A stretch of 64,000 bases of DNA from assembly GCF_003815975.1 (NCBI RefSeq), contig NZ_CP033932.1, forward strand, positions 3,267,501 through 3,331,500. Reading direction: 5' to 3'. Position 1 is the first letter of the stretch, and the number at the start of each line of letters is the position of its first letter. The DNA is from Chryseobacterium bernardetii (GTDB taxonomy: Bacteria; Bacteroidota; Bacteroidia; Flavobacteriales; Weeksellaceae). The translations under genes and the position numbers were made by a program. Positions 1 to 64,000 of this stretch are shown piece by piece. The notes under the pieces were generated by a model that did no database searches, was not told the DNA's origin, and saw only the letters and a list, made by a program, of their open reading frames with translations.

Positions 1-1718
1 GTGCAGACGGTAACTTTAAAGAATTGGATATGTCCGGAAACGGTAACATCAATTCCAATACTTTTCCTACAAGTATGGTTTGGAACTCTGTATTCCCATA
101 TATCAATACAGCCAACGGAATTATTGAAAAAGGACCGGGATTCGGAATTGCAGAATCTATGATCTCTGAAGCCCGTTTCTTCCGTGGATTTTACTACTTC
201 ATGCTCGTTCAGACCTATGGAGGAGTCCCTCTGGATCTGGGAGCAGGAGAATTGAAATATAACACTTTGCCATCCACAACTTCTGCAAGAAATACCGTGC
301 CGGAAGTATATACAAAAACTGTTTTTGCTGACCTTAAAAAAGCAATAGAAAATCTGCCTGCATCACCAAGGGTAACCGGAGGTGTCACTAAAAATGTAGC
401 AAGACTGATGCTTGCCAAAGCTTATCTTACTTATGGATGGTGGCTGCAGAATCCAAACGGGATTCCAACCTACCCTGAAGCAGCAAGAACTGACCCGGAC
501 GGGCACAATGCCCAGTGGTATTTCCAGCAGGCTTATGATATCGCTTTGGAAGGAATCAACAATCCAGGGCCTTACGCGCTTCAGCCTACCTTCTATGATG
601 TCAATGTAGGTTCAAATGACAGGAATACCGAATCTATGTTGTATGCAGACCATACACAGTCAAGTACTTATTATAACGAAAGTGACCCTGTAGGATTTGG
701 ATCAGGCTGGGCTCCGGACAATTTTGCAGCCTGGATGCAGACCTGGAACTATACTGCCATCAAAAGTAGTAAAACAACAGCATGGGATGGAGCAGACGTT
801 GTAAGTTCAGTACAGAGAGAAGCGGCACAGTCATTGGGACGTCCTTGGGTTCGTATGTGTCCTACTTTAGGTGTTATTAAAAATACTTTTGCAGATAAAA
901 CCAATGATTCCCGTTATGATGGAACTTTTGTAACCACCTACAGAGGAAACTGGAACAAAAATGGAACAGGATTAACAACAGTTCCTGTACTTTATAACGC
1001 CAATAATTTACCTGTACAGCCGGGAGGAGCTATTTTAAGCTTCCTGAATGATGACAGCCAGACTCCTTCTTATCCTACAGGATCCGGACAAAGCGGTGTA
1101 GGAGCCGGAACTCTTCCGGGAAGAGCAGACTGGGTGATTGCACCGAACGGTATCAGCAGAATTGTATACCCTGGCTTATGGAAAATAGGAACTTACCGTA
1201 CCGATGATCCGAACGGTTTAGGATATCCGAATGCCGGATTAACCCGTCCTTTCAGCGTTGCCAAATTCTCGGAATTCTATTTTATCGCAGCAGAAGCAGC
1301 CGTAAAAGGAGCTGCAGGCGCTATGACAGCCAGAGACCTTATCAACGTAATCCGTGCCCGTGCCGGAAAATGGAAGTTCAATAATGCCCAGAATACCGCT
1401 TATGTAGCAGATAACAGTGCTGCAATGACAGCGGCCACACCTGCCGTAATTACCATTGATTATATTCTTGCAGAAAGATCCCGTGAATATTACGGAGAGT
1501 TCTACAGATGGTATGATCTGGTACGTACACAGAAGTGGGGAGATTATGCGGCAAGCTATCAGATCGGAGGAGCTTCTTATGGAGATCACACACCGCAGAC
1601 GGTTACAAGAACGATAAAACCATTTCACTACCTGAGACCAATTCCTCAGAGTCAGATTGATGCGATGGAAGTATCGGCAGATATTAAAGCAAAATACCAA
1701 AATCCCGGATACAACTAA
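1..1718 (+). CDS. SusD/RagB-family outer-membrane glycan-binding lipoprotein (5' truncated by window)
   Basis: This is the C-terminal ~570 residues of a SusD-like protein; the frame is open to base 3, so the signal peptide and lipidation cysteine lie upstream of the window. SusD proteins sit on the cell surface and cap a SusC TonB-dependent transporter, binding oligosaccharides for import. Visible family features are the early SEARFFRGFYYFMLVQTYGGVP helix region, the late ARDLINVIRARAG stretch, the ILAERSREYYGEFYRWYDL signature and the terminal LRPIPQSQID...YQNPGYN ending. The susC partner should be immediately upstream. The downstream uronate and xylan genes suggest a glucuronoxylan or arabinoxylan ligand, but ligand identity cannot be read from the sequence. 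Confidence 0.93.
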   Translation, partial: ADGNFKELDMSGNGNINSNTFPTSMVWNSVFPYINTANGIIEKGPGFGIAESMISEARFFRGFYYFMLVQTYGGVPLDLGAGELKYNTLPSTTSARNTVPEVYTKTVFADLKKAIENLPASPRVTGGVTKNVARLMLAKAYLTYGWWLQNPNGIPTYPEAARTDPDGHNAQWYFQQAYDIALEGINNPGPYALQPTFYDVNVGSNDRNTESMLYADHTQSSTYYNESDPVGFGSGWAPDNFAAWMQTWNYTAIKSSKTTAWDGADVVSSVQREAAQSLGRPWVRMCPTLGVIKNTFADKTNDSRYDGTFVTTYRGNWNKNGTGLTTVPVLYNANNLPVQPGGAILSFLNDDSQTPSYPTGSGQSGVGAGTLPGRADWVIAPNGISRIVYPGLWKIGTYRTDDPNGLGYPNAGLTRPFSVAKFSEFYFIAAEAAVKGAAGAMTARDLINVIRARAGKWKFNNAQNTAYVADNSAAMTAATPAVITIDYILAERSREYYGEFYRWYDLVRTQKWGDYAASYQIGGASYGDHTPQTVTRTIKPFHYLRPIPQSQIDAMEVSADIKAKYQNPGYN

Positions 1719-1746
1719 TTTCATTCTACATTCATATCAGCAACAG

Positions 1747-1768
1747 AGTAGGTGTGTAAGCACCTGCT
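1747..1768 (+). terminator. Stem-loop between susD and uxuA (weak terminator or processing site)
   Basis: An 8-bp stem (AGTAGGTG pairing with CACCTGCT, one G-U pair) closes a 6-nt loop and is followed by TTGTTT. It lies 28 bp after the susD stop and 28 bp before the uxuA start. It could terminate part of the transcripts or separate surface-protein mRNA from catabolic mRNA. The U-tract is short, so full termination is not certain. Confidence 0.45.
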
Positions 1769-1796
1769 TTGTTTATCTGAATTAAAACTTTACATT

Positions 1797-2972
1797 ATGG
1801 AAAAAACCTGGCGTTGGTTTGGAAAAAAAGACAAAATAGCACTGAACACGCTTCGTCAAATAGGAGTAGAAGGAATTGTTTCTGCACTGCATGATATCCC
1901 AAACGGAGAAATCTGGAACTTGGAGGCCATTAATGATTATAAAAACTATATAGAAAGCCACGGACTTCGCTGGTCTGTTGTGGAAAGTCTTCCCGTAAGT
2001 GAAGCTATCAAATACGGCGGTGAAGACCGTGACTCTCTAATAGAAAATTATATTACGAGCCTTGAAAATCTGGGTAAAGCAGGAGTTACAACAGTTTGCT
2101 ACAACTTTATGCCCGTTCTCGACTGGGCACGCACCGACCTCTTTCATGAATGGGAAGACGGTTCGTCATCACTTTATTTTGACAAAGCCAAGTTTGCCTA
2201 CTTTGAAATTCATATCCTTCAAAGAGAAGGTGCCGAAAACGATTATACTTCAGAAATCCTTCAAAAAGTAGAAGAATTAAAAAATACCTTAACGGAGAAA
2301 GATAACAACGACCTGATAGATTCAGTCATTGTAAAAACACAGGGATTCGTGAACGGAAATATCAAAGAAGGCGAATTGAATCCTGTAGAAAAGTTCAAAA
2401 GTTTATTAGCATTGTATGACGGGATCGATAAAGACAGACTTCATCAGAACATGAAATATTTCCTTGAAAAAATAATGCCTGTCTGTGAAAAATGGAATAT
2501 CCAGATGTGTGTACATCCTGATGATCCTCCGTTTTCACTATTGGGTTTACCAAGAATAGTGACCAATGAAGAGGATATTGACTGGCTTATGCAGGCTGTT
2601 GATAATCCTCACAACGGATTAACGTTTTGTGCAGGATCTTTAAGTGCTAACCTTCAGAATGATGTTGCCAAGTTGGCGCAGAAATTTGCCCACAGGACCA
2701 AATTCGTTCACCTGAGAAGCACGAATGTCTTTGAAAACGGTGATTTTATCGAGGCTCATCACCTGGGAGGAAGAGGAAAGCTCATTGAAGTAATCCGTGT
2801 ATTCGAAAAAGAAAATCCTGATCTTCCGATGAGAATTGACCACGGAAGACTTTTAACAGAAGATATTGACAAAGGATATAATCCTGGCTATTCATTTTTA
2901 GGAAGAATGCTGGCATTGGGTCAGATCGAAGGAGTAATGGCTGCCGTTCAGTCAGAATTACAAAAAAATTAA
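1797..2972 (+). CDS. uxuA: D-mannonate dehydratase
   Basis: The 391-residue product matches UxuA, which dehydrates D-mannonate to 2-keto-3-deoxygluconate in cytosolic glucuronate catabolism. The N-terminus MEKTWRWFGKKDKIAL and the motifs GVEGIVSALHDIP, YNFMPVLDWARTDL, HPDDPP and HHLGGRGKL are characteristic and include the metal-binding histidines. The ATG at 1797 was chosen because family members start at this Trp-rich motif; an in-frame GTG at 1752 would add 15 unrelated residues. It lies between the susD stem-loop and an SDR oxidoreductase gene 30 bp downstream, forming the first two genes of a uronate-degradation cluster. Confidence 0.96.
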   Translation: MEKTWRWFGKKDKIALNTLRQIGVEGIVSALHDIPNGEIWNLEAINDYKNYIESHGLRWSVVESLPVSEAIKYGGEDRDSLIENYITSLENLGKAGVTTVCYNFMPVLDWARTDLFHEWEDGSSSLYFDKAKFAYFEIHILQREGAENDYTSEILQKVEELKNTLTEKDNNDLIDSVIVKTQGFVNGNIKEGELNPVEKFKSLLALYDGIDKDRLHQNMKYFLEKIMPVCEKWNIQMCVHPDDPPFSLLGLPRIVTNEEDIDWLMQAVDNPHNGLTFCAGSLSANLQNDVAKLAQKFAHRTKFVHLRSTNVFENGDFIEAHHLGGRGKLIEVIRVFEKENPDLPMRIDHGRLLTEDIDKGYNPGYSFLGRMLALGQIEGVMAAVQSELQKN

Positions 2973-3002
2973 TCTGCGTTTGTAATAAATAATAAAAAGT
3001 AA

Positions 3003-3818
3003 ATGAAAGACCTGTTTAGTATTAAAAACAAAGTAGCAGTCATCACAGGGGCTTCGGGCGTTTTGGGAGGCAGCCTTGCCAAAAGTTTTATAGAGGCCGG
3101 AGCAAAAGTTGTCGCACTGGGAAGAAACCAGGAAACATTGGATGCCCGGGTAAAAGAACTGACAGATTTGGGTGGGGATGCACTTGCTGTAGAAGCCAAT
3201 GTGATGGATATTGAAAACCTTGAAGCTGCTTCTGTAAAAATAAAAGAAAAGTATGGAAGCATTGACATTCTGCTCAATATAGCCGGTGGAAATATACCGT
3301 CAGCAACCTTATCACCCGAACAGTCATTTTTCGATATGAATATGAAAGGATGGGCAGAGGTTACAGATCTTAATATCAACGGAACCGTTTACCCGAGCTA
3401 TGTTTTCGGAAAAGTAATGGCTGAGCAGGGAAGCGGCAACATTATCAATATTTCTTCCATGGCTGCTTACTCAGCGATTACAAGGGTAGCTGGATATTCT
3501 GCCGCCAAATCGGCAATTACCAATTTTACCCAATGGCTGGCCTCTGATCTGGCTTTGAAATTCGGAGATAAGATACGGGTAAATGCCGTGGCGCCAGGTT
3601 TTTTCATTGGAGATCAGAACCGTGCTATTCTATTGAACCCAGATGGAAGTTTAACCGAGAGAAGTAAAAAAGTAATGGCCAAAACACCCATGCAGAGGTT
3701 TGGAGAAGTAGAAGAACTGAACGGGGTTGTACAGTTTCTGTGTTCCGATGCCGCAAGTTTTATTACAGGAGCTCTGATCCCTGTTGACGGAGGCTTCAGC
3801 GCATTCAGCGGAGTATAA
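3003..3818 (+). CDS. uxuB: SDR-family D-mannonate oxidoreductase (fructuronate reductase)
   Basis: This 271-residue short-chain dehydrogenase has the N-terminal cofactor motif TGASGVLGG (about residues 16-24), the NIAGG motif, a NISSMAAYS stretch and a YSAAK catalytic Tyr/Lys pair, and ends with the usual GGFSAFSGV tail. Bacteroidetes commonly use an SDR enzyme rather than the E. coli-type long-chain UxuB to interconvert fructuronate and mannonate. The specific role is inferred from position directly between uxuA and uxaC. A general gluconate- or KDG-type dehydrogenase is the main alternative. The gene symbol denotes function, not homology to E. coli UxuB. Confidence 0.82.
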   Translation: MKDLFSIKNKVAVITGASGVLGGSLAKSFIEAGAKVVALGRNQETLDARVKELTDLGGDALAVEANVMDIENLEAASVKIKEKYGSIDILLNIAGGNIPSATLSPEQSFFDMNMKGWAEVTDLNINGTVYPSYVFGKVMAEQGSGNIINISSMAAYSAITRVAGYSAAKSAITNFTQWLASDLALKFGDKIRVNAVAPGFFIGDQNRAILLNPDGSLTERSKKVMAKTPMQRFGEVEELNGVVQFLCSDAASFITGALIPVDGGFSAFSGV

Positions 3819-3840
3819 AAACTAATTTCTTCATATCATC

Positions 3841-3879
3841 AAACAGGACCTTAGTGGTTTCATTAAGGGTTCTGTTTTT
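3841..3879 (+). terminator. Hairpin with U-tract after the SDR gene
   Basis: About 11 bp of imperfect stem (AACAGGACCTT with AAGGGTTCTGTT, including G-U pairs) ends in TTTTT. It sits in the 127-bp gap between the SDR gene and uxaC and would split or attenuate the uronate cluster into uxuA-SDR and uxaC-kdgK-eda-MFS units. Confidence 0.55.
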
Positions 3880-3945
3880 AAAATGCTGGCTTTCATGAAG
3901 TCAGAACTAAAAGACAATTAAAATCCAGGATTGTAAAAATAAATC

Positions 3946-5364
3946 ATGAGTAATTCCACTAAAAATAAAGATGTTTTCGGAGAATTGTTTTTGCTTGAAT
4001 CAGCAAAGGCAGAAAATTTGTATTTCGGATATGCCAAAGACATGCCGGTGATCGATTATCACAATCATCTGGAACCGGATGTTATTTCCGCTAATCAGAA
4101 TTTCCGTTCTCCAAACGCTATCTGGCTGGATGGCGACCATTACAAGTGGAGAGCCATGAGAAATTTTGGCATTGATGAACAGTTTATTTCCGGAAATGCT
4201 TCAGATCAGGAAAAATTCATGAAATGGGCCGAAGTGGTGCCTTATACTCTTCGCAATCCCTTGTTTCACTGGACTCATCTGGAGCTCAAAAATCCTTTTG
4301 GAATCAGCGAGTATTTATCACCCAAAAATGCAGATACTGTGTATCATCAGATGAATGAAAGTCTGCAGACACCTGGTTTTTTACCACAATCCATTATTGA
4401 AAATTTTAAAGTAGAAGCCTTATGTACTACAGATGATCCTGCTGATGATCTGGTTCATCATAAAGCATTAAAAAACAATGGATTTAAAACAGCTGTTCTT
4501 CCGGCTTTCCGCCCTGATGCCTATATCAATATAATCAATCCCGAACAGTATATTTCAGGAATTAAAAAGCTTGAAAAAGTCTGTGGGTTTTTAATCACAT
4601 CAGCTTCTGATTTGTTGAATGCACTTCAGTCCAGAATCAATTATTTTGTGGAAGCAGGAGCAAAAGTGGCCGATCATGGCTTTGAATATTTCCCGGATAC
4701 AACAAAATGGAATCAAAACCTTGAAAAAGAGTTTTCCGGATTCCTGAAGGGTGATATTTCAACATTTTCAGATCCGGATGCATTATGCGGCTATTTGCTG
4801 AAAGAGCTTTGCAAAATGTACGCAGAAAAAGGCTGGGTACAGCAGTTTCATGTAGGGGCAACCCGGAATAACAATTCAGAAATGTTCAGAAAAATGGGTG
4901 CCAATGCAGGATATGATGCCATTGGAGAACCGTATTATGCACAGAGACTGAGTGTTTTGCTGGATGCACTGAATACAGAAGGAAAGCTCGCCAAAACCAT
5001 TATTTACAATCTGAATCCGGCATTTAATGAAGTTCTGGCAGCTCTTGCCGGAAACTTCAACGAAGGAGGAATAAAATCCAGGGTACAGTTTGGAGCAGCC
5101 TGGTGGTTTCTCGATCAGCTTGACGGGATGACCAAACAGATGAATACACTTTCCAATATCGGCCTGATCAGCACTTTTGTCGGCATGTTGACTGATTCCC
5201 GAAGCCTGCTGTCATTCTCAAGACACGATTATTTCAGAAGGCTTCTGTGCAACCTGTTCGGAAGTGAAATGGAAAGAGGCCTTCTTCCCGATGACGAAAA
5301 ATGGGTCGGAAAGATCATTCAGGATATCTGTTATCACAATACAAAAAACTATTTTGAAATCTAA
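3946..5364 (+). CDS. uxaC: Uronate (glucuronate) isomerase
   Basis: The 472-residue protein is a full-length UxaC, the amidohydrolase-superfamily enzyme that converts D-glucuronate to D-fructuronate (and galacturonate to tagaturonate) in the cytosol. The metal-binding motif DYHNHLEP is near residue 34, followed by the family motifs WLDGDHYKWRAMR, TTDDPADDL and the C-terminal FVGMLTDSRSLLSFSRHDYFRR. It starts the second half of the uronate cluster and is followed 4 bp later by kdgK, implying translational coupling. The substrate is probably glucuronate released by the GH115 and GH67 enzymes encoded downstream. Confidence 0.96.
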   Translation: MSNSTKNKDVFGELFLLESAKAENLYFGYAKDMPVIDYHNHLEPDVISANQNFRSPNAIWLDGDHYKWRAMRNFGIDEQFISGNASDQEKFMKWAEVVPYTLRNPLFHWTHLELKNPFGISEYLSPKNADTVYHQMNESLQTPGFLPQSIIENFKVEALCTTDDPADDLVHHKALKNNGFKTAVLPAFRPDAYINIINPEQYISGIKKLEKVCGFLITSASDLLNALQSRINYFVEAGAKVADHGFEYFPDTTKWNQNLEKEFSGFLKGDISTFSDPDALCGYLLKELCKMYAEKGWVQQFHVGATRNNNSEMFRKMGANAGYDAIGEPYYAQRLSVLLDALNTEGKLAKTIIYNLNPAFNEVLAALAGNFNEGGIKSRVQFGAAWWFLDQLDGMTKQMNTLSNIGLISTFVGMLTDSRSLLSFSRHDYFRRLLCNLFGSEMERGLLPDDEKWVGKIIQDICYHNTKNYFEI

Positions 5365-5368
5365 TACC

Positions 5369-6367
5369 ATGCAGAATTCAGCTAAAATACTATGTTTCGG
5401 GGAGCTGCTTCTCCACTTTGCCCCGGATTCCGAAGGGAACTGGTTGAATGAGCAGTCTCTTAAGATATACATAGGAGGAGCTGAATACAATGTAGCAGCG
5501 GCACTTTCCCAGTGGAAGAATGCTGTAAAGCTCCTATCAGCTTTGCCTGAAAATTTCGTAGGGAACCAATTGGAATCTCAGCTTAAAAATAAAGGAATAG
5601 AAGTCCTTGCAGAAAAGAACAAGGGAAGAATAGGAACATTTTATCTTTCCTCCAATGGCGATATGCAGAATGCTTCAGTGGTTTACGACCGCTTTCCGTC
5701 TGTTTTTACCCAATCGGATTTTGAAACTTTCAGTGATGAAGAAATATTTTCAGGAGTAAAATGGCTGCATATCAGTACCATTACACCTGCTTTGAGTGAC
5801 CATGCATTCCGCAAATGTTTACAGATCATGAAAGAAGCCGGAACAAGAAATATTACGGTTTCTCTTGATCTGAATTACAGAGCGTTACTTTGGCAAAACC
5901 AGAATCCTCATAAAATTAAGGAATTGATGCCTTTTGTCAACGTTCTCATGGGAAATATCTGGTCTGTTGAACAGTTCCTGAATATTCCTATTGAATATGA
6001 GTTTAACGGAAATTTCGATGATGAAAACCTTCTGAAACAAGCTGAAAAAACAGCATTGGAAATTAGGAGAGAATTCCCGGCTGTGGAAAAAATTGCGAAT
6101 ACCTTCCGCTTTACAAACGGCGAACAGGTTAATTATTTTGCCACCTTATTTACTGATGGGAAACTTTTGATTTCAGAAAAATATAATTCAGATACAATTG
6201 AAGAAAGGGTAGGAAGCGGTGATTCTTTCATGGCCGCTTTGATTCATGGAATTTTAAAAGGGAATCCTGATCAGCAGATCCTGGAAGATGCGACAAAAGT
6301 TGCTTTTAAAAAGCTTTTTGTAAAAGGAGATACCATTGATGAAAGCATTAATATCGAAACATTATGA
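5369..6367 (+). CDS. kdgK: 2-dehydro-3-deoxygluconokinase (PfkB family)
   Basis: This 332-residue PfkB/ribokinase-type sugar kinase would phosphorylate 2-keto-3-deoxygluconate to KDPG. Visible features are the N-terminal ILCFGELLLHFAPD sheet, the GGAEYNVAAALSQW substrate-binding region and the C-terminal RVGSGDSFMAALIHG motif, which holds the catalytic Asp and anion hole. The frame is open upstream into uxaC, but the ATG at 5369 gives the standard PfkB N-terminus. It begins 4 bp after uxaC and overlaps eda by 4 bp (ATGA), so the genes are co-translated. Confidence 0.94.
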   Translation: MQNSAKILCFGELLLHFAPDSEGNWLNEQSLKIYIGGAEYNVAAALSQWKNAVKLLSALPENFVGNQLESQLKNKGIEVLAEKNKGRIGTFYLSSNGDMQNASVVYDRFPSVFTQSDFETFSDEEIFSGVKWLHISTITPALSDHAFRKCLQIMKEAGTRNITVSLDLNYRALLWQNQNPHKIKELMPFVNVLMGNIWSVEQFLNIPIEYEFNGNFDDENLLKQAEKTALEIRREFPAVEKIANTFRFTNGEQVNYFATLFTDGKLLISEKYNSDTIEERVGSGDSFMAALIHGILKGNPDQQILEDATKVAFKKLFVKGDTIDESINIETL

Positions 6368-6999
6368 GTGAAATAGTACAAAAAATAAAAGACCAGAAAA
6401 TCGTTCCGTTGTTTTATAACGAATCGTTTGAAGTCTCAAAAAATATCATAAAGGCTTTATACGAAGCAGGAATCCGTGTGGTAGAATATACCAACCGCGG
6501 CCATCAGGCATTGGAAAATTTCACTAAGCTGAAAGAAATTTCCCATACAGAATTTCCTGATCTTCTGTTAGGAATCGGAACGGTGAAAAACATAGAGGAA
6601 ATGGAATATTATACTAACGTAAAAGCAGATTTCATCATTACACCATTGATCAGTGAAGCATTGGTAAAATATGCCCTCGAAAAGAATATCCTTCTGATTC
6701 CTGGCTGTTTCACCCCTTCTGATATCAATATCGCGTATCAGAACGGTTTAAAACTGGTTAAAATATTTCCGGCAGATGCTTTAGGAAAGAACTATATTAA
6801 ATCGGTACAACCTGTTTTCCCCGGAATGAATTTCATGCCCACCGGAGGGATCGATGCGGAATTTGAAGATATTATGGAATGGCTCAATGGTGGTGCTGTA
6901 GCAGCAGGATTGGGAAGTTCACTTATAGGAAAAGATTGTAATGAAGAAGAATTGACCCAGAAAACACAGAATTTATTACAACAACTTAATCATAATTAA
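6364..6999 (+). CDS. eda: KDPG/KHG aldolase
   Basis: The 211-residue protein matches bifunctional 4-hydroxy-2-oxoglutarate/KDPG aldolase, which splits KDPG into pyruvate and glyceraldehyde-3-phosphate. It has the IVPLFYN start, GIGTVKN strand, the PGCFTPSDI loop and the Schiff-base lysine in LVKIFPAD, then the phosphate-binding PTGGID and GLGSSLIGK segments. Its start overlaps the kdgK stop, and the MFS transporter gene begins at the base after its stop codon. Confidence 0.96.
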   Translation: MSEIVQKIKDQKIVPLFYNESFEVSKNIIKALYEAGIRVVEYTNRGHQALENFTKLKEISHTEFPDLLLGIGTVKNIEEMEYYTNVKADFIITPLISEALVKYALEKNILLIPGCFTPSDINIAYQNGLKLVKIFPADALGKNYIKSVQPVFPGMNFMPTGGIDAEFEDIMEWLNGGAVAAGLGSSLIGKDCNEEELTQKTQNLLQQLNHN

Positions 7000-8274
7000 A
7001 TGCAGGCTCCTCAAAACCGCAATATAAGATGGTGGATGCTGTCCCTTGTCTTTCTCGCCACTACGATCAATTACCTTGACCGCCAGGTAATGGGTTTACT
7101 GAAACCTGTACTGGAAAAGGAATTCAGCTGGGACGAAAAAGATTACAGTTATATCGTTATGGCCTTTACCACGACTTATGCCATCGGTTATATGGCGATG
7201 GGAAGGTTTATAGACAAAGTGGGAACCAAAATCGGGTATGCGGTTTCTCTTATTGTATGGAGTCTTGCTTCTATAGGACATGGTTTTGTGAAAAGTACCA
7301 TCGGGTTTATCATTGCGAGAAGTACTTTGGGAATCAGTGAGGCAGGAAACTTTCCTGCTGCCATCAAATCGGTGGCTGAATGGTTTCCCAAAAAAGAAAG
7401 AGCACTGGCAACAGGAATTTTTAACTCCGGAGCAACGGTGGGAGCTATTTTAGCGCCGCTGCTGGTTCCTTTCATTCTCGGGCATTACGGCTGGAGGCAG
7501 ACTTTTGTGTGGATTGGTGCTTTGGGCATGGTTTGGATTATCCTTTGGTGGAAATTCTATGCCGTTCCGGGAAAAGCCAAAAATCTCAGTAAGGAAGAAC
7601 TGCAGTACATAAAAAGCGATCAGGCCGAAAAAACAGAGGAAAAAACCAAAATTCCTTTATCGGAATTACTCAAATATAAAGTAACATGGTCGTTTGCCAT
7701 CGGTAAAATGTTAACCGATCCTATCTGGTATTTCTTCATGTTCTGGCTGCCGGCGTATTTTTCGGATGTATTCAAAATGGATTTAACAAAACCATCCCTT
7801 CCGTTGATTATTATTTACAGCGGAACTACGATCGGAAGTATCGGCGGAGGATATCTCTCATCGTTTCTGATCAAAAAAGGCTGGGCCATCGGAAGAGCCA
7901 GAAGCATTACCATGTTATTGTTTGCATTGATGGTGGTTCCGGTCATGTTCTCAAAATATGTAGATAATATGTGGATGATCACGATCATCATTGCCTTTGC
8001 AACAGCTGCGCATCAAGGTTGGGGAGCCAATCTTATGACAACGGTTGGAGATCAGTTACCTAACAGCTATGTAAGTTCAGTTATTGGTTTTGGCGGCATG
8101 CTCGGTTCAGCGGCAGGAATTATTTTTCCGTTGTTCATCGGGATCGTTTTGGACACATTCAAAAAGGCAGGAAACGTCAATGGCGGTTACAATATTATTT
8201 TCTTTATCGCAGGAATTTCATATGTTGCAGCCTGGGGACTCATTTTGTTGATTAACAGAAAGAAAACAGTTTAG
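7000..8274 (+). CDS. exuT: MFS hexuronate transporter (ACS family, ExuT-like)
   Basis: This 424-residue membrane protein has about 12 hydrophobic segments and the ACS-family motif TTINYLDRQVMGLL in the first transmembrane helix. ACS members carry organic anions such as hexuronates with protons. The gene begins immediately after the eda stop with no gap and closes the glucuronate operon, so import of glucuronate (or galacturonate) across the inner membrane is the likely role. Specificity is inferred from context. Confidence 0.88.
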   Translation: MQAPQNRNIRWWMLSLVFLATTINYLDRQVMGLLKPVLEKEFSWDEKDYSYIVMAFTTTYAIGYMAMGRFIDKVGTKIGYAVSLIVWSLASIGHGFVKSTIGFIIARSTLGISEAGNFPAAIKSVAEWFPKKERALATGIFNSGATVGAILAPLLVPFILGHYGWRQTFVWIGALGMVWIILWWKFYAVPGKAKNLSKEELQYIKSDQAEKTEEKTKIPLSELLKYKVTWSFAIGKMLTDPIWYFFMFWLPAYFSDVFKMDLTKPSLPLIIIYSGTTIGSIGGGYLSSFLIKKGWAIGRARSITMLLFALMVVPVMFSKYVDNMWMITIIIAFATAAHQGWGANLMTTVGDQLPNSYVSSVIGFGGMLGSAAGIIFPLFIGIVLDTFKKAGNVNGGYNIIFFIAGISYVAAWGLILLINRKKTV

Positions 8275-8311
8275 TATAACAATAAAATAGTTTGAAGTTT
8301 AAAAAGTAAAA

Positions 8312-10822
8312 ATGAAATCCGGGCTTTACATGACCATAGGTCTTCTGATCAGTATATTTTCCTTTGCCCAGAAAGGAGGAAAGTATAAGCTTTGGTATGA
8401 CAAGCCCGCAAAACAATGGGTGGAAGCTCTACCGATAGGAAACGGAAACATTGCAGCTATGGTCTATGGAGACCCTTACCATGAAAAGCTTCAGCTGAAC
8501 GAAGGGACATTCTGGTCCGGAGGGCCTTCCCGAAATGATAATCCGGATGCTCCAAAAGTTCTGGATTCAATCCGCTATTATTTATTTAATGGAAACTATA
8601 AAAGAGCCCAGATTCTTGCGGATAAGGGATTAACAGCTAAAACAGTTCACGGCTCGGCATTCCAGAATATTGGTGATTTTACACTGGATCTGAATAACCT
8701 TAAAGAGATCAGAAATTATTACAGAGAACTGGACATTGAAAAAGCAATCGCAACCACTACATTTACCTCTGGTGGCATTAAGTTTAAAAGAGAAGTTTTT
8801 GCTTCAATTCCAGATCATGTGATCGTTATTAAATTAAGTTCAGATCACAATAATGCACTGAACTTTACAGCGAAGTTCAATAGCGAGCTTAAAAAGAACG
8901 TCAAAACCATTGATGCTACTACTTTACAGATGGATGGAGTTTCTTCCACATTAGACGGCATTCAGGGGCAGGTGAAATTCAATGCACTGGCAAAACTCAT
9001 TACCAAAGGTGGCAAAACTCAGGTCTCAGAGGCCGGAATTTCAGTAAGCAATGCTCATGAGGTCATGATTCTTATTTCCATGGCTACTAATTTTACAGAC
9101 TACAAAAATTTAAATACAGACGAAGTTGCAAAAGCCAGAAAGTATATTGAAACAGCAGCAAATAAAAGTTTCAAAACTTTGGTTCAAAATCATCTGAATG
9201 CTTATCAGAATTATTTCAAAAGAGTAGATCTGGATTTAGGAACTTCTGAAGCTTCGAAAAATCCAACGGATATCAGGATTAAAAATTTTGCTAATGGTTA
9301 TGATCCTGAGCTTATTTCATTATATTATCAGTTCGGGCGTTATCTCCTGATTTCTTCCTCTCAGCCTGGCGGGCAGCCTGCCAACCTGCAGGGGATCTGG
9401 AACAATTCCAACAAACCGGCCTGGGACAGCAAGTATACGATTAACATTAATATGGAAATGAATTACTGGCCGGCAGAAAAAACCAATCTTCCTGAAATGC
9501 ATGAACCATTGATCCGGATGATAAAAGATTTGAGCGAAACAGGAAAAGAAACGGCAAAAACAATGTACAACAGCCGTGGCTGGGTAGCACATCATAACAC
9601 TGATATCTGGAGAATAACAGGGGTGGTGGATTTTGCCAATGCCGGAATGTGGCCGATGGGCGGAGCCTGGCTTTCACAGCATTTGTGGGAAAAATATTTA
9701 TACAGTGGAGACAAAAACTACCTGAGATCAATTTATCCTGTTCTGAAATCTGCAGCACAGTTCTATGAAGATTTTCTGATTGAAGAGCCTGCACATCATT
9801 GGCTGGTGGCAAACCCGTCAATGTCTCCCGAAAATATTCCGCAGGGACACCAGGGAAGTGCTCTGGCAGCAGGAAATACAATGGACAATCAGTTGATGTT
9901 CGACCTTTTCACCAAAACAAAAAAGGCGGCACAGATTCTCAGTATAGATTCAGACAAAATTCAGGTCTGGAACACTATTATTTCAAAATTACCACCGATG
10001 AAAATCGGAAGCTACGGACAATTGCAGGAATGGATGGAAGACCTGGACGATCCTAAAGACAACCACAGACATGTTTCTCATTTGTACGGATTATTTCCTT
10101 CCAACCAGATCAGTCCGTTTACCACACCGGAATTGCTGGACGCCTCCAGAACCGTACTCATTCACCGCGGAGACGTATCCACAGGCTGGTCAATGGGATG
10201 GAAAGTTAATCTTTGGGCTAAATTATTAGATGGAAATCATGCTGACAAATTAATCAAAGATCAGTTAACGCTGGTAGAAAAAGACAGTTGGGGCAGCAAA
10301 GGCGGAACATATCCGAATCTTTTCGATGCCCATCCGCCATTCCAGATTGATGGAAATTTCGGCTGCACCTCCGGGATTACAGAAATGCTCCTGCAGACTC
10401 AAAACGGTTTTATAGACATCCTTCCCGCACTTCCGGTTGAGTGGAAAAACGGCAGTATTTCAGGGCTGAAAGCCTATGGCGGTTTCGAAGTCAGCATGAT
10501 CTGGGAAAACAATAAAGCTAAAGAAGTCACTATAAAATCAGGATCGGGAGGAAACTGCAGAATAAGACTTCCGAACGAAATGAAACTTTCCGGAAACACA
10601 AAACTGAAAAATGCAGAAGGTAAAAATCCGAACTCCTTTTTTGAAATTCCGGAGATTCCAAAACCGTTGATTTCTGACAAAGCAACATTAAATCCTGTTG
10701 AAATTAAAACTGGTCTTATCTATGATTTCCCTACTGAAGTAGGAAAGGTGTATACATTAACATGGAGTGATAAAAGCTCTGAAGGACAATCTGAAACTAA
10801 ATCTATTTACAATAAAAACTAA
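8312..10822 (+). CDS. GH95 alpha-L-fucosidase / alpha-L-galactosidase
   Basis: The 836-residue protein has a signal peptide ending near FSFAQ and a full GH95 layout. The N-terminal beta domain starts KLWYDKPAKQWVEALPIGNGNIAAM, followed by an (alpha/alpha)6 barrel and a C-terminal beta domain. Residues equivalent to the catalytic centre of the Bifidobacterium AfcA fucosidase are visible: Asn378 and Asn380 in TININMEMNYW, Glu573 in QLQEWMEDLDD and Asp680 in FQIDGNFG. Two residues before the first Asn lies Thr376, where typical fucosidases carry His. This pattern was linked to alpha-L-galactosidase activity in a Bacteroides xylan enzyme (from memory). The enzyme is probably periplasmic or surface-located. 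Confidence 0.92.
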   Translation: MKSGLYMTIGLLISIFSFAQKGGKYKLWYDKPAKQWVEALPIGNGNIAAMVYGDPYHEKLQLNEGTFWSGGPSRNDNPDAPKVLDSIRYYLFNGNYKRAQILADKGLTAKTVHGSAFQNIGDFTLDLNNLKEIRNYYRELDIEKAIATTTFTSGGIKFKREVFASIPDHVIVIKLSSDHNNALNFTAKFNSELKKNVKTIDATTLQMDGVSSTLDGIQGQVKFNALAKLITKGGKTQVSEAGISVSNAHEVMILISMATNFTDYKNLNTDEVAKARKYIETAANKSFKTLVQNHLNAYQNYFKRVDLDLGTSEASKNPTDIRIKNFANGYDPELISLYYQFGRYLLISSSQPGGQPANLQGIWNNSNKPAWDSKYTININMEMNYWPAEKTNLPEMHEPLIRMIKDLSETGKETAKTMYNSRGWVAHHNTDIWRITGVVDFANAGMWPMGGAWLSQHLWEKYLYSGDKNYLRSIYPVLKSAAQFYEDFLIEEPAHHWLVANPSMSPENIPQGHQGSALAAGNTMDNQLMFDLFTKTKKAAQILSIDSDKIQVWNTIISKLPPMKIGSYGQLQEWMEDLDDPKDNHRHVSHLYGLFPSNQISPFTTPELLDASRTVLIHRGDVSTGWSMGWKVNLWAKLLDGNHADKLIKDQLTLVEKDSWGSKGGTYPNLFDAHPPFQIDGNFGCTSGITEMLLQTQNGFIDILPALPVEWKNGSISGLKAYGGFEVSMIWENNKAKEVTIKSGSGGNCRIRLPNEMKLSGNTKLKNAEGKNPNSFFEIPEIPKPLISDKATLNPVEIKTGLIYDFPTEVGKVYTLTWSDKSSEGQSETKSIYNKN

Positions 10823-10833
10823 AAAATCTATAT

Positions 10834-12552
10834 ATGAAAAAGAGTCTAATGAATCCTGTTTTTTTAAGAAATAAAACCCATGTCATTGCAGTGGCTGCCT
10901 TACTTTCCATCAGTAACCTCTCTGCACAGACTTTTTCCGACTTCAGCTACCGTGGAAACGATAAAATATATAATGACAACCCTCTTAAACCGGACGAGTT
11001 TTATTCCCCGATTTTACAGGGCTGTTATCCCGACCCAAGCATCACCAAAAAAGGCGAAGATTATTATCTGGTAAACTCTTCTTTCTCAATGTTTCCGGGC
11101 GTTCCGATCTTCACTTCTAAAGATCTGGTAAACTGGAAGCAGGTTGGGCACGTTCTCGACAGACCTTCTCAGCTTAAGGTGGAAAAAGGAGGTGTTTCTC
11201 ATGGAATTTATGCGCCTGATATCAAATACAATAAACACAACGATACATTTTATATGATCACTACCCAGATTGCGGGCGGTATCGGAAATATGGTCGTAAA
11301 AACCAAAGATCCGGCAAAAGGATGGAGCGAAGTTCAGAAACTGAATTTTGACGGTATTGATCCTGCCATTTTCTTTGATGATGACGGAAAAGCTTACATC
11401 GTTCACAACGACGCGCCACCACAAGGAACCGAGCAGTATCAAGGTCACCGTGTTATTAAAATGTGGGATTACGACCTTGAAAAAGATCAGGTTGTTGCAG
11501 GTTCAGACAGAATTATCGTAAACGGTGGTGTGGACCTTTCCCAAAAGCCCATCTGGATTGAAGGTCCCCATATTTACAAAAAGAACGGTAAATACTATCT
11601 GATGTGTGCAGAAGGCGGAACCGGAGGCAACCATAGCGAAGTGATTTTTATGGCAGATTCTCCGAAAGGACCGTTTGTTCCCGCTAAAAATAATCCGATT
11701 CTTACGCAAAGATATTTCCCGAGAGACCGAAAAGAAAAAGTAGATTGGGCAGGTCACGCAGATTTGGTGGAAGGTCCGAACGGACAATGGTATGGCGTAT
11801 TTTTAGCAATTCGTCCGAATGTAAACAACCGTGTTACCAAAGGTCGTGAAACTTTCATTCTTCCTGTAGACTGGAGCGGAACATATCCTGTTTTCCAAAA
11901 TGGACTGGTTCCGATGAAACCAAAACTGAAATTACCTGCAGGAGTTCAGAATCAAACCGGGCAAAACGGATTTTTCCCGAATGGCAACTTTACATACAAC
12001 GATAAACTAACCGATAAAAACCTCGATTTCCGTTGGATTGCCATGCGTGGTCCTCGTGAAAACTTCATTACTGCAACAAAAAATGGTGTAAAAGTAAACC
12101 CAATGGAGACGAATATCAAAGCGTTAGCTCCGATTTCATCTTTGTTCCATAGATTACAGCACGAAGACTTCGAAACTTCCGTAACTTTAGATTATAAACC
12201 AAGATCGGAAAAAGAATTGGCTGGAATTACCCTCTACCAAAGCGAAACATTCAATTACGTTTTCGGAATCACGAAAAAAGATAAAGATTTCTACATCGTA
12301 TTGGAAAGAACAGAAAAAGGGCAATCAAAGCTGATCGCCAGCGAAAAGATTTCATTATCCAAACCGGTTAAACTACAGGTTGTTGCCGATAAAGATGAGC
12401 ATAGCTTTAATTATTCGCTGGATGGCAAAAGCTATAAAAATCTGGGAGGACCGGTTTCAGGAGATATACTTTCTACGGATGTAGCGGGAGGTTTTACAGG
12501 TAGCCTTATTGGGCTCTACAGCACTTCTTCCAATGATATTATACCGAATTAA
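10834..12552 (+). CDS. GH43 beta-xylosidase/alpha-L-arabinofuranosidase with C-terminal beta-sandwich
   Basis: The 572-residue secreted protein has a long-n-region signal peptide ending ...SNLSAQ. Its five-bladed beta-propeller starts with the general base Asp67 in CYPDPSITKKG, followed by the NSSFSMFPGVPIF stretch, the transition-state Asp in GIDPAIFFDDDG and the general-acid Glu in IEGPHIYKKNGKYYLM. The beta-sandwich (from about residue 385) is of the GH43_C2/DUF1349 type. The protein ends IGLYSTSSNDIIPN, apparently short of the usual terminal FDWF-type strand, and a repeat-like element follows just downstream. Arabinose or xylose removal from xylan is inferred; subfamily (11/12-like) was not resolved. 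Confidence 0.9.
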   Translation: MKKSLMNPVFLRNKTHVIAVAALLSISNLSAQTFSDFSYRGNDKIYNDNPLKPDEFYSPILQGCYPDPSITKKGEDYYLVNSSFSMFPGVPIFTSKDLVNWKQVGHVLDRPSQLKVEKGGVSHGIYAPDIKYNKHNDTFYMITTQIAGGIGNMVVKTKDPAKGWSEVQKLNFDGIDPAIFFDDDGKAYIVHNDAPPQGTEQYQGHRVIKMWDYDLEKDQVVAGSDRIIVNGGVDLSQKPIWIEGPHIYKKNGKYYLMCAEGGTGGNHSEVIFMADSPKGPFVPAKNNPILTQRYFPRDRKEKVDWAGHADLVEGPNGQWYGVFLAIRPNVNNRVTKGRETFILPVDWSGTYPVFQNGLVPMKPKLKLPAGVQNQTGQNGFFPNGNFTYNDKLTDKNLDFRWIAMRGPRENFITATKNGVKVNPMETNIKALAPISSLFHRLQHEDFETSVTLDYKPRSEKELAGITLYQSETFNYVFGITKKDKDFYIVLERTEKGQSKLIASEKISLSKPVKLQVVADKDEHSFNYSLDGKSYKNLGGPVSGDILSTDVAGGFTGSLIGLYSTSSNDIIPN

Positions 12553-12570
12553 GTCAGTATTAGCAATGTC

Positions 12571-12591
12571 ACACTGAGCTCGTCGAAGTGT
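12571..12591. repeat. Short palindromic dispersed-repeat-like element
   Basis: The 21-nt segment has ACACT/AGTGT arms flanking GAGCTCGTCGA. It strongly resembles the short CTTCGAC-AGCTCAG repeat often scattered in Bacteroidetes intergenic DNA (recalled, not searched). It lies 19 bp after the upstream GH43 stop. Confidence 0.45.
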
Positions 12592-12638
12592 TCCTTTTAA
12601 GATTGTAAAGAATTAAATCGAACTAAAATATCAAAACC

Positions 12639-14246
12639 TTGAAAATCAAAAAATCTTATATAGTTTCTTTATTGGGATTTATCGGGCTGAATCTTCTTTC
12701 AGCCCAGGTAAATCCTTCCGGAAAACAAAGCACGGCATTTACAAACCCAATTATATGGGCAGATGCACCGGATTTATCCATTACCAGAAACGGAAATGAT
12801 TTTTACCTGATCAGTACCACTATGCATCTGATGCCCGGAGCACCGGTGATGCATTCCAGAGATCTGGTACATTGGGAAATGTCCGGTTATGTTTTCGATA
12901 CTTTGAATGACAACTCAAAATATGATTTATTGAACGGAACCGTTTACGGCAGAGGTCAATGGGCTTCTTCAATCCGTTATCATAAAGGGAAATATTACGT
13001 TTTATTCTCTCCGAATGATGAACCTTTCAAATCCTATTTCTATGTGACTGATGATCCCGAAAAAGGAAAATGGAAACTTATTACAAGAACACGGCATTTT
13101 CATGATGCTTCGCTGTTTTTTGATGACGATGACAAAGTATATGTTTTCACTTCCAACAAAGTTTTTGAACTAAGTCCTGATTTTAAAGAGGTTATCGGAA
13201 ATCCGGATGGAACTGAGGTATTTCAGAAAGATGATTCGGAAACCGGACTTCTGGAAGGTAATCAGATCATCAAAAGAAACGGAAAATATTATATGATGAT
13301 GATATCCTGGCCCAAAAACGGGAAACGCCGCCAGGTCGTCTACAGGGCAGATAAAGTGACAGGTCCTTACGAGAAAAAAGTAATCTTGGAAGATAATTTC
13401 TTAGGATTTTCCTATGCAGGGCAAGGCGCTTTGATTGATGATAAAAACGGAAATTGGTATTCCCTTATTTTCCAGGATAGAAACGGAGTGGGACGCGTTC
13501 CGCTGCTGCTGCCTGTTCAATGGGAAAATGACTGGCCGGTATTGGGAGATAACGGAAAAGTTCCTTTGAAAGGAGAAGTTCCGCTTCCGCCATTCAAACC
13601 CAAAAATCATTTGGTGGAAAGCGATGAATTCTCTGATAAAACAATGAAAATCCAGTGGCAATGGAATCATAATCCTGTGAATGAAGCATGGTCTTTATCT
13701 GAAAGAAAAGGCTTTCTGAGACTGAAAACCAGCAGAGTGGTAGACAATCTATACGCGGCACCCAATACCTTGACCCAGAGAATGGAAGGCCCAACTTCTT
13801 CAGCAGTTGTCGCAATGGATCTTAAAGGAATGAAAGATGGAGATGTAGCAGGTTTTAGTGCCTTCAACGGGGATTCCGGGATTTTGTCAGTAGTAAAGGA
13901 AGGTGAAGAAAAATTCATTGTTTTTTCAACCAACGAAGTGAGCCTGGATAATAAAACAAAAGCTATTACAGGGGTTAAAAAAGAAGAAAAAAAACGGATT
14001 CCTCTTAATTCTGATAAAGTTTTTCTTCGTATCGATGCTGATTTTAACCTCGGGAAAGATCTTGCAGACTTTTATTACAGTACGGATCAGAAGAACTGGA
14101 CGGAAATGGCAAAAGACTACAAAATGATTTTTGATTACCGTAGATTTTTTATGGGATCAAAATTCGCAGTTTTTAATTATGCCACTAAAAATACCGGAGG
14201 CTTCGTAGATTTGGACTTTTTCAGAGTCAGTGAAGCTGCAAAATAA
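12639..14246 (+). CDS. GH43 glycosidase (arabinofuranosidase/xylosidase type), TTG start
   Basis: The 535-residue protein begins with a signal peptide (KIKKSYIVSLLGFIGLNLLSAQ). No ATG precedes that peptide, so the TTG at 12639 is the likely start. The GH43 propeller shows the general-base Asp in WADAPDLSITRNG, then FYLISTTMHLMPGAPVMHSRDLVHW, HDASLFFDDDD and the catalytic-Glu region in GLLEGNQIIKRNGKYYMM. A beta-sandwich fills the last ~200 residues. It is related to but clearly distinct from the preceding GH43. The likely role is removal of arabinofuranose or xylose from xylan; exact specificity is unknown. Confidence 0.88.
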   Translation: MKIKKSYIVSLLGFIGLNLLSAQVNPSGKQSTAFTNPIIWADAPDLSITRNGNDFYLISTTMHLMPGAPVMHSRDLVHWEMSGYVFDTLNDNSKYDLLNGTVYGRGQWASSIRYHKGKYYVLFSPNDEPFKSYFYVTDDPEKGKWKLITRTRHFHDASLFFDDDDKVYVFTSNKVFELSPDFKEVIGNPDGTEVFQKDDSETGLLEGNQIIKRNGKYYMMMISWPKNGKRRQVVYRADKVTGPYEKKVILEDNFLGFSYAGQGALIDDKNGNWYSLIFQDRNGVGRVPLLLPVQWENDWPVLGDNGKVPLKGEVPLPPFKPKNHLVESDEFSDKTMKIQWQWNHNPVNEAWSLSERKGFLRLKTSRVVDNLYAAPNTLTQRMEGPTSSAVVAMDLKGMKDGDVAGFSAFNGDSGILSVVKEGEEKFIVFSTNEVSLDNKTKAITGVKKEEKKRIPLNSDKVFLRIDADFNLGKDLADFYYSTDQKNWTEMAKDYKMIFDYRRFFMGSKFAVFNYATKNTGGFVDLDFFRVSEAAK

Positions 14247-14326
14247 AATCAAAAGCAGATAAAAGTCTGTGTAAACAGTAAGTAAAATATACGCTATTAT
14301 TTTTTTATCTGAAATAATAAGTGTAA

Positions 14327-16270
<1,944 letters not shown>

Positions 16271-16318
16271 AGATTTTAAGTTAATGACATAAAGAAAATA
16301 ATTCAAATCTGAAATAAA

Positions 16319-18766
16319 ATGAGCTTTACAAAGATGAACATCAAAACTTCCATTATTACGATCATCATGTTTTCCGGAATGGTAAATGTCAGTGCACAGT
16401 CTTATCAGAAAACAGATTCAGGATTGAAGTTTTCTGCTGATCATATGAATGTTGAAGTGAAATTTTATGGAGAAAATACGATCAGGGTTATTAAATATCC
16501 CGCCGAAAAATCATTTGTCAAAAATAGTTTGTCGGTCATTAAACAGGAGCAGAAAATCAAATTCTCAGTTTCAGAAAAAAATAATGTTATTTCATTAAAA
16601 ACAAATGACCTCCTGCTTTCCATTAATACTAAAAATGGAGTGATAACTTATAAGTCTCCATCAGGAAAAGAACTTCTGAAAGAAACCGCAAATGATTTCA
16701 AACCATTTAATGATGCCGGAACGCAGACCTATTCTGTGAGGCAGGATTTTCAGCTTGAAAAAGACGAACCTATTTACGGTCTGGGAATTCTGCAAAACGG
16801 AAAAATGTCTCAGCGGAATACCGATGTGAAAATGATTCAGAATAATACATGGGATTTTGTGCCTTTTTTCCAGTCTGTAAAAGGATATGGTGTTTTTTGG
16901 GATAACTATTCACCAACACAATTTACGGATACACCTCAGAAAACCTCTTTCTCATCAGAAGTGGGAGATGGTATAGATTATTATTTTATCTACGGAAAAA
17001 ATGCTGATGGAGTAATTGCCGGAATGCGTGATCTTACAGGAAATGTGCCCATGCTTCCTTTATGGACATATGGCTACTGGCAAAGCAAAGAACGTTACAA
17101 AAGCCAGGATGAACTGGTGAACGTTGTTAAAAAATACCGTGATCTGAAAGTCCCTTTAGACGGAATTATACAGGACTGGCAATACTGGGGAAATAATTAC
17201 CAGTGGAATGCCATGGACTTCATCAGTCCCGACTTTCCGGATGCTAAAAAAATGGTACAGGAGATCCATGATATGAATGCCCATCTTTCGGTTTCTATCT
17301 GGTCGTCATTCGGGCCAATGACCAGGCAATACCGTGAAATGGATTCAAAGGGAATGCTTTTCAATATCAGTACATGGCCTGAATCAGGCCGTGATGTCTG
17401 GCCTCCGGATATGAATTATCCTTCCGGTGTCCGTGTTTATGATGCGTACAATCCTGAAGCCAGAAATATATACTGGAAATACCTGAACAAAGGCATTTTC
17501 AGCCTGGGAGTAGATTCCTGGTGGATGGACTCAACAGAACCTGATCATCTCAGCCAGAAAGCGGAAGACCTGGATACTAAAACCTACCTTGGCTCATTCA
17601 GAAAAGTAAGAAACGCATATCCGCTGATGACAGTAGGCGGTGTTTACGACCATCAGCGTGAAACCACCGGTGATAAAAGGGTTTTTATCTTAACAAGGTC
17701 GGCTTTTGCAGGCCAGCAGAGATATGCTGCTAATACCTGGTCCGGAGATGTCAATTCTTCCTGGGAAACATTGCGCAAACAGGTGCCTGCAGGACTGAAC
17801 TTCAGTCTTACCGGAAATCCGAATTTCAACTCTGACATCGGCGGTTTCTTTGCTGGTACTTACAAAAGAAATGGAGGTTCAAAAAATCCAATGTTCCAGG
17901 AACTGTATGTCCGATGGCTGCAGTATGGAACATTTACACCAATGATGCGCTCGCATGGAACCGATGTTGCGAGGGAAATTTATCAGTTTGGAAATAAAGG
18001 AGACATTGTGTATGATGCGATAGAAAAATTCATCAGACTGCGTTACAGTATGTTACCTTATATCTATTCTGTTTCCCATGATGTTTCAAAAAACGGGTCA
18101 AGCTTTATGAGAGCCCTTTCCATGGACTTTCCTTCAGACAGAAAAACGTGGGATATGAATAACGAATATCTTTTTGGAAAATCATTGCTGGTGGCGCCGG
18201 TTCTCAATGCCCAATATACTCCTGAAAAGACAGTTAAAACCGATGAGAATGAAGGCTGGAATAAAACCGACAGCAATAAGGATAATTCGGTTTCAAATAT
18301 AGATTTTACTCAAAACAAAAGCGTGAAAGTTTACCTTCCGGAAGGAACAGATTGGTTTGATTTCTGGACCAATGAAAAATACAGTGGAGGGAAAGAAATT
18401 CAGAAATCTGTTAATCTTCAGACTATTCCTTTGTATGTAAAAGCAGGAAGTATCATTCCGTTAGGCCCCGATGTACAATATGCAACGGAGAAAAAATGGG
18501 ATCATCTTACCATAAAAGTTTATCCGGGAAGCGATACCGATTTCATTGTATACGAAGATGAATTCGATAACTATAATTACGAAAAAGGATTCTATACAGA
18601 AATACCTTTTCACTGGAACGAAAAATCAAAAACACTAACGATAGGTGACCGGAAAGGCAAATACAAAGGAATGATTGAGACAAGGAGTTTCAACCTGATT
18701 CTTCCTGATGGTCAGCAGAAAACAGTGGATTATTCCGGGGGAAAAACAGATATCCATTTTAAATAA
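16319..18766 (+). CDS. GH31 alpha-xylosidase/alpha-glucosidase
   Basis: The 815-residue protein has a signal peptide (cleavage near NVSAQ; an internal ATG at 16334 is an alternative start). The GH31 N-terminal beta domain is followed by the (beta/alpha)8 barrel with DWQYWG, typical of alpha-xylosidases. The nucleophile is Asp404 in DSWWMDSTEPD and the acid/base is Asp477 in NTWSGD, with RYSMLPYIYS and a C-terminal beta domain following. GH31 removes alpha-linked xylose or glucose. Alpha-xylosidase is favoured by the DWQYWG motif and the xylan context; terminal alpha-Xyl is known on complex cereal xylans and on xyloglucan. Confidence 0.9.
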   Translation: MSFTKMNIKTSIITIIMFSGMVNVSAQSYQKTDSGLKFSADHMNVEVKFYGENTIRVIKYPAEKSFVKNSLSVIKQEQKIKFSVSEKNNVISLKTNDLLLSINTKNGVITYKSPSGKELLKETANDFKPFNDAGTQTYSVRQDFQLEKDEPIYGLGILQNGKMSQRNTDVKMIQNNTWDFVPFFQSVKGYGVFWDNYSPTQFTDTPQKTSFSSEVGDGIDYYFIYGKNADGVIAGMRDLTGNVPMLPLWTYGYWQSKERYKSQDELVNVVKKYRDLKVPLDGIIQDWQYWGNNYQWNAMDFISPDFPDAKKMVQEIHDMNAHLSVSIWSSFGPMTRQYREMDSKGMLFNISTWPESGRDVWPPDMNYPSGVRVYDAYNPEARNIYWKYLNKGIFSLGVDSWWMDSTEPDHLSQKAEDLDTKTYLGSFRKVRNAYPLMTVGGVYDHQRETTGDKRVFILTRSAFAGQQRYAANTWSGDVNSSWETLRKQVPAGLNFSLTGNPNFNSDIGGFFAGTYKRNGGSKNPMFQELYVRWLQYGTFTPMMRSHGTDVAREIYQFGNKGDIVYDAIEKFIRLRYSMLPYIYSVSHDVSKNGSSFMRALSMDFPSDRKTWDMNNEYLFGKSLLVAPVLNAQYTPEKTVKTDENEGWNKTDSNKDNSVSNIDFTQNKSVKVYLPEGTDWFDFWTNEKYSGGKEIQKSVNLQTIPLYVKAGSIIPLGPDVQYATEKKWDHLTIKVYPGSDTDFIVYEDEFDNYNYEKGFYTEIPFHWNEKSKTLTIGDRKGKYKGMIETRSFNLILPDGQQKTVDYSGGKTDIHFK

Positions 18767-18784
18767 ACTTAAAATATTAGGAGT

Positions 18785-20155
18785 ATGAAAAATTTAAGTT
18801 TGATATTAGCATTGGGATTTTTCCAGATTTCTTTCGCTCAAAATCCGATTATCCAAACCAAGTATACTGCAGACCCGGCCCCGATGGTTTATAAGGATAC
18901 GGTTTATCTTTATACGAGCCATGATGAGGACGATGCTTTCGGATTCAAAATGAAAGACTGGTTACTCTACACTTCCACAGATATGGTCAATTGGACAGAC
19001 CACGGTGTAGTGGCTTCGCTCAAAGATTTTAAATGGGTAAATACCGAGAACGGTGCCTGGGCACCACAGGTTATCGAAAGAAAAGGAAAATTCTATATGT
19101 ATTGTCCAATGCCGAACAATATGGGGATTGGTGTTTTAGTGGCGGACAGTCCGTACGGTCCTTTCACCGATCCTATTGGCAAGCATTTGATCAAAAATTC
19201 TCTGGATGACATCGATCCCACAGTTTTAATTGACGACGGGCAGGCTTATCTGTACTGGGGAAATCCGAATCTTTGGTATGCTAAACTAAATGAAGATATG
19301 ATATCTCTTGCAGGACCAATCACCAAAGACCCTTCTTTTGCGAAGGTGAAAGACCTGCCAGATCCTTTCAAGTATCAGGAAGGACCTTGGGTTTGGAAAA
19401 GAAATAACCATTATTATATGGCTTACGCATCAAAATGTTGCCCGGAAGGGATTGGTTACGCTATGGCAAAATCACCTACAGGACCCTGGAATTATGGAGG
19501 CGTGATTATGGATGGCGACCAGAGATCCAGCGGAAATCATCCCGGTATTATAGATTTCAAAGGCAGATCTTATGTTTTCGGATTCAACCATATGCTTAGG
19601 ATGCAGACCATGAGCAAGCATTACGAACGCCGGTCTGTCAGTGTCACAGAAATTACCTACAATGCAGATGGAACCATTCAGAAGCTTCCTTTCTGGACTG
19701 CGGATGGTGCAAAAAGAGTGGGTACTCTGAATCCTTATAAAAAAGTTGAAGCAGAAACCATGGCTTACAGCGAAGGCCTGAAAACAGAAATGGTCACAGA
19801 ATGGGAACGCAATCAACCCTATAACAGAGGCAAAAAAATCACAGACCGTATCATCGTTACCTCAATTAACAATGGTGATTATATTAAAATCCAGGGAGTA
19901 GATTTTTCCAAAGGCGTAAAATCTTTGGATGTGAATGTCGCTTCTCTCTATGGAGGAAAAATAGAAGTACGTTCAGATGCTCTTAACGGGCCTGTGCTTG
20001 GCGTTGTTAACGTTACAGGAAAAGGTGAGGGCGACTTATATAAGACTATTAATACACCTCTGAAAAGTGTAAGAGGAATCCACGATTTATATTTTGTTTT
20101 TAAAGGAGAAAAAGACCTTTTCTATTTCGATTGGTGGAAATTTAATGAAAATTAA
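18785..20155 (+). CDS. GH43-CBM6 arabinoxylan arabinofuranohydrolase-like enzyme (copy 1)
   Basis: The 456-residue protein starts with a short signal peptide (to FAQ) and then the GH43_29-like beginning [17 protein letters not shown] with the general-base Asp. [19 protein letters not shown] and YQEGPWVWKRNNHYYMAY supply the other two acidic residues. Residues ~325-456 form a CBM6-like sandwich (KKVEAETMAYSEG... to FYFDWWKF). It is the first of three paralogues in the cluster and lacks an insertion seen in the other two before EGPW. Predicted action is removal of arabinofuranose from xylan. Confidence 0.9.
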   Translation: MKNLSLILALGFFQISFAQNPIIQTKYTADPAPMVYKDTVYLYTSHDEDDAFGFKMKDWLLYTSTDMVNWTDHGVVASLKDFKWVNTENGAWAPQVIERKGKFYMYCPMPNNMGIGVLVADSPYGPFTDPIGKHLIKNSLDDIDPTVLIDDGQAYLYWGNPNLWYAKLNEDMISLAGPITKDPSFAKVKDLPDPFKYQEGPWVWKRNNHYYMAYASKCCPEGIGYAMAKSPTGPWNYGGVIMDGDQRSSGNHPGIIDFKGRSYVFGFNHMLRMQTMSKHYERRSVSVTEITYNADGTIQKLPFWTADGAKRVGTLNPYKKVEAETMAYSEGLKTEMVTEWERNQPYNRGKKITDRIIVTSINNGDYIKIQGVDFSKGVKSLDVNVASLYGGKIEVRSDALNGPVLGVVNVTGKGEGDLYKTINTPLKSVRGIHDLYFVFKGEKDLFYFDWWKFNEN

Positions 20156-20180
20156 AACTGAATTCAGGAATATCAACAGG

Positions 20181-20231
20181 AATGGGCTTTAGCCCATTTT
20201 ATAAAGAAAGAATACAATTGGCTTTAGCCAA
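20181..20231. repeat. Two adjacent short palindromes with GGCTTTAGCC core
   Basis: A perfect hairpin AATGGGCTTTAGCCCATT (20181-20198) is followed 19 bp later by TTGGCTTTAGCCAA (20218-20231). Both share the GGCTTTAGCC core. This pattern is reminiscent of dispersed GGGCTTTAGCCC-type palindromes in flavobacterial intergenic DNA. It lies in the 128-bp gap before the GH27 gene. Confidence 0.55.
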
Positions 20232-20283
20232 AACTTTAGTCATTGTTATGAGTTATATTAATATATCAGTTACAATTTTAAAA

Positions 20284-22299
20284 ATGTTCAGATTTAAACT
20301 CTTTATTTTCAGCTTTCTCATTGCCGGATACTGTTTAAATGCGCAGTCAACCGTTTGGTTAGACCAGTTGGATTTGAGCGTTGTAACACAGGGGCACGGA
20401 AAACCGGGCATCAATACTTCGGTGGACGGAAAACCTATAACCATTGCCGGCGAAGTTTTCAAAAGAGGCTTCGGAACCCACGCTGAAAGTTCTTTGTTGA
20501 TTAAATTAAATGGCAAAGCAAAAAGCTTTACCGCAATGGTGGGAATGGATGATGAAATCAAAGGGCAGAATCCCGCTGCCGAATTTGAAATTTACGGCGA
20601 CAACAAAAAACTTTGGTCAAGCGGGGTCATGAAATTAGGCGATAAAGCAAAGCCTGTTTCCGTTTTGCTGGAAGGTGTAAAACAATTAGAATTAGTCGTA
20701 ACAGACGGCGGAAACGGACCTTATTATGACCACGCCGATTGGGCAGATGCTAAGTTTGAAACAGAAGGCGCAAAACTGACAACATTTAACCCGATTTCAT
20801 CTGTACCTTATATTTTGACGCCAAAAGCTGCGGCAGCTCCAAAAATTAATTCAGCAGGCGTTTACGGAGTCCGTCCTGGCTCACCTTTTTTGTTCAGGGT
20901 TGCAGCAACGGGTGACAGACCAATGACTTTTGTGGCTAAAAACCTTCCGAAAGGTTTAACAATAGATTCACAGACCGGAATCATCACTGGAAAAATAGAT
21001 TCTAAAGGAAGTTATGAAGTGACTTTGAATGCTAAAAATGCGAAAGGTTCAGTTTCAAAAAAATTAAAAATAGAAAGCGGAGACAGAATCGCTCTCACGC
21101 CTACAATGGGCTGGAATAGCTGGAACTGCTTCGGACATGAAGTTTCTGCCGATAAAGTGAAACGTACAGCAGATGCCCTTATAAAGTCGGGACTAATCAA
21201 TCATGGATGGAATTATATCAATATTGATGATTCCTGGCAGTATAACAGAGATGGAAAAGACCCTTCATTCCAAGGAAAAATGCGCGATGAAAACGGTTAT
21301 ATCCTGACCAATTCCAAATTTCCTGATATGAAAGGTCTTGCAGACTACATGCATAACAATGGCTTGAAAATGGGAATTTATTCTTCCCCCGGTCCATGGA
21401 CCTGTGGCGGATGTGCCGGAAGCTATGGTTACGAAAAACAGGATGCTGAAAGCTATACCAAATGGGGCGTTGATTACCTGAAATATGACTGGTGCAGCTA
21501 TGGCGGTGTAATTGACGGGCTGCCGGATAATGATCCCAATAAAGTTCCTTCTCTTGCCTTTCAGGGCGGCGGAGATCCGGATAAAGGCGTGAAACCGTTC
21601 AAACTGATGGGAAGTCTTTTGAAGCAGCAGCCGAGAGACATCGTGTACAACCTCTGCCAATATGGAATGGGTGATGTATGGAAGTGGGGTGATGAGGTCA
21701 ATGCACAATCCTGGCGTACCACCAACGATATTACAGATACATGGTCAAGCGTAAAGAATATTGCCCTTGCTCAGGACAAGGCAGCTCCTTTTGCGAAACC
21801 CGGAAACCGGAACGATCCGGATATGCTGGTTGTTGGCGTTGTTGGCTGGGGAAATCCACATCAGAGCCGGTTGAAGCCTGATGAACAGTATCTTCATATG
21901 AGTCTGTGGAGCATTTTTTCAGCCCCGTTGCTGATTGGCTGTGATCTTGAGAAATTGGATGATTTCACTTTAAACCTTCTGACGAATGACGAAGTTATTG
22001 CCGTCAATCAGGATGCTTTGGGAAAACAGGGTGTTTGTTTGCAGACCATTGGTGAGCTCAGAATTTATGTCAAAGAATTGGAGGACGGAAGCAAAGCGGT
22101 GGCTTTTACCAATTTCGGAAGAGAAAAAGTGACGCTGCCATATAAAGATTTCAAAAAATTAGGGATTTCCGGTGTTCAGACGGTTCGTGACCTTTGGAGA
22201 CAGAAGGATATTGCAGAAATCAATACGGACAAAAAAGGTCTTTCATTGGACATTCCGGCACATGGCGTTGCCTATTATAAATTCATTTCACTCAAATAA
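20284..22299 (+). CDS. GH27 alpha-galactosidase with NPCBM and Ig-like domains
   Basis: Using the ATG at 20284, which is followed by a good signal peptide (to LNAQ), the product has 671 residues; an upstream in-frame ATG falls inside the palindromic repeat. Residues ~22-165 form an NPCBM sugar-binding domain (GFGTHAESSLLIKL), ~190-270 a putative Ig domain (LPKGLTIDSQTGIITGKI), and ~275-671 the GH27 catalytic part. The latter shows MGWNSWNCFGHEV, nucleophile Asp402 in LKYDWCSYGG and acid/base Asp513 in RNDPDML. It would release terminal alpha-galactose, or beta-L-arabinopyranose, which some GH27 enzymes prefer. galK and galT later in the window could use the galactose. Confidence 0.92.
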   Translation: MFRFKLFIFSFLIAGYCLNAQSTVWLDQLDLSVVTQGHGKPGINTSVDGKPITIAGEVFKRGFGTHAESSLLIKLNGKAKSFTAMVGMDDEIKGQNPAAEFEIYGDNKKLWSSGVMKLGDKAKPVSVLLEGVKQLELVVTDGGNGPYYDHADWADAKFETEGAKLTTFNPISSVPYILTPKAAAAPKINSAGVYGVRPGSPFLFRVAATGDRPMTFVAKNLPKGLTIDSQTGIITGKIDSKGSYEVTLNAKNAKGSVSKKLKIESGDRIALTPTMGWNSWNCFGHEVSADKVKRTADALIKSGLINHGWNYINIDDSWQYNRDGKDPSFQGKMRDENGYILTNSKFPDMKGLADYMHNNGLKMGIYSSPGPWTCGGCAGSYGYEKQDAESYTKWGVDYLKYDWCSYGGVIDGLPDNDPNKVPSLAFQGGGDPDKGVKPFKLMGSLLKQQPRDIVYNLCQYGMGDVWKWGDEVNAQSWRTTNDITDTWSSVKNIALAQDKAAPFAKPGNRNDPDMLVVGVVGWGNPHQSRLKPDEQYLHMSLWSIFSAPLLIGCDLEKLDDFTLNLLTNDEVIAVNQDALGKQGVCLQTIGELRIYVKELEDGSKAVAFTNFGREKVTLPYKDFKKLGISGVQTVRDLWRQKDIAEINTDKKGLSLDIPAHGVAYYKFISLK

Positions 22300-22312
22300 A
22301 TAAGATTAAGAT

Positions 22313-23719
22313 ATGAATCAACGAAACTTAAAATATATCACACTTTCTTTTCTGTTGGCAGGGATTGGTATTTCTGCGCAGAATCCGGTTATTCAGAACC
22401 ACTTTACGCCAGATCCGGCTCCCATGGTCTATAAAGGAAAAATGTATGTTTATACAGGGGATGATCAGCCGGGATTTGATTTTTATACAATGACCAAATG
22501 GCGGGTGTATTCCACGAAAGATATGGTCAATTATACAGACCATGGTTCTCCTATTTCTTTAGAGTCTTTCAGCTGGGCGCGGGATAGGGCCTGGGCAGCA
22601 CAGTGTATTGAAAGAAATGGTAAATTCTACTGGTATATCTGTGCACAGACCGTTGACAACAATATGGCTATTGGGGTTGCGGTGTCTGACAGTCCTACCG
22701 GGCCTTTCAGAGATGCTTTGGGAAAACCTCTGATTTCAACCGGAACCTGGGATAATATTGACCCGACGGTTTTTATAGATGATGACGGGCAGGCTTATCT
22801 GTATTGGGGAAACAGTAAATTATTTTATGTGAAACTCAATAAAGATATGACTTCCTATCAGGGGAAAATCACAGAAATTCCGCAATCGGTGGAAGCTTTT
22901 GGCGGGCTGAGACGCCCCGGGAAAAGTGATGAAGTTCTGCAAAAACAGGAAAAATTTGATGATGTATATGTAGAAGGGCCATGGCTTTACAAGCGTAACA
23001 ATCAATACTATATGATGTACGCCGGAATGACCGGAAGAACAGAATGTTTATCCTATTCAACCAGCCCATCGCCAACCGGGCCGTGGAAATATCAGGGGAA
23101 AATAATGACCGACCAGCCGACCAACAGCTTTACCAACCATGGCGGAATTATCGATTTCAAAGGAAAGTCCTATCTGTTTTACCATACCGGACTATTGCCG
23201 GCCGGAGGAAGCTACGGACGCTCAACTGCTGTAGAAGAATTCAGATATAATGCTGACGGGACTATTCCGAAGATTATAATGACCAAAGAAGGTGTAGCTC
23301 CGGCTGGAATCTTAAATCCATATCAGAGAACCGAAGCCGAAACTATGGCATGGTTGGAAAAATGCAGCACTTCCGAAAACAGGAAAACCGGAGTGTATGT
23401 CTCCGATGCCAGAGCAGGAGGATATATCAGGGTCCGTTCGGTAGATTTTGAAAAAGGGGCTTCTGCATTTTCAGCTTCCGTTGCCGCAGGAATTGATGGC
23501 GGAATTTTGGAAGTTCATCTGGATGATGTTAAAGGACCGAAAATAGCTCAGATTGAGATTCCGAGAACCGGTGGCTGGGAAGAGTTCAAAACCCTGACCT
23601 CAAAAATTTCAGAATCCGTTTCCGGTGTTCACGATCTGTATTTTGTGTTCCAGGGAAAAAATATTACGGCAGGGAGAAAGCTGTTTAATTTCGATTACTG
23701 GAGCTTTCAGAAAAAATAA
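22313..23719 (+). CDS. GH43-CBM6 arabinoxylan arabinofuranohydrolase-like enzyme (copy 2)
   Basis: The 468-residue protein has a signal peptide (to GISAQ), the [19 protein letters not shown] start with the general-base Asp, and [40 protein letters not shown] holds the acid Glu, and a C-terminal CBM6-like sandwich (AETMAWLEK... to FNFDYWSF) follows. Relative to copy 1 it carries an insertion of about 15 residues rich in charged amino acids ([20 protein letters not shown]) before the acid Glu strand, which may reshape the substrate pocket. It is separated from copy 3 by 2 bp. Confidence 0.9.
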
Positions 23720-23721
23720 AA

Positions 23722-25104
23722 ATGACTATGAAAAATACAATACAATATATACTGGGGCTTTGTTTGATAGGTTTTTCCGAAAGTTTATCAGCGCAGAACC
23801 CTATTATTCAGACCAATTATACTGCAGACCCGGCACCAATGGTGTACAATGACAGGCTGTATGTATATACCACACACGATGAAGACGATTCTACCTGGTT
23901 TACCATGAACGACTGGAAAGTGTATTCCACCAACGATATGGTCAACTGGACAGATCACGGGACAATCCTCTCATATAAAGATTTCGACTGGGCAAAACGG
24001 GATGCCTGGGCTGCACAATGTGTAGAAAGAAACGGAAAGTTTTTTATGTACGTTCCGATGTGGTCCAAAACCAATAACAAAGGCGCTATAGGGGTTGCCG
24101 TTGGTGACAGCCCGTTGGGGCCTTTTCATGATCCGCTGGGAAAACCTCTTGTTCAGAGCGAATGGGGAGATATTGATCCCACCGTTTTTGTAGATGATGA
24201 CGGTCAGGCACACATGTACTGGGGAAATCCTAAGCTTAAATACGTAAAACTGAATGAAGATATGATCTCCTATTCCGGAAATATTGTAGAAGTTCCGATG
24301 ACCGAAGAATCATTTGGCAAAAGAGACGGAAAGCCTAACCCGGAAAGACCCACAAAATACGAGGAAGGCCCGTGGCTGTACAAAAGGAAAAACCTGTATT
24401 ATCTTTTCTGGCCGGGTGGCCCGCTTCCTGAATTCATAGGATATTCTACAGGTAAAACAGCACAGGGACCCTGGAAATATGGAGGAATTGTAATGCCTAC
24501 TGAAGGGAAATCATTCACCAATCATCCCGGTGTTATTGATTTCCGGGGGAAAACCTATTTCTTTTATCACAATGGTGCATTGCCGGGCGGAAGCGGTTTT
24601 ACAAGATCGGTAAGTCTGGAAGAGCTTACCTTCAATAAAGATGGATCCATTTCGCCATTTAAAATGACTAACGGAATTACAAAAGCTATCGCAACAGTTA
24701 ATCCTTATTCATTCAATCAGGCAGAAATGATTGCCTGGTCGGAAAATGTAAAATCCTATCAGAATAAAGAGGTTGGTGTTTTCATCAAAGCAAAGAAAAA
24801 TGGAGCGTATACCAGTGTAAAGAACGTTGATTTCCAGAAAAAAGGAGCTAGTTCTTTTTCTGCAAGAGTAGGGACTACCCATAACAGTGACGTAACAATG
24901 ACCGTTCATCTGGATGCTGTGAACGGCCCGGTTGCTGCAACGGTAAAGGTTCCGATGACGGGTGGAGATGACCGCTGGGAAACAATAAAAGTTCCGATGG
25001 CTGAAAAGATTACCGGTATTCATGATCTGTACTTTGTATTCAATGGAAAAGCCTCAACAGATATTATGTATTTCGATTACTGGACCTTTCTTGAAAATAA
25101 TTGA
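23722..25104 (+). CDS. GH43-CBM6 arabinoxylan arabinofuranohydrolase-like enzyme (copy 3)
   Basis: The 460-residue protein begins [13 protein letters not shown]; a second ATG at 23728 is equally possible. It has a signal peptide to [42 protein letters not shown] and [18 protein letters not shown] supply the GH43 triad, and a CBM6-like domain ([10 protein letters not shown]... to MYFDYWTF) ends the protein. It is the third paralogue, starts 2 bp after copy 2 and is followed 3 bp later by GH97, so these genes form one transcription unit. Predicted target is arabinofuranose on xylan. Confidence 0.9.
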
Positions 25105-25107
25105 GTT

Positions 25108-27045
25108 ATGAGAAAAAAAGTTTTATATATCGTATTCAGCCTGTTTCTTATCAGCAAAAGCTTTGCGCAGGTAGCAGAAATTTCAAGCCCTGATGGACAT
25201 CTGAAACTTCAGGTTTTTTCAGAAGATGGGAAAGCCTTTTATGATGTTATCCTTCAGGGAAAAATAATGCTTGAAAAATCCCCGTTAGGCTTAGTCACCA
25301 ATGAGTCCGATTTCTCAAAGAATATGAAGTTTGTGGACAGCAAAAAAGATATCGTTTCTAAGAAATATACGAACGAAAAAATCAAAAAATCTGAGATTGA
25401 TTACAAAGCCAATACTTTATCGGCTAATTTCATCAATGCAGATCAGCATGAAATAGGCATTGAATTTCAGGTGAGCAACAACAATATTGCTTTCCGTTAT
25501 AATATTCCACCGATGAAAGAACGGCTGAGTGTTGTGGTACAGTCAGAAACCACAGGATACAGATTCCCGTCACAGACGACTACTTTTCTTTCACCTATGA
25601 TGAAGCCGATGACGGGATTTGCCCGCACAGCGCCAAGTTATGAAAGCGGTTATAAAGCTGATGCTGAGCTGGGAATGCCATCTGATTACGGATACGTTTT
25701 CCCTGGCCTGTTCCATATTGGAAATGAGGGTTGGGTATTACTTTCTGAGACAGGAGTGAACGGTACGTATTGTGCTTCACACCTTGAAACCACAGCAGAA
25801 AAAAATCTTTACAAAGTAGCTTATCCGAATATTGCTGAAAATAACGGTTTCGGAAGTACCGGAGCAGCTGTTTCTCTTCCCGGAAAAACACCGTGGAGAA
25901 CAATTACAGTAGGCAGCTCCCTGAAACCCATCGTAGAAACTACCATTCCTTTTGATGTGGTAGATCCGATGTATGAGCCGTCACAGGAGTATCAGTTCGG
26001 AAAATCTACCTGGAGCTGGATTCTGTGGCAGGATAACAGTATGAATTATGATGATCAGGTGAAATTCATAGACCTTGCTACTGCACTGAATTATCAGTTT
26101 ATTCTTATGGATGCGCTTTGGGATAAAAACATAGGTAAAGACCGCATGAAAGAGCTTATTCAATATGCAAAATCGAAAAACGTGGGAGTATTACTCTGGT
26201 ACAATTCCAACGGTGCTGCGAATGATGCACCGATGGGACCGAGAAATAAAATGAGCTCATCCGTTGAACGTAAAAAGGAAATGAAATGGCTTAAAGATGT
26301 TGGTGTAAAAGGACTGAAAGTGGATTTCTTCGGAGGAGACAAACAGGAAACCATGCGTCTTTATGAAGATATTTTATCAGATGCCAATGATTTTGGACTA
26401 ACCATTATTTTCCATGGAGCTACTTTACCGAGAGGCTGGGAAGTAATGTACCCGAATTATGCCGGAAGTGAGGCCGTTCTTGCCTCAGAAATGCTTTATT
26501 TCTTAGAAGATGTACGGAAACAGGAAGCTTTTTTTGCCACACTTCATCCTTTCATCAGAAATACAGTGGGAAGTATGGAGTTTGGCGGCACTTTCCTCAA
26601 CAAATATTTAACGAAATCCAACAGGGATAAAAATAAAAGACATACTACGGACGGCTTTCAGTTGGCTACAGCAATCCTGTTTCAGAATCCCGTTCAAATG
26701 TTTGGTGTAATGCCGAATAACCTGACCGATGCTCCGGAATTTCAGCTCAGCTTTATGAAAGAAGTTCCGACACTTTGGGATGAGACAGTTTTCATAGACG
26801 GTTATCCCGGGAAATATGTCGTGGTTGCGAGAAGACATGCGGATCAGTGGTATGTGGCTGGCGTAAATGCTGAGAAGCAATCCCAAAAACTGAAAATAAA
26901 ACTTCCGATGTTCGCCGGGAAAAACCTGAAACTTATCAATGATGATGCAAAAGGAAATACATCAGAAAAAGAAGTGAAAGTGAATGCAAAAGTTGATTTT
27001 ACGATTGAAATTCAGCCGAACGGAGGATTTGTATTGAAAAATTAA
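25108..27045 (+). CDS. GH97 retaining-type alpha-galactosidase (or alpha-glucosidase)
   Basis: The 645-residue protein (signal peptide to SFAQ) has the GH97 N-terminal beta-super-sandwich starting EISSPDGHLKLQVF, then a catalytic barrel with STWSWILWQDNSMNYDDQV. The barrel has Asp406 in GLKVDFFGGDKQ, positioned like the nucleophile Asp of retaining GH97 alpha-galactosidases. Inverting SusB-type alpha-glucosidases use glutamates instead. GSEAVLASE and a C-terminal beta domain follow. Assignment to the retaining group is therefore favoured but based on motif comparison only. It would complement GH27 in removing alpha-galactose caps. Confidence 0.88.
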   Translation: MRKKVLYIVFSLFLISKSFAQVAEISSPDGHLKLQVFSEDGKAFYDVILQGKIMLEKSPLGLVTNESDFSKNMKFVDSKKDIVSKKYTNEKIKKSEIDYKANTLSANFINADQHEIGIEFQVSNNNIAFRYNIPPMKERLSVVVQSETTGYRFPSQTTTFLSPMMKPMTGFARTAPSYESGYKADAELGMPSDYGYVFPGLFHIGNEGWVLLSETGVNGTYCASHLETTAEKNLYKVAYPNIAENNGFGSTGAAVSLPGKTPWRTITVGSSLKPIVETTIPFDVVDPMYEPSQEYQFGKSTWSWILWQDNSMNYDDQVKFIDLATALNYQFILMDALWDKNIGKDRMKELIQYAKSKNVGVLLWYNSNGAANDAPMGPRNKMSSSVERKKEMKWLKDVGVKGLKVDFFGGDKQETMRLYEDILSDANDFGLTIIFHGATLPRGWEVMYPNYAGSEAVLASEMLYFLEDVRKQEAFFATLHPFIRNTVGSMEFGGTFLNKYLTKSNRDKNKRHTTDGFQLATAILFQNPVQMFGVMPNNLTDAPEFQLSFMKEVPTLWDETVFIDGYPGKYVVVARRHADQWYVAGVNAEKQSQKLKIKLPMFAGKNLKLINDDAKGNTSEKEVKVNAKVDFTIEIQPNGGFVLKN

Positions 27046-27094
27046 GGATTGGTCAATATCCGGAGAGTTGAGAAAAAACGAAAAAACAGAAAAA

Positions 27095-28315
27095 ATGCGC
27101 TTCAAAAACTTATATATCTTTATCATTTCGGGATTTTTGGTTTCCTGCTCTTCCTCACAGAGTCTGGAAAAGCAGTCTTCCAAAGACCAGTGGCTCACTA
27201 CCTGGGCAACAGCTCCCCAATTGGTGGAACCTAAAAACCTTGCGCCGGAACCAGGGCTTTCGGGGAACACCCTGCGTCAGGTTGTGCGTGTATCTGTGGG
27301 TGGGAAAAAACTGCGGCTACGTTTCTCCAACAAATATTCCATGGATAGCCTGGAGGTAAAAGCCGTTTCTATTGCCGTGCCGTCCGATAGCAGTAATGTG
27401 GATGCAACCAGCATCAGATCATTAACGTTTGAGAAGAAAAACAGTTTTAAAATTGCTCCCGGATCCGATATTTATTCTGATGAAGTGAACTTTAACCTGA
27501 AGCCTAATTCGTTACTGGCTATTACAATTTCCTATACAAAAGTAACCCAATCTGTCACCGGACATCCGGGGTCAAGAACAACCTCTTTTATTGTTAAAGG
27601 TGAGCAGGCCAATGCTACAGTGTTTAAAAATCCTGTAAAAACAGATCATTGGTATTCGCTTTTTAACATCGATGTAAAGACCGGTGAACCTTCGTATGCG
27701 GTGGCTATTATGGGGAATTCCATTACCGATGGAAGAGGATCGGGAACCAACAGACAGAATCGCTGGCCGGATATTTTTTCTCAGCGGTTATTGGCTAATC
27801 CTTCTACCAGGAATATAAGTGTCCTTAATTTCGGGATTGGTGGGAATTGTGTAGTGCGTGGTGGTTTGGGTCCTACAGCATTAGACCGTTTCGATTATAA
27901 CATCCTCAATCAGCAGGGCGTAAAATGGCTGATCATTCTGGAAGGAGTGAATGATCTGGGAGGAACAGGAGATCCTGATGACGCTTCCAAAAGAACAGAA
28001 GAACTGATTGCAGCTTACCAGGTGATGATTGATAAGGCACATGCTAACGGAATCAAAGTATACGGAGCAACGATTCTTCCTTTCGGAAAGTCGTTCTACG
28101 ACAAACCTTTCCGTATCGAGGCCTGGAAAAAAGTAAACGATTGGATCAGGAACAGCGGGAAGTTTGATGCCGTCATCGATTTTGCCCAACATATGCAGAG
28201 TGAAAATCCGGAAGTCATCTTGAACAATATGCACGATCATGATTTTCTTCATCCCAATGAAGCCGGTTACAGAAGAATGGGAGAATTTGTGGATCTGAAC
28301 TTATTTAAAAATTAA
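27095..28315 (+). CDS. SGNH/GDSL-family esterase lipoprotein
   Basis: The 406-residue product starting at the ATG at 27095 has a lipoprotein signal peptide with lipobox GFLVSC, so it is membrane-anchored. An N-terminal beta domain (WLTTWATAPQLV to about residue 190) precedes the SGNH hydrolase fold. Block I Ser209 is in IMGNSITDGRG, block II GIGGN, block III EGVNDLGG, and the block V Asp/His pair is in DHDFLHPNEAGY. Relatives include carbohydrate deacetylases. The placement between GH97 and GH115 genes suggests removal of acetyl groups from xylan. A TTG at 27068 would only add a charged extension before the signal peptide. Confidence 0.85.
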   Translation: MRFKNLYIFIISGFLVSCSSSQSLEKQSSKDQWLTTWATAPQLVEPKNLAPEPGLSGNTLRQVVRVSVGGKKLRLRFSNKYSMDSLEVKAVSIAVPSDSSNVDATSIRSLTFEKKNSFKIAPGSDIYSDEVNFNLKPNSLLAITISYTKVTQSVTGHPGSRTTSFIVKGEQANATVFKNPVKTDHWYSLFNIDVKTGEPSYAVAIMGNSITDGRGSGTNRQNRWPDIFSQRLLANPSTRNISVLNFGIGGNCVVRGGLGPTALDRFDYNILNQQGVKWLIILEGVNDLGGTGDPDDASKRTEELIAAYQVMIDKAHANGIKVYGATILPFGKSFYDKPFRIEAWKKVNDWIRNSGKFDAVIDFAQHMQSENPEVILNNMHDHDFLHPNEAGYRRMGEFVDLNLFKN

Positions 28316-28332
28316 AATCAAAAAGATATAGT

Positions 28333-30855
28333 ATGAATTTTACAAAAAACATTTCGCTGTTTCTTACGTTGTTGTTTATATTTTTTGTAAAAGCAACCGA
28401 ACCATTTATTTCTTTTGTTAAGACAGAAAATTCGATGGTATTGAAAGAGCGCAATTCAGGGTTGATCCTGTTTTCAGACAGCGATTCGGACAAAGGAATT
28501 CTACGTGCCGTTGCGAATCTTCAATCTGATTTTCAAAAAGTAACCGGTGTTCAGCCTGAGCTTATTTCCCAAAGTTCCGGAGTGAATGGAATGATGATCA
28601 TTATTGGTGAAGCAGGTAAAAGCAAAACCATTGATGCTTTGATCAGACAAAAAAAGCTGGATGGAAAAGCATTAACAGGGAAAAGAGAAAAATATATCAT
28701 TCAGAATGTCAGTAATCCTTTTCCGGGCGTTTCTGAGGCCATTGTGGTTGCAGGAAGTGATAAAAGGGGAACCATTTACGGGATCTATGAAATGTCTCAG
28801 CAGATAGGTGTTTCACCATGGTATTACTGGGCAGATGTTCCGGTTGAGAAAAAAGAAAATGTATACTTTAAAAAAGGAATATATACTGATGGTGAGCCTG
28901 CTGTAGAGTATCGCGGTATTTTCCTTAACGATGAAGAACCTTCACTTGGAGGCTGGGCAAGAGCAACTTTTGGCGGAGTTAATTCTAAATTTTACGAAAA
29001 AGTTTTTGAACTGATTCTGCGTCTTAAAGGAAATTACATCTGGCCGGCAATGTGGGGGAAAGCATTCTATGACGACGATCCTCTGAGCGGGCCGTTAGCA
29101 AATGAAATGGGTATTGTCATGGGAACTTCCCACCATGAGCCTATGGCTTTGGCACAAACCGACTGGCACAGGTATATCAAAAAAAATAACCTCCCGAATG
29201 TCTGGGATTATGCTAAAAATGCGGAGGTTTTACAGAAATTCTGGAAATCCGGAATGGAGAGAAGCAAAAACTGGGAAAAACTTGTTACAGTAGGAATGCG
29301 GGGTGATGGTGATGAAGCGATGGGAGAGGGAACCAATATTTCCCTGCTGGAAAAAATTGTAAAAGACCAACGTAAAATCATCGCTGATGTTACCGGAAAG
29401 AAAGCGGAGAAAACACCTCAAGTCTGGGCATTGTATAAAGAAGTTCAGGACTATTATGATAAAGGAATGAGGGTTCCGGATGATGTTATTCTGCTTTTCT
29501 GTGATGATAACTGGGGAAATGTAAGAAAGCTTCCGGACCTTTCAAAGCCTTTGCATAAAGGAGGATATGGAATCTATTACCACTTCGATTATGTAGGTGG
29601 CCCGAGAAACTCCAAATGGATCAACATAAGCCCTATCCAGAGAGTCTGGGAACAGATGAACCTTTCCTATGAACATAAAGTAGATAAGCTTTGGGTAGTG
29701 AATGTAGGAGATTTAAAACCTATGGAGTTTCCGATCAGTTTTTTCCTGGAAATGGCCTGGAATCCGAAGCAGTTTAATGCTAAAAACCTTTTGGAATATA
29801 CTGAGAAATGGGCTGCTCAGCAGTTTGGTGAAAAACATGCAAAAGAAATTGCCGGGATGATTAATCTGTATTCCAAATACAACAGAAGAGTAACTCCTGA
29901 AACGCTTGACAGCAAAACGTACAGCCTAGAGAATTACCATGAATTTGAAACGGTTTTAAATGATTACAGAGCATTGGCCGTAGACGCCTTACGGTTAAAA
30001 GAGCAGATTCCTGCAGAATATCAGGATGCGTATTATCAGTTGGTTTTGTACCCAATTGATGCATGCAGTAATTTATACGAAATGTACTATGCGGTGGCAA
30101 AAAACAGGGAACTGGCAGCAAAAAAAGATCCTGAAGCCAATTTCTACGCAGATAAAGTGAAGACATGTTTTGAAAGAAACGCTTATCTGGATAATCAATA
30201 CAATAATGTGATTGCCGGAGGAAAATGGAAGCATATGATGGATCAGATGAGGATAGGATATAAAAGTTGGGCAGACGGAAAAGAAAATATAATGCCTGAA
30301 GTGACCTATATTTCTGACGCTGAGGTTCCCAAAGAAAAGGTATTTCAGGAGAAAAACGGCTATGTTTCCATTGAAGCAGAAAATTTTGCAAGAATAAGCA
30401 ATTCTGACCGAATCCATTGGGAAGTGATTCCTGATTTCGGAAAAACAAAATCCGGTGTGACAACCTTTCCACAGAATGTATATCCAAAAAGCGATGAAAA
30501 TATCTGGCTTGAATATGATGTCAATTTTGAATCAAAAGGGGAGTTTGAAGTCCAGTTATTATTAGCACCGACTTTAAACTTTAATCATAATAAAGGATTG
30601 CGTTACGAAATTTCTTTTGATAACGAGACTCCGCAAATTGTTAACTTCAATGGTCATTACAAAGGAGAATTGGGAAGATGGCAGTCCGAACATATTATTA
30701 AATCCGTTACAAAACATTCGGTTCAGCAGGAAGGAAAACACACTTTACGTTTCAGAGTGCTGGAACCGGGCATTGTCCTTGAAAAGATATTGATCAACAC
30801 CGGAGGATTAAAACCCTCTTACCTGGGCGCTCCCGAAAGCGAAATGCTTCACTGA
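28333..30855 (+). CDS. GH115 xylan alpha-1,2-(4-O-methyl)glucuronidase
   Basis: The 840-residue protein has a signal peptide (to VKATEP) and the full GH115 arrangement. The N-terminal domain leads to SDKRGTIYGIYEMSQQIG and SPWYYWADVPV, then the barrel with EYRGIFLNDEEPSLGGWA, LKGNYIWPAMWGKAF and MGTSHHEPM. Further motifs are GMRGDGDEAM, LLFCDDNWGNVR and YYHFDYVGGPR, followed by helical and beta-sandwich C-terminal domains. GH115 removes (Me)GlcA from internal and terminal positions of intact xylan, unlike GH67. The glucuronate could feed the uxaC pathway at the start of the window. It is the last gene of the 8312-30855 run. Confidence 0.95.
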   Translation: MNFTKNISLFLTLLFIFFVKATEPFISFVKTENSMVLKERNSGLILFSDSDSDKGILRAVANLQSDFQKVTGVQPELISQSSGVNGMMIIIGEAGKSKTIDALIRQKKLDGKALTGKREKYIIQNVSNPFPGVSEAIVVAGSDKRGTIYGIYEMSQQIGVSPWYYWADVPVEKKENVYFKKGIYTDGEPAVEYRGIFLNDEEPSLGGWARATFGGVNSKFYEKVFELILRLKGNYIWPAMWGKAFYDDDPLSGPLANEMGIVMGTSHHEPMALAQTDWHRYIKKNNLPNVWDYAKNAEVLQKFWKSGMERSKNWEKLVTVGMRGDGDEAMGEGTNISLLEKIVKDQRKIIADVTGKKAEKTPQVWALYKEVQDYYDKGMRVPDDVILLFCDDNWGNVRKLPDLSKPLHKGGYGIYYHFDYVGGPRNSKWINISPIQRVWEQMNLSYEHKVDKLWVVNVGDLKPMEFPISFFLEMAWNPKQFNAKNLLEYTEKWAAQQFGEKHAKEIAGMINLYSKYNRRVTPETLDSKTYSLENYHEFETVLNDYRALAVDALRLKEQIPAEYQDAYYQLVLYPIDACSNLYEMYYAVAKNRELAAKKDPEANFYADKVKTCFERNAYLDNQYNNVIAGGKWKHMMDQMRIGYKSWADGKENIMPEVTYISDAEVPKEKVFQEKNGYVSIEAENFARISNSDRIHWEVIPDFGKTKSGVTTFPQNVYPKSDENIWLEYDVNFESKGEFEVQLLLAPTLNFNHNKGLRYEISFDNETPQIVNFNGHYKGELGRWQSEHIIKSVTKHSVQQEGKHTLRFRVLEPGIVLEKILINTGGLKPSYLGAPESEMLH

Positions 30856-31001
30856 ATGTTCCAATACTCATCACAAACAACACTTTAATTATGAAACACT
30901 AATTTTATTTACATTCCAATCTGAAATACAGTTCCCTCACAGAGAACGAAGAGAAAGAACAGCGAATGATTTTGTAAGCAACTTTATTTAACAGATCGCT
31001 G

Positions 31002-31051
31002 CCTGATATCATTCAGGGTATTTTCCTGACGGTTTTTGAAAATTAACCGTC
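31002..31051 (+). promoter_or_regulatory. Two stem-loops in the leader of the GH30 gene
   Basis: CCTGA-TATCAT-TCAGG (31002-31017) and GACGGTT-N10-AACCGTC (31028-31051) are two simple hairpins 73-122 bp before the GH30 start. The rest of the 268-bp gap from 30856 holds no gene. I see no convincing -7 box. The hairpins may be 5'-leader structure or the end of the upstream transcript. Confidence 0.3.
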
Positions 31052-31123
31052 TTGATGGGGAATCTATTGCCCTTACATTAATTGTCTTAAACCAAAATCA
31101 CGACTATCTAAAACTAAACCATT

Positions 31124-33862
31124 ATGAAAAAACTTTTAAATCTTCTCAGTATTCATTCTATATGTTTGTTTTTCAGCTGTCTGGCGTATGGGCAGCTTAC
31201 TACTGTAAAAATTGATAAGAACACATCTTATCAGAAAATAAAAGGGTTCGGAGGATTTGTCTGCAGTCCTCAGTTTGCGTATAACCATATGTCTACCTCA
31301 GAAATTCAGGCGCTTTGGGGAGCTTCCAGTGAAGGTGGATATAATATTATGAGATTATATATTCCCGAGAATAGCAGCAACTGGAGTTCTGTACTGGCTA
31401 CAGCACAGCTTGCCAAATCTATGGGGCTTACCATTTTTGCTTCACCGTGGACAATGCCTGCGGCCTGGAAAACCAATAACCATGTCAATGCTGTTTACAC
31501 TGACGCCAATGGTGTACAGCAGGTAGGATATTTAAAGCCGGAAAATTACCAGGATTATGCGCTTTATCTTAACAGCTTTGTTACCTATCTTCAGAACAAC
31601 GGAGTTGATCTTGATTATATCTCCATTCAAAATGAACCGGATGAGATGGCCCAGTATCAGGGATGCATCTGGACTCCTGCACAGATCACTAATTTTATCA
31701 AAAATTACGGACAGCTTATCAATTGTAAAGTGATTGCCCCGGAAAGTGTGGGATTTACGGATAATTTTGCCAGTGCTTTGCTGGATCCTGCGGCAATGGC
31801 TAATTTTGAAGTGTATGGCGGGCATCAATATGGGCTTATGCAGTCTACCTACAAACAATTCCAGAATTACAACAAAGAAATCTGGCAGACAGAATATCTG
31901 ATTAACTGGAACTCTTCATCCACACAGCCGGCAAGAGATTTCAGCTGGAATACAGATGCATTTACCTTTGCCGGCAGCGTCAACAATGCATTATTGGGTA
32001 ATGTCAATGCATGGATCCATTATTCTGCCAAACGTTATTATGGCTTAATGGGTGACGGAACTTACGGAACTCCTGCGGGTGTAATGACGAAAAGAGGCTA
32101 TATTCTTTCACATTATGCGAAGTACACAACAGGAAAGACGAGAATAGAAGCAAAATGGGATGACAAAACCGGAGTCTTACAAGGTTCTTCCTATATTTCC
32201 CAGGATGGTAATCAGGTGGTTCTTATGGTCATTAATCCTTCTCAGAATACGTATAGCCTGAAGGTTGACCTGCCTTTCTACACGACTTCAGGAACAAAAG
32301 TATTGACCAATACACAATCCAATATGGTCCCCACACCTATTTCTTTGAGTACGGCAACATTCCGGCCTACTGCTGATATCAGCCCTTCCAGTGTCATGAC
32401 TTTTGTTTTCAATAAAAGTGGCGACAGGCCTGCTTCTCTGATGACAGGCGGGGATATTCATTATAATAAAATTGAGACACAAACGGCTACCAGTACATCT
32501 TTTGGAACAGGATTCAATATCAGCAATACAACGGTGACGTTCTCCAATCCAAGTCCTCTTATCAGTAATAATATGACTGCGGCTAACGGATATCTTCAGC
32601 TTAATGACCGGTACAATAAACTGATCCTGCATGTAAACAGCTATACAACAGCGGGACAAAGCTATTCGGACAATACGACTTTATATTACATCAACAGCCA
32701 GGGAGTAACGAAATCATATAATTACGGTAAGATTAATTTTCCGCAGGGAGGAAATTTTGATATTACCTTAGATATTTCAAGACAGGTTCTTACAGACGGT
32801 TGCAAAGGGATTTTAGGACTGAGAAATTCCAATTACAGCTCTGTGCTTACGATTAATCTGGGTGATGTTTATTTCAATGTAGGTAATGAAATTGCTTCTA
32901 AATTCGGAGGAACCTATTCCGCAAGCGACAGCTATCTGATGGATGCGCTGGAAAATGGCTACTACACTTCTGTAGACTTCAGAAATGCAGCAGGAGTTAC
33001 TTCCTCCAATAACTGGCAGCCTATGAGTGCTAACTCTAACAGCATTTATTATGTGAATTCAAACGTAAATTCATCTGCCAATAATGTGATTTCAGGTACA
33101 GCTTGTTCAAATCTTGTCCTTTCCGGTCAGGGTATGGATTTTCAGGTACCATTTAACTTTACAGCCAATACAGCTTCTTACAGCCGTACATTTAATGGCT
33201 ATGATGTGCTGATCCTGCCGTTCCAGGCGAATATACCGTCCGGGGTTACTGCTTATATGATGTCTCCGAATGCCAGTAATATCAGTTGTACCGCAATTAC
33301 AAACGGAATCATTCCTGCAAACACTCCGGTAATCATCAATGCAACAGGGAATATTACTTTCAATGGTTCAGGAAATGTTTCCACACCCAAAGCAATTACT
33401 GTTAACCAGATGAACGGAGTTTATCAGAGCATAAAAGTTCCGGCCAATGCTTATGTGCTGAAAACAGAAAACGGGGTAACAGGCTTCTATAAAGTAACAG
33501 CCGGAAGTGAACCTGCAATAGGATCTTTCAAAGCATATCTTACTGAGGAAAATACCTATTCTGCCAACGTTCTTCCTTTAAACTTCGGATCGTTAAGCAC
33601 CAGAAATATTTCTGCGGATACTAAAAAAGAGGGGGTAAAAATATATCCTAATCCGGTAAAAGCAGATCTTTTCATTGATTCTGATTTGTCAGAAGCAGCT
33701 GCCACCATTTTTGACGGAAGAGGAAGTGTCATCAGAGCCGGATTGAAAATAAATTCAGGAAAGAACCAGATTAATGTGGGAGATTTCCCGGTTGGTATTT
33801 ACTTTATTGAGGTTACTCAAAAAAATAATACAATATTGAAACAAAAATTTATCAAAGAGTAA
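31124..33862 (+). CDS. GH30 (subfamily 8-like) glucuronoxylanase with extra beta modules and T9SS tail
   Basis: This 912-residue secreted enzyme has a signal peptide (to AYGQL) and a GH30 barrel plus side beta domain (about 25-430). The acid/base is Glu171 in ISIQNEPDEMAQYQGC and the nucleophile Glu257 in EIWQTEYLINWN. The KRYYGLMGDG segment resembles the arginine-containing loop that binds GlcA side chains in GH30_8. Residues ~434-595 and ~596-830 form two further modules I cannot assign. The last 75 residues (from 838, VKIYPNPVKADLFI) are a type A T9SS sorting domain, so the enzyme is probably surface-attached or secreted. It would cut xylan beside GlcA decorations. Confidence 0.92.
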   Translation: MKKLLNLLSIHSICLFFSCLAYGQLTTVKIDKNTSYQKIKGFGGFVCSPQFAYNHMSTSEIQALWGASSEGGYNIMRLYIPENSSNWSSVLATAQLAKSMGLTIFASPWTMPAAWKTNNHVNAVYTDANGVQQVGYLKPENYQDYALYLNSFVTYLQNNGVDLDYISIQNEPDEMAQYQGCIWTPAQITNFIKNYGQLINCKVIAPESVGFTDNFASALLDPAAMANFEVYGGHQYGLMQSTYKQFQNYNKEIWQTEYLINWNSSSTQPARDFSWNTDAFTFAGSVNNALLGNVNAWIHYSAKRYYGLMGDGTYGTPAGVMTKRGYILSHYAKYTTGKTRIEAKWDDKTGVLQGSSYISQDGNQVVLMVINPSQNTYSLKVDLPFYTTSGTKVLTNTQSNMVPTPISLSTATFRPTADISPSSVMTFVFNKSGDRPASLMTGGDIHYNKIETQTATSTSFGTGFNISNTTVTFSNPSPLISNNMTAANGYLQLNDRYNKLILHVNSYTTAGQSYSDNTTLYYINSQGVTKSYNYGKINFPQGGNFDITLDISRQVLTDGCKGILGLRNSNYSSVLTINLGDVYFNVGNEIASKFGGTYSASDSYLMDALENGYYTSVDFRNAAGVTSSNNWQPMSANSNSIYYVNSNVNSSANNVISGTACSNLVLSGQGMDFQVPFNFTANTASYSRTFNGYDVLILPFQANIPSGVTAYMMSPNASNISCTAITNGIIPANTPVIINATGNITFNGSGNVSTPKAITVNQMNGVYQSIKVPANAYVLKTENGVTGFYKVTAGSEPAIGSFKAYLTEENTYSANVLPLNFGSLSTRNISADTKKEGVKIYPNPVKADLFIDSDLSEAAATIFDGRGSVIRAGLKINSGKNQINVGDFPVGIYFIEVTQKNNTILKQKFIKE

Positions 33863-33871
33863 ATTGAGTCC

Positions 33872-33907
33872 AAAGCCATCATGAGCATTGCTTATGGTGG
33901 CTTTATT
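33872..33907 (+). terminator. Terminator after GH30
   Basis: AAAGCCATCAT pairs with ATGGTGGCTTT (one G-U pair) around an 11-nt loop, followed by ATTT. It lies 10 bp after the GH30 stop codon. Confidence 0.7.
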
Positions 33908-33959
33908 TCTACAATTTCGTAGATGAAAACCAAAAGTAAGTAGGATTTATCACTAATTT

Positions 33960-34002
33960 AAGTGTATTATTTACATTTATTTAAAATAGAGCGTTATATT
34001 TG
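33960..34002 (+). promoter_or_regulatory. AraR-like operator plus promoter for GH3 (-GH51)
   Basis: The operator AAGTGTATTATTTACATTT (33960-33978) is an AAGTGT-N7-ACATTT inverted repeat. Sixteen bases later comes a TATATTTG box (33995-34002) fitting the Bacteroidetes TAnnTTTG -7 consensus. The right half-site overlaps the -33 region, as expected for a repressor. The same cassette precedes araB. Confidence 0.65.
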
Positions 34003-34261
34003 TTTTTTAGTCATTGCTGCTCAATGATGCCGGAAATTTGTATAAAATAAGAATGAAAACATAATTATCCGCGAAAATCTAAAATCAGTGGTTTGAAAAT
34101 GATTAATCACAAAATCAACAGCATTTTCCGGACTTTACCGACCCCTAATTCTTATAAAGAAATATGCGCAGTCATCTGTGAAAATCCGTGAAATCAGTGG
34201 TTAGAAAATCATTAATTACAGAATCCACAAAGTCTTAGTACTTTATTGAAACCATATACCT

Positions 34262-36895
34262 ATGAAAAGAATTGTATCAATCCTATGTGCAACCCTGGCA
34301 ACCCCTTTATTTTTTGCCCAGAGCCATTATAAATATCCATTCAGAAACCCGGACCTTTCGGTTAATGAAAGAATTGAGAACCTTCTTTCTTTACTGACAA
34401 CAGAAGAAAAGATAGGAATGATGATGGATAACTCCAAGGCAGTTCCCCGTTTGGAAATTCCAGCCTACGGATGGTGGAATGAAGCACTTCACGGGGTGGC
34501 ACGAGCAGGTACAGCTACTGTTTTTCCCCAGGCAATCGGGATGGCAGCAACATGGGATGTTCCGGAACATTTTAGAACTTTTGAAATGATCTCTGATGAA
34601 GCACGGGCAAAATACAACAGATCTTTTGATGAGGCCCAAAAAACAGGACGGTACGAAGGATTAACCTTCTGGACCCCTAATATCAATATTTTCCGTGACC
34701 CAAGATGGGGAAGAGGCCAGGAAACCTATGGTGAAGACCCTTATCTGACCTCTGTTCTGGGCGTTGCAGCAGTAAAAGGTTTACAGGGAAACGACCCGAA
34801 ATATTTTAAAACCCATGCCTGTGCCAAACATTTTGCGGTACACAGCGGACCGGAATGGAACCGTCATTCCTATAACGCAGAAATTTCTAAAAGAGATCTG
34901 TATGAGACGTATCTTCCCGCTTTCAAAGCATTGGTTCAGGAAGGAAATGTAAGAGAAGTAATGTGCGCCTACAATGCTTTTGACGGGCAGCCATGTTGTG
35001 CAAACAATACCTTACTTACTGAAATCCTCCGTGGAAAATGGAAGTATGACGGAATGGTGGTCTCAGACTGCTGGGCACTGGCCGATTTCTTTCAGAAAAA
35101 ATACCACGGCACCCATCCTGACGAAAAAACAACCGCAGCAGATGCCCTGAAACATTCTACCGATCTGGAATGCGGAGATACCTATAACAATCTGAATAAA
35201 TCTCTGGCAAGCGGACTGATTACCGAAAAAGATATCGATGCATCAATGCGCAGAATCCTGAAAGGCTGGTTTGAGCTGGGAATGCTTGATCCGAAATCTT
35301 CCGTTCACTGGAATACCATTCCGTATTCTGTAGTCGATTCTGAAGAACATAAAAAGCAGGCACTGAAAATGGCACAAAAATCAATCGTGCTGATGAAAAA
35401 CGAAAAGAATATTCTGCCTCTCAGCAGGAGTATTAAAAAAATTGCCGTTGTAGGTCCGAATGCTGATGACGGACTGATGCAGCTGGGAAACTATAACGGA
35501 ACTCCTTCTTCCATTGTAACGATTTTAGACGGAATCAAAACCAAATTCCCGAATGCTGAAATTATCTACGAAAAAGGAAGTGAAGTAACAGATCCTTCGT
35601 CCAGAATGTCACTCTATCAGAATTTCATCAGTCAGAAAAACGGCGCGAAAGGAATGAAAGTAGAGTTCTTCAATAATAATGAATTCAAGGGGCAGCCGGC
35701 CAATACTTCCGTAAATTCAACGGCCATCAGCTACAACAGCTTTGGAGGAACCCAGCTTGCTCCCAATGTAGGAAGAGAAAATACCTCAGCGATCATTTCA
35801 GGGATTTTTAAAAGTACCTATACAGGGGAGGTTGTGTTTTCTGCTTCCACTTCTGATATCTATACACTTTTCGTGAACGGAAAAGAAATCGCAACAAGAA
35901 AAGGACCTGATGCAAGACATCCTTCAGAGTTTCCTGTAAAAATGGAAAAAGGAAAAGAATACCAGATAGAACTGCGTCATACACAAAAAGGAAAATATGT
36001 AAGCATCAGCTTTGAAGTCTACAGAAAAGACCCTGTTAATTTTGCTTCGGTGAGGGAAAAGGTGAAAAATGCAGACGTCATTGTCTTTGCAGGCGGACTT
36101 TCTCCAAGTCTGGAAGGTGAAGAGATGATGGTGAATGCAGAAGGCTTCAAAGGTGGTGACAAAACTTCGATTGCCCTTCCTAAAGTACAGCGGGACCTGT
36201 TGGCGGAGCTTAGAAAAACCGGCAAACCTGTTGTTTTTGTTCTTTGTACCGGAAGTGCTCTGGGATTGGAACAGGATGAGAAAAATTATGATGCCCTGTT
36301 GAACGCCTGGTATGGCGGACAATCAGGAGGAACTGCAGTGGCAGATGTTTTGGCAGGAGATTATAACCCTTCCGGAAAATTACCCATTACCTTTTACAAA
36401 AACCTTGAGCAGCTGGACAACGCTCTTTCAAAGACAAGTAAACACGAAGGATTTGAAAATTATGATATGCAGGGGAGAACGTACCGTTATATGACGGAAA
36501 AGCCTCTTTATCCATTCGGGCATGGACTGAGCTATTCCAAATTTGTTTACGGAGATTCAAAACTGAGCAAAAATACGATCAATACCAGCGAAAATGTGAC
36601 GATCACCATTCCGGTAACCAATGTTTCAGAAAGGGATGGCGAAGAAGTCGTTCAGGTCTACATCAAAAGAAATAATGATGTCCAGGCACCGGTAAAAACG
36701 TTAAGGGCTTTTGAAAGAACTCCGATTAAATCCAAAGAAACAAAAAATATTCAACTGATCCTCTCCAAAAACTCATTTGCGTTCTACGATGAAAAAGCAG
36801 ATGATCTGGTTGCAAAACCCGGCGATTATACCATTTTTTATGGCGGAACTTCTGATGATACGGGGTTAAAAAGTATTCCATTAACAGTAAAATAA
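34262..36895 (+). CDS. GH3 beta-xylosidase with inserted PA14 domain
   Basis: The 877-residue secreted protein (signal peptide to LFFAQ) has the plant/fungal-xylosidase-like GH3 pattern: PRLEIPAYGWWNEALHGVAR, FWTPNINIFRDPRWGRGQETYGEDPYL and KHFAVHSGPEWNRH. The nucleophile is Asp269 in GMVVSDCWALADF. A PA14 carbohydrate-binding domain (about 464-590) interrupts the C-terminal alpha/beta sandwich, and an Fn3-like domain ends the protein. GH3 members of this type hydrolyse xylo-oligosaccharides and sometimes arabinosides. It is preceded by an arabinose-type operator and probably co-transcribed with the GH51 gene 52 bp downstream. Confidence 0.93.
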   Translation: MKRIVSILCATLATPLFFAQSHYKYPFRNPDLSVNERIENLLSLLTTEEKIGMMMDNSKAVPRLEIPAYGWWNEALHGVARAGTATVFPQAIGMAATWDVPEHFRTFEMISDEARAKYNRSFDEAQKTGRYEGLTFWTPNINIFRDPRWGRGQETYGEDPYLTSVLGVAAVKGLQGNDPKYFKTHACAKHFAVHSGPEWNRHSYNAEISKRDLYETYLPAFKALVQEGNVREVMCAYNAFDGQPCCANNTLLTEILRGKWKYDGMVVSDCWALADFFQKKYHGTHPDEKTTAADALKHSTDLECGDTYNNLNKSLASGLITEKDIDASMRRILKGWFELGMLDPKSSVHWNTIPYSVVDSEEHKKQALKMAQKSIVLMKNEKNILPLSRSIKKIAVVGPNADDGLMQLGNYNGTPSSIVTILDGIKTKFPNAEIIYEKGSEVTDPSSRMSLYQNFISQKNGAKGMKVEFFNNNEFKGQPANTSVNSTAISYNSFGGTQLAPNVGRENTSAIISGIFKSTYTGEVVFSASTSDIYTLFVNGKEIATRKGPDARHPSEFPVKMEKGKEYQIELRHTQKGKYVSISFEVYRKDPVNFASVREKVKNADVIVFAGGLSPSLEGEEMMVNAEGFKGGDKTSIALPKVQRDLLAELRKTGKPVVFVLCTGSALGLEQDEKNYDALLNAWYGGQSGGTAVADVLAGDYNPSGKLPITFYKNLEQLDNALSKTSKHEGFENYDMQGRTYRYMTEKPLYPFGHGLSYSKFVYGDSKLSKNTINTSENVTITIPVTNVSERDGEEVVQVYIKRNNDVQAPVKTLRAFERTPIKSKETKNIQLILSKNSFAFYDEKADDLVAKPGDYTIFYGGTSDDTGLKSIPLTVK

Positions 36896-36947
36896 AAATT
36901 GATTCAGGATAAATTGAGACATGCTTTAGTTTTCAAAATAACGATCT

Positions 36948-38936
36948 ATGACAACCAAAAATAAAATATTTTCCATCGCGATTTCCCTCAGTGCTGCTTT
37001 TTTTTCGGCTCAGAATAATACGGTCCGTACCTTTAACCTGGATCTGAAAGAAACCTCTACACCTATTAAAATACAGCCCACCATGTACGGGATTTTTTTT
37101 GAAGACATCAATTTTGCAGCAGATGGCGGATTGTATGCTGAACTGATTAAAAACCGCAGTTTTGAATTTGACGAACCATTTACAGGATGGAAACAGCAAA
37201 ACACAAAAACACTTTCTCCTAACCTGGATTCCGGGTTTCTGACCATTTATTCTGACCCTGCCAAAACCAATAAAAATTACGCAAGAATTACCGTTCTGAA
37301 CGATAAAAATTATATTCTTGAGAATGAAGGATTCAGGGGAATAGGCCTTCATCAGGGAGAACAATATGATTTCAGTTTTGATCTCGAGAATGTTTCAGGA
37401 AATATTGCTGCGGTAAATGCAAGTCTTGTTGATGAAAATGGGAAGGAAATTTCTTCAGTTTCCACACTTATAAAAAGAAACGGATGGCAGAAGTATACAG
37501 CAGTTTTCAAAGCACCGAAAACTGTAGAAAAAGCAAAACTGCGAATTACATTTACCGGAAACGGCATTGTGAATATGGATATGATCTCACTTTTCCCACA
37601 AGACACCTGGAAAGGCAGAAAAGGAGGTTTGCGAAAAGACCTAGTTCAGAAATTATATGATCTGCAGCCCGGATTTTTGAGATTTCCGGGAGGTTGTATC
37701 GTAGAAGGAAGAACCTTGGCAGAACGCTATCAGTGGAAAAAAACAATAGGAAATATAGCAGACCGTGAATACCTTATCAATAAATGGAGTACAGGATTTC
37801 CGCACAGGCTTACACCGGATTACGGACAGTCTTTCGGGCTGGGATTTTATGAATATTTCCAGCTTTCCGAAGACCTGGGTGCAGAACCTGTTCCTATTCT
37901 GAGCTGCGGAATGGCATGCCAGTTCAATACCGCAGAACTGGTGAAAATGGAAGACCTTGATCCCTACGTTCAGGATGCCCTTGACCTGATTGAATTTGCT
38001 AACGGAGATTCCGGAACAAAAAGGGGAAGAATCCGTACTGAAATGGGACATCCAAAGCCTTTTAATCTAAAATTTATCGGAGTTGGAAATGAGCAGTGGG
38101 GAGCAGATTATATCGAACGCTATAAAGTATTTGAAAAAGCCATTCATGCAAAATATCCTGACGTTAAGATCATCTCCGGAAGCGGACCGTCACCTGACGG
38201 CGAATTTTTCGAGTATGGATGGAAAGAATTGAAGCAGCTCAATGCACAGATTGTAGATGAACATTATTACAACTCTCCTGAATGGTTCATGAAAAATGCC
38301 GGAAGGTATGACGAATATGACCGTTCCGGACCAAAAGTTTTTGCCGGAGAATATGCAGCCCAATCTGTAGGTGTGCTAAAACCTGATAATAAAAACAACT
38401 GGCTGACGGCCCTTTCAGAAGCCGCTTTTATGACCGGTCTTGAAAGAAATGCAGATGTGGTTTATATGACTTCCTACGCACCGCTTTTTGCCCATGCTGA
38501 TGGCTGGCAGTGGACGCCTGACCTTATCTGGTTCAATAATCTGAAATCTTATGCAACCCCGAATTATTATGTTCAGAAATTATTCTCCAACAATAAAGGA
38601 ACGGATGTACTGAAAATAGAGAGAAACGGAAAAGCGGTATCCGGGCAGGAAAAATTATACGCTACAGCAGTTAAAGATGTCAAAACTCATGAGATTATTA
38701 TTAAAATAGTCAATACTGATACTCAGGCTAAAACAGTAAATATCAAACCAGGAACTCTGAAGACAGGTAAAAATATAACCAAAATCCTTCTGTCTGCACC
38801 ACAACTTTCCAGTGAAAATAATTTCGATGCTGAACCCATAAAACCTAAAGAAGAGATTTTTGAAGCCAAAAATGGTGAAATTTCAACGAAAATTCCTGCC
38901 AATTCTTTAGTTGTTTTAAAGCTAAAAACAGATTAA
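36948..38936 (+). CDS. GH51 alpha-L-arabinofuranosidase
   Basis: The 662-residue secreted enzyme (signal peptide to FFSAQ) has the GH51 opening MYGIFFEDINFAADGGLYAELIKNRSFE. An inserted beta-sandwich (about 75-205, CBM4-like) follows, then the catalytic barrel: acid/base Glu382 in GVGNEQWGADY and nucleophile Glu468 in VFAGEYAAQ. The C-terminal beta domain ends SLVVLKLKTD. It removes terminal L-arabinofuranose from arabinoxylan or arabinan fragments. The gene follows GH3 closely and lies just upstream of the arabinose catabolic operon that would use its product. Confidence 0.94.
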   Translation: MTTKNKIFSIAISLSAAFFSAQNNTVRTFNLDLKETSTPIKIQPTMYGIFFEDINFAADGGLYAELIKNRSFEFDEPFTGWKQQNTKTLSPNLDSGFLTIYSDPAKTNKNYARITVLNDKNYILENEGFRGIGLHQGEQYDFSFDLENVSGNIAAVNASLVDENGKEISSVSTLIKRNGWQKYTAVFKAPKTVEKAKLRITFTGNGIVNMDMISLFPQDTWKGRKGGLRKDLVQKLYDLQPGFLRFPGGCIVEGRTLAERYQWKKTIGNIADREYLINKWSTGFPHRLTPDYGQSFGLGFYEYFQLSEDLGAEPVPILSCGMACQFNTAELVKMEDLDPYVQDALDLIEFANGDSGTKRGRIRTEMGHPKPFNLKFIGVGNEQWGADYIERYKVFEKAIHAKYPDVKIISGSGPSPDGEFFEYGWKELKQLNAQIVDEHYYNSPEWFMKNAGRYDEYDRSGPKVFAGEYAAQSVGVLKPDNKNNWLTALSEAAFMTGLERNADVVYMTSYAPLFAHADGWQWTPDLIWFNNLKSYATPNYYVQKLFSNNKGTDVLKIERNGKAVSGQEKLYATAVKDVKTHEIIIKIVNTDTQAKTVNIKPGTLKTGKNITKILLSAPQLSSENNFDAEPIKPKEEIFEAKNGEISTKIPANSLVVLKLKTD

Positions 38937-38966
38937 TTAACTGTAAAATAGATGTTTACAAAAAAT

Positions 38967-39009
38967 AAGTGTGTTTTTTACATTTATTTAAAATAGAATC
39001 TTATATTTG
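38967..39009 (+). promoter_or_regulatory. AraR-like operator plus promoter for araBDA operon
   Basis: The operator AAGTGTGTTTTTTACATTT (38967-38985) is followed after exactly 16 nt by TATATTTG (39002-39009). The cassette is nearly identical to the one before GH3, including ATTTAAAATAGA in the spacer. The araB start is 56 bp downstream of the -7 box, giving a leader of about 50 nt. Confidence 0.7.
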
Positions 39010-39064
39010 TTTTTATCTCATCAGGAGAATTTAAAATCTCAATAATCAAAAACGTTTCACCACC

Positions 39065-40765
39065 ATGAAAAAATATGTTATCGGGCTGGACTACGGTACA
39101 GATTCCGTACGGGCCGTCCTTATTGACACTGAAAACGGTTCTGAAATAACTTCTTCAGTCAGCTACTACCAGAGATGGAAGGAAGGTAAATTTTGTAATC
39201 CCTCAACCAACAGTTTCAGACAGCATCCTTCAGATCATATTGAAGGTCTGGAGAAAACCATTTCAGAAGTTGTAAGAGAAAGTGGGATACCAGCAGAGCA
39301 GATCGTTAGTATCTGCATTGATACTACAGGCTCTTCACCGTTACCAGTAACCAATGATGGAACAGCCTTGGCACTGGTTCCGGGATTTGAAGAAAACCCC
39401 AATGCCATGATGGTTTTATGGAAAGACCATACCGCCATTCGTGAAGCCGAAGAAATCAATACCCTTGCAAGAACCTGGGGTGGTGAAGATTATACAAAAT
39501 ATGAAGGTGGTATTTATTCTTCAGAATGGTTCTGGGCCAAAATACTGCACATCAGCAGAGCCGATGCAGAAGTAAAAAATGCTGCTTATAGCTGGATGGA
39601 ACACTGTGATTATCTGACTTTCCTTTTATCAGATCATAAAGACCTGGCAACCTTTAAAAGAAGCCGTTGCGCTGCCGGACACAAAGCCATGTGGCATGAG
39701 TCATGGGGCGGTTTGCCTTCCGAAGAATTCCTCAACAGGCTAGATCCTTCTCTGGGAACGCTCAGAGGAAGATTATACAGGGAAACATATACTTCAGATG
39801 AAGTTGCCGGCTACCTGAATGAAGTATGGGCCGCAAAAACAGGTCTTACCACCCAAACCATTATTACTGTAGGAACTTTTGATGCCCATTCAGGAGCTGT
39901 AGGAGCCAGGGTGGAAGACAATACCCTGATCAGGATCATGGGAACTTCTACCTGCGATATTATGGTAGCCTCACAAGAAGCTATCGGGAATACAACGGTA
40001 AAAGGAATCTGCGGACAGGTTGATGGTTCCGTAATTCCCGGATTGATAGGACTTGAAGCAGGGCAGTCTGCCTTTGGAGATGTGCTGGCATGGTATAAAG
40101 ATATTCTGATGTGGCCGGTTCATCAGGTGATGATGCATTCCGAAAGTATTTCAGAGGAGCAGAAAATAAAGCTCGCTGAAGAGATGGAGGACGGACTTAT
40201 CAGAAAATTGACCCTTGAAGCAGAAAAAATTTCTCTTTCAGATACCGTTCCGGTTGCATTGGACTGGGTAAACGGAAGAAGAACACCGGATGCAGACCAG
40301 GAACTTAAGGCAGCCATCAGTCAGCTTTCTCTGGGAACAAAAGCTCCCCATATTTTCAAAGCTTTGGTGAATGCCATTTGTTTCGGAGCTAAAAAGATCG
40401 TAGACCGTTTTGAAGAGGAAGGTGTGAAAATCAATAAAGTGATCGGAATCGGGGGAGTCGCAAGGAAATCACCATTTATCATGCAGACCCTCGCTAATGT
40501 TCTGGATATGCCGATTGTTGTTGCCGCTTCAGACCAGACTCCTGCTTTGGGAGCTGCTGTTTATGCGGCCGTGTCAGCAGGAATTTATCCTACCGTTCAG
40601 GAAGCAAGCATGAAAATGGGCTCCGCATTTGAAGCGGAATACCAGCCGAAAGCGGAAGAAGTACAGCACTACAGAGAATTAATGCAGCAATACCAGAAGC
40701 TCGCTGATTTTGTAGAATACAATACCAAACTGAAAAACAACAGGAAAGAACTTCAGAACTCCTGA
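39065..40765 (+). CDS. araB: L-ribulokinase (FGGY family)
   Basis: The 566-residue cytosolic kinase phosphorylates L-ribulose to L-ribulose-5-phosphate. It has the FGGY phosphate-binding start GLDYGTDSVRAVLID, the CIDTTGSSPLPV and WKDHTA motifs typical of AraB, TVGTFDAHSGAVG, and IGIGGVARKSPFIMQTLAN near the C-terminus. It is the first gene of araB-araD-araA and directly follows an AraR-like operator-promoter cassette. Confidence 0.96.
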   Translation: MKKYVIGLDYGTDSVRAVLIDTENGSEITSSVSYYQRWKEGKFCNPSTNSFRQHPSDHIEGLEKTISEVVRESGIPAEQIVSICIDTTGSSPLPVTNDGTALALVPGFEENPNAMMVLWKDHTAIREAEEINTLARTWGGEDYTKYEGGIYSSEWFWAKILHISRADAEVKNAAYSWMEHCDYLTFLLSDHKDLATFKRSRCAAGHKAMWHESWGGLPSEEFLNRLDPSLGTLRGRLYRETYTSDEVAGYLNEVWAAKTGLTTQTIITVGTFDAHSGAVGARVEDNTLIRIMGTSTCDIMVASQEAIGNTTVKGICGQVDGSVIPGLIGLEAGQSAFGDVLAWYKDILMWPVHQVMMHSESISEEQKIKLAEEMEDGLIRKLTLEAEKISLSDTVPVALDWVNGRRTPDADQELKAAISQLSLGTKAPHIFKALVNAICFGAKKIVDRFEEEGVKINKVIGIGGVARKSPFIMQTLANVLDMPIVVAASDQTPALGAAVYAAVSAGIYPTVQEASMKMGSAFEAEYQPKAEEVQHYRELMQQYQKLADFVEYNTKLKNNRKELQNS

Positions 40766-40798
40766 TTTTCCATTTTAACCTTTTGAATGATACTCAAA

Positions 40799-41509
40799 AT
40801 GAATACCTATAAAGAACTCCAAAGAGAATGTTATGAAGCGAATATGCAGCTGGATGCCCTGAAGCTGGTGGTCTATACTTTCGGAAATGTAAGTGCTGTA
40901 GATCGTGATAAAGGCATTTTTGCCATTAAACCAAGCGGTGTTCCCTATGACATTTTAAAGCCGGAAGATATGGTGATTCTGGATTTTGACGCCAATGTCA
41001 TTGAAGGCAGACTCAGACCTTCTTCCGATACCAAGACCCATGCTTATCTGTATAAAAACTGGGAAAACATCGGTGGAATTTCCCACACTCATGCGATCTA
41101 TTCCGTGGCGTGGGCACAGGCACAAATGGATATTCCTGTTTTCGGGACCACCCATGCAGACCATTTAACAACAGATATTCCCTGCGCTCCACCTATGCGG
41201 GATGAACTGATTGAAGGAAACTATGAATACAATACAGGAATACAGATTCTGGAATGCTTTAAAGAAAAACAGCTCTCTCCGGAAGAAGTAGAAATGGTTC
41301 TGATCGGGAATCACGGTCCGTTTACCTGGGGTAAAAATGCAGAGAAGGCTGTTTACAACAGCAAAGTGCTGGAAACCATTGCGGAAATGGCTTATCTCAC
41401 CAGACAGATCAATCCTGATGCGGAACGTCTGAAAGACTCACTTATCAAAAAGCATTATGAACGTAAGCATGGCAAGAACGCCTACTACGGACAGGAATTT
41501 AAACACTAA
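40799..41509 (+). CDS. araD: L-ribulose-5-phosphate 4-epimerase
   Basis: The 236-residue class II aldolase-like enzyme converts L-ribulose-5-phosphate to D-xylulose-5-phosphate. It shows GNVSAVDRDKG, the zinc-binding HTHAIYSVAWAQA region, GTTHADHL and IGNHGPFTWGKNA. An in-frame ATG at 40787 would add four residues; 40799 is preferred because the enzyme normally starts just before the YKELQ helix. It lies between araB (33 bp) and araA (39 bp). Confidence 0.95.
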   Translation: MNTYKELQRECYEANMQLDALKLVVYTFGNVSAVDRDKGIFAIKPSGVPYDILKPEDMVILDFDANVIEGRLRPSSDTKTHAYLYKNWENIGGISHTHAIYSVAWAQAQMDIPVFGTTHADHLTTDIPCAPPMRDELIEGNYEYNTGIQILECFKEKQLSPEEVEMVLIGNHGPFTWGKNAEKAVYNSKVLETIAEMAYLTRQINPDAERLKDSLIKKHYERKHGKNAYYGQEFKH

Positions 41510-41548
41510 ACACTTCAACATAAACAACTATTAACGATCAACAAAATT

Positions 41549-43045
41549 ATGTTAACACCTCTCAATACCAAAGAAGTCTGGTTCATCACAGGAAGTCAGC
41601 ATTTATACGGACCTGAAACACTTGCCCAGGTGGCAGATCACTCAAAGAAAATTGTGGCAGAACTTGAAAAATCTTCTTTCATTCCGGTAAAAATCATTGT
41701 AAAGCCAACGGTAAAAACTACCGAAGAAATATTTGAAACCATTGCAGCAGCCAATCATGCAGAAAACTGCATAGGAGTAATTACTTGGATGCATACCTTT
41801 TCACCCGCCAAAATGTGGATCAGAGGACTAAAAATTTTACAGAAACCTCTTCTGCATCTGCATACCCAATTCAACAGAGATATTCCGTGGTCTACCATGG
41901 ATATGGATTTTATGAATCTTAACCAGGCAGCTCACGGAGACCGTGAATTCGGTTTCATGGTAAGCAGACTCCGAAAAAACAGAAAAGTAGTGGTAGGACA
42001 CTGGTCAGAAGAAAGAGTTCAGAAGCAGATTGGTGACTGGAGCCGTGTTGCTGCAGGTTGGGACGACTGGCAGGGAGCTAAATTTGCTCGTTTCGGAGAT
42101 AATATGAGATTTGTAGCCGTTACGGATGGAGATAAGGTGGAAGCTGAAACCCAGTTCGGCTTTTCAGTCAATACCTGGGGAATCGGTGATCTTGTAGGCG
42201 TTATCAATTCTGTAAGCGAAGGAGAAATAAAAAGCCTCATGGAAGAATATGAATCTTCTTATCACATGGCAGCTTCCCTTTTGGAAGGAGGGGCCAACAG
42301 AAGTTCGCTGCACACCGCCGCAAAAATTGAATTAGGACTTGAAAAATTTTTAAAAGATGGAGGATTTAAAGGATTTTCCGATACCTTTGAAGACCTTCAC
42401 GGGCTGGAGCAGCTGCCGGGAATTGCCGTACAGCGACTGATGCAGAAAGGATACGGATTTGCAGGCGAAGGAGATTGGAAAACAGCAGCACTCGTACGTG
42501 CCATGAAAACAATGGGGCAGGGCCTTGAAGGAGGAAATGCCTTTATGGAAGATTATACCTATCATTTAGATCCTTCCAATCCTTCCATTTTGGGATCCCA
42601 CATGCTGGAAGTAGACCCGGTTCTGGCAGCCAGAAAACCTTCATGTGAGATTCATCCGCTGGGAATCGGAGGAAAAGCAGATCCGGTGCGTCTTGTTTTT
42701 AACTCCAGAGGAAATATTGATTCTCTGAATGCTGCCCTAATGGACTTTGGAAACCATTTCAGACTGCTGATCAACAAAACCAGAGCATTGGAAATTACAG
42801 AAGAGCTGCCAAAACTTCCGGTAGCAAGAGTTTTATGGAAACCTCTTCCTGATTTATATACGGCCGCAGAAGCCTGGATACTGGCAGGAGGGGCACACCA
42901 CACATGTTACAGTGAAAATATTTCAGCAGAGCAGCTGGAAGATTTTGCTGAGATAGCAGGAATTGAATCATTAGTCATTGATGAAGATACCAGAATGCGT
43001 GACTTTAAAAATACACTTCGTTGGAATGAAATGTATTATCGTTAA
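41549..43045 (+). CDS. araA: L-arabinose isomerase
   Basis: The 498-residue protein is full-length AraA, converting L-arabinose to L-ribulose in the cytosol. Family motifs include [17 protein letters not shown] at the start, [48 protein letters not shown] and the metal-site residues around [11 protein letters not shown] and HMLEVDP. It completes araB-araD-araA; the next gene, a mutarotase, starts 28 bp downstream. Confidence 0.97.
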
Positions 43046-43072
43046 TTAATTTTAAAAAATATGTAAATAATT

Positions 43073-44230
43073 ATGAAAAAAGCAACACATAATGGCATTT
43101 TTATTTTATTATTTTTAATTATTTTCGGCTGTAAAAAAGAAAATAATAAACAGGATATTTCAGGAAAAATGGAGAATGTGCATACTTCAGACTATGGAGT
43201 GACGCCAAAAGGCGATTCTATTAAAAAATACACGCTGACCAATAAAAACGGGATGAAAGTTGAGGTCATCAACTTCGGGGGAATTATCACTTCTTTAACC
43301 GCTCCGGACAGAAACGGGAAATACGAAGATGTAGTGCTTGGCTTTACCAAATCCGAAGGATATTTCGATGGCAACCCTTATTATTTTGGGGCATTGATCG
43401 GAAGATATGGCAATAGAATTGCCAACGCTCAATTCACACTGGAAGGTAAAACATACGAAATCAATAAAAATGATGGTCCCAACAGCCTTCACGGAGGAAA
43501 AGAAGGATTTCATACCAGATTCTGGAATATTGAAGCAGTAAAAGATGCAAAATTTCCTACATTGAAATTGTCCTACACCAGTGCAGACGGTGAAGAAGGA
43601 TACCCGGGAAAACTGACAACAACTGTTTTCTACACCCTTACAGACGACAATGCTTTGGAAATCTCCTATGAAGCAGAAACCGATAAGCCTACAGTGGTAA
43701 ATCTTACCCAGCATTCTTATTTTAACCTTTCAGGGAATTTCACTAAAACAATTACCGATCATGAACTGCAGATCAATGCAGATCATTTTCTTCCCGTGAA
43801 TGAAACTTTGATTCCTACAGGTGAACAGAAAGCAGTAAAAGGAACCCCTTTTGATTTCACAGTTTCAAAAGCCATCGGAAAAGATATCAGTGCAGAAGAT
43901 GATCAGCTGAAAAAAGGAAAAGGGTATGACCACAACTGGATCCTGAATGGGAAAGGTATGAGAAGTATCGCTAAGGTATATCACCAGGGAACAGGAAGAC
44001 TGATGGAAGTCTTCACGGATGAACCCGGTGTTCAGTTTTATTCTGGAAATTTTCTTGACGGAAAGTTTGATACCAAAACCGGAGGTAAAAATGAATTCAG
44101 AACAGGATTCTGCTTAGAGACACAGCATTTCCCGGATTCACCAAACCAGCCTTCTTTTCCTTCCACAGAACTGAAGCCCGGACAGAAATACCACTCGACA
44201 ACCATCTATAAATTCTCCGTTAAAAACTAA
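43073..44230 (+). CDS. Aldose 1-epimerase (mutarotase) lipoprotein
   Basis: The 385-residue protein has a lipoprotein signal peptide with lipobox IIFGC, so it is envelope-anchored rather than cytosolic. The galactose-mutarotase fold shows NFGGIITSLTAPDRNG, GRYGNRIANAQF, GPNSLHGGKEGFH, the catalytic His in TQHSYFNLSG, GYDHNW and the acidic residue in FCLETQHFPDSPNQP. It interconverts sugar anomers. Placement between araA and a sugar symporter suggests it supplies the anomer preferred by that transporter, for arabinose and perhaps galactose. Confidence 0.92.
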   Translation: MKKATHNGIFILLFLIIFGCKKENNKQDISGKMENVHTSDYGVTPKGDSIKKYTLTNKNGMKVEVINFGGIITSLTAPDRNGKYEDVVLGFTKSEGYFDGNPYYFGALIGRYGNRIANAQFTLEGKTYEINKNDGPNSLHGGKEGFHTRFWNIEAVKDAKFPTLKLSYTSADGEEGYPGKLTTTVFYTLTDDNALEISYEAETDKPTVVNLTQHSYFNLSGNFTKTITDHELQINADHFLPVNETLIPTGEQKAVKGTPFDFTVSKAIGKDISAEDDQLKKGKGYDHNWILNGKGMRSIAKVYHQGTGRLMEVFTDEPGVQFYSGNFLDGKFDTKTGGKNEFRTGFCLETQHFPDSPNQPSFPSTELKPGQKYHSTTIYKFSVKN

Positions 44231-44233
44231 ACT

Positions 44234-45961
44234 ATGGGAAAATTAGCAACTATTGATATTATCATATTTCTGATCTATTTCGTAGTGGTAGCTTCCTACG
44301 GACTATGGATCTATAAAAAGAAAAAATCTGAATCCACAGGAAGTAAGGACTATTTCCTTGCGGAAGGATCTTTGACCTGGTGGGCAATTGGAGCCAGCTT
44401 AATTGCTTCCAATATTTCTGCTGAACAGTTTATCGGAATGAGTGGTGAAGGTTTCTTTGTCGGAATCGCTGTTGCCGCTTACGAATGGATCGCTGCTCTT
44501 GCGTTGATCATTATTGCGGTCTGGTTTATTCCAATCTATCTTAAAAATAAGATCTATACCATGCCCCAGTTTCTGGAAAGAAGGTATAACAAATCTGTTT
44601 CACTCATCATGGCCGTATTCTGGCTGTTTCTGTATGTTATCGTGAATCTTACTTCCATTCTTTACCTTGGGGCTCTTGCCATCGATACTTTACTGGGAGG
44701 AGAACATCTTCACGGCATTATGATCGGTCTTTTGCTTATGGCTCTTCTGATCGGTCTTGGAGGGATGAAAGTGATAGGATATACAGACGTTATCCAGGTG
44801 GCTGTCCTTATTATCGGCGGTTTTGCAACGGTGTATATGGCGTTGCAGATTGTGGACCAGAGAATCAATGGAGCGGCTGTAGGAAATGCGCTGGCAGGAT
44901 TCAATACCCTGATCAATGAGGCTCCGCAACACTTTAAGCTGATTCTTCAAAAACCAACAACTACCACAACTACGTTGGCAATGCCTCAAAACCTTGATGT
45001 ACAGAAGTATGTGGTGCTACCGGGTCTGGCCATGTATTTTGCCGGTCAATGGATTGTTAACCTGAACTATTGGGGCTGTAATCAGTACATCACCCAGAGA
45101 GCTTTAGGGGCAGATTTGAAGACAGCAAGAACAGGAATTTTATTTGCAGGATTTCTGAAGCTATTCATGCCTGTGATCGTAATGCTTCCGGGAATCGCGG
45201 CTTACGTTTTATATTCAAAAGGACACCTTCCTGGATTCAACGGGGTGAAAGATGGAGCATACTCTGCAATATTGGGATTCTTACCAGTAGGATTGAAGGG
45301 ATTGGCAATTGCAGCGTTAACGGCAGCAATTGTGGCCTCACTGGCAGGGAAAGTGAACAGTATCTCAACCATTTTTACCCTCGATATCTATAAAAAATAC
45401 CTTAAAACAGACGCCACCGAAATTCAGATGGTGAGAACAGGCCGCTGGGTTATCATTATCGCAATGATGGCAGCATTGGCCTTTACCTGGACAGACGTTC
45501 TGGGAATTGGTGGTGAAGGAGGCTTCACATTTATCCAGAAATACACAGGATTTATCAGTCCGGGAGTTTTTGCCATGTTCCTTCTGGGAATGTTCTGGAA
45601 AAGAACGACAGGTACAGCGGCTTTGGTAGGAGTAATTTTAGGTTTTGTTCTGGCGATCTTCTTCAACAGTTTTGCCGTAGAAATTTTCGGAAAAGAAACC
45701 TGGATGTATACAGCTTTCACTTATGAAAAACTGGAGAACGGAGTAGTGCATACCATTACCGAAATTCCTTTCCTGATCAATATGGGATGGTCATTCTTTA
45801 TCACGATAATCGCCATGATCCTGATCAGTCTTGCAGGTCCGAAGGTAAATCCTAAAGCTTTTGCCATTGATGTAACGATGTTTAAAGTGGACAACAGAAC
45901 TTTAGTTTTGATCGTGATGACACTGCTTTTACTGACTGCCTTGTATGTAAGGTTCTGGTAA
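44234..45961 (+). CDS. Sodium/sugar symporter (SSS family), probable L-arabinose transporter
   Basis: The 575-residue membrane protein has about 14 hydrophobic segments and SSS/SGLT motifs. These are DYFLAEGSLTWWAIGASLIASNISAEQFIGMSGEGF near the N-terminus, MPQFLERRYN, GLGGMKVIGYTDVIQVAVL and QWIVNLNYWGCNQYITQRALGA. It begins 4 bp after the mutarotase and ends the ara operon. Sodium-driven arabinose uptake is inferred from context; related proteins carry galactose or glucose. Confidence 0.9.
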   Translation: MGKLATIDIIIFLIYFVVVASYGLWIYKKKKSESTGSKDYFLAEGSLTWWAIGASLIASNISAEQFIGMSGEGFFVGIAVAAYEWIAALALIIIAVWFIPIYLKNKIYTMPQFLERRYNKSVSLIMAVFWLFLYVIVNLTSILYLGALAIDTLLGGEHLHGIMIGLLLMALLIGLGGMKVIGYTDVIQVAVLIIGGFATVYMALQIVDQRINGAAVGNALAGFNTLINEAPQHFKLILQKPTTTTTTLAMPQNLDVQKYVVLPGLAMYFAGQWIVNLNYWGCNQYITQRALGADLKTARTGILFAGFLKLFMPVIVMLPGIAAYVLYSKGHLPGFNGVKDGAYSAILGFLPVGLKGLAIAALTAAIVASLAGKVNSISTIFTLDIYKKYLKTDATEIQMVRTGRWVIIIAMMAALAFTWTDVLGIGGEGGFTFIQKYTGFISPGVFAMFLLGMFWKRTTGTAALVGVILGFVLAIFFNSFAVEIFGKETWMYTAFTYEKLENGVVHTITEIPFLINMGWSFFITIIAMILISLAGPKVNPKAFAIDVTMFKVDNRTLVLIVMTLLLLTALYVRFW

Positions 45962-45963
45962 AA

Positions 45964-46047
45964 GTGAATAGTCAATAGTGAATTTGTTTTCACTTGTCAA
46001 TTTTTAAAAATTCACCATTGACTGCGAAGCAAAATTGACTTTTCACC
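45964..46047. repeat. Nested inverted-repeat intergenic element
   Basis: AGTCAATAGTGAATTT (45970-45985) pairs with AAATTCACCATTGACT (46008-46023) with one mismatch. An outer pair, GTGAATAGTCAA and TTGACTTTTCAC, spans 45964-46046. The GTCAAT/GTGAATTT words look like a dispersed flavobacterial repeat. It lies between the symporter stop and the shared terminator. Confidence 0.5.
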
Positions 46048-46057
46048 TATAATAATA

Positions 46058-46092
46058 AAAAAACAGGATGCTGAAAAAGCATCCTGTTTTTT
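46058..46092. terminator. Bidirectional terminator between the ara operon and the GH5 gene
   Basis: A 14-bp perfect stem (AAAAAACAGGATGC with GCATCCTGTTTTTT) closes a 7-nt loop and has A/T tracts on both sides. It would end the + strand ara operon and the - strand GH5 gene, whose stop codon is 21 bp away. Confidence 0.9.
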
Positions 46093-46112
46093 ATTAGTAT
46101 CTTCTAATACGT

Positions 46113-47846
46113 CTAGTTCATCCCAATATATTTGAATTTAAACAATTGACATGACGTACCATAATAATCCCAAAGGTGTAAATTAGAATTACCATCCATG
46201 GTACAGTTGGGAATATCCCAGCCACGTGTAGGGTCCACTTTTGACAGAATTTTGTAATAACCATTAGACGCAGCCACTACCTGCCAGCTCTGTGCGTCGT
46301 TACTATAGCTTTGCCAAAGCCGGATTGCGGTTCCCAGTGCATTGCTGTTACTGGCTAAATCAATACAGCGGTTGGATGCACTCGCTTTGGATACAAAACG
46401 CCAGTAGCCATTGCCAGCGTCAATAGCAACCCAGCGCTGTGCAGCAGCACCATTCCTCGTCCATGGTCTTAACACCGCACCGTTGGCATCCTCTCCGGAT
46501 TTCAGATCAAGTACTTTATTGACATCGGTCTGAAACTCAATTTCGTAAATGCCATTATTAACCAGGCTACTGGTTGTATTACAGTTAGAAACAGGATAAT
46601 TGGAGGATGCATATTGCTGAAACCACTGTTTAACTGGGGCGGCGCAGGCTTCCCAATCATTGTTGTAGGCTGTTCCTGCATTAGGATCGCCCTTATGGAG
46701 GAGGTTATCCGGAGCAAGAACATTCCAGCTTACATTACCGGCCTGATCCACAATATATTTTAAATTGGCGCCAAATCCGTTTCCGCCTGCCGTACCTGTT
46801 GTACCGATGCCGAAGGTACCATATCCCTGCGGTGCCCAGTCAGTCTCAGTAATGGCGATCGGAGCAATATCTGCAACCGGCTTAACATTGATATTCCATG
46901 CATTCTGAAAGGATTGATAATTATTGACACCGCCCCAATACCCTGGATAGATGTGAACAGCATAACCAATATTCCCCCCTGTAATCTGGTTATTGACATA
47001 ACCTTGGTAATGCGATTGCCAGCCCGTACCCGGCACCCAGCAAACATTATTGGCCCCGTTGTTACGGATGATATTAACCAGTGGCTGGAAGAAATTTTTA
47101 AGCGCTGCAAAATGCTCGTTCCCGGTTGTTCCCCATGTACCGTTTGTCCCAAGAATCTCGACAGGTTCATTGGCTAGTTCAAACATTACGTTATCAGCAT
47201 TCTTTAGTCCGGGGTGTTGAGAAAGAAACGTCCATACCCTCTTGAGGTAGCTATGGTATGCATCATTCACTGCAATACGGCTTGGGCATACACCAGGAGG
47301 ACGCAGGATTACATACATGCCGCGGCTTCGTGCATGGTTAATTAAAGGGATAATAACCTGATCAGTATAGGTAACCAGACGGTTATAATTGAATCTTGAG
47401 ATATCGTTCTCGGGAATAGCCGGACCGGGATCATTCGTCCAATATGGATCAATGTGAAGACGAATGTAATTGAGATACCAGCCATCGGCGGAGCTGCTGA
47501 GCTTGTCCATGACAGATTTGTTATAGTTCAGAGCTCCCTGTACATTGTAATTGTCCCAGGTACAGTATCCTGAACTGGAGCCATACTGGCAGCCATTGAA
47601 CCATGGGCTGGGTGTTATGGCAACCCCATGTAAGACAACATTGTTACCACAGGGATCTTTGAGAAATTTACCACCGACATGCAGGGGAGGTGTTGTTGCC
47701 AATGCCAATGCATCTGCTGAGGTAGCAGCATTGGATCCCAGGCTCCTTTCGGATTCTTCCAGTAAAGTTTTTTCCTCTATCCGGGAGCAGTTGAAAAGAA
47801 TGGTTAGCAGAAAGGCTAAAAGTAGCCACATTTTGTTTGTTTTCAT
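46113..47846 (-). CDS. GH5 glycosidase lipoprotein with C-terminal ricin-type lectin domain
   Basis: The 577-residue protein has a lipoprotein signal (lipobox ILFNC) followed by an acidic stretch, compatible with surface export. Residues ~55-420 are a GH5-like barrel: LHGVAITPSPW, YIRLHIDPYW, acid/base Glu in FELANEPVEIL, HIYPGYWGG and nucleophile Glu in AITETDWAPQG. Residues ~435-577 form a ricin-B/CBM13-like trefoil with repeats AAQRWVAI, DAQSWQVV and SCQLFKFK. The subfamily and substrate (beta-glucan, mannan or xylan) are unknown. It is encoded opposite to the surrounding cluster and bounded by its own terminator and a long upstream region, so it is a separate unit. Confidence 0.85.
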   Translation of the reverse strand: MKTNKMWLLLAFLLTILFNCSRIEEKTLLEESERSLGSNAATSADALALATTPPLHVGGKFLKDPCGNNVVLHGVAITPSPWFNGCQYGSSSGYCTWDNYNVQGALNYNKSVMDKLSSSADGWYLNYIRLHIDPYWTNDPGPAIPENDISRFNYNRLVTYTDQVIIPLINHARSRGMYVILRPPGVCPSRIAVNDAYHSYLKRVWTFLSQHPGLKNADNVMFELANEPVEILGTNGTWGTTGNEHFAALKNFFQPLVNIIRNNGANNVCWVPGTGWQSHYQGYVNNQITGGNIGYAVHIYPGYWGGVNNYQSFQNAWNINVKPVADIAPIAITETDWAPQGYGTFGIGTTGTAGGNGFGANLKYIVDQAGNVSWNVLAPDNLLHKGDPNAGTAYNNDWEACAAPVKQWFQQYASSNYPVSNCNTTSSLVNNGIYEIEFQTDVNKVLDLKSGEDANGAVLRPWTRNGAAAQRWVAIDAGNGYWRFVSKASASNRCIDLASNSNALGTAIRLWQSYSNDAQSWQVVAASNGYYKILSKVDPTRGWDIPNCTMDGNSNLHLWDYYGTSCQLFKFKYIGMN

Positions 47847-48399
47847 AATTGATATATTTAAAGGGTTTGGTTTTGTTTTTTAGCCATTAATATCTCGGTT
47901 CTCTAACCTGTGCAAGAGTATTGTGCAGATAAATGAAGCTTCTTAATCTTTATTGATGCTGGATTTGAATAGAATTGCTGTTATATTTTCTGTTAAACCA
48001 CCTGACATGCTCGTTTCCCGGTTTCTTAACTAATTCTTCAACACTTGTTTCGGGTAGAACAATGGAACCATTTGTATTCAGTTTCCGATTTGAAAATTTT
48101 TTCTTCTCTTTTTCTGGGTTCCTATGTATATAGGCGTGGGTTTATGAAAACTTACAATATTGTTAAATATGGTTATTAGTTTTGTATAAAAATACATATA
48201 ATATTAAATATAAATCAATATTTTATTAAAAATTAACAAAAAATTACATATCATAAATGAGATTGTACGTTATATAATTATAATGCTTTTTGTGGTAGGG
48301 GAAAAAGAGAAACCTTATCATAAAATTTTTTTACGATGATCATGAAAAAAGACGGAATGGCTGTTTGGATTGCCCGGAATTTTCCCCATAAGCACAAAA
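47847..48399. other. Gene-free upstream region of the GH5 gene
   Basis: About 550 bp without a credible gene precede the GH5 start. The part from 48150 to 48290 is very AT-rich. A small palindrome, CCTATGTATATAGG, lies at 48121-48134. I found no match to the AraR-like operator here, so the GH5 gene is probably controlled differently. Confidence 0.5.
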
Positions 48400-48425
48400 A
48401 AAAATCTCACGGAAGCGAGATTTTT
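48400..48425 (-). terminator. Terminator of the AraR-like gene
   Basis: AAAAATCTC and GAGATTTTT form a 9-bp stem around ACGGAAGC. Read on the minus strand it is followed by an unbroken T run. It lies 116 nt beyond the stop of the minus-strand regulator gene. Confidence 0.8.
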
Positions 48426-48540
48426 ATACTATTATTTTAAAGTAACGGAGTAGGTGAAGAGACTGTAAAATGGGCTGGGTTTTTGGTTTTATTTTTTCAA
48501 TTTTAAAATATAATTTTTCTGAAAAAACAGATTTTAGGAA

Positions 48541-49227
48541 CTAAATCTTAAACATGAATCCCTGCGAGATCTTTTTGTTATATTTTTTTTCATCAAACCG
48601 GTAGAGGAAAGATCCCTTTCTGGATGAAGTCATGTCTTTTTTATTGGTATTGACGAGGATATCCATACTGTTGATCTTGCTGGTAAAATTCCGTTTGTCA
48701 AATTTTTCGTCAAAAATTGCTTCATAAAGATTCTGAAGATCCTTCATCGTGAACTTTTCAGGAAGAAGCTCAAAACCTATAGGACCTGTGGAAGCCCTTC
48801 TTCTCAGTCTGGCTACAGCATCCTTTACCATTTCATTATGATCGAAAATAAGGTCAGGCGCTTTCTGCAGTTCAACCCATTTTGCACTGTACTGCTCATT
48901 GATCTGAATATTTTTCTCAATATTAATCAGTGCATAATAGGAAATTGACATGATTCTGGCTGTTGGCTCACGTTTTATTTCTGTATAACATTTCAATTGC
49001 TCAAGATAAATGTTTTCAAGTCCTGTCAGAGTATGTAAGACTCTGTTGGCCGCTTCATCAGAAGTCTCGTCACTGCCAATGAAACCACCCATGAGTGACC
49101 ATTCACCCATCTGAGGTTCAAAGTTTCTTTTTACCAAAAGGATTTTAAGATTTTCGCCATCAAAACCGAAAATAATACAGTCAACGGCAACAAGGTGTTT
49201 GGGATATTGGGAGTAATCCTCAGTCAT
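48541..49227 (-). CDS. araR: AraR-like transcriptional regulator: degenerate Nudix domain plus winged helix
   Basis: The 228-residue protein has an N-terminal Nudix fold (about 10-140, FGFDGENLKILLVKRNFEPQMGEWSLMGGFIG) and a C-terminal winged-helix domain (about 150-228, LPEKFTMKDLQNLYEAIF). The Nudix box reads GFIGSDETSDEAANRVLHTLTGL: the first Glu and the Arg are kept, but the RE and EE glutamates needed for catalysis are replaced. It is therefore probably a ligand sensor. Bacteroides AraR, an arabinose-responsive repressor, has this architecture. It lies next to the arabinose genes, divergent from GH127/146, with an operator-like repeat at its own promoter. The symbol is by family and context. 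Confidence 0.85.
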   Translation of the reverse strand: MTEDYSQYPKHLVAVDCIIFGFDGENLKILLVKRNFEPQMGEWSLMGGFIGSDETSDEAANRVLHTLTGLENIYLEQLKCYTEIKREPTARIMSISYYALINIEKNIQINEQYSAKWVELQKAPDLIFDHNEMVKDAVARLRRRASTGPIGFELLPEKFTMKDLQNLYEAIFDEKFDKRNFTSKINSMDILVNTNKKDMTSSRKGSFLYRFDEKKYNKKISQGFMFKI

Positions 49228-49243
49228 CTTTTATATTTTACTA

Positions 49244-49251
49244 CAAAGGTA
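49244..49251 (-). promoter_or_regulatory. -7 promoter box of the AraR-like gene
   Basis: On the minus strand the sequence reads TACCTTTG, an exact match to TAnnTTTG. It lies 16 bp upstream of the start codon, with the operator 26 bp further upstream, giving a very short leader. Confidence 0.55.
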
Positions 49252-49277
49252 AAGCTTTTATGGATACAATATTATAT

Positions 49278-49296
49278 AAATGTGATTCATACACTT
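49278..49296. promoter_or_regulatory. AraR-like operator at the regulator's own promoter
   Basis: AAATGTGATTCATACACTT fits AAATGT-N7-ACACTT, one mismatch from a perfect repeat. It lies 51-69 bp upstream of the regulator start, beside its -33 region, suggesting autoregulation. It is also about 450 bp upstream of the divergent GH127/146 gene. Confidence 0.6.
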
Positions 49297-49718
49297 TTTA
49301 ATATGAATGATTTATTTCATTAAAATTATTTCTAAAGGATATTTTGGGAGGTAAAAAGGTCATGAAAATCAAAAAATGTAGCTGAAATGAGGTTAATCAA
49401 ACATGAATTGAATGTTAAAATTGTGTTAAAATCAAAATTGATATTAATAATAGTTAAAAAAATGGACTTAGCGTTAAAAATACGATAAGGTATTTGCTGT
49501 ATTGTTGAAGTTTTTATCAAAATACATCCTAAATTCATTTTTACAGGGAATTGTATGATTTTGCAGCTTTGTCTTTATGTAATTTTAATATCTTATTTTT
49601 TATGATAAGGTAAAGTGTTTTTTGCTATTTTTAAGGGCTTCGGAAAGTTTTTTAATGAAAAAATAACTGAATCATACCTTGGAAATGTTTCGTATATAAA
49701 TTCTTTCTGTTATTTTAG
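49297..49718. other. Gene-free part of the araR-GH127/146 intergenic region
   Basis: About 420 bp of AT-rich sequence with no credible gene. A near-consensus TACCTTGG at 49675-49682 is a possible -7 box for the downstream gene. The short open frame at 49615-49806 has no signal or family features and overlaps the real start. Confidence 0.5.
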
Positions 49719-49737
49719 AAATGTTGAATTAACATTT
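49719..49737. promoter_or_regulatory. AraR-like operator just upstream of GH127/146
   Basis: AAATGTTGAATTAACATTT is a perfect 6-bp inverted repeat with a 7-nt spacer, four bases before the ATG. If used, it would act downstream of the promoter, as a roadblock or leader site. Confidence 0.5.
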
Positions 49738-49741
49738 ATCC

Positions 49742-52117
49742 ATGACTCCAAAACTTTCAGTAATTTTATTATGTTTTGCTTCATTTACCTCGGCCCAGGT
49801 GAATAAGAAAATCCATTATTTTCCTTTGAAAACTGTAAAATTATCAGAGAGCGTTTTCAGCAAAGCTATGAAGACAGACTATAAGTACCTGATGGCTTTG
49901 GAACCGGATAGATTACTGGCTCCTTATCTTAAAGAAGCCGGATTGAAACCCAAAGCAAATAATTATCCCAATTGGGAAAGTACAGGGCTGGACGGCCACA
50001 TAGGAGGACATTACATTTCAGCATTATCCCTGATGTATGCTTCTACAGGAGATCCTGCAATACAACAGAGAATTGATTATATGATCAGTGAACTGGCACG
50101 CTGTCAGAATACCTCTCCGGACGGATACATTTCAGGAATTCCCGACGGAAAAAAAATCTGGAAAGAAATTAAACAGGGAAACATTCGGGCTTCAGGCTTC
50201 GGTTTGAATGACCGGTGGGTACCTTTATATAATATTCATAAGCTGTACTCAGGATTACGCGATGCCTATTGGTATGCCAAAAATGAAAAAGCAAAAGCAA
50301 TGCTTATCAGGCTTACGGATTGGATGATGAATGAAGTATCAGGCCTTTCCGATGAGCAGATACAGGATATGCTGCGCAGTGAACATGGAGGGCTCAACGA
50401 GGTCTTTGCAGATGTTTACGATATCACTCATGACCGGAAATATCTGAAACTGGCTCACCGCTTTTCCCATCAGACAATTCTGACTCCTCTTTTATCAGGA
50501 GAAGATAAGCTTACAGGACTTCATGCCAATACACAGATTCCAAAAGTAATCGGGTACAAGCGTATTGCCGATCTTGAAAACAATACGTCCTGGAGTAATG
50601 CCGCTGATTTTTTCTGGCATAACGTTACAGAGAAAAGATCTTCAGTTATTGGAGGTAACAGTGTCAGTGAGCATTTTAACCCTGTCAATGATTTCAGCAG
50701 CATGATAAAAAGTATTGAAGGTCCAGAAACCTGCAATACCTATAATATGCTGAAGCTGACCAAAGAGCTTTATGCAACGCAGCCTGAATCTTACTATATC
50801 GATTATTACGAAAAAGCATTATACAATCATATCCTTTCCACAGAAAATCATGATCATGGAGGTTTCGTATACTTTACCCCGATGCGTCCCGGGCACTATC
50901 GTGTGTATTCACAGCCTCAGACCAGTTTCTGGTGCTGTGTAGGATCCGGAATGGAAAACCATGCCAAATATGGGGAAATGATTTATGCAAAGTCGGATAA
51001 GGATTTATATGTGAATCTGTTTATCCCTTCCACACTGACATGGAAAGAGCAAAAAGTAGTGATCCGTCAGGTCAATAACTTCCCGGAAGTTCCTGAAACA
51101 ACATTGATCTTTGATGCTGCAGGGAAGTCAGAATTTGATGTAAAATTAAGATGCCCGGAATGGACGACATCTTCAGAAGTACAAATTCTGATCAACGGAA
51201 AAAAGGAAAAAGTACAGCGTGGTACTGACGGCTATTTTACCCTGACTAAAAAATGGAAAAAAGGAGATGTTGTAAAAATGATTTTACCGATGCATCTATC
51301 TGCAGAACAGCTGCCTGACCATTCCAATTATTATGCATTTAAATACGGGCCTGTAGCGCTTGCCGCAACATACGGAACCGAAAACCAACAGGGACTTCTT
51401 GCTGACGATAGCAGAGGCGGCCATATTGCTCATGGTCCGCAGATCCCTTTAAATGAAATTCCCGTTATCCTCGGAAATTCTTCAGATGTTGTCAGTCATG
51501 TTGCGCCTTCGAGCAATAAACCGCTCAACTTTACCGTTACAGGGCTTTATCCGGCTGAAAAATTCGGAAAAGGACTAAGTCTTGTTCCGTTTTACAGTAT
51601 TCAGGCAGAAAGATATATTCTGTACTGGCCACAAGCTGACAAAAACGGAATAGAAAATACATTGAAGCAAAGAGCAAAAGAAGAAGCAGAAACCAGAAAA
51701 CTGGATATGATCACGGTAGATAAGATCCAGCTGGGCGAACAGCAGCCGGAATCCGATCATTTTATAGAAAGCAAAGATTCCGGTACAGGATATATGGAAG
51801 ACCGCCATTTCCGTGATGCCAAAGGCTGGTTCAGTTACCAGATGAAAAATAACGGAAAAAATGCTTCATACCTTTATCTGCTTTATTTTGATGCCAATAA
51901 CAACCGTACATTGAATATTGAGATCAACGGTAAAAAAATTATTGCTCAAAACCTGGAAGGAAAGTCCGGAGCTTCACCTCAATATCTGGTCATTCCGATA
52001 CCGGATTCAGAAAAGAACAAAGAAACTCTTACGGTGAAATTTCTGGCAGAAGAAAAATTGATGACCGCTAAAGTCATTGAATTGCGGTTACTGACAGATA
52101 ATTACGAAAAGAAATAA
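49742..52117 (+). CDS. GH127/GH146-family beta-L-arabinofuranosidase
   Basis: The 791-residue secreted protein (signal peptide to FTSAQ) has the DUF1680/GH127-type barrel: ESTGLDGHIGGHYISALSLMYA, HGGLNEVFADVYDIT and GGNSVSEHF. It carries the full zinc-thiolate set known from Bifidobacterium HypBA1: Glu329 and Cys331 in GPETCNTYNML and Cys398/Cys399 in FWCCVGSGMENHAKYG, one cysteine being the nucleophile. A C-terminal extension (from about 540) is unassigned. It would remove beta-linked L-arabinofuranose from arabinan, glycoprotein or xylan side chains. It follows two AraR-like sites and heads the 49742-59705 run. Confidence 0.9.
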   Translation: MTPKLSVILLCFASFTSAQVNKKIHYFPLKTVKLSESVFSKAMKTDYKYLMALEPDRLLAPYLKEAGLKPKANNYPNWESTGLDGHIGGHYISALSLMYASTGDPAIQQRIDYMISELARCQNTSPDGYISGIPDGKKIWKEIKQGNIRASGFGLNDRWVPLYNIHKLYSGLRDAYWYAKNEKAKAMLIRLTDWMMNEVSGLSDEQIQDMLRSEHGGLNEVFADVYDITHDRKYLKLAHRFSHQTILTPLLSGEDKLTGLHANTQIPKVIGYKRIADLENNTSWSNAADFFWHNVTEKRSSVIGGNSVSEHFNPVNDFSSMIKSIEGPETCNTYNMLKLTKELYATQPESYYIDYYEKALYNHILSTENHDHGGFVYFTPMRPGHYRVYSQPQTSFWCCVGSGMENHAKYGEMIYAKSDKDLYVNLFIPSTLTWKEQKVVIRQVNNFPEVPETTLIFDAAGKSEFDVKLRCPEWTTSSEVQILINGKKEKVQRGTDGYFTLTKKWKKGDVVKMILPMHLSAEQLPDHSNYYAFKYGPVALAATYGTENQQGLLADDSRGGHIAHGPQIPLNEIPVILGNSSDVVSHVAPSSNKPLNFTVTGLYPAEKFGKGLSLVPFYSIQAERYILYWPQADKNGIENTLKQRAKEEAETRKLDMITVDKIQLGEQQPESDHFIESKDSGTGYMEDRHFRDAKGWFSYQMKNNGKNASYLYLLYFDANNNRTLNIEINGKKIIAQNLEGKSGASPQYLVIPIPDSEKNKETLTVKFLAEEKLMTAKVIELRLLTDNYEKK

Positions 52118-52149
52118 AGCTGAACCAATTTTAAAAACAGATTTTTCCC

Positions 52150-54054
52150 ATGAAAAACAGAATCCTATACGTATTATTTTTTCTTGCAGCCATTTGCAGT
52201 TTTGATGCAAAAGTAAGGCTGCCTGCTTTGGTTTCAGATGGAATGATTCTTCAGAGAAATCAGGATCTGAAGATCTGGGGATATGCAGATGCAGGAGAAA
52301 AAATTACGGTTAAATTTATCAATAAAGCGTTTCATACAACAGCGGACCAAAATGGAAACTGGTCTCTTATGCTTCCAAAGTTTAATGCCGGAGGTCCATA
52401 TACTATGATGATTAATGAGATCACCCTTAAAGATATTCTTATTGGTGATGTGTGGGTAGCTTCAGGACAATCCAATATGGAACTTCCGATGCGGAGGCTC
52501 ACACCTCTTTATGAAAATGAAATTAAAAACGCGAATAATCAGAATATAAGATTCTTCACGGTTCCGCAGAAATACAATTTTAAAGCTCCGCAAAATGATC
52601 TTGACGGAGGAAAATGGGAAAGTACCAATCCTCAGACTATTCTTGATTTTTCAGGAGTCGCTTATTTCTTTGCCAAAGAGCTGAGTGAAAAAAATAAAGT
52701 GCCTGTAGGAATCATTCATACCAGTCTGGGAGGCTCTCCGGTTCAGGCCTGGATGGATGAAAAATCCCTGAAAAAATACCCGGAATATCTTGCTGAAGCA
52801 GAAAAATGGAAAAATGATGGCCTGATACAATCTACCGAATCCCAGGAAAGATCATTAAGCAAAGCATGGTATGCGGAGCTGGATCAGAGTGATATTGGGT
52901 TCAATCAGCACTGGGAAAAAGATAACGCCAATGATTCCGGATGGAAGACCATGATGGTTCCGGGATCATGGGAAGATCAGGAAGGTTCGTTTGACGGTTC
53001 GGTATGGTTCCGTAAAGAAATTATCCTGCCAAAAGGAGTGGATCAGAAAACAGCATTTCTCAATCTGGGAAGAATAAAAGATGCTGATATTACCTACATC
53101 AATGGAGTAAAAGTAGGAAATGTAACCTACGAATATCCGCCGAGATGGTATGATATTCCGAAGGGTGTTTTAAAAGAAGGAAAGAATATCATTACGGTAA
53201 GGGTCATCAACGGCAGCGGAAAAGGACAGTTTATTGCTGATAAACCGTATTATCTGGAAATCGACGGACAAAAAACAGACCTTAAAGGCGAGTGGAAATA
53301 TAAGATAGGAGCAAAAATGGAAAAAATGGCTCCCGGACAAACATTTATCCGCTGGAAACCGGTAGGACTTTACAATGCGATGATTAACCCGCTGATCAAT
53401 TATAAAGTCAAAGGATTTATCTGGTACCAGGGTGAAAGCAATACAGGAAAACCAAAAGAATATGGAGATTTATTGTCAACAATGATCTCCGACTGGCGCT
53501 CAAAATGGAATAAGAATGATCTGCCGTTCTTCATTGTACAGCTGGCCAATTTTATGGAGAAAAAGGATGAGCCACTGGAAAGCAACTGGGCTGAGCTGAG
53601 AGAACAGCAAAGGCAGGTCTCTCTTAATGTTCCTTATTCAGGACTTGCGGTAACGATTGATGTGGGAGAATGGAATGACATCCATCCGCTCAATAAAAAA
53701 GCAGTAGGTGACAGACTTGCTTTACAGGCCCTGAAAATCGGGGAAGGCAAAAAAATCATAGCTGACGGACCCGTTTATCAGTCGATGAAAACAGAAGGAA
53801 ATACCATTATCATATCCTTTAAACCCGGTACAGATGATCTGGTACAGGGAAGCCTTACAGGTTTTGCCATACAGCAGAAAGACGGCAGCTATCAGTGGGC
53901 AAAAGCAGAAGCGAAAGGAAATAAAGTGATAGTATGGAACGATCAGGTCACAAACCCTGTCAATGTACGCTACGACTGGGCAGACAACCCGGACGGCAAT
54001 CTTAAAAATAAAAGCGGACTTCCTGCTTCATCTTTTACAACAGAAAAAAATTAA
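52150..54054 (+). CDS. Sialate-O-acetylesterase-like SGNH esterase (CE20-like) with inserted jelly-roll
   Basis: The 634-residue protein (signal peptide to SFDAK) opens with the beta domain VRLPALVSDGMILQRNQDLKIWGYA. The SGNH nucleophile Ser108 is in VWVASGQSNMELPM. A GH2-type sugar-binding jelly-roll is inserted (about 260-385, WKTMMVPGSWEDQ...VWFRKEI). Then come FIWYQGESNTGKP and the catalytic His region DVGEWNDIHPLNKKAVGDR. Close relatives with this inserted domain deacetylate xylo- or xyloglucan oligosaccharides; a xylan acetylesterase role is inferred from the GPH-GH10-GH43-GH67 genes that follow. Confidence 0.88.
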   Translation: MKNRILYVLFFLAAICSFDAKVRLPALVSDGMILQRNQDLKIWGYADAGEKITVKFINKAFHTTADQNGNWSLMLPKFNAGGPYTMMINEITLKDILIGDVWVASGQSNMELPMRRLTPLYENEIKNANNQNIRFFTVPQKYNFKAPQNDLDGGKWESTNPQTILDFSGVAYFFAKELSEKNKVPVGIIHTSLGGSPVQAWMDEKSLKKYPEYLAEAEKWKNDGLIQSTESQERSLSKAWYAELDQSDIGFNQHWEKDNANDSGWKTMMVPGSWEDQEGSFDGSVWFRKEIILPKGVDQKTAFLNLGRIKDADITYINGVKVGNVTYEYPPRWYDIPKGVLKEGKNIITVRVINGSGKGQFIADKPYYLEIDGQKTDLKGEWKYKIGAKMEKMAPGQTFIRWKPVGLYNAMINPLINYKVKGFIWYQGESNTGKPKEYGDLLSTMISDWRSKWNKNDLPFFIVQLANFMEKKDEPLESNWAELREQQRQVSLNVPYSGLAVTIDVGEWNDIHPLNKKAVGDRLALQALKIGEGKKIIADGPVYQSMKTEGNTIIISFKPGTDDLVQGSLTGFAIQQKDGSYQWAKAEAKGNKVIVWNDQVTNPVNVRYDWADNPDGNLKNKSGLPASSFTTEKN

Positions 54055-54082
54055 TTTAACATAGAAAACCTTATTAAAATCA

Positions 54083-55528
54083 ATGGATAATCAGCCACAA
54101 AAAATATCGGTAGTAGAAAAAGTAGGGTATAGCTTGGGAGATTTGGCGGCCAACCTTGTTTTTCAGACCTTAGTGACCTACCTGACCTATTTTTATACGG
54201 ATATTTACGGACTCAAAGCAGAAGATGCCTCTGTCATCACCCTTACCGTAGGTTTAATTGCCGGGTTTGGTTTTAATCCGCTTATCGGAGCGCTGGCAGA
54301 CCGTACAAGTTCACGATGGGGAAAATTCCGTCCATGGATTTTATTTACCGCCGTACCACTTGGTATTGCAGCACTTTTAGCCTTCAGCACACCTCACTTT
54401 TCTTACCAGGGTAAAATGATTTATGCTGCAGTTACCTATTCATTATTATTGCTATTATATGCTTCCAATAATTTACCATATGCTGCATTGAGCGGTGTTA
54501 TCACGGGAGATATGGGGGAAAGAAACAGTATTTCTTCGTACCGTTTTGTTGCCGTGATGTTTGCACAGTTTTTTGTACAGGTATTCATGCTTCCTATCAT
54601 TTTATATGTAGGACACGGAGACAAAGCACAGGGAATCGAGACCGTTATGACATGGCTGGCTGTGATCGGATCCGTAATGTTACTGATTACCTTTTTTACC
54701 ACCAAAGAAAGAATCATTCCCAAGCCGGAGCAGAAATCAAGTCTGAAAGAAGATTTAAAAGATTTATTCCAGAACAGGCCATGGATCATTATGCTTACCG
54801 TGACAGCATTTATATTTATCACGCTGGCCATGAAAGGAGGATCTTATGTATATTATTTTAACAACTATGTGGATGAGAATGCCCTGAAGAACTTTATTTC
54901 ACCCATTACAGCATTCTTTAATTCTGCCGGTATGAATTTCTTCGGGGAAGATCCAAAGTCTGCAGGATTCGGATTGTTTAATGCAGGAGGAATTGTAATG
55001 ATGATTGTAGGAATTACTTTCTCTAAAAAACTCGCAGACCGGTTTGGAAAAAGGGATACTTTTATCGCCTCATTATTTATTTCTACATTGTTTATCCTGT
55101 TCTTTATATTTTATCCTCCGAAAGCAGTGGGAATTATGTTCCTGTCACAGATTTTACACGGATTCTTTTACGGGATCAGCACTCCGCTTTTGTGGGCTAT
55201 GATTGCTGATGTGGCCGATTATTCGGAATGGAAGAACAACCGCAGGGCAACGGCTATTATTTTCTCTGCCATGATGGTAGGATTGAAAGTGGGTCTCAGC
55301 ATCGGAAGCTCTCTGGTAGCTTTGATCATTGGAAAATACGGATACATTTCAGTACACGGGAGCGAACAGGTTATTCAGCCTGAAACAGTGGCGGCAGGCG
55401 CCAAAATGCTTGTGAGTATTTTCCCGTCCATACCGTTTTTCATTGCGTGCGGGCTGCTTTTATTCTACAAAATCAATAAAGAAATGGAAGTTCAGATTGA
55501 AAAAGATCTGGCTGAAAGAAGAAAATAA
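54083..55528 (+). CDS. GPH-family sugar:cation symporter, probable xylo-oligosaccharide transporter
   Basis: The 481-residue membrane protein has about 12 hydrophobic segments and GPH motifs: KVGYSLGDLAANLVFQTLVTYLTYFYTDIYGL, NPLIGALADRTSSRWGKFRPWIL and ADVADYSEWKNNRRATAI. It lies directly before a GH10 gene (start 10 bp after its stop), then GH43 and GH67. An equivalent transporter-GH10-GH43 order is known from Prevotella xyn clusters, supporting xylobiose/xylo-oligosaccharide import. There is no signal peptide. Confidence 0.92.
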   Translation: MDNQPQKISVVEKVGYSLGDLAANLVFQTLVTYLTYFYTDIYGLKAEDASVITLTVGLIAGFGFNPLIGALADRTSSRWGKFRPWILFTAVPLGIAALLAFSTPHFSYQGKMIYAAVTYSLLLLLYASNNLPYAALSGVITGDMGERNSISSYRFVAVMFAQFFVQVFMLPIILYVGHGDKAQGIETVMTWLAVIGSVMLLITFFTTKERIIPKPEQKSSLKEDLKDLFQNRPWIIMLTVTAFIFITLAMKGGSYVYYFNNYVDENALKNFISPITAFFNSAGMNFFGEDPKSAGFGLFNAGGIVMMIVGITFSKKLADRFGKRDTFIASLFISTLFILFFIFYPPKAVGIMFLSQILHGFFYGISTPLLWAMIADVADYSEWKNNRRATAIIFSAMMVGLKVGLSIGSSLVALIIGKYGYISVHGSEQVIQPETVAAGAKMLVSIFPSIPFFIACGLLLFYKINKEMEVQIEKDLAERRK

Positions 55529-55538
55529 AACAATTACT

Positions 55539-56648
55539 ATGAAACGTATTTTAATTGGTTTGGCGGCTCTTACCGCTTCCGGGCTGTCGGCACAGAAGTC
55601 TGATGGTACTTTAAAAAAAGCATTTCAAGATAAATTTTACATAGGAACTGCCATGAGCCTTCCCCAGATTGACGGGACAGATCAGAAAGCCGCAGCGATT
55701 ATCAAAAAACAATTCAGCTCTGTTGTTGCTGAAAACTGTATGAAATCTATGTTCCTGCAGCCTCAGGAAGGAAAGTTTTTCTTTGATGACGCCGATAAAT
55801 TTGTTGATTTCGGGATGAAAAACAATATGTTCATTATCGGACATACGCTAATCTGGCATTCCCAGCTTCCAAAATGGTTTTTTACAGATAAAAATGGAAA
55901 AGATGTTTCTCCGGAAGTATTGAAACAGCGCATGAAAAACCACATTACAACCGTAGTTTCCCGCTACAAAGGAAAAGTAAAAGGATGGGATGTGGTCAAT
56001 GAGGCCATTCTTGAAGACGGAACTTACAGAAAAAGTAAATTTTACGAAATCCTGGGTGAAGATTTTATTCCTTTGGCATTTCAGTATGCACAGGAAGCCG
56101 ATCCCAATGCAGAATTATATTACAACGATTATAATGAATGGTATCCTGAAAAGGTAAAAACAGTCATTGCAATGGTTGAAAAACTTAAATCAAGAAGAAT
56201 CCGTATTGATGGAGTAGGAATGCAGGCCCATGTCGGGATGGATAACCCTTCTATCGATGAATATGAGAAAGCGATTCTGGCGTATTCCAATGCCGGAGTT
56301 AAAGTTAATATTACGGAGCTGGAAATTAGCGCACTGCCTTCTCCATGGGGCAGTTCTGCCAATGTTTCAGATACCGTTGCCTATCAGAAAGAAGTGAATC
56401 CTTACACCAAAGGACTTCCCAAAGAAGTAGAAATGAAATGGGAAAACCGTTACCTCGATTTCTTTAGCTTGTTTTTAAAACATAAAGATAAAATAAGAAG
56501 GGTGACCTTATGGGGAGTTACTGATAAGCAGTCCTGGAAAAATGATTTTCCGGTAAAAGGAAGAACAGATTACCCGTTACTATTTGACAGGAAAGATCAG
56601 GAGAAACCTGTAGTACAAAAAATAATAAAATTGGCAGAGAAAAATTAA
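55539..56648 (+). CDS. GH10 endo-beta-1,4-xylanase
   Basis: The 369-residue secreted single-domain xylanase (signal peptide to GLSAQ) starts at the ATG at 55539; the frame is open further upstream but within the symporter gene. The GH10 barrel shows FSSVVAENCMKSMFLQP, HTLIWHSQLPKWFF, acid/base Glu155 in WDVVNEAIL, YNDYN, GVGMQAHV, nucleophile Glu260 in NITELEIS and RVTLWGVTDKQSW. There is no T9SS tail and no binding module, so it is probably periplasmic, acting on imported oligosaccharides. Confidence 0.96.
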   Translation: MKRILIGLAALTASGLSAQKSDGTLKKAFQDKFYIGTAMSLPQIDGTDQKAAAIIKKQFSSVVAENCMKSMFLQPQEGKFFFDDADKFVDFGMKNNMFIIGHTLIWHSQLPKWFFTDKNGKDVSPEVLKQRMKNHITTVVSRYKGKVKGWDVVNEAILEDGTYRKSKFYEILGEDFIPLAFQYAQEADPNAELYYNDYNEWYPEKVKTVIAMVEKLKSRRIRIDGVGMQAHVGMDNPSIDEYEKAILAYSNAGVKVNITELEISALPSPWGSSANVSDTVAYQKEVNPYTKGLPKEVEMKWENRYLDFFSLFLKHKDKIRRVTLWGVTDKQSWKNDFPVKGRTDYPLLFDRKDQEKPVVQKIIKLAEKN

Positions 56649-56669
56649 AATCAATAGAATTTTTACTTA

Positions 56670-57644
56670 ATGAAAAAATCAAAATATTTATTTCCGGAAG
56701 ATTATATGGCAGACCCTTCCGTTCACGTTTTTGAAGATAAAATCTATATCTACCCTTCTCACGACCGCGAAAGCGGAATTGAAGAAAACGATAACGGAGA
56801 TCATTTTGACATGAATGATTACCATGTTTTCTCAATGGATGATGTAGACAGCGGAGAAATTAAAGACCATGGCGTAGTCCTTTCGGTAAAAGATATTCCA
56901 TGGGCGGGAAGACAGCTTTGGGATTGCGATGTTGCCTTCAAAGACGGTAAATATTATATGTACTTTCCTCTTAAGGATCAGAATGATATCTTCAGAATCG
57001 GTGTTGCTGTGAGTGACAAACCTTACGGGCCTTTCATACCTGAAAAACATCCGATGATGGGAAGCTATAGCATCGATCCCTGCATTTTTGAAGATAAAGG
57101 AAAATATTATATGTATTTCGGAGGAATCTGGGGCGGACAATTGCAGCGCTACAGAGATAATAAAGCACTTGAATCTGCTGTAATTCCCGAAAATAATGAA
57201 CCTGCAATCCATTCAAAGGTAGCTTTGTTAAGCGATGATATGCTTCAATTTGCGGAAGCTCCTAAAGACGTTGTCATCATTGATGAAAACGGAAAACCAT
57301 TGCTTCATGGTGATAAACACCGTTTTTTTGAAGCGTCATGGATGCATCAGTACAACGGTACATATTATTTCTCTTATTCAACAGGAGACACTCACCTGAT
57401 TTGCTATGCAACCGGGGATAATCCTTACGGACCGTTTACTTTTCAGGGTGAAATTCTTACTCCGGTAGTAGGTTGGACAACCCATCACAGCATCGTTGAG
57501 TTTAAAGGAAAATGGTACCTGTTTTTCCATGATTCTGTTCCGAGTGGCGGTAAAACATGGCTGAGAAGTATGAAAGTAATTGAGCTGGAATACGATCAGG
57601 AAGGTAAAATCAAGACGATTGAAGGTCTGGAAGACCAGTCATAG
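56670..57644 (+). CDS. GH43 (subfamily 1-like) beta-xylosidase, cytosolic
   Basis: The 324-residue protein lacks a signal peptide (MKKSKYLFPEDYMADPSVHVFEDKIY) and consists of the GH43 propeller alone. The general-base Asp is in YMADPSV, the middle Asp in SIDPCIFEDKGKYYMYFG and the acid Glu in RFFEASWMHQYNGTYYFSYS. Subfamily 1 members cleave short xylo-oligosaccharides to xylose. Its cytosolic location fits the symporter encoded two genes upstream. It starts 22 bp after GH10 and is followed 28 bp later by GH67. Confidence 0.92.
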   Translation: MKKSKYLFPEDYMADPSVHVFEDKIYIYPSHDRESGIEENDNGDHFDMNDYHVFSMDDVDSGEIKDHGVVLSVKDIPWAGRQLWDCDVAFKDGKYYMYFPLKDQNDIFRIGVAVSDKPYGPFIPEKHPMMGSYSIDPCIFEDKGKYYMYFGGIWGGQLQRYRDNKALESAVIPENNEPAIHSKVALLSDDMLQFAEAPKDVVIIDENGKPLLHGDKHRFFEASWMHQYNGTYYFSYSTGDTHLICYATGDNPYGPFTFQGEILTPVVGWTTHHSIVEFKGKWYLFFHDSVPSGGKTWLRSMKVIELEYDQEGKIKTIEGLEDQS

Positions 57645-57671
57645 TCATCTTTAATAATTTAAAATTTTTCA

Positions 57672-59705
57672 ATGCGATATCTGAGACTCAACATTCTATT
57701 TTTTCTGATATTTCCGTTACTGGTTTCTGCGGAGGACGGAAGTCAGCTTTGGCTTCGGTTTCCTGCAAAAAACGGAATATCGGCAGATAAAATTATTTCC
57801 AAAGGGAACAGTCCCACGCTGAACATTGCCAGAAAAGAGCTGAGCGGCCACTGGCAGGGACAGGTGGTGGAACTTCGTACAGAAAACAAAGAGAAAAACC
57901 TGAAAGACGGCTACAAAATTGTTTCCACGCCTGAAAAAATTGTTATTTCTGCAGGAAAAGAAATAGGATTGTTGTACGGGGTCTATCATATCTTACGATT
58001 GCAGCAGACAAAGGCAGATCTGTCTCATTTAAATACTGTTGAAAAACCATCATACGATGTAAGAGTTCTGGATCATTGGGATAATCTCGACGGAAGTATT
58101 GAAAGAGGATATGCCGGAAGATCACTTTGGAAATGGGAAGATCTGCCAGGTAAAATTTCTCCGCGCTATGAAGAATATGCAAGAGCCAATGCTTCTGTAG
58201 GAATCAATTCTGTTGTTTTGAATAATGTGAATGCATCTCCCAATATGCTTAGGGAAGACTATCTTAAAAAAGTAAGGGTTCTGGCCGATATTTTCAGGCC
58301 TTATGGCATCAAGGTATATCTTTCCGTGAATTTTTCTTCACCTAAAGTGCTGGGCGGATTACAAAATTCAGATCCATTGAATAAAGACGTACAAAAGTGG
58401 TGGAAAGATAAAGCAGCTGAAATTTACAGATTAATTCCTGATTTCGGCGGGTTTTTGGTGAAAGCCAATTCCGAAGGGCAGCCGGGTCCTCAGGATTACG
58501 GAAGAACCCATGCAGACGGAGCCAATATGATGGCCGATGCCTTGAAACCTTACAACGGGATCGTGATGTGGAGAGCCTTTGTCTACAGTCCGAGCAAAGA
58601 CGACAGAGCCAAACAGGCTTATCTTGAGTTTGTTCCTTTGGACGGTAAATTCAGGGATAATGTGATTATTCAGATCAAAAATGGTCCGGTTGATTTCCAG
58701 CCGCGTGAAGCATTTAATCCTCTTTTCGGTGCCTTAAGAAAGACTTCCGAAATGGTAGAATTTCAAATCACCCAGGAATATCTGGGCTTTTCAAACCATC
58801 TCGTTTTCCTGGCTCCTTTATTCAAGGAAACACTGGATAGCGACACCTATTCTGACGGCCAGGGTTCTACGATTGCTAAAATAACAGACGGGACTTTAAG
58901 ACCCGCAAAAATTTCAGCCATTTCAGCCGTTGCCAATATCGGGGAAGATACCAACTGGACCGGGCATCATTTTGCTCAAGCCAACTGGTATGCATTCGGG
59001 AGATTAGCATGGAATCATCAGCTGAGTTCAGAGCAGATTGCCGATGAATGGATTAAAATGACCTTCACAGATGACCAGAACTTCCTGAATCCGGTAAAAG
59101 AAATCATGCTTTCATCCAGAGAAACTGCTGTGGATTATATGATGCCGTTAGGGTTACACCATATTTTTGCGGGAGGACATCACTATGGACCTGAACCATG
59201 GGGTGACTATAAAGGCGGAAGACCGGACTGGTCACCTGTCTACTACCATCAGGCTGATGCCCAGGGATTGGGTTTTAACAGGACAAAAACAGGAAGTAAT
59301 GCTGTTTCACAGTATTTTCCACCATTGAATGAAAGGTACGGGAATATCTCAACCTGCCCGGAAAATCTTATTCTGTGGTTTCATCATGTTCCTTGGGATT
59401 ATACGATGAAAGATGGAAAATCGCTGTGGGATGAACTGTGCTATACGTATGATTCCGGGGTGAAAAAGGTAAGGGATTATCAGAAAACCTGGGATAGAAT
59501 GGAACCTTATATAGATAAACAAAGGTTTGCTGATGTTCAGTCAAAGCTTAAAATTCAATCTAAGGATGCGGTATGGTGGAAAGATGCCTGCCTGCTGTAT
59601 TTCCAGACTTTTTCCAAAAAACCGATTCCTTATGACATTGAACGGCCTATTCACGAACTGGAAGATCTGAAAAAAATTAAATTGAATATGGGTCACCATA
59701 ATTAA
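57672..59705 (+). CDS. GH67 alpha-glucuronidase
   Basis: The 677-residue protein has a signal peptide (to LLVSAEDG), so it acts outside the cytosol. The GH67 pattern includes YGVYHILRLQQT, RVLDHWDNLDGSIERGYAG, general-acid Glu268 in VKANSEGQPGPQDYGR, GPVDFQPREAFNPLFG and EFQITQEYLGFSNH, which hold the other catalytic acids. GH67 removes (Me)GlcA only from the non-reducing terminal xylose of oligosaccharides, complementing GH115, which works on polymer. It is the last gene of the 49742-59705 run. Confidence 0.96.
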   Translation: MRYLRLNILFFLIFPLLVSAEDGSQLWLRFPAKNGISADKIISKGNSPTLNIARKELSGHWQGQVVELRTENKEKNLKDGYKIVSTPEKIVISAGKEIGLLYGVYHILRLQQTKADLSHLNTVEKPSYDVRVLDHWDNLDGSIERGYAGRSLWKWEDLPGKISPRYEEYARANASVGINSVVLNNVNASPNMLREDYLKKVRVLADIFRPYGIKVYLSVNFSSPKVLGGLQNSDPLNKDVQKWWKDKAAEIYRLIPDFGGFLVKANSEGQPGPQDYGRTHADGANMMADALKPYNGIVMWRAFVYSPSKDDRAKQAYLEFVPLDGKFRDNVIIQIKNGPVDFQPREAFNPLFGALRKTSEMVEFQITQEYLGFSNHLVFLAPLFKETLDSDTYSDGQGSTIAKITDGTLRPAKISAISAVANIGEDTNWTGHHFAQANWYAFGRLAWNHQLSSEQIADEWIKMTFTDDQNFLNPVKEIMLSSRETAVDYMMPLGLHHIFAGGHHYGPEPWGDYKGGRPDWSPVYYHQADAQGLGFNRTKTGSNAVSQYFPPLNERYGNISTCPENLILWFHHVPWDYTMKDGKSLWDELCYTYDSGVKKVRDYQKTWDRMEPYIDKQRFADVQSKLKIQSKDAVWWKDACLLYFQTFSKKPIPYDIERPIHELEDLKKIKLNMGHHN

Positions 59706-59709
59706 AAAA

Positions 59710-59749
59710 TGAGGCAGCTCTTTTTCCTGATTGGAAATGAGCTGCCTCA
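59710..59749 (-). terminator. Strong terminator between GH67 and the convergent small gene
   Basis: TGAGGCAGCTC pairs perfectly with GAGCTGCCTCA, with a further TTTCC/GGAAA inner stem. On the minus strand the hairpin is followed by TTTTTT, so it mainly ends the minus-strand gene but can stop both directions. Confidence 0.85.
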
Positions 59750-59829
59750 AAACAATAAACTGTAAGTAAAATTTTAATCCAAAATAATTGGAATGATCGA
59801 TAGGTCAATCTATCTGTATATATTCCGTT

Positions 59830-60426
59830 TTATCGGAGAGAAATTATCTTATTAAAAACATTTCCGTTTTCTTCAACCTGGATGATGTATTGGTCTGCTG
59901 TTTTAGGATCAAGATCAAAAGTGATATCCACCTTGCCGTCAGCATATTTTTTATTCGAAGTATAGTATGTTGTATTGGAAAGATCATAAACTGAAATGCT
60001 TACAGGTCCTTTTACATCAGACATGTGAAGCTTGGCCATATGCCCGGAAATAGTATATTCAGGCTTATGCACAGCGCTTACAGGTGTTTTTTCCACCTCC
60101 ATTACATTATCAGCATTAATTTTTATCCTGTATTTCTCTATCTTTAATTCCGATTCTGCTACCAGATAATAGATTCCCGGTGTAAAGTTTTGAAAATCAT
60201 AAGTCTTCATCACATGGTTTCCATCTGCGAGATGTTCGGAAAATAGCTCGTCATGTGCAGTGTTATAGACAAAAACAGAAACACTTTTAGCATTTAAAAG
60301 CTCAAAATTCAAGGTTTTGTCTTGTACGTTTCCAAAGGAAAGGGAAAAATCTCTGTCCTTACTCATTACATTTGCTGAAAACAATAAGGCTCCTGCAAAA
60401 AATACGGCTTTTAATAATGTGCTCAT
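59830..60426 (-). CDS. Secreted hypothetical protein with two similar beta-sandwich halves
   Basis: I do not recognise a named family. The 198-residue product has a signal peptide (cleavage near VMSKD). Two similar segments follow, ~38-105 (KSVSVFVYNTAHDELFSEHL...GIYYLVAESELKIEKYRIKI) and ~135-198 (VSISVYDLSNTTYY...QYIIQVEENGNVFNKIISLR). Each resembles the beta-sandwich of T9SS sorting domains, which also end with a GIY-strand, charged turn and K-F/I-x motif. There is no catalytic domain attached. It is monocistronic and convergent with the xylan cluster, so the link to xylan use is only positional. Confidence 0.75.
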   Translation of the reverse strand: MSTLLKAVFFAGALLFSANVMSKDRDFSLSFGNVQDKTLNFELLNAKSVSVFVYNTAHDELFSEHLADGNHVMKTYDFQNFTPGIYYLVAESELKIEKYRIKINADNVMEVEKTPVSAVHKPEYTISGHMAKLHMSDVKGPVSISVYDLSNTTYYTSNKKYADGKVDITFDLDPKTADQYIIQVEENGNVFNKIISLR

Positions 60427-60514
60427 GGGTTAAGGCTTTTAGGATTAATACTGCAAAGCTATGGCAGCAATACTTCTCAGGCTATAATTAAATTTTCATA
60501 TTGATGTACTATAT

Positions 60515-60522
60515 TAACTTTG
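60515..60522 (+). promoter_or_regulatory. Candidate -7 box for the AraC-type gene
   Basis: TAACTTTG matches TAnnTTTG and lies 60 bp before the start codon. A second match, TAATTTTG, occurs at 60549-60556. Neither has a clear -33 partner, so the choice is open. Confidence 0.35.
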
Positions 60523-60582
60523 TTTAATGATATTAATGTATTATTTGTTAATTTTGCATATGAAATTATTTGTATTTGGCCT

Positions 60583-61455
60583 ATGAAACATGTAAATCCT
60601 TCTTTTGAGGCCGTAAGACCTACTATAGGAAGCAGTTTTACCAGTCTTAAATTTCTGACTAATGAGAATATAAAATCTCATGTCTGGCATTACCATCCAG
60701 AGATTGAGCTGATCTTTGTCTGCAAAGGTTCCGGGAAAAGACAGATCGGAAGCAGCATTACCTATTTTTCAGAGGGAGATCTTGTGCTGATAGGAAGCAA
60801 TCTTCCGCATTGTGGACTGACCAATGAAAGTACGCATAATGAGTATGAAATGGTGATCCAGTTTAAGCCTGATTTTTTAGGAGAACCTATCTGGGATATA
60901 CCGGAAATGCAAAGGATTTCTGCTCTGCTTGAAAAATCAAAGGCAGGAATCGTCTTCGGGGAAGAGGTGAAGAGAAAAATCGGAAAAGAGATTACTGAGA
61001 TGCATGAAGCTTCCTCACTGGACAAGCTGTGCAGATTTCTGAAAATATTGGATGAGCTGTCTGTTACACAGGATTACAGGATTTTAAATGCAGGAAAATA
61101 TTACCTTCAGACACAGGTTGAAGACAATGAAAGGATCAATCTTATATTCAATTATGTTAAAGATCACTTCAAAGAAGCCATAACCCTCGAAGAAATGGCT
61201 GATCTTGCCAATATGAAAGTACCGTCTTTCTGCCGTTACTTTAAAAAAATTACCAATAAAACTTTTACGCAGTTTGTTAATGAATACAGAATTACCCATG
61301 CTCTCAAACTTCTGGCAGAGCAGCCTTTGAGTATCACGGAAGTCTGCTTTGAATCGGGGTTCAATAACTTCAGCTATTTTAACAGGACTTTCAAAGAATA
61401 CATCCAAAAAAGTCCTTCACAATACCGTAAAGAATTTAATTATTTCATGGAGTAG
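60583..61455 (+). CDS. AraC-family transcriptional regulator with N-terminal cupin
   Basis: From the ATG at 60583 the product has 290 residues; the upstream extension to 60520 has no family similarity. Residues ~30-110 form a cupin ligand-binding barrel (HYHPEIELIFVCKGSGKRQI, YFSEGDLVLIGSNLPHCG). The last ~100 residues are the double helix-turn-helix AraC domain (ITLEEMADLANMKVPSFCRYFKKITNKTFTQFVNEYRI and ITEVCFESGFNNFSYFNRTFKEY). It is likely a sugar-responsive activator. Its target is unknown; galK follows 167 bp downstream but has its own operator-like site. Confidence 0.92.
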   Translation: MKHVNPSFEAVRPTIGSSFTSLKFLTNENIKSHVWHYHPEIELIFVCKGSGKRQIGSSITYFSEGDLVLIGSNLPHCGLTNESTHNEYEMVIQFKPDFLGEPIWDIPEMQRISALLEKSKAGIVFGEEVKRKIGKEITEMHEASSLDKLCRFLKILDELSVTQDYRILNAGKYYLQTQVEDNERINLIFNYVKDHFKEAITLEEMADLANMKVPSFCRYFKKITNKTFTQFVNEYRITHALKLLAEQPLSITEVCFESGFNNFSYFNRTFKEYIQKSPSQYRKEFNYFME

Positions 61456-61503
61456 TTGATAAGCTGATCTAAAATTTCTGTGAAGCATTATGATGTATTG
61501 AAA

Positions 61504-61528
61504 TATAAGTGTATATTTAACACTTATA
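61504..61528. promoter_or_regulatory. AraR-like operator upstream of galK (best palindrome)
   Basis: The core AAGTGTATATTTAACACTT (61507-61525) extends to perfect 9-bp arms, TATAAGTGT and ACACTTATA, with a 7-nt spacer. A near-consensus -7 box TAAATTTC lies at 61549-61556. It sits 95 bp before the galK start. Confidence 0.7.
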
Positions 61529-61622
61529 AACAATATTTTTAAAAAGTATAAATTTCTCTGTTATAAATTCAGTAGTTTTATACTTGAGATCCCCAGGATC
61601 TGTTTGATCAGATAAGATTGAT

Positions 61623-62807
61623 ATGCATGAACAGTTAATCAACCCAACCCTAGAAAAGTTTAGAGCCGAATTCAGAGAAGAGCCTGAACACATTTTCCTT
61701 TCTCCCGGCAGAATTAATATTATCGGCGAGCATGTAGACTATAGCGATGGCTTTGTATTGCCGGCTGCCATAGATAAATACATCTGTTTTGCTGTCCGTA
61801 AACTCCCTCAGACAAACCTTTGTACCATCATAGCTAAGGATCTTGGAGAAGAATATACATTTGATGTTACAAAGGAGATAAAGCCGGTTCAGCAGATGTG
61901 GATGAACTATATTTTAGGCGTTTTCAGCCAGCTACAGCAACAGGAAAATCAATTTTGCGGAATGGAAATTGTTTTCAGCAGCACCATTCCGATGGGATCA
62001 GGACTTTCTTCCTCAGCTGCTCTTGAATGCGGTTTTGCCTATATCCTAAATGAACTTTTTGATTTGCATCTTACCAGGAAAGAAATCGCAGTGATCGGGC
62101 AAAGATCCGAACATACTTTTGCAGGAGTTCAGTGCGGAATTATGGATCAGTTTGCCTCCGTTTTCGGGAAGGAAAATAAGGTCATTATGCTCGATTGTAA
62201 TTCCCTGGAACATCAATATTTTGATGCTGACCTTAAAGGATACAGCTTATTGCTTTTTGACAGCTGTGTAAAACATAGTCATCTGACATCCGGCTATAAT
62301 GAAAGGCGTAAAGATGTTGAGCATGGAAAAAAAGTTTTATGGGAAAAATTCCCCGAAGTAGAGAAGTTTCGGGATTTTACCACGACTATGCTTGACAGTG
62401 CTAAAGAGGAAATGGGAAGTGTTTCACACAAAAGATGCCTCTACTTACTGAAAGAAATAAAGAGGGTAGAAATGGCAGCAAAAGCAATTTCAGAAGGAAA
62501 TATTGAATACCTGGGAAGACTTCTCGCGGAAACTCACGCCGGGCTGTCCACTGAATTTGAGGTCAGCTGTAATGAGCTTGATTTTTTGGTTGAAAACACA
62601 TTGCAGCAGGAAGGTGTGCTGGGAGCAAGAATGATGGGAGGTGGTTTCGGAGGCTGCAGTATCAACCTGATTCAGGAAGATAAAGCTGAAAAAGTAATTC
62701 AGGCTATCAGTGAAAAATATCTTGAACATTTTAATATCCAGATGAAAGTTTACCAGGTTAAAATTTCAGACGGGATAAAAGAATATACCAATGAATACAT
62801 CATTTGA
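61623..62807 (+). CDS. galK: Galactokinase
   Basis: The 394-residue GHMP kinase phosphorylates galactose to galactose-1-phosphate. It has the galactokinase signature SPGRINIIGEHVDYSDGFVLPAAID, the ATP-binding PMGSGLSSSAALE, FAGVQCGIMDQFASVFG with the catalytic Asp, and GARMMGGGFGGCSI near the C-terminus. Its 3' end overlaps galT by 17 bp. Galactose would come from the GH27 and GH97 enzymes. An AraR-like palindrome upstream hints at joint control with arabinose genes. Confidence 0.97.
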   Translation: MHEQLINPTLEKFRAEFREEPEHIFLSPGRINIIGEHVDYSDGFVLPAAIDKYICFAVRKLPQTNLCTIIAKDLGEEYTFDVTKEIKPVQQMWMNYILGVFSQLQQQENQFCGMEIVFSSTIPMGSGLSSSAALECGFAYILNELFDLHLTRKEIAVIGQRSEHTFAGVQCGIMDQFASVFGKENKVIMLDCNSLEHQYFDADLKGYSLLLFDSCVKHSHLTSGYNERRKDVEHGKKVLWEKFPEVEKFRDFTTTMLDSAKEEMGSVSHKRCLYLLKEIKRVEMAAKAISEGNIEYLGRLLAETHAGLSTEFEVSCNELDFLVENTLQQEGVLGARMMGGGFGGCSINLIQEDKAEKVIQAISEKYLEHFNIQMKVYQVKISDGIKEYTNEYII

Positions 62808-63840
62808 CCCTAAAAAACATCCCCACAGAAGATACAATCCTCTTTTGGATGAATGGTTACTGGTTTCTCCACAACGGGCAAACCGTCCATGGCAGGGACA
62901 GAGAGAAGAAACAGTAGCAGAAAACCGTCCTGAATATGACCCGGACTGCTATCTCTGCTCAGGAAATATACGTGCTAACGGAGATCGTAACCCTGAATAT
63001 AAAGGAACCTATGTCTTTAACAATGACTTTGGAGCATTACTAAATCAAGAAGTTGATTTTTCTGAGCAACAGTCAGGATTTTTTACCCTTCTTCCGGAAC
63101 GTGGAATCAACAGGGTGGTTTGTTTTTCTGAAAATCACAGCCTTACTTTGCCGGAAATGTCTGTGGAACACATCAAAAATGTGGTGGATGTATGGCAGGA
63201 GCAGTTCAATGAGCTGGCCACTATGGACCATATCAATTATGTTCAGATTTTTGAAAATAAAGGAAGCATCATGGGCTGCAGCAACCCTCATCCGCATGGT
63301 CAGATATGGGCACAGTCGTCCATTCCGGCAATGGTTCAGAAAACCCAGGATCAGCTGAAATCGTATTTTGAAAAAAATAAAAGAACATTACTGGAAGACT
63401 ATCTTGAGCAGGAAATCGCAGCTGGTGAGCGCATTGTTACAGTAAATGAACACTTTGCCGCATTGGTGCCGTTTTGGGCTTCTTGGCCTTACGAAACAAT
63501 GATTGTCAGCAAACAGAAAAGAGAAAATATTTCGGCATTTTCTGAAGCGGAAAAAGAATCTTTTGCTGCTGTCCTCAAGGATCTGACCACAATATATGAC
63601 AACCTTTTTGAAACTTCATTTCCTTATTCTGCGGGAATTCATCAATCTCCAACAGACGGAAAAGAGCATCCGGAATGGCATTTTCATATGCACTTTTATC
63701 CGCCGTTGCTCAGAAGTGCGGAAGTAAAAAAATTTATGGTAGGATATGAAATGCTTGCAGAGCCTCAACGGGACATTACCCCGGAGCAAAGTGCTACAAT
63801 ATTAAGAAACCTTTCCACCATTCATTACAAGAAAAAATAA
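62791..63840 (+). CDS. galT: Galactose-1-phosphate uridylyltransferase
   Basis: The 349-residue enzyme exchanges UMP between UDP-glucose and galactose-1-phosphate (Leloir pathway). Motifs include HPHRRYNPLLDEWLLVSPQRANRPW, the zinc-binding CYLCSGN, VCFSENHSLTLPEM, the catalytic His in CSNPHPHGQIWAQ and WHFHMHFYPPLLRS. It starts inside the end of galK, so translation is coupled. galE is not in the window. Confidence 0.97.
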   Translation: MNTSFDPKKHPHRRYNPLLDEWLLVSPQRANRPWQGQREETVAENRPEYDPDCYLCSGNIRANGDRNPEYKGTYVFNNDFGALLNQEVDFSEQQSGFFTLLPERGINRVVCFSENHSLTLPEMSVEHIKNVVDVWQEQFNELATMDHINYVQIFENKGSIMGCSNPHPHGQIWAQSSIPAMVQKTQDQLKSYFEKNKRTLLEDYLEQEIAAGERIVTVNEHFAALVPFWASWPYETMIVSKQKRENISAFSEAEKESFAAVLKDLTTIYDNLFETSFPYSAGIHQSPTDGKEHPEWHFHMHFYPPLLRSAEVKKFMVGYEMLAEPQRDITPEQSATILRNLSTIHYKKK

Positions 63841-63916
63841 TAAATCAATATCTTTGAAAAGAATAAGCAAATTATGATTCTGCCAGGTACAGAATTTCGC
63901 TTTTCCCAATAAAATT

Positions 63917-64000
63917 ATGGAACAGATTAAATTAATTGTGACGGACATGGACGGGACGTTTCTCAACTCCAGCCATGAAATGAGCCCTGAGTTTTCAGAA
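63917..64000 (+). CDS. HAD-family (Cof-type) phosphatase, 5' fragment
   Basis: Only 28 codons are present before the window ends. They include the HAD motif I VTDMDGTFLNSSHEMSP with the nucleophile Asp, typical of Cof-type sugar-phosphate phosphatases (also flavin or pyridoxal phosphate phosphatases). The gene lies 76 bp after galT, possibly in the same unit. The substrate cannot be inferred. Confidence 0.75.
   Translation, partial: MEQIKLIVTDMDGTFLNSSHEMSPEFSE

Follow-up and report, generated by a model that had tools for sequence, protein, structure and literature searches.

A repeat shared by arabinose genes

Polysaccharide genes of Chryseobacterium bernardetii raise the question of whether a 19-bp inverted repeat that recurs ahead of them marks the regulon of a single sugar-responsive regulator. 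In the window, that is, the whole 64,000-nucleotide stretch of DNA analysed here, a sequence-only reading had assigned five such repeats to an AraR-like protein encoded nearby. All five were found, with 0 to 2 mismatches to AAGTGT-N7-ACACTT, and each lies between larger reading frames, as had been claimed; no strand is assigned to them. The site at positions 33960 to 33978 (AAGTGTATTATTTACATTT) is a putative operator of plus-strand genes for a GH3 protein and a GH51-type arabinofuranosidase (34262 to 38936), and its end lies 16 bp ahead of TATATTTG (33995 to 34002). The same distance separates the putative araB operator at 38967 to 38985 (AAGTGTGTTTTTTACATTT) from another TATATTTG (39002 to 39009), and the plus-strand genes downstream, araB, araD, araA and those for an aldose epimerase and a sodium:solute symporter (39065 to 45961), are spaced by gaps of 3 to 39 bp. 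The putative araR operator at 49278 to 49296 (AAATGTGATTCATACACTT) ends 26 bp ahead of a TACCTTTG box (49244 to 49251, minus strand). At 49719 to 49737, the putative operator AAATGTTGAATTAACATTT adjoins a −7-like TATTTTAG (49711 to 49718) just ahead of it and leaves 4 bases to the GH127 ATG, which opens a close-packed plus-strand run of GH127, SASA esterase, MFS transporter, GH10, GH43 and GH67 genes (49742 to 59705). The fifth putative operator, at 61507 to 61525 (AAGTGTATATTTAACACTT), includes TATATTTA (61512 to 61519) and now precedes galK and galT (61623 to 63840, plus strand). A look-alike at 14319 to 14337 (AAGTGT-N7-ACAAAT, plus strand) before an esterase gene is degenerate but conserved and was excluded from the operator count.

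The candidate regulator and its predicted DNA contacts

The candidate regulator (48541 to 49227, minus strand) has 228 amino acids, comprising a Nudix-like domain and an NrtR/AraR winged helix, and it matched Pfam models NUDIX (PF00293), NrtR_WHD (PF21906) and AraR_C (PF19368), all above cut-off. Its neighbours are ara genes, not xylose genes. The best solved relative is AraR of Bacteroides thetaiotaomicron (BtAraR, 5bs6; E value of 2.8e-69, 236 bits), and an alignment of the two revealed that nine of ten residues of the L-arabinose pocket are identical, V92 being replaced by I. In the same alignment, the Nudix signature is degraded, with R-V-L-H-T-L-T-G-L in place of R-E-U-X-E-E-X-G-U and the glutamates lost, and D178-K179-R180-N181 are retained. 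The base-contacting residues K179, R180, N181, K184, K204 and R205 were described as "absolutely conserved" in the BtAraR study (PMC4666351); three of the six are identical here, and the others are changed (K184S, K204R, R205K). Many half-sites read ATGT in place of GTGT. Together with the conservation of the sites and their co-occurrence with AraR described below, these matches support the assignment of the regulon to this protein, and it is very probable, as judged from sequence, that an AraR-family arabinose-sensing repressor binds the near-identical sites.

The strict site is clustered and conserved

A genome scan (5,318,634 bases; 5.32 Mb) for exact AARTGT-N7-ACAYTT yielded nine sites, compared with four for the reversed control, and five of the nine fall in the window (binomial P = 3e-8). 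When spacers of 1 to 13 were allowed between AARTGT and ACAYTT, 46 matches were obtained genome-wide. Spacers 7 and 10 tied with nine each (counted by hand from the match list), so raw abundance does not distinguish spacer 7; its concentration in the window does, as 5/9 spacer-7 matches and 0/37 matches with other spacers lie there. The evidence is carried by the strict form, because AAGTGT-N7-ACACTT with up to three mismatches occurs at chance level in the window (31 matches versus 29.9 expected). Loose matching was rejected as evidence, since background dominates: one mismatch gave 111 matches genome-wide versus 179 in the control. Outside the window, the site at 3260292 is conserved and lies upstream of xylR, which adds a sixth site, before xylR-xylB-xylA, to the five clustered ones. 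Those at 2621303 and 3156584 were discarded because they look coding by eye, and that at 4355018, before a Crp-like gene, because the promoters of the three closest orthologues (89 to 88% identical) do not have it.

The comparison of orthologous promoters showed that the sites at araR, araB, GH127 and GH3 are conserved in relatives. Among 79 related loci, exact intergenic sites numbered 127 with spacer 7 and two with twelve other spacers together; when one outer mismatch was allowed, spacer 7 was not special (10 intergenic matches, versus 12 for spacer 5). The exact site precedes araR in all 38 Weeksellaceae loci. A site precedes araB in 24 of 27, where the remaining three loci are cut off too soon, and GH127 in 33 of 37 (hand count). 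In 25 of 30 genus loci, an exact site lies at most 1000 bp ahead of GH3. The core site was found at only 1 of 23 araR promoters of Sphingobacteria, Chitinophagia and unplaced lineages. Genomes with AraR (n = 29) carry a mean of 8.0 exact sites and those without it (n = 30) 2.6, the control giving 4.2 and 4.6. Flavobacterium galK-galT was rejected as an AraR target: the AraR-type site is not ahead of the aldose epimerase-galK-galT genes there, and sites occur instead upstream of the symporter gene and beyond the araR 3′ end.

A sixth site at xylR

The site at 3260292 lies 7.2 kb before the window, about 287 bp before xylR, and its end is 251 bp ahead of the xylR −7 box. Such a distance is too great for simple blocking. 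A further palindrome, ATGATAA-N2-TTATCAT, is located 117 to 148 bp before xylR, between the AraR-type site and the −7 box, and is likely XylR's own operator; no copy with fewer than three mismatches is present in the window. A half-site near it, TAAGTGT, was dismissed as a second AraR contact because it is kept in an AraR-less genome (G034) and missing in several AraR genomes.

The earlier reading had also seen no site in the uronate cluster or the left side-chain run and had taken this to suggest two separately controlled halves of the xylan programme. The sole core-intact spacer-7 match in positions 1 to 33,900 (at 23859) lies within a gene. The genes of the left half continue a run on one strand whose first members, xylR-xylB-xylA, are located outside the window. 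The division into halves is unsupported, since xylR has its own conserved AraR-type site and the GH127 run holds GH10, GH43 and GH67.

Alternative explanations

That the repeats are chance palindromes of an A+T-rich genome draws on the chance-level loose pattern, the control count of four against nine exact sites and the frequency of spacer 10, but it is contradicted by clustering, conservation and AraR co-occurrence, and we give it virtually no credence. A different binder would be the Nudix-winged-helix paralogue XylR (3260597), alone or together with AraR, in which case the regulon would answer to xylose. One site precedes xylR itself; against this, the AraR-type site precedes xylR in 29/29 XylR-bearing genus genomes with AraR and in 0/8 without it, and XylR does not have the D-K-R-N helix residues. 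In a tree of 30 of the 37 XylR-bearing genomes, the xylR site changed three times, each time coinciding with an AraR change. The exact XylR-type box is retained in only three of the eight AraR-less genomes, which are thus the cleanest cases; as it is inexact in the other five, their xylR region may have diverged wholesale. Collectively, these co-occurrences point to AraR, not XylR, as the putative binder at xylR, and we regard control by XylR as very improbable.

Binding by AraR at xylR need not mean repression. AraR might help or tune XylR by looping, competition or activation, as suggested by the 251-bp distance with an XylR-type box in between and by a variable position (193 bp rather than about 287 bp in genomes G004 and G049). 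BtAraR is described as a repressor, however, and we hold tuning to be possible but unlikely. A similar doubt attaches to galK. Alignment to a related locus (L114) that retains a transaldolase gene identified a plus-strand scar at 61526 to 61622, between operator and galK, where this gene is gone and its flanks are kept; a second transaldolase is absent from this genome. A transaldolase gene separates operator from galK in 7 of the 11 closest galK loci. Among 30 galK loci of the genus, 12 have an exact site and three more the core with one outer mismatch. The site is present before galK as had been read, yet it appears to have served as operator of an ancestral transaldolase-(transketolase)-galK-galT run and to have come to stand next to galK through the deletion. 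It could now be a relic that no longer controls galK-galT, and the gene loss and an AraC-type gene upstream fit this. The operator has nevertheless remained a perfect palindrome, both here and in three other close genomes that have no transaldolase gene at this place (L112, L113 and L115), and we are inclined to doubt that control was lost.

Proposed mechanism and meaning

We consider it highly likely that the five window sites serve as operators for the AraR-type protein, which would repress in the absence of L-arabinose and be released by it. In the model that we infer for binding, repression, effector, promoter boxes and operon extents alike, an AraR dimer on AARTGT-N7-ACAYTT would block RNA polymerase without L-arabinose. 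It would cover the −33 region at araB and GH3-GH51 and the −7-like box at transaldolase/galK, and it would sit at the transcription start of the GH127 run and just upstream of the core promoter at araR. L-Arabinose in the Nudix-like pocket would shift the winged helices and free the DNA, allowing production of the arabinofuranosidases, AraBDA and the symporter, of the products of the GH127-GH10-GH43-GH67 run and, in the ancestral state, of transaldolase and transketolase, enzymes that consume the D-xylulose 5-phosphate formed by AraBDA. The sixth site would put the xylose operon under AraR too.

More tentatively, the Chryseobacterium-type AraR may be a master pentose gate over arabinose, the xylR-headed xylose/xylan/uronate run and pentose-phosphate enzymes, with deletions having handed galK-galT to arabinose control. 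If so, L-arabinose, a side-chain sugar of arabinoxylan, would release the xylR-headed run as well as the pentose-phosphate enzymes through which both pentoses are burned, which suggests one side-chain sugar gating the larger arabinoxylan programme. Stepwise loss of transketolase and transaldolase behind one operator kept perfect would then amount to rewiring by deletion, a traceable case of other genes coming under an operator once those behind it are deleted.

Comparison with known systems

The NrtR-family regulon of BtAraR (BT0354), described in Bacteroides and Prevotella (PMC4666351), shares with ours the domain plan, the arabinose pocket, the association with ara genes and with those for GH51 arabinofuranosidases, and the operator form, GTGT-N7-ACAC in the tested operators. 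Ours differs in lineage (Flavobacteriia), in the single rather than tandem site at the ara operon, in tolerating A as the first G of the half-site and in the three substituted contact residues. The sites before xylR and the transaldolase/transketolase-galK-galT run are likewise absent from the main text of PMC4666351, the XylR protein aside. The XylR (BT0791) type of Bacteroidetes (PMC3878776), also of the NrtR family, has Nudix and winged-helix domains in common with our regulator, and an orthologue-like xylR-xylB-xylA operon is found 7 kb ahead of the window. However, the BtAraR match is 236 bits for the window protein and 117 for this genome's XylR, the recognition helix is different and the box probably is too. 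NrtR of NAD metabolism (Shewanella, 3gz5/3gz6) agrees in fold and domain order, as judged by sequence match, but scores 84 bits against 236 for BtAraR, and NAD genes are absent here; the NCBIfam ADP-ribose repressor model gave 132.8 bits, far under its 400-bit cut-off. The system is of a known kind, with a target list that looks wider than described. It brings into the Flavobacteriia a structurally solved sugar regulator known from gut Bacteroides and Prevotella, and its putative operators lend themselves to direct testing.

The strict AraR-type repeat concentrates in the window

The sequence-only reading had described one inverted repeat at five positions, and all five copies were located there, each of them intergenic (33960, before GH3-GH51; 38967, araB; 49278, araR; 49719, GH127; 61507, galK). 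When three mismatches were allowed, the repeat was not more frequent in the window (31 matches) than in shuffled sequence (29.9). The genome scan proposed in that reading placed 5 of the 9 copies of the strict form, AARTGT-N7-ACAYTT, in the 5.32-Mb genome inside the window. Spacers of 1 to 13 bases gave 46 genome matches in total, nine each for spacers 7 and 10 (hand count), and none of the 37 matches with a spacer other than 7 lay in the window. Four spacer-7 sites fall outside the window, two of which appear to be coding as judged by eye. The site at 4355018 is absent before all three closest orthologues. The fourth, at 3260292, is found ahead of xylR at a distance of 7.2 kb from the start of the window. 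The operators at GH3 (33960), araB (38967), araR (49278) and xylR are asymmetric in one sense, with AAGTGT distal to the gene and ACATTT facing it.

The regulator resembles BtAraR

The protein encoded at 48541-49227 on the minus strand (AraR) carries NUDIX, NrtR_WHD and AraR_C domains, and its best solved relative is BtAraR of Bacteroides thetaiotaomicron (E value of 2.8e-69). According to the BtAraR study, L-arabinose binding releases this protein from DNA, and the operators tested there follow the pattern GTGT-N7-ACAC (PMC4666351). Nine of the ten arabinose pocket residues of BtAraR are identical in the window protein, and D178, K179, R180 and N181 are conserved. The genome encodes four further Nudix-winged-helix paralogues and one weak match; D-K-R-N was found at the corresponding positions in none of the four. 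However, the window protein has S for K184, R for K204 and K for R205, which the same study counts among six contacts termed absolutely conserved (PMC4666351).

Further regulators of this type were seen in related loci. The neighbors of one (L027:7524-8219) resemble, by eye, Sir2, ADP-ribosylglycohydrolase, macro-domain and NADAR genes, and it is perhaps an NAD/ADP-ribose NrtR. Another paralogue (L029:8213-9001), whose adjoining genes resemble a SusC/SusD pair by eye, is a candidate regulator of another sugar locus.

The exact site is conserved at orthologous promoters

A scan of genome contigs yielded 79 related loci, in which a simple custom gene caller separated sites between genes from those within genes. 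In these loci, which are not independent because many are close relatives, exact spacer-7 sites numbered 127 between genes and 3 within genes; the twelve other spacers together gave 2 and 0, respectively. With one outer mismatch tolerated, spacer 7 gave 10 sites between genes and spacer 5 gave 12, and therefore the exact form alone stands out.

Promoters were counted by group in 75 of the 79 loci over 350 bp before genes, leaving out L106, L107, L109 and L110, which hold other paralogues. In the comparison of orthologous promoters suggested by the earlier reading, an exact site preceded araR in 38/38 Weeksellaceae loci. In the same family, it preceded araB in 24/27 loci, the three misses being loci that end too early, and GH127 in 33/37 (hand count; 34 if the araR site of L039 is scored for GH127). 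Among 11 Flavobacteriaceae loci, 5/11 araR promoters carried an exact site and 5/11 a core site, with 9/10 at araB. The two Cyclobacteriaceae loci had a site before araR (2/2) but none before araB (0/2) or GH127 (0/2), and the 23 loci from Sphingobacteria, Chitinophagia and unplaced genomes had a core site at araR in 1/23 and at araB in 4/4. In a sample of 59 genus genomes, with 30 loci inspected per gene, an exact site lay within 1000 bp upstream of GH3 in 25/30 and of galK in 12/30; no other spacer occurred over this distance before either gene. In four Flavobacterium-type loci, an exact AraR-type site lies behind the araR 3′ end (L073:11071, L074:10822, L075:10831 and L076:10868), between it and the 3′ end of a GntR-type gene that converges on araR, away from any known gene start.

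The site before xylR follows AraR

Since XylR, a Nudix-winged-helix paralogue (gene at 3260597), is also found without AraR, the two proteins can be tested against each other as the binder. Of the 59 genus genomes, 37 have XylR and 29 have AraR, all within the 37. The exact site preceded xylR in 29/29 genomes with AraR and in 0/8 with XylR alone (25 and 5 genomes in a first set, then 4 and 3 more); a spacer-2 control gave 6/30. It was retained despite a shifted position in G004 and G049 (193 bp vs approximately 287 bp elsewhere). A tree covering 30 of these 37 XylR genomes shows three changes of the site, each coinciding with a change in AraR. Exact sites averaged 8.0 per genome with AraR and 2.6 without, compared with 4.2 and 4.6 for the control, in statistics that ignore kinship.

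A second palindrome, ATGATAA-N2-TTATCAT, which is perhaps XylR's own box, was exact before xylR in 29/29 genomes with AraR and in 3/8 without (G034, G054 and G003). The copy at L024:11451-11466, ATGATAACCTTATCAT, is a candidate XylR operator; an exact palindrome lay 117-148 bp before xylR in 28/30 genus loci, whereas the window contained no copy with fewer than three mismatches. In the five AraR-less genomes without the exact palindrome, the whole xylR region may have diverged, which weakens the test there, and each of the three tree changes includes one genome that still keeps the palindrome. The conserved site before xylR appears and disappears together with AraR.

The galK operator heads a transaldolase gene elsewhere

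The galK site of the sequence-only reading is indeed exact and precedes galK, but elsewhere in the genus it heads a transaldolase gene that the window genome has lost. In 7/11 of the closest galK loci and in L131, this gene (Pfam run for L114) follows approximately 20 bp behind the operator and is succeeded by galK. Three genomes (G004, G052 and G028) have a transaldolase gene plus two halves of a transketolase ahead of galK and galT (Pfam run for G052 only). All 59 genus genomes encode transaldolase, and a second copy is present in 21/29 genomes with AraR and 0/30 without (hand count). Among the loci in hand, an exact site lies within 400 bp of transaldolase in 18/20 second copies vs 0/10 first copies; in the 21st second copy (G004, L260), the site precedes that transaldolase too. 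The window genome retains the flanks of the second copy. In Wenyingzhuangia gilva, of another family, an exact site lies 115 bp before a transaldolase gene adjoining araR. The site is an operator of pentose-phosphate genes that is now positioned before galK. An AraC-type regulator gene lies immediately upstream of this operator (60520-61455), and by eye one is also located upstream in L114, L116 and L131.

Separate control of two halves of the xylan programme is not supported

The proposed division into two separately controlled halves was not supported. The left half (SusD, UxuA, UxaC, PfkB kinase, KDPG aldolase, GH95, several GH43, GH97 and GH115) continues the same-strand run headed by xylR, xylB and a xylA-like gene, with gaps of 87-128 bp at 3818, 12552 and 14246, and the GH127 run includes GH10, GH43 and GH67. 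The xylA-like gene scores under the Pfam cut-off for its family, and the susC assignment was made by eye.

Before the esterase gene, at 14296-14344, lie a conserved T-tract and AATAAGTGT-N6-TACAAAT, an AraR-type site with a broken right half. The element is entire in 23/27 genus loci, the other four being only partly covered or not displayed there, and AraR is encoded in each of the 27 genomes. A GH5 gene with ricin-type lectin domains (46113-47846), which separates the symporter gene from araR, is found in some related loci only.

Operator positions suit a repressor

The Bacteroidetes promoter consensus is TTTG/TAnnTTTG. At araB and GH3, the putative operator ends 16 bp before TATATTTG, and its right half therefore lies over the usual −33 region. 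The putative operator follows directly behind a −7-like box at GH127, encloses TATATTTA at galK, and ends 26 bp before TACCTTTG at araR. These positions fit a polymerase-blocking repressor, and AraR bound there would block RNA polymerase. Simple blocking does not account for the xylR site, which ends 251 bp before the −7 box.

In the titles and abstracts of the open-licence papers retrieved, we found no description of this regulon outside Bacteroides and Prevotella. The predicted regulon is real and of the already known type, in a lineage for which no description was found. To the known AraR picture it adds an AraR-linked conserved site before xylR, together with an operator of pentose-phosphate genes that has come to lie ahead of galK.
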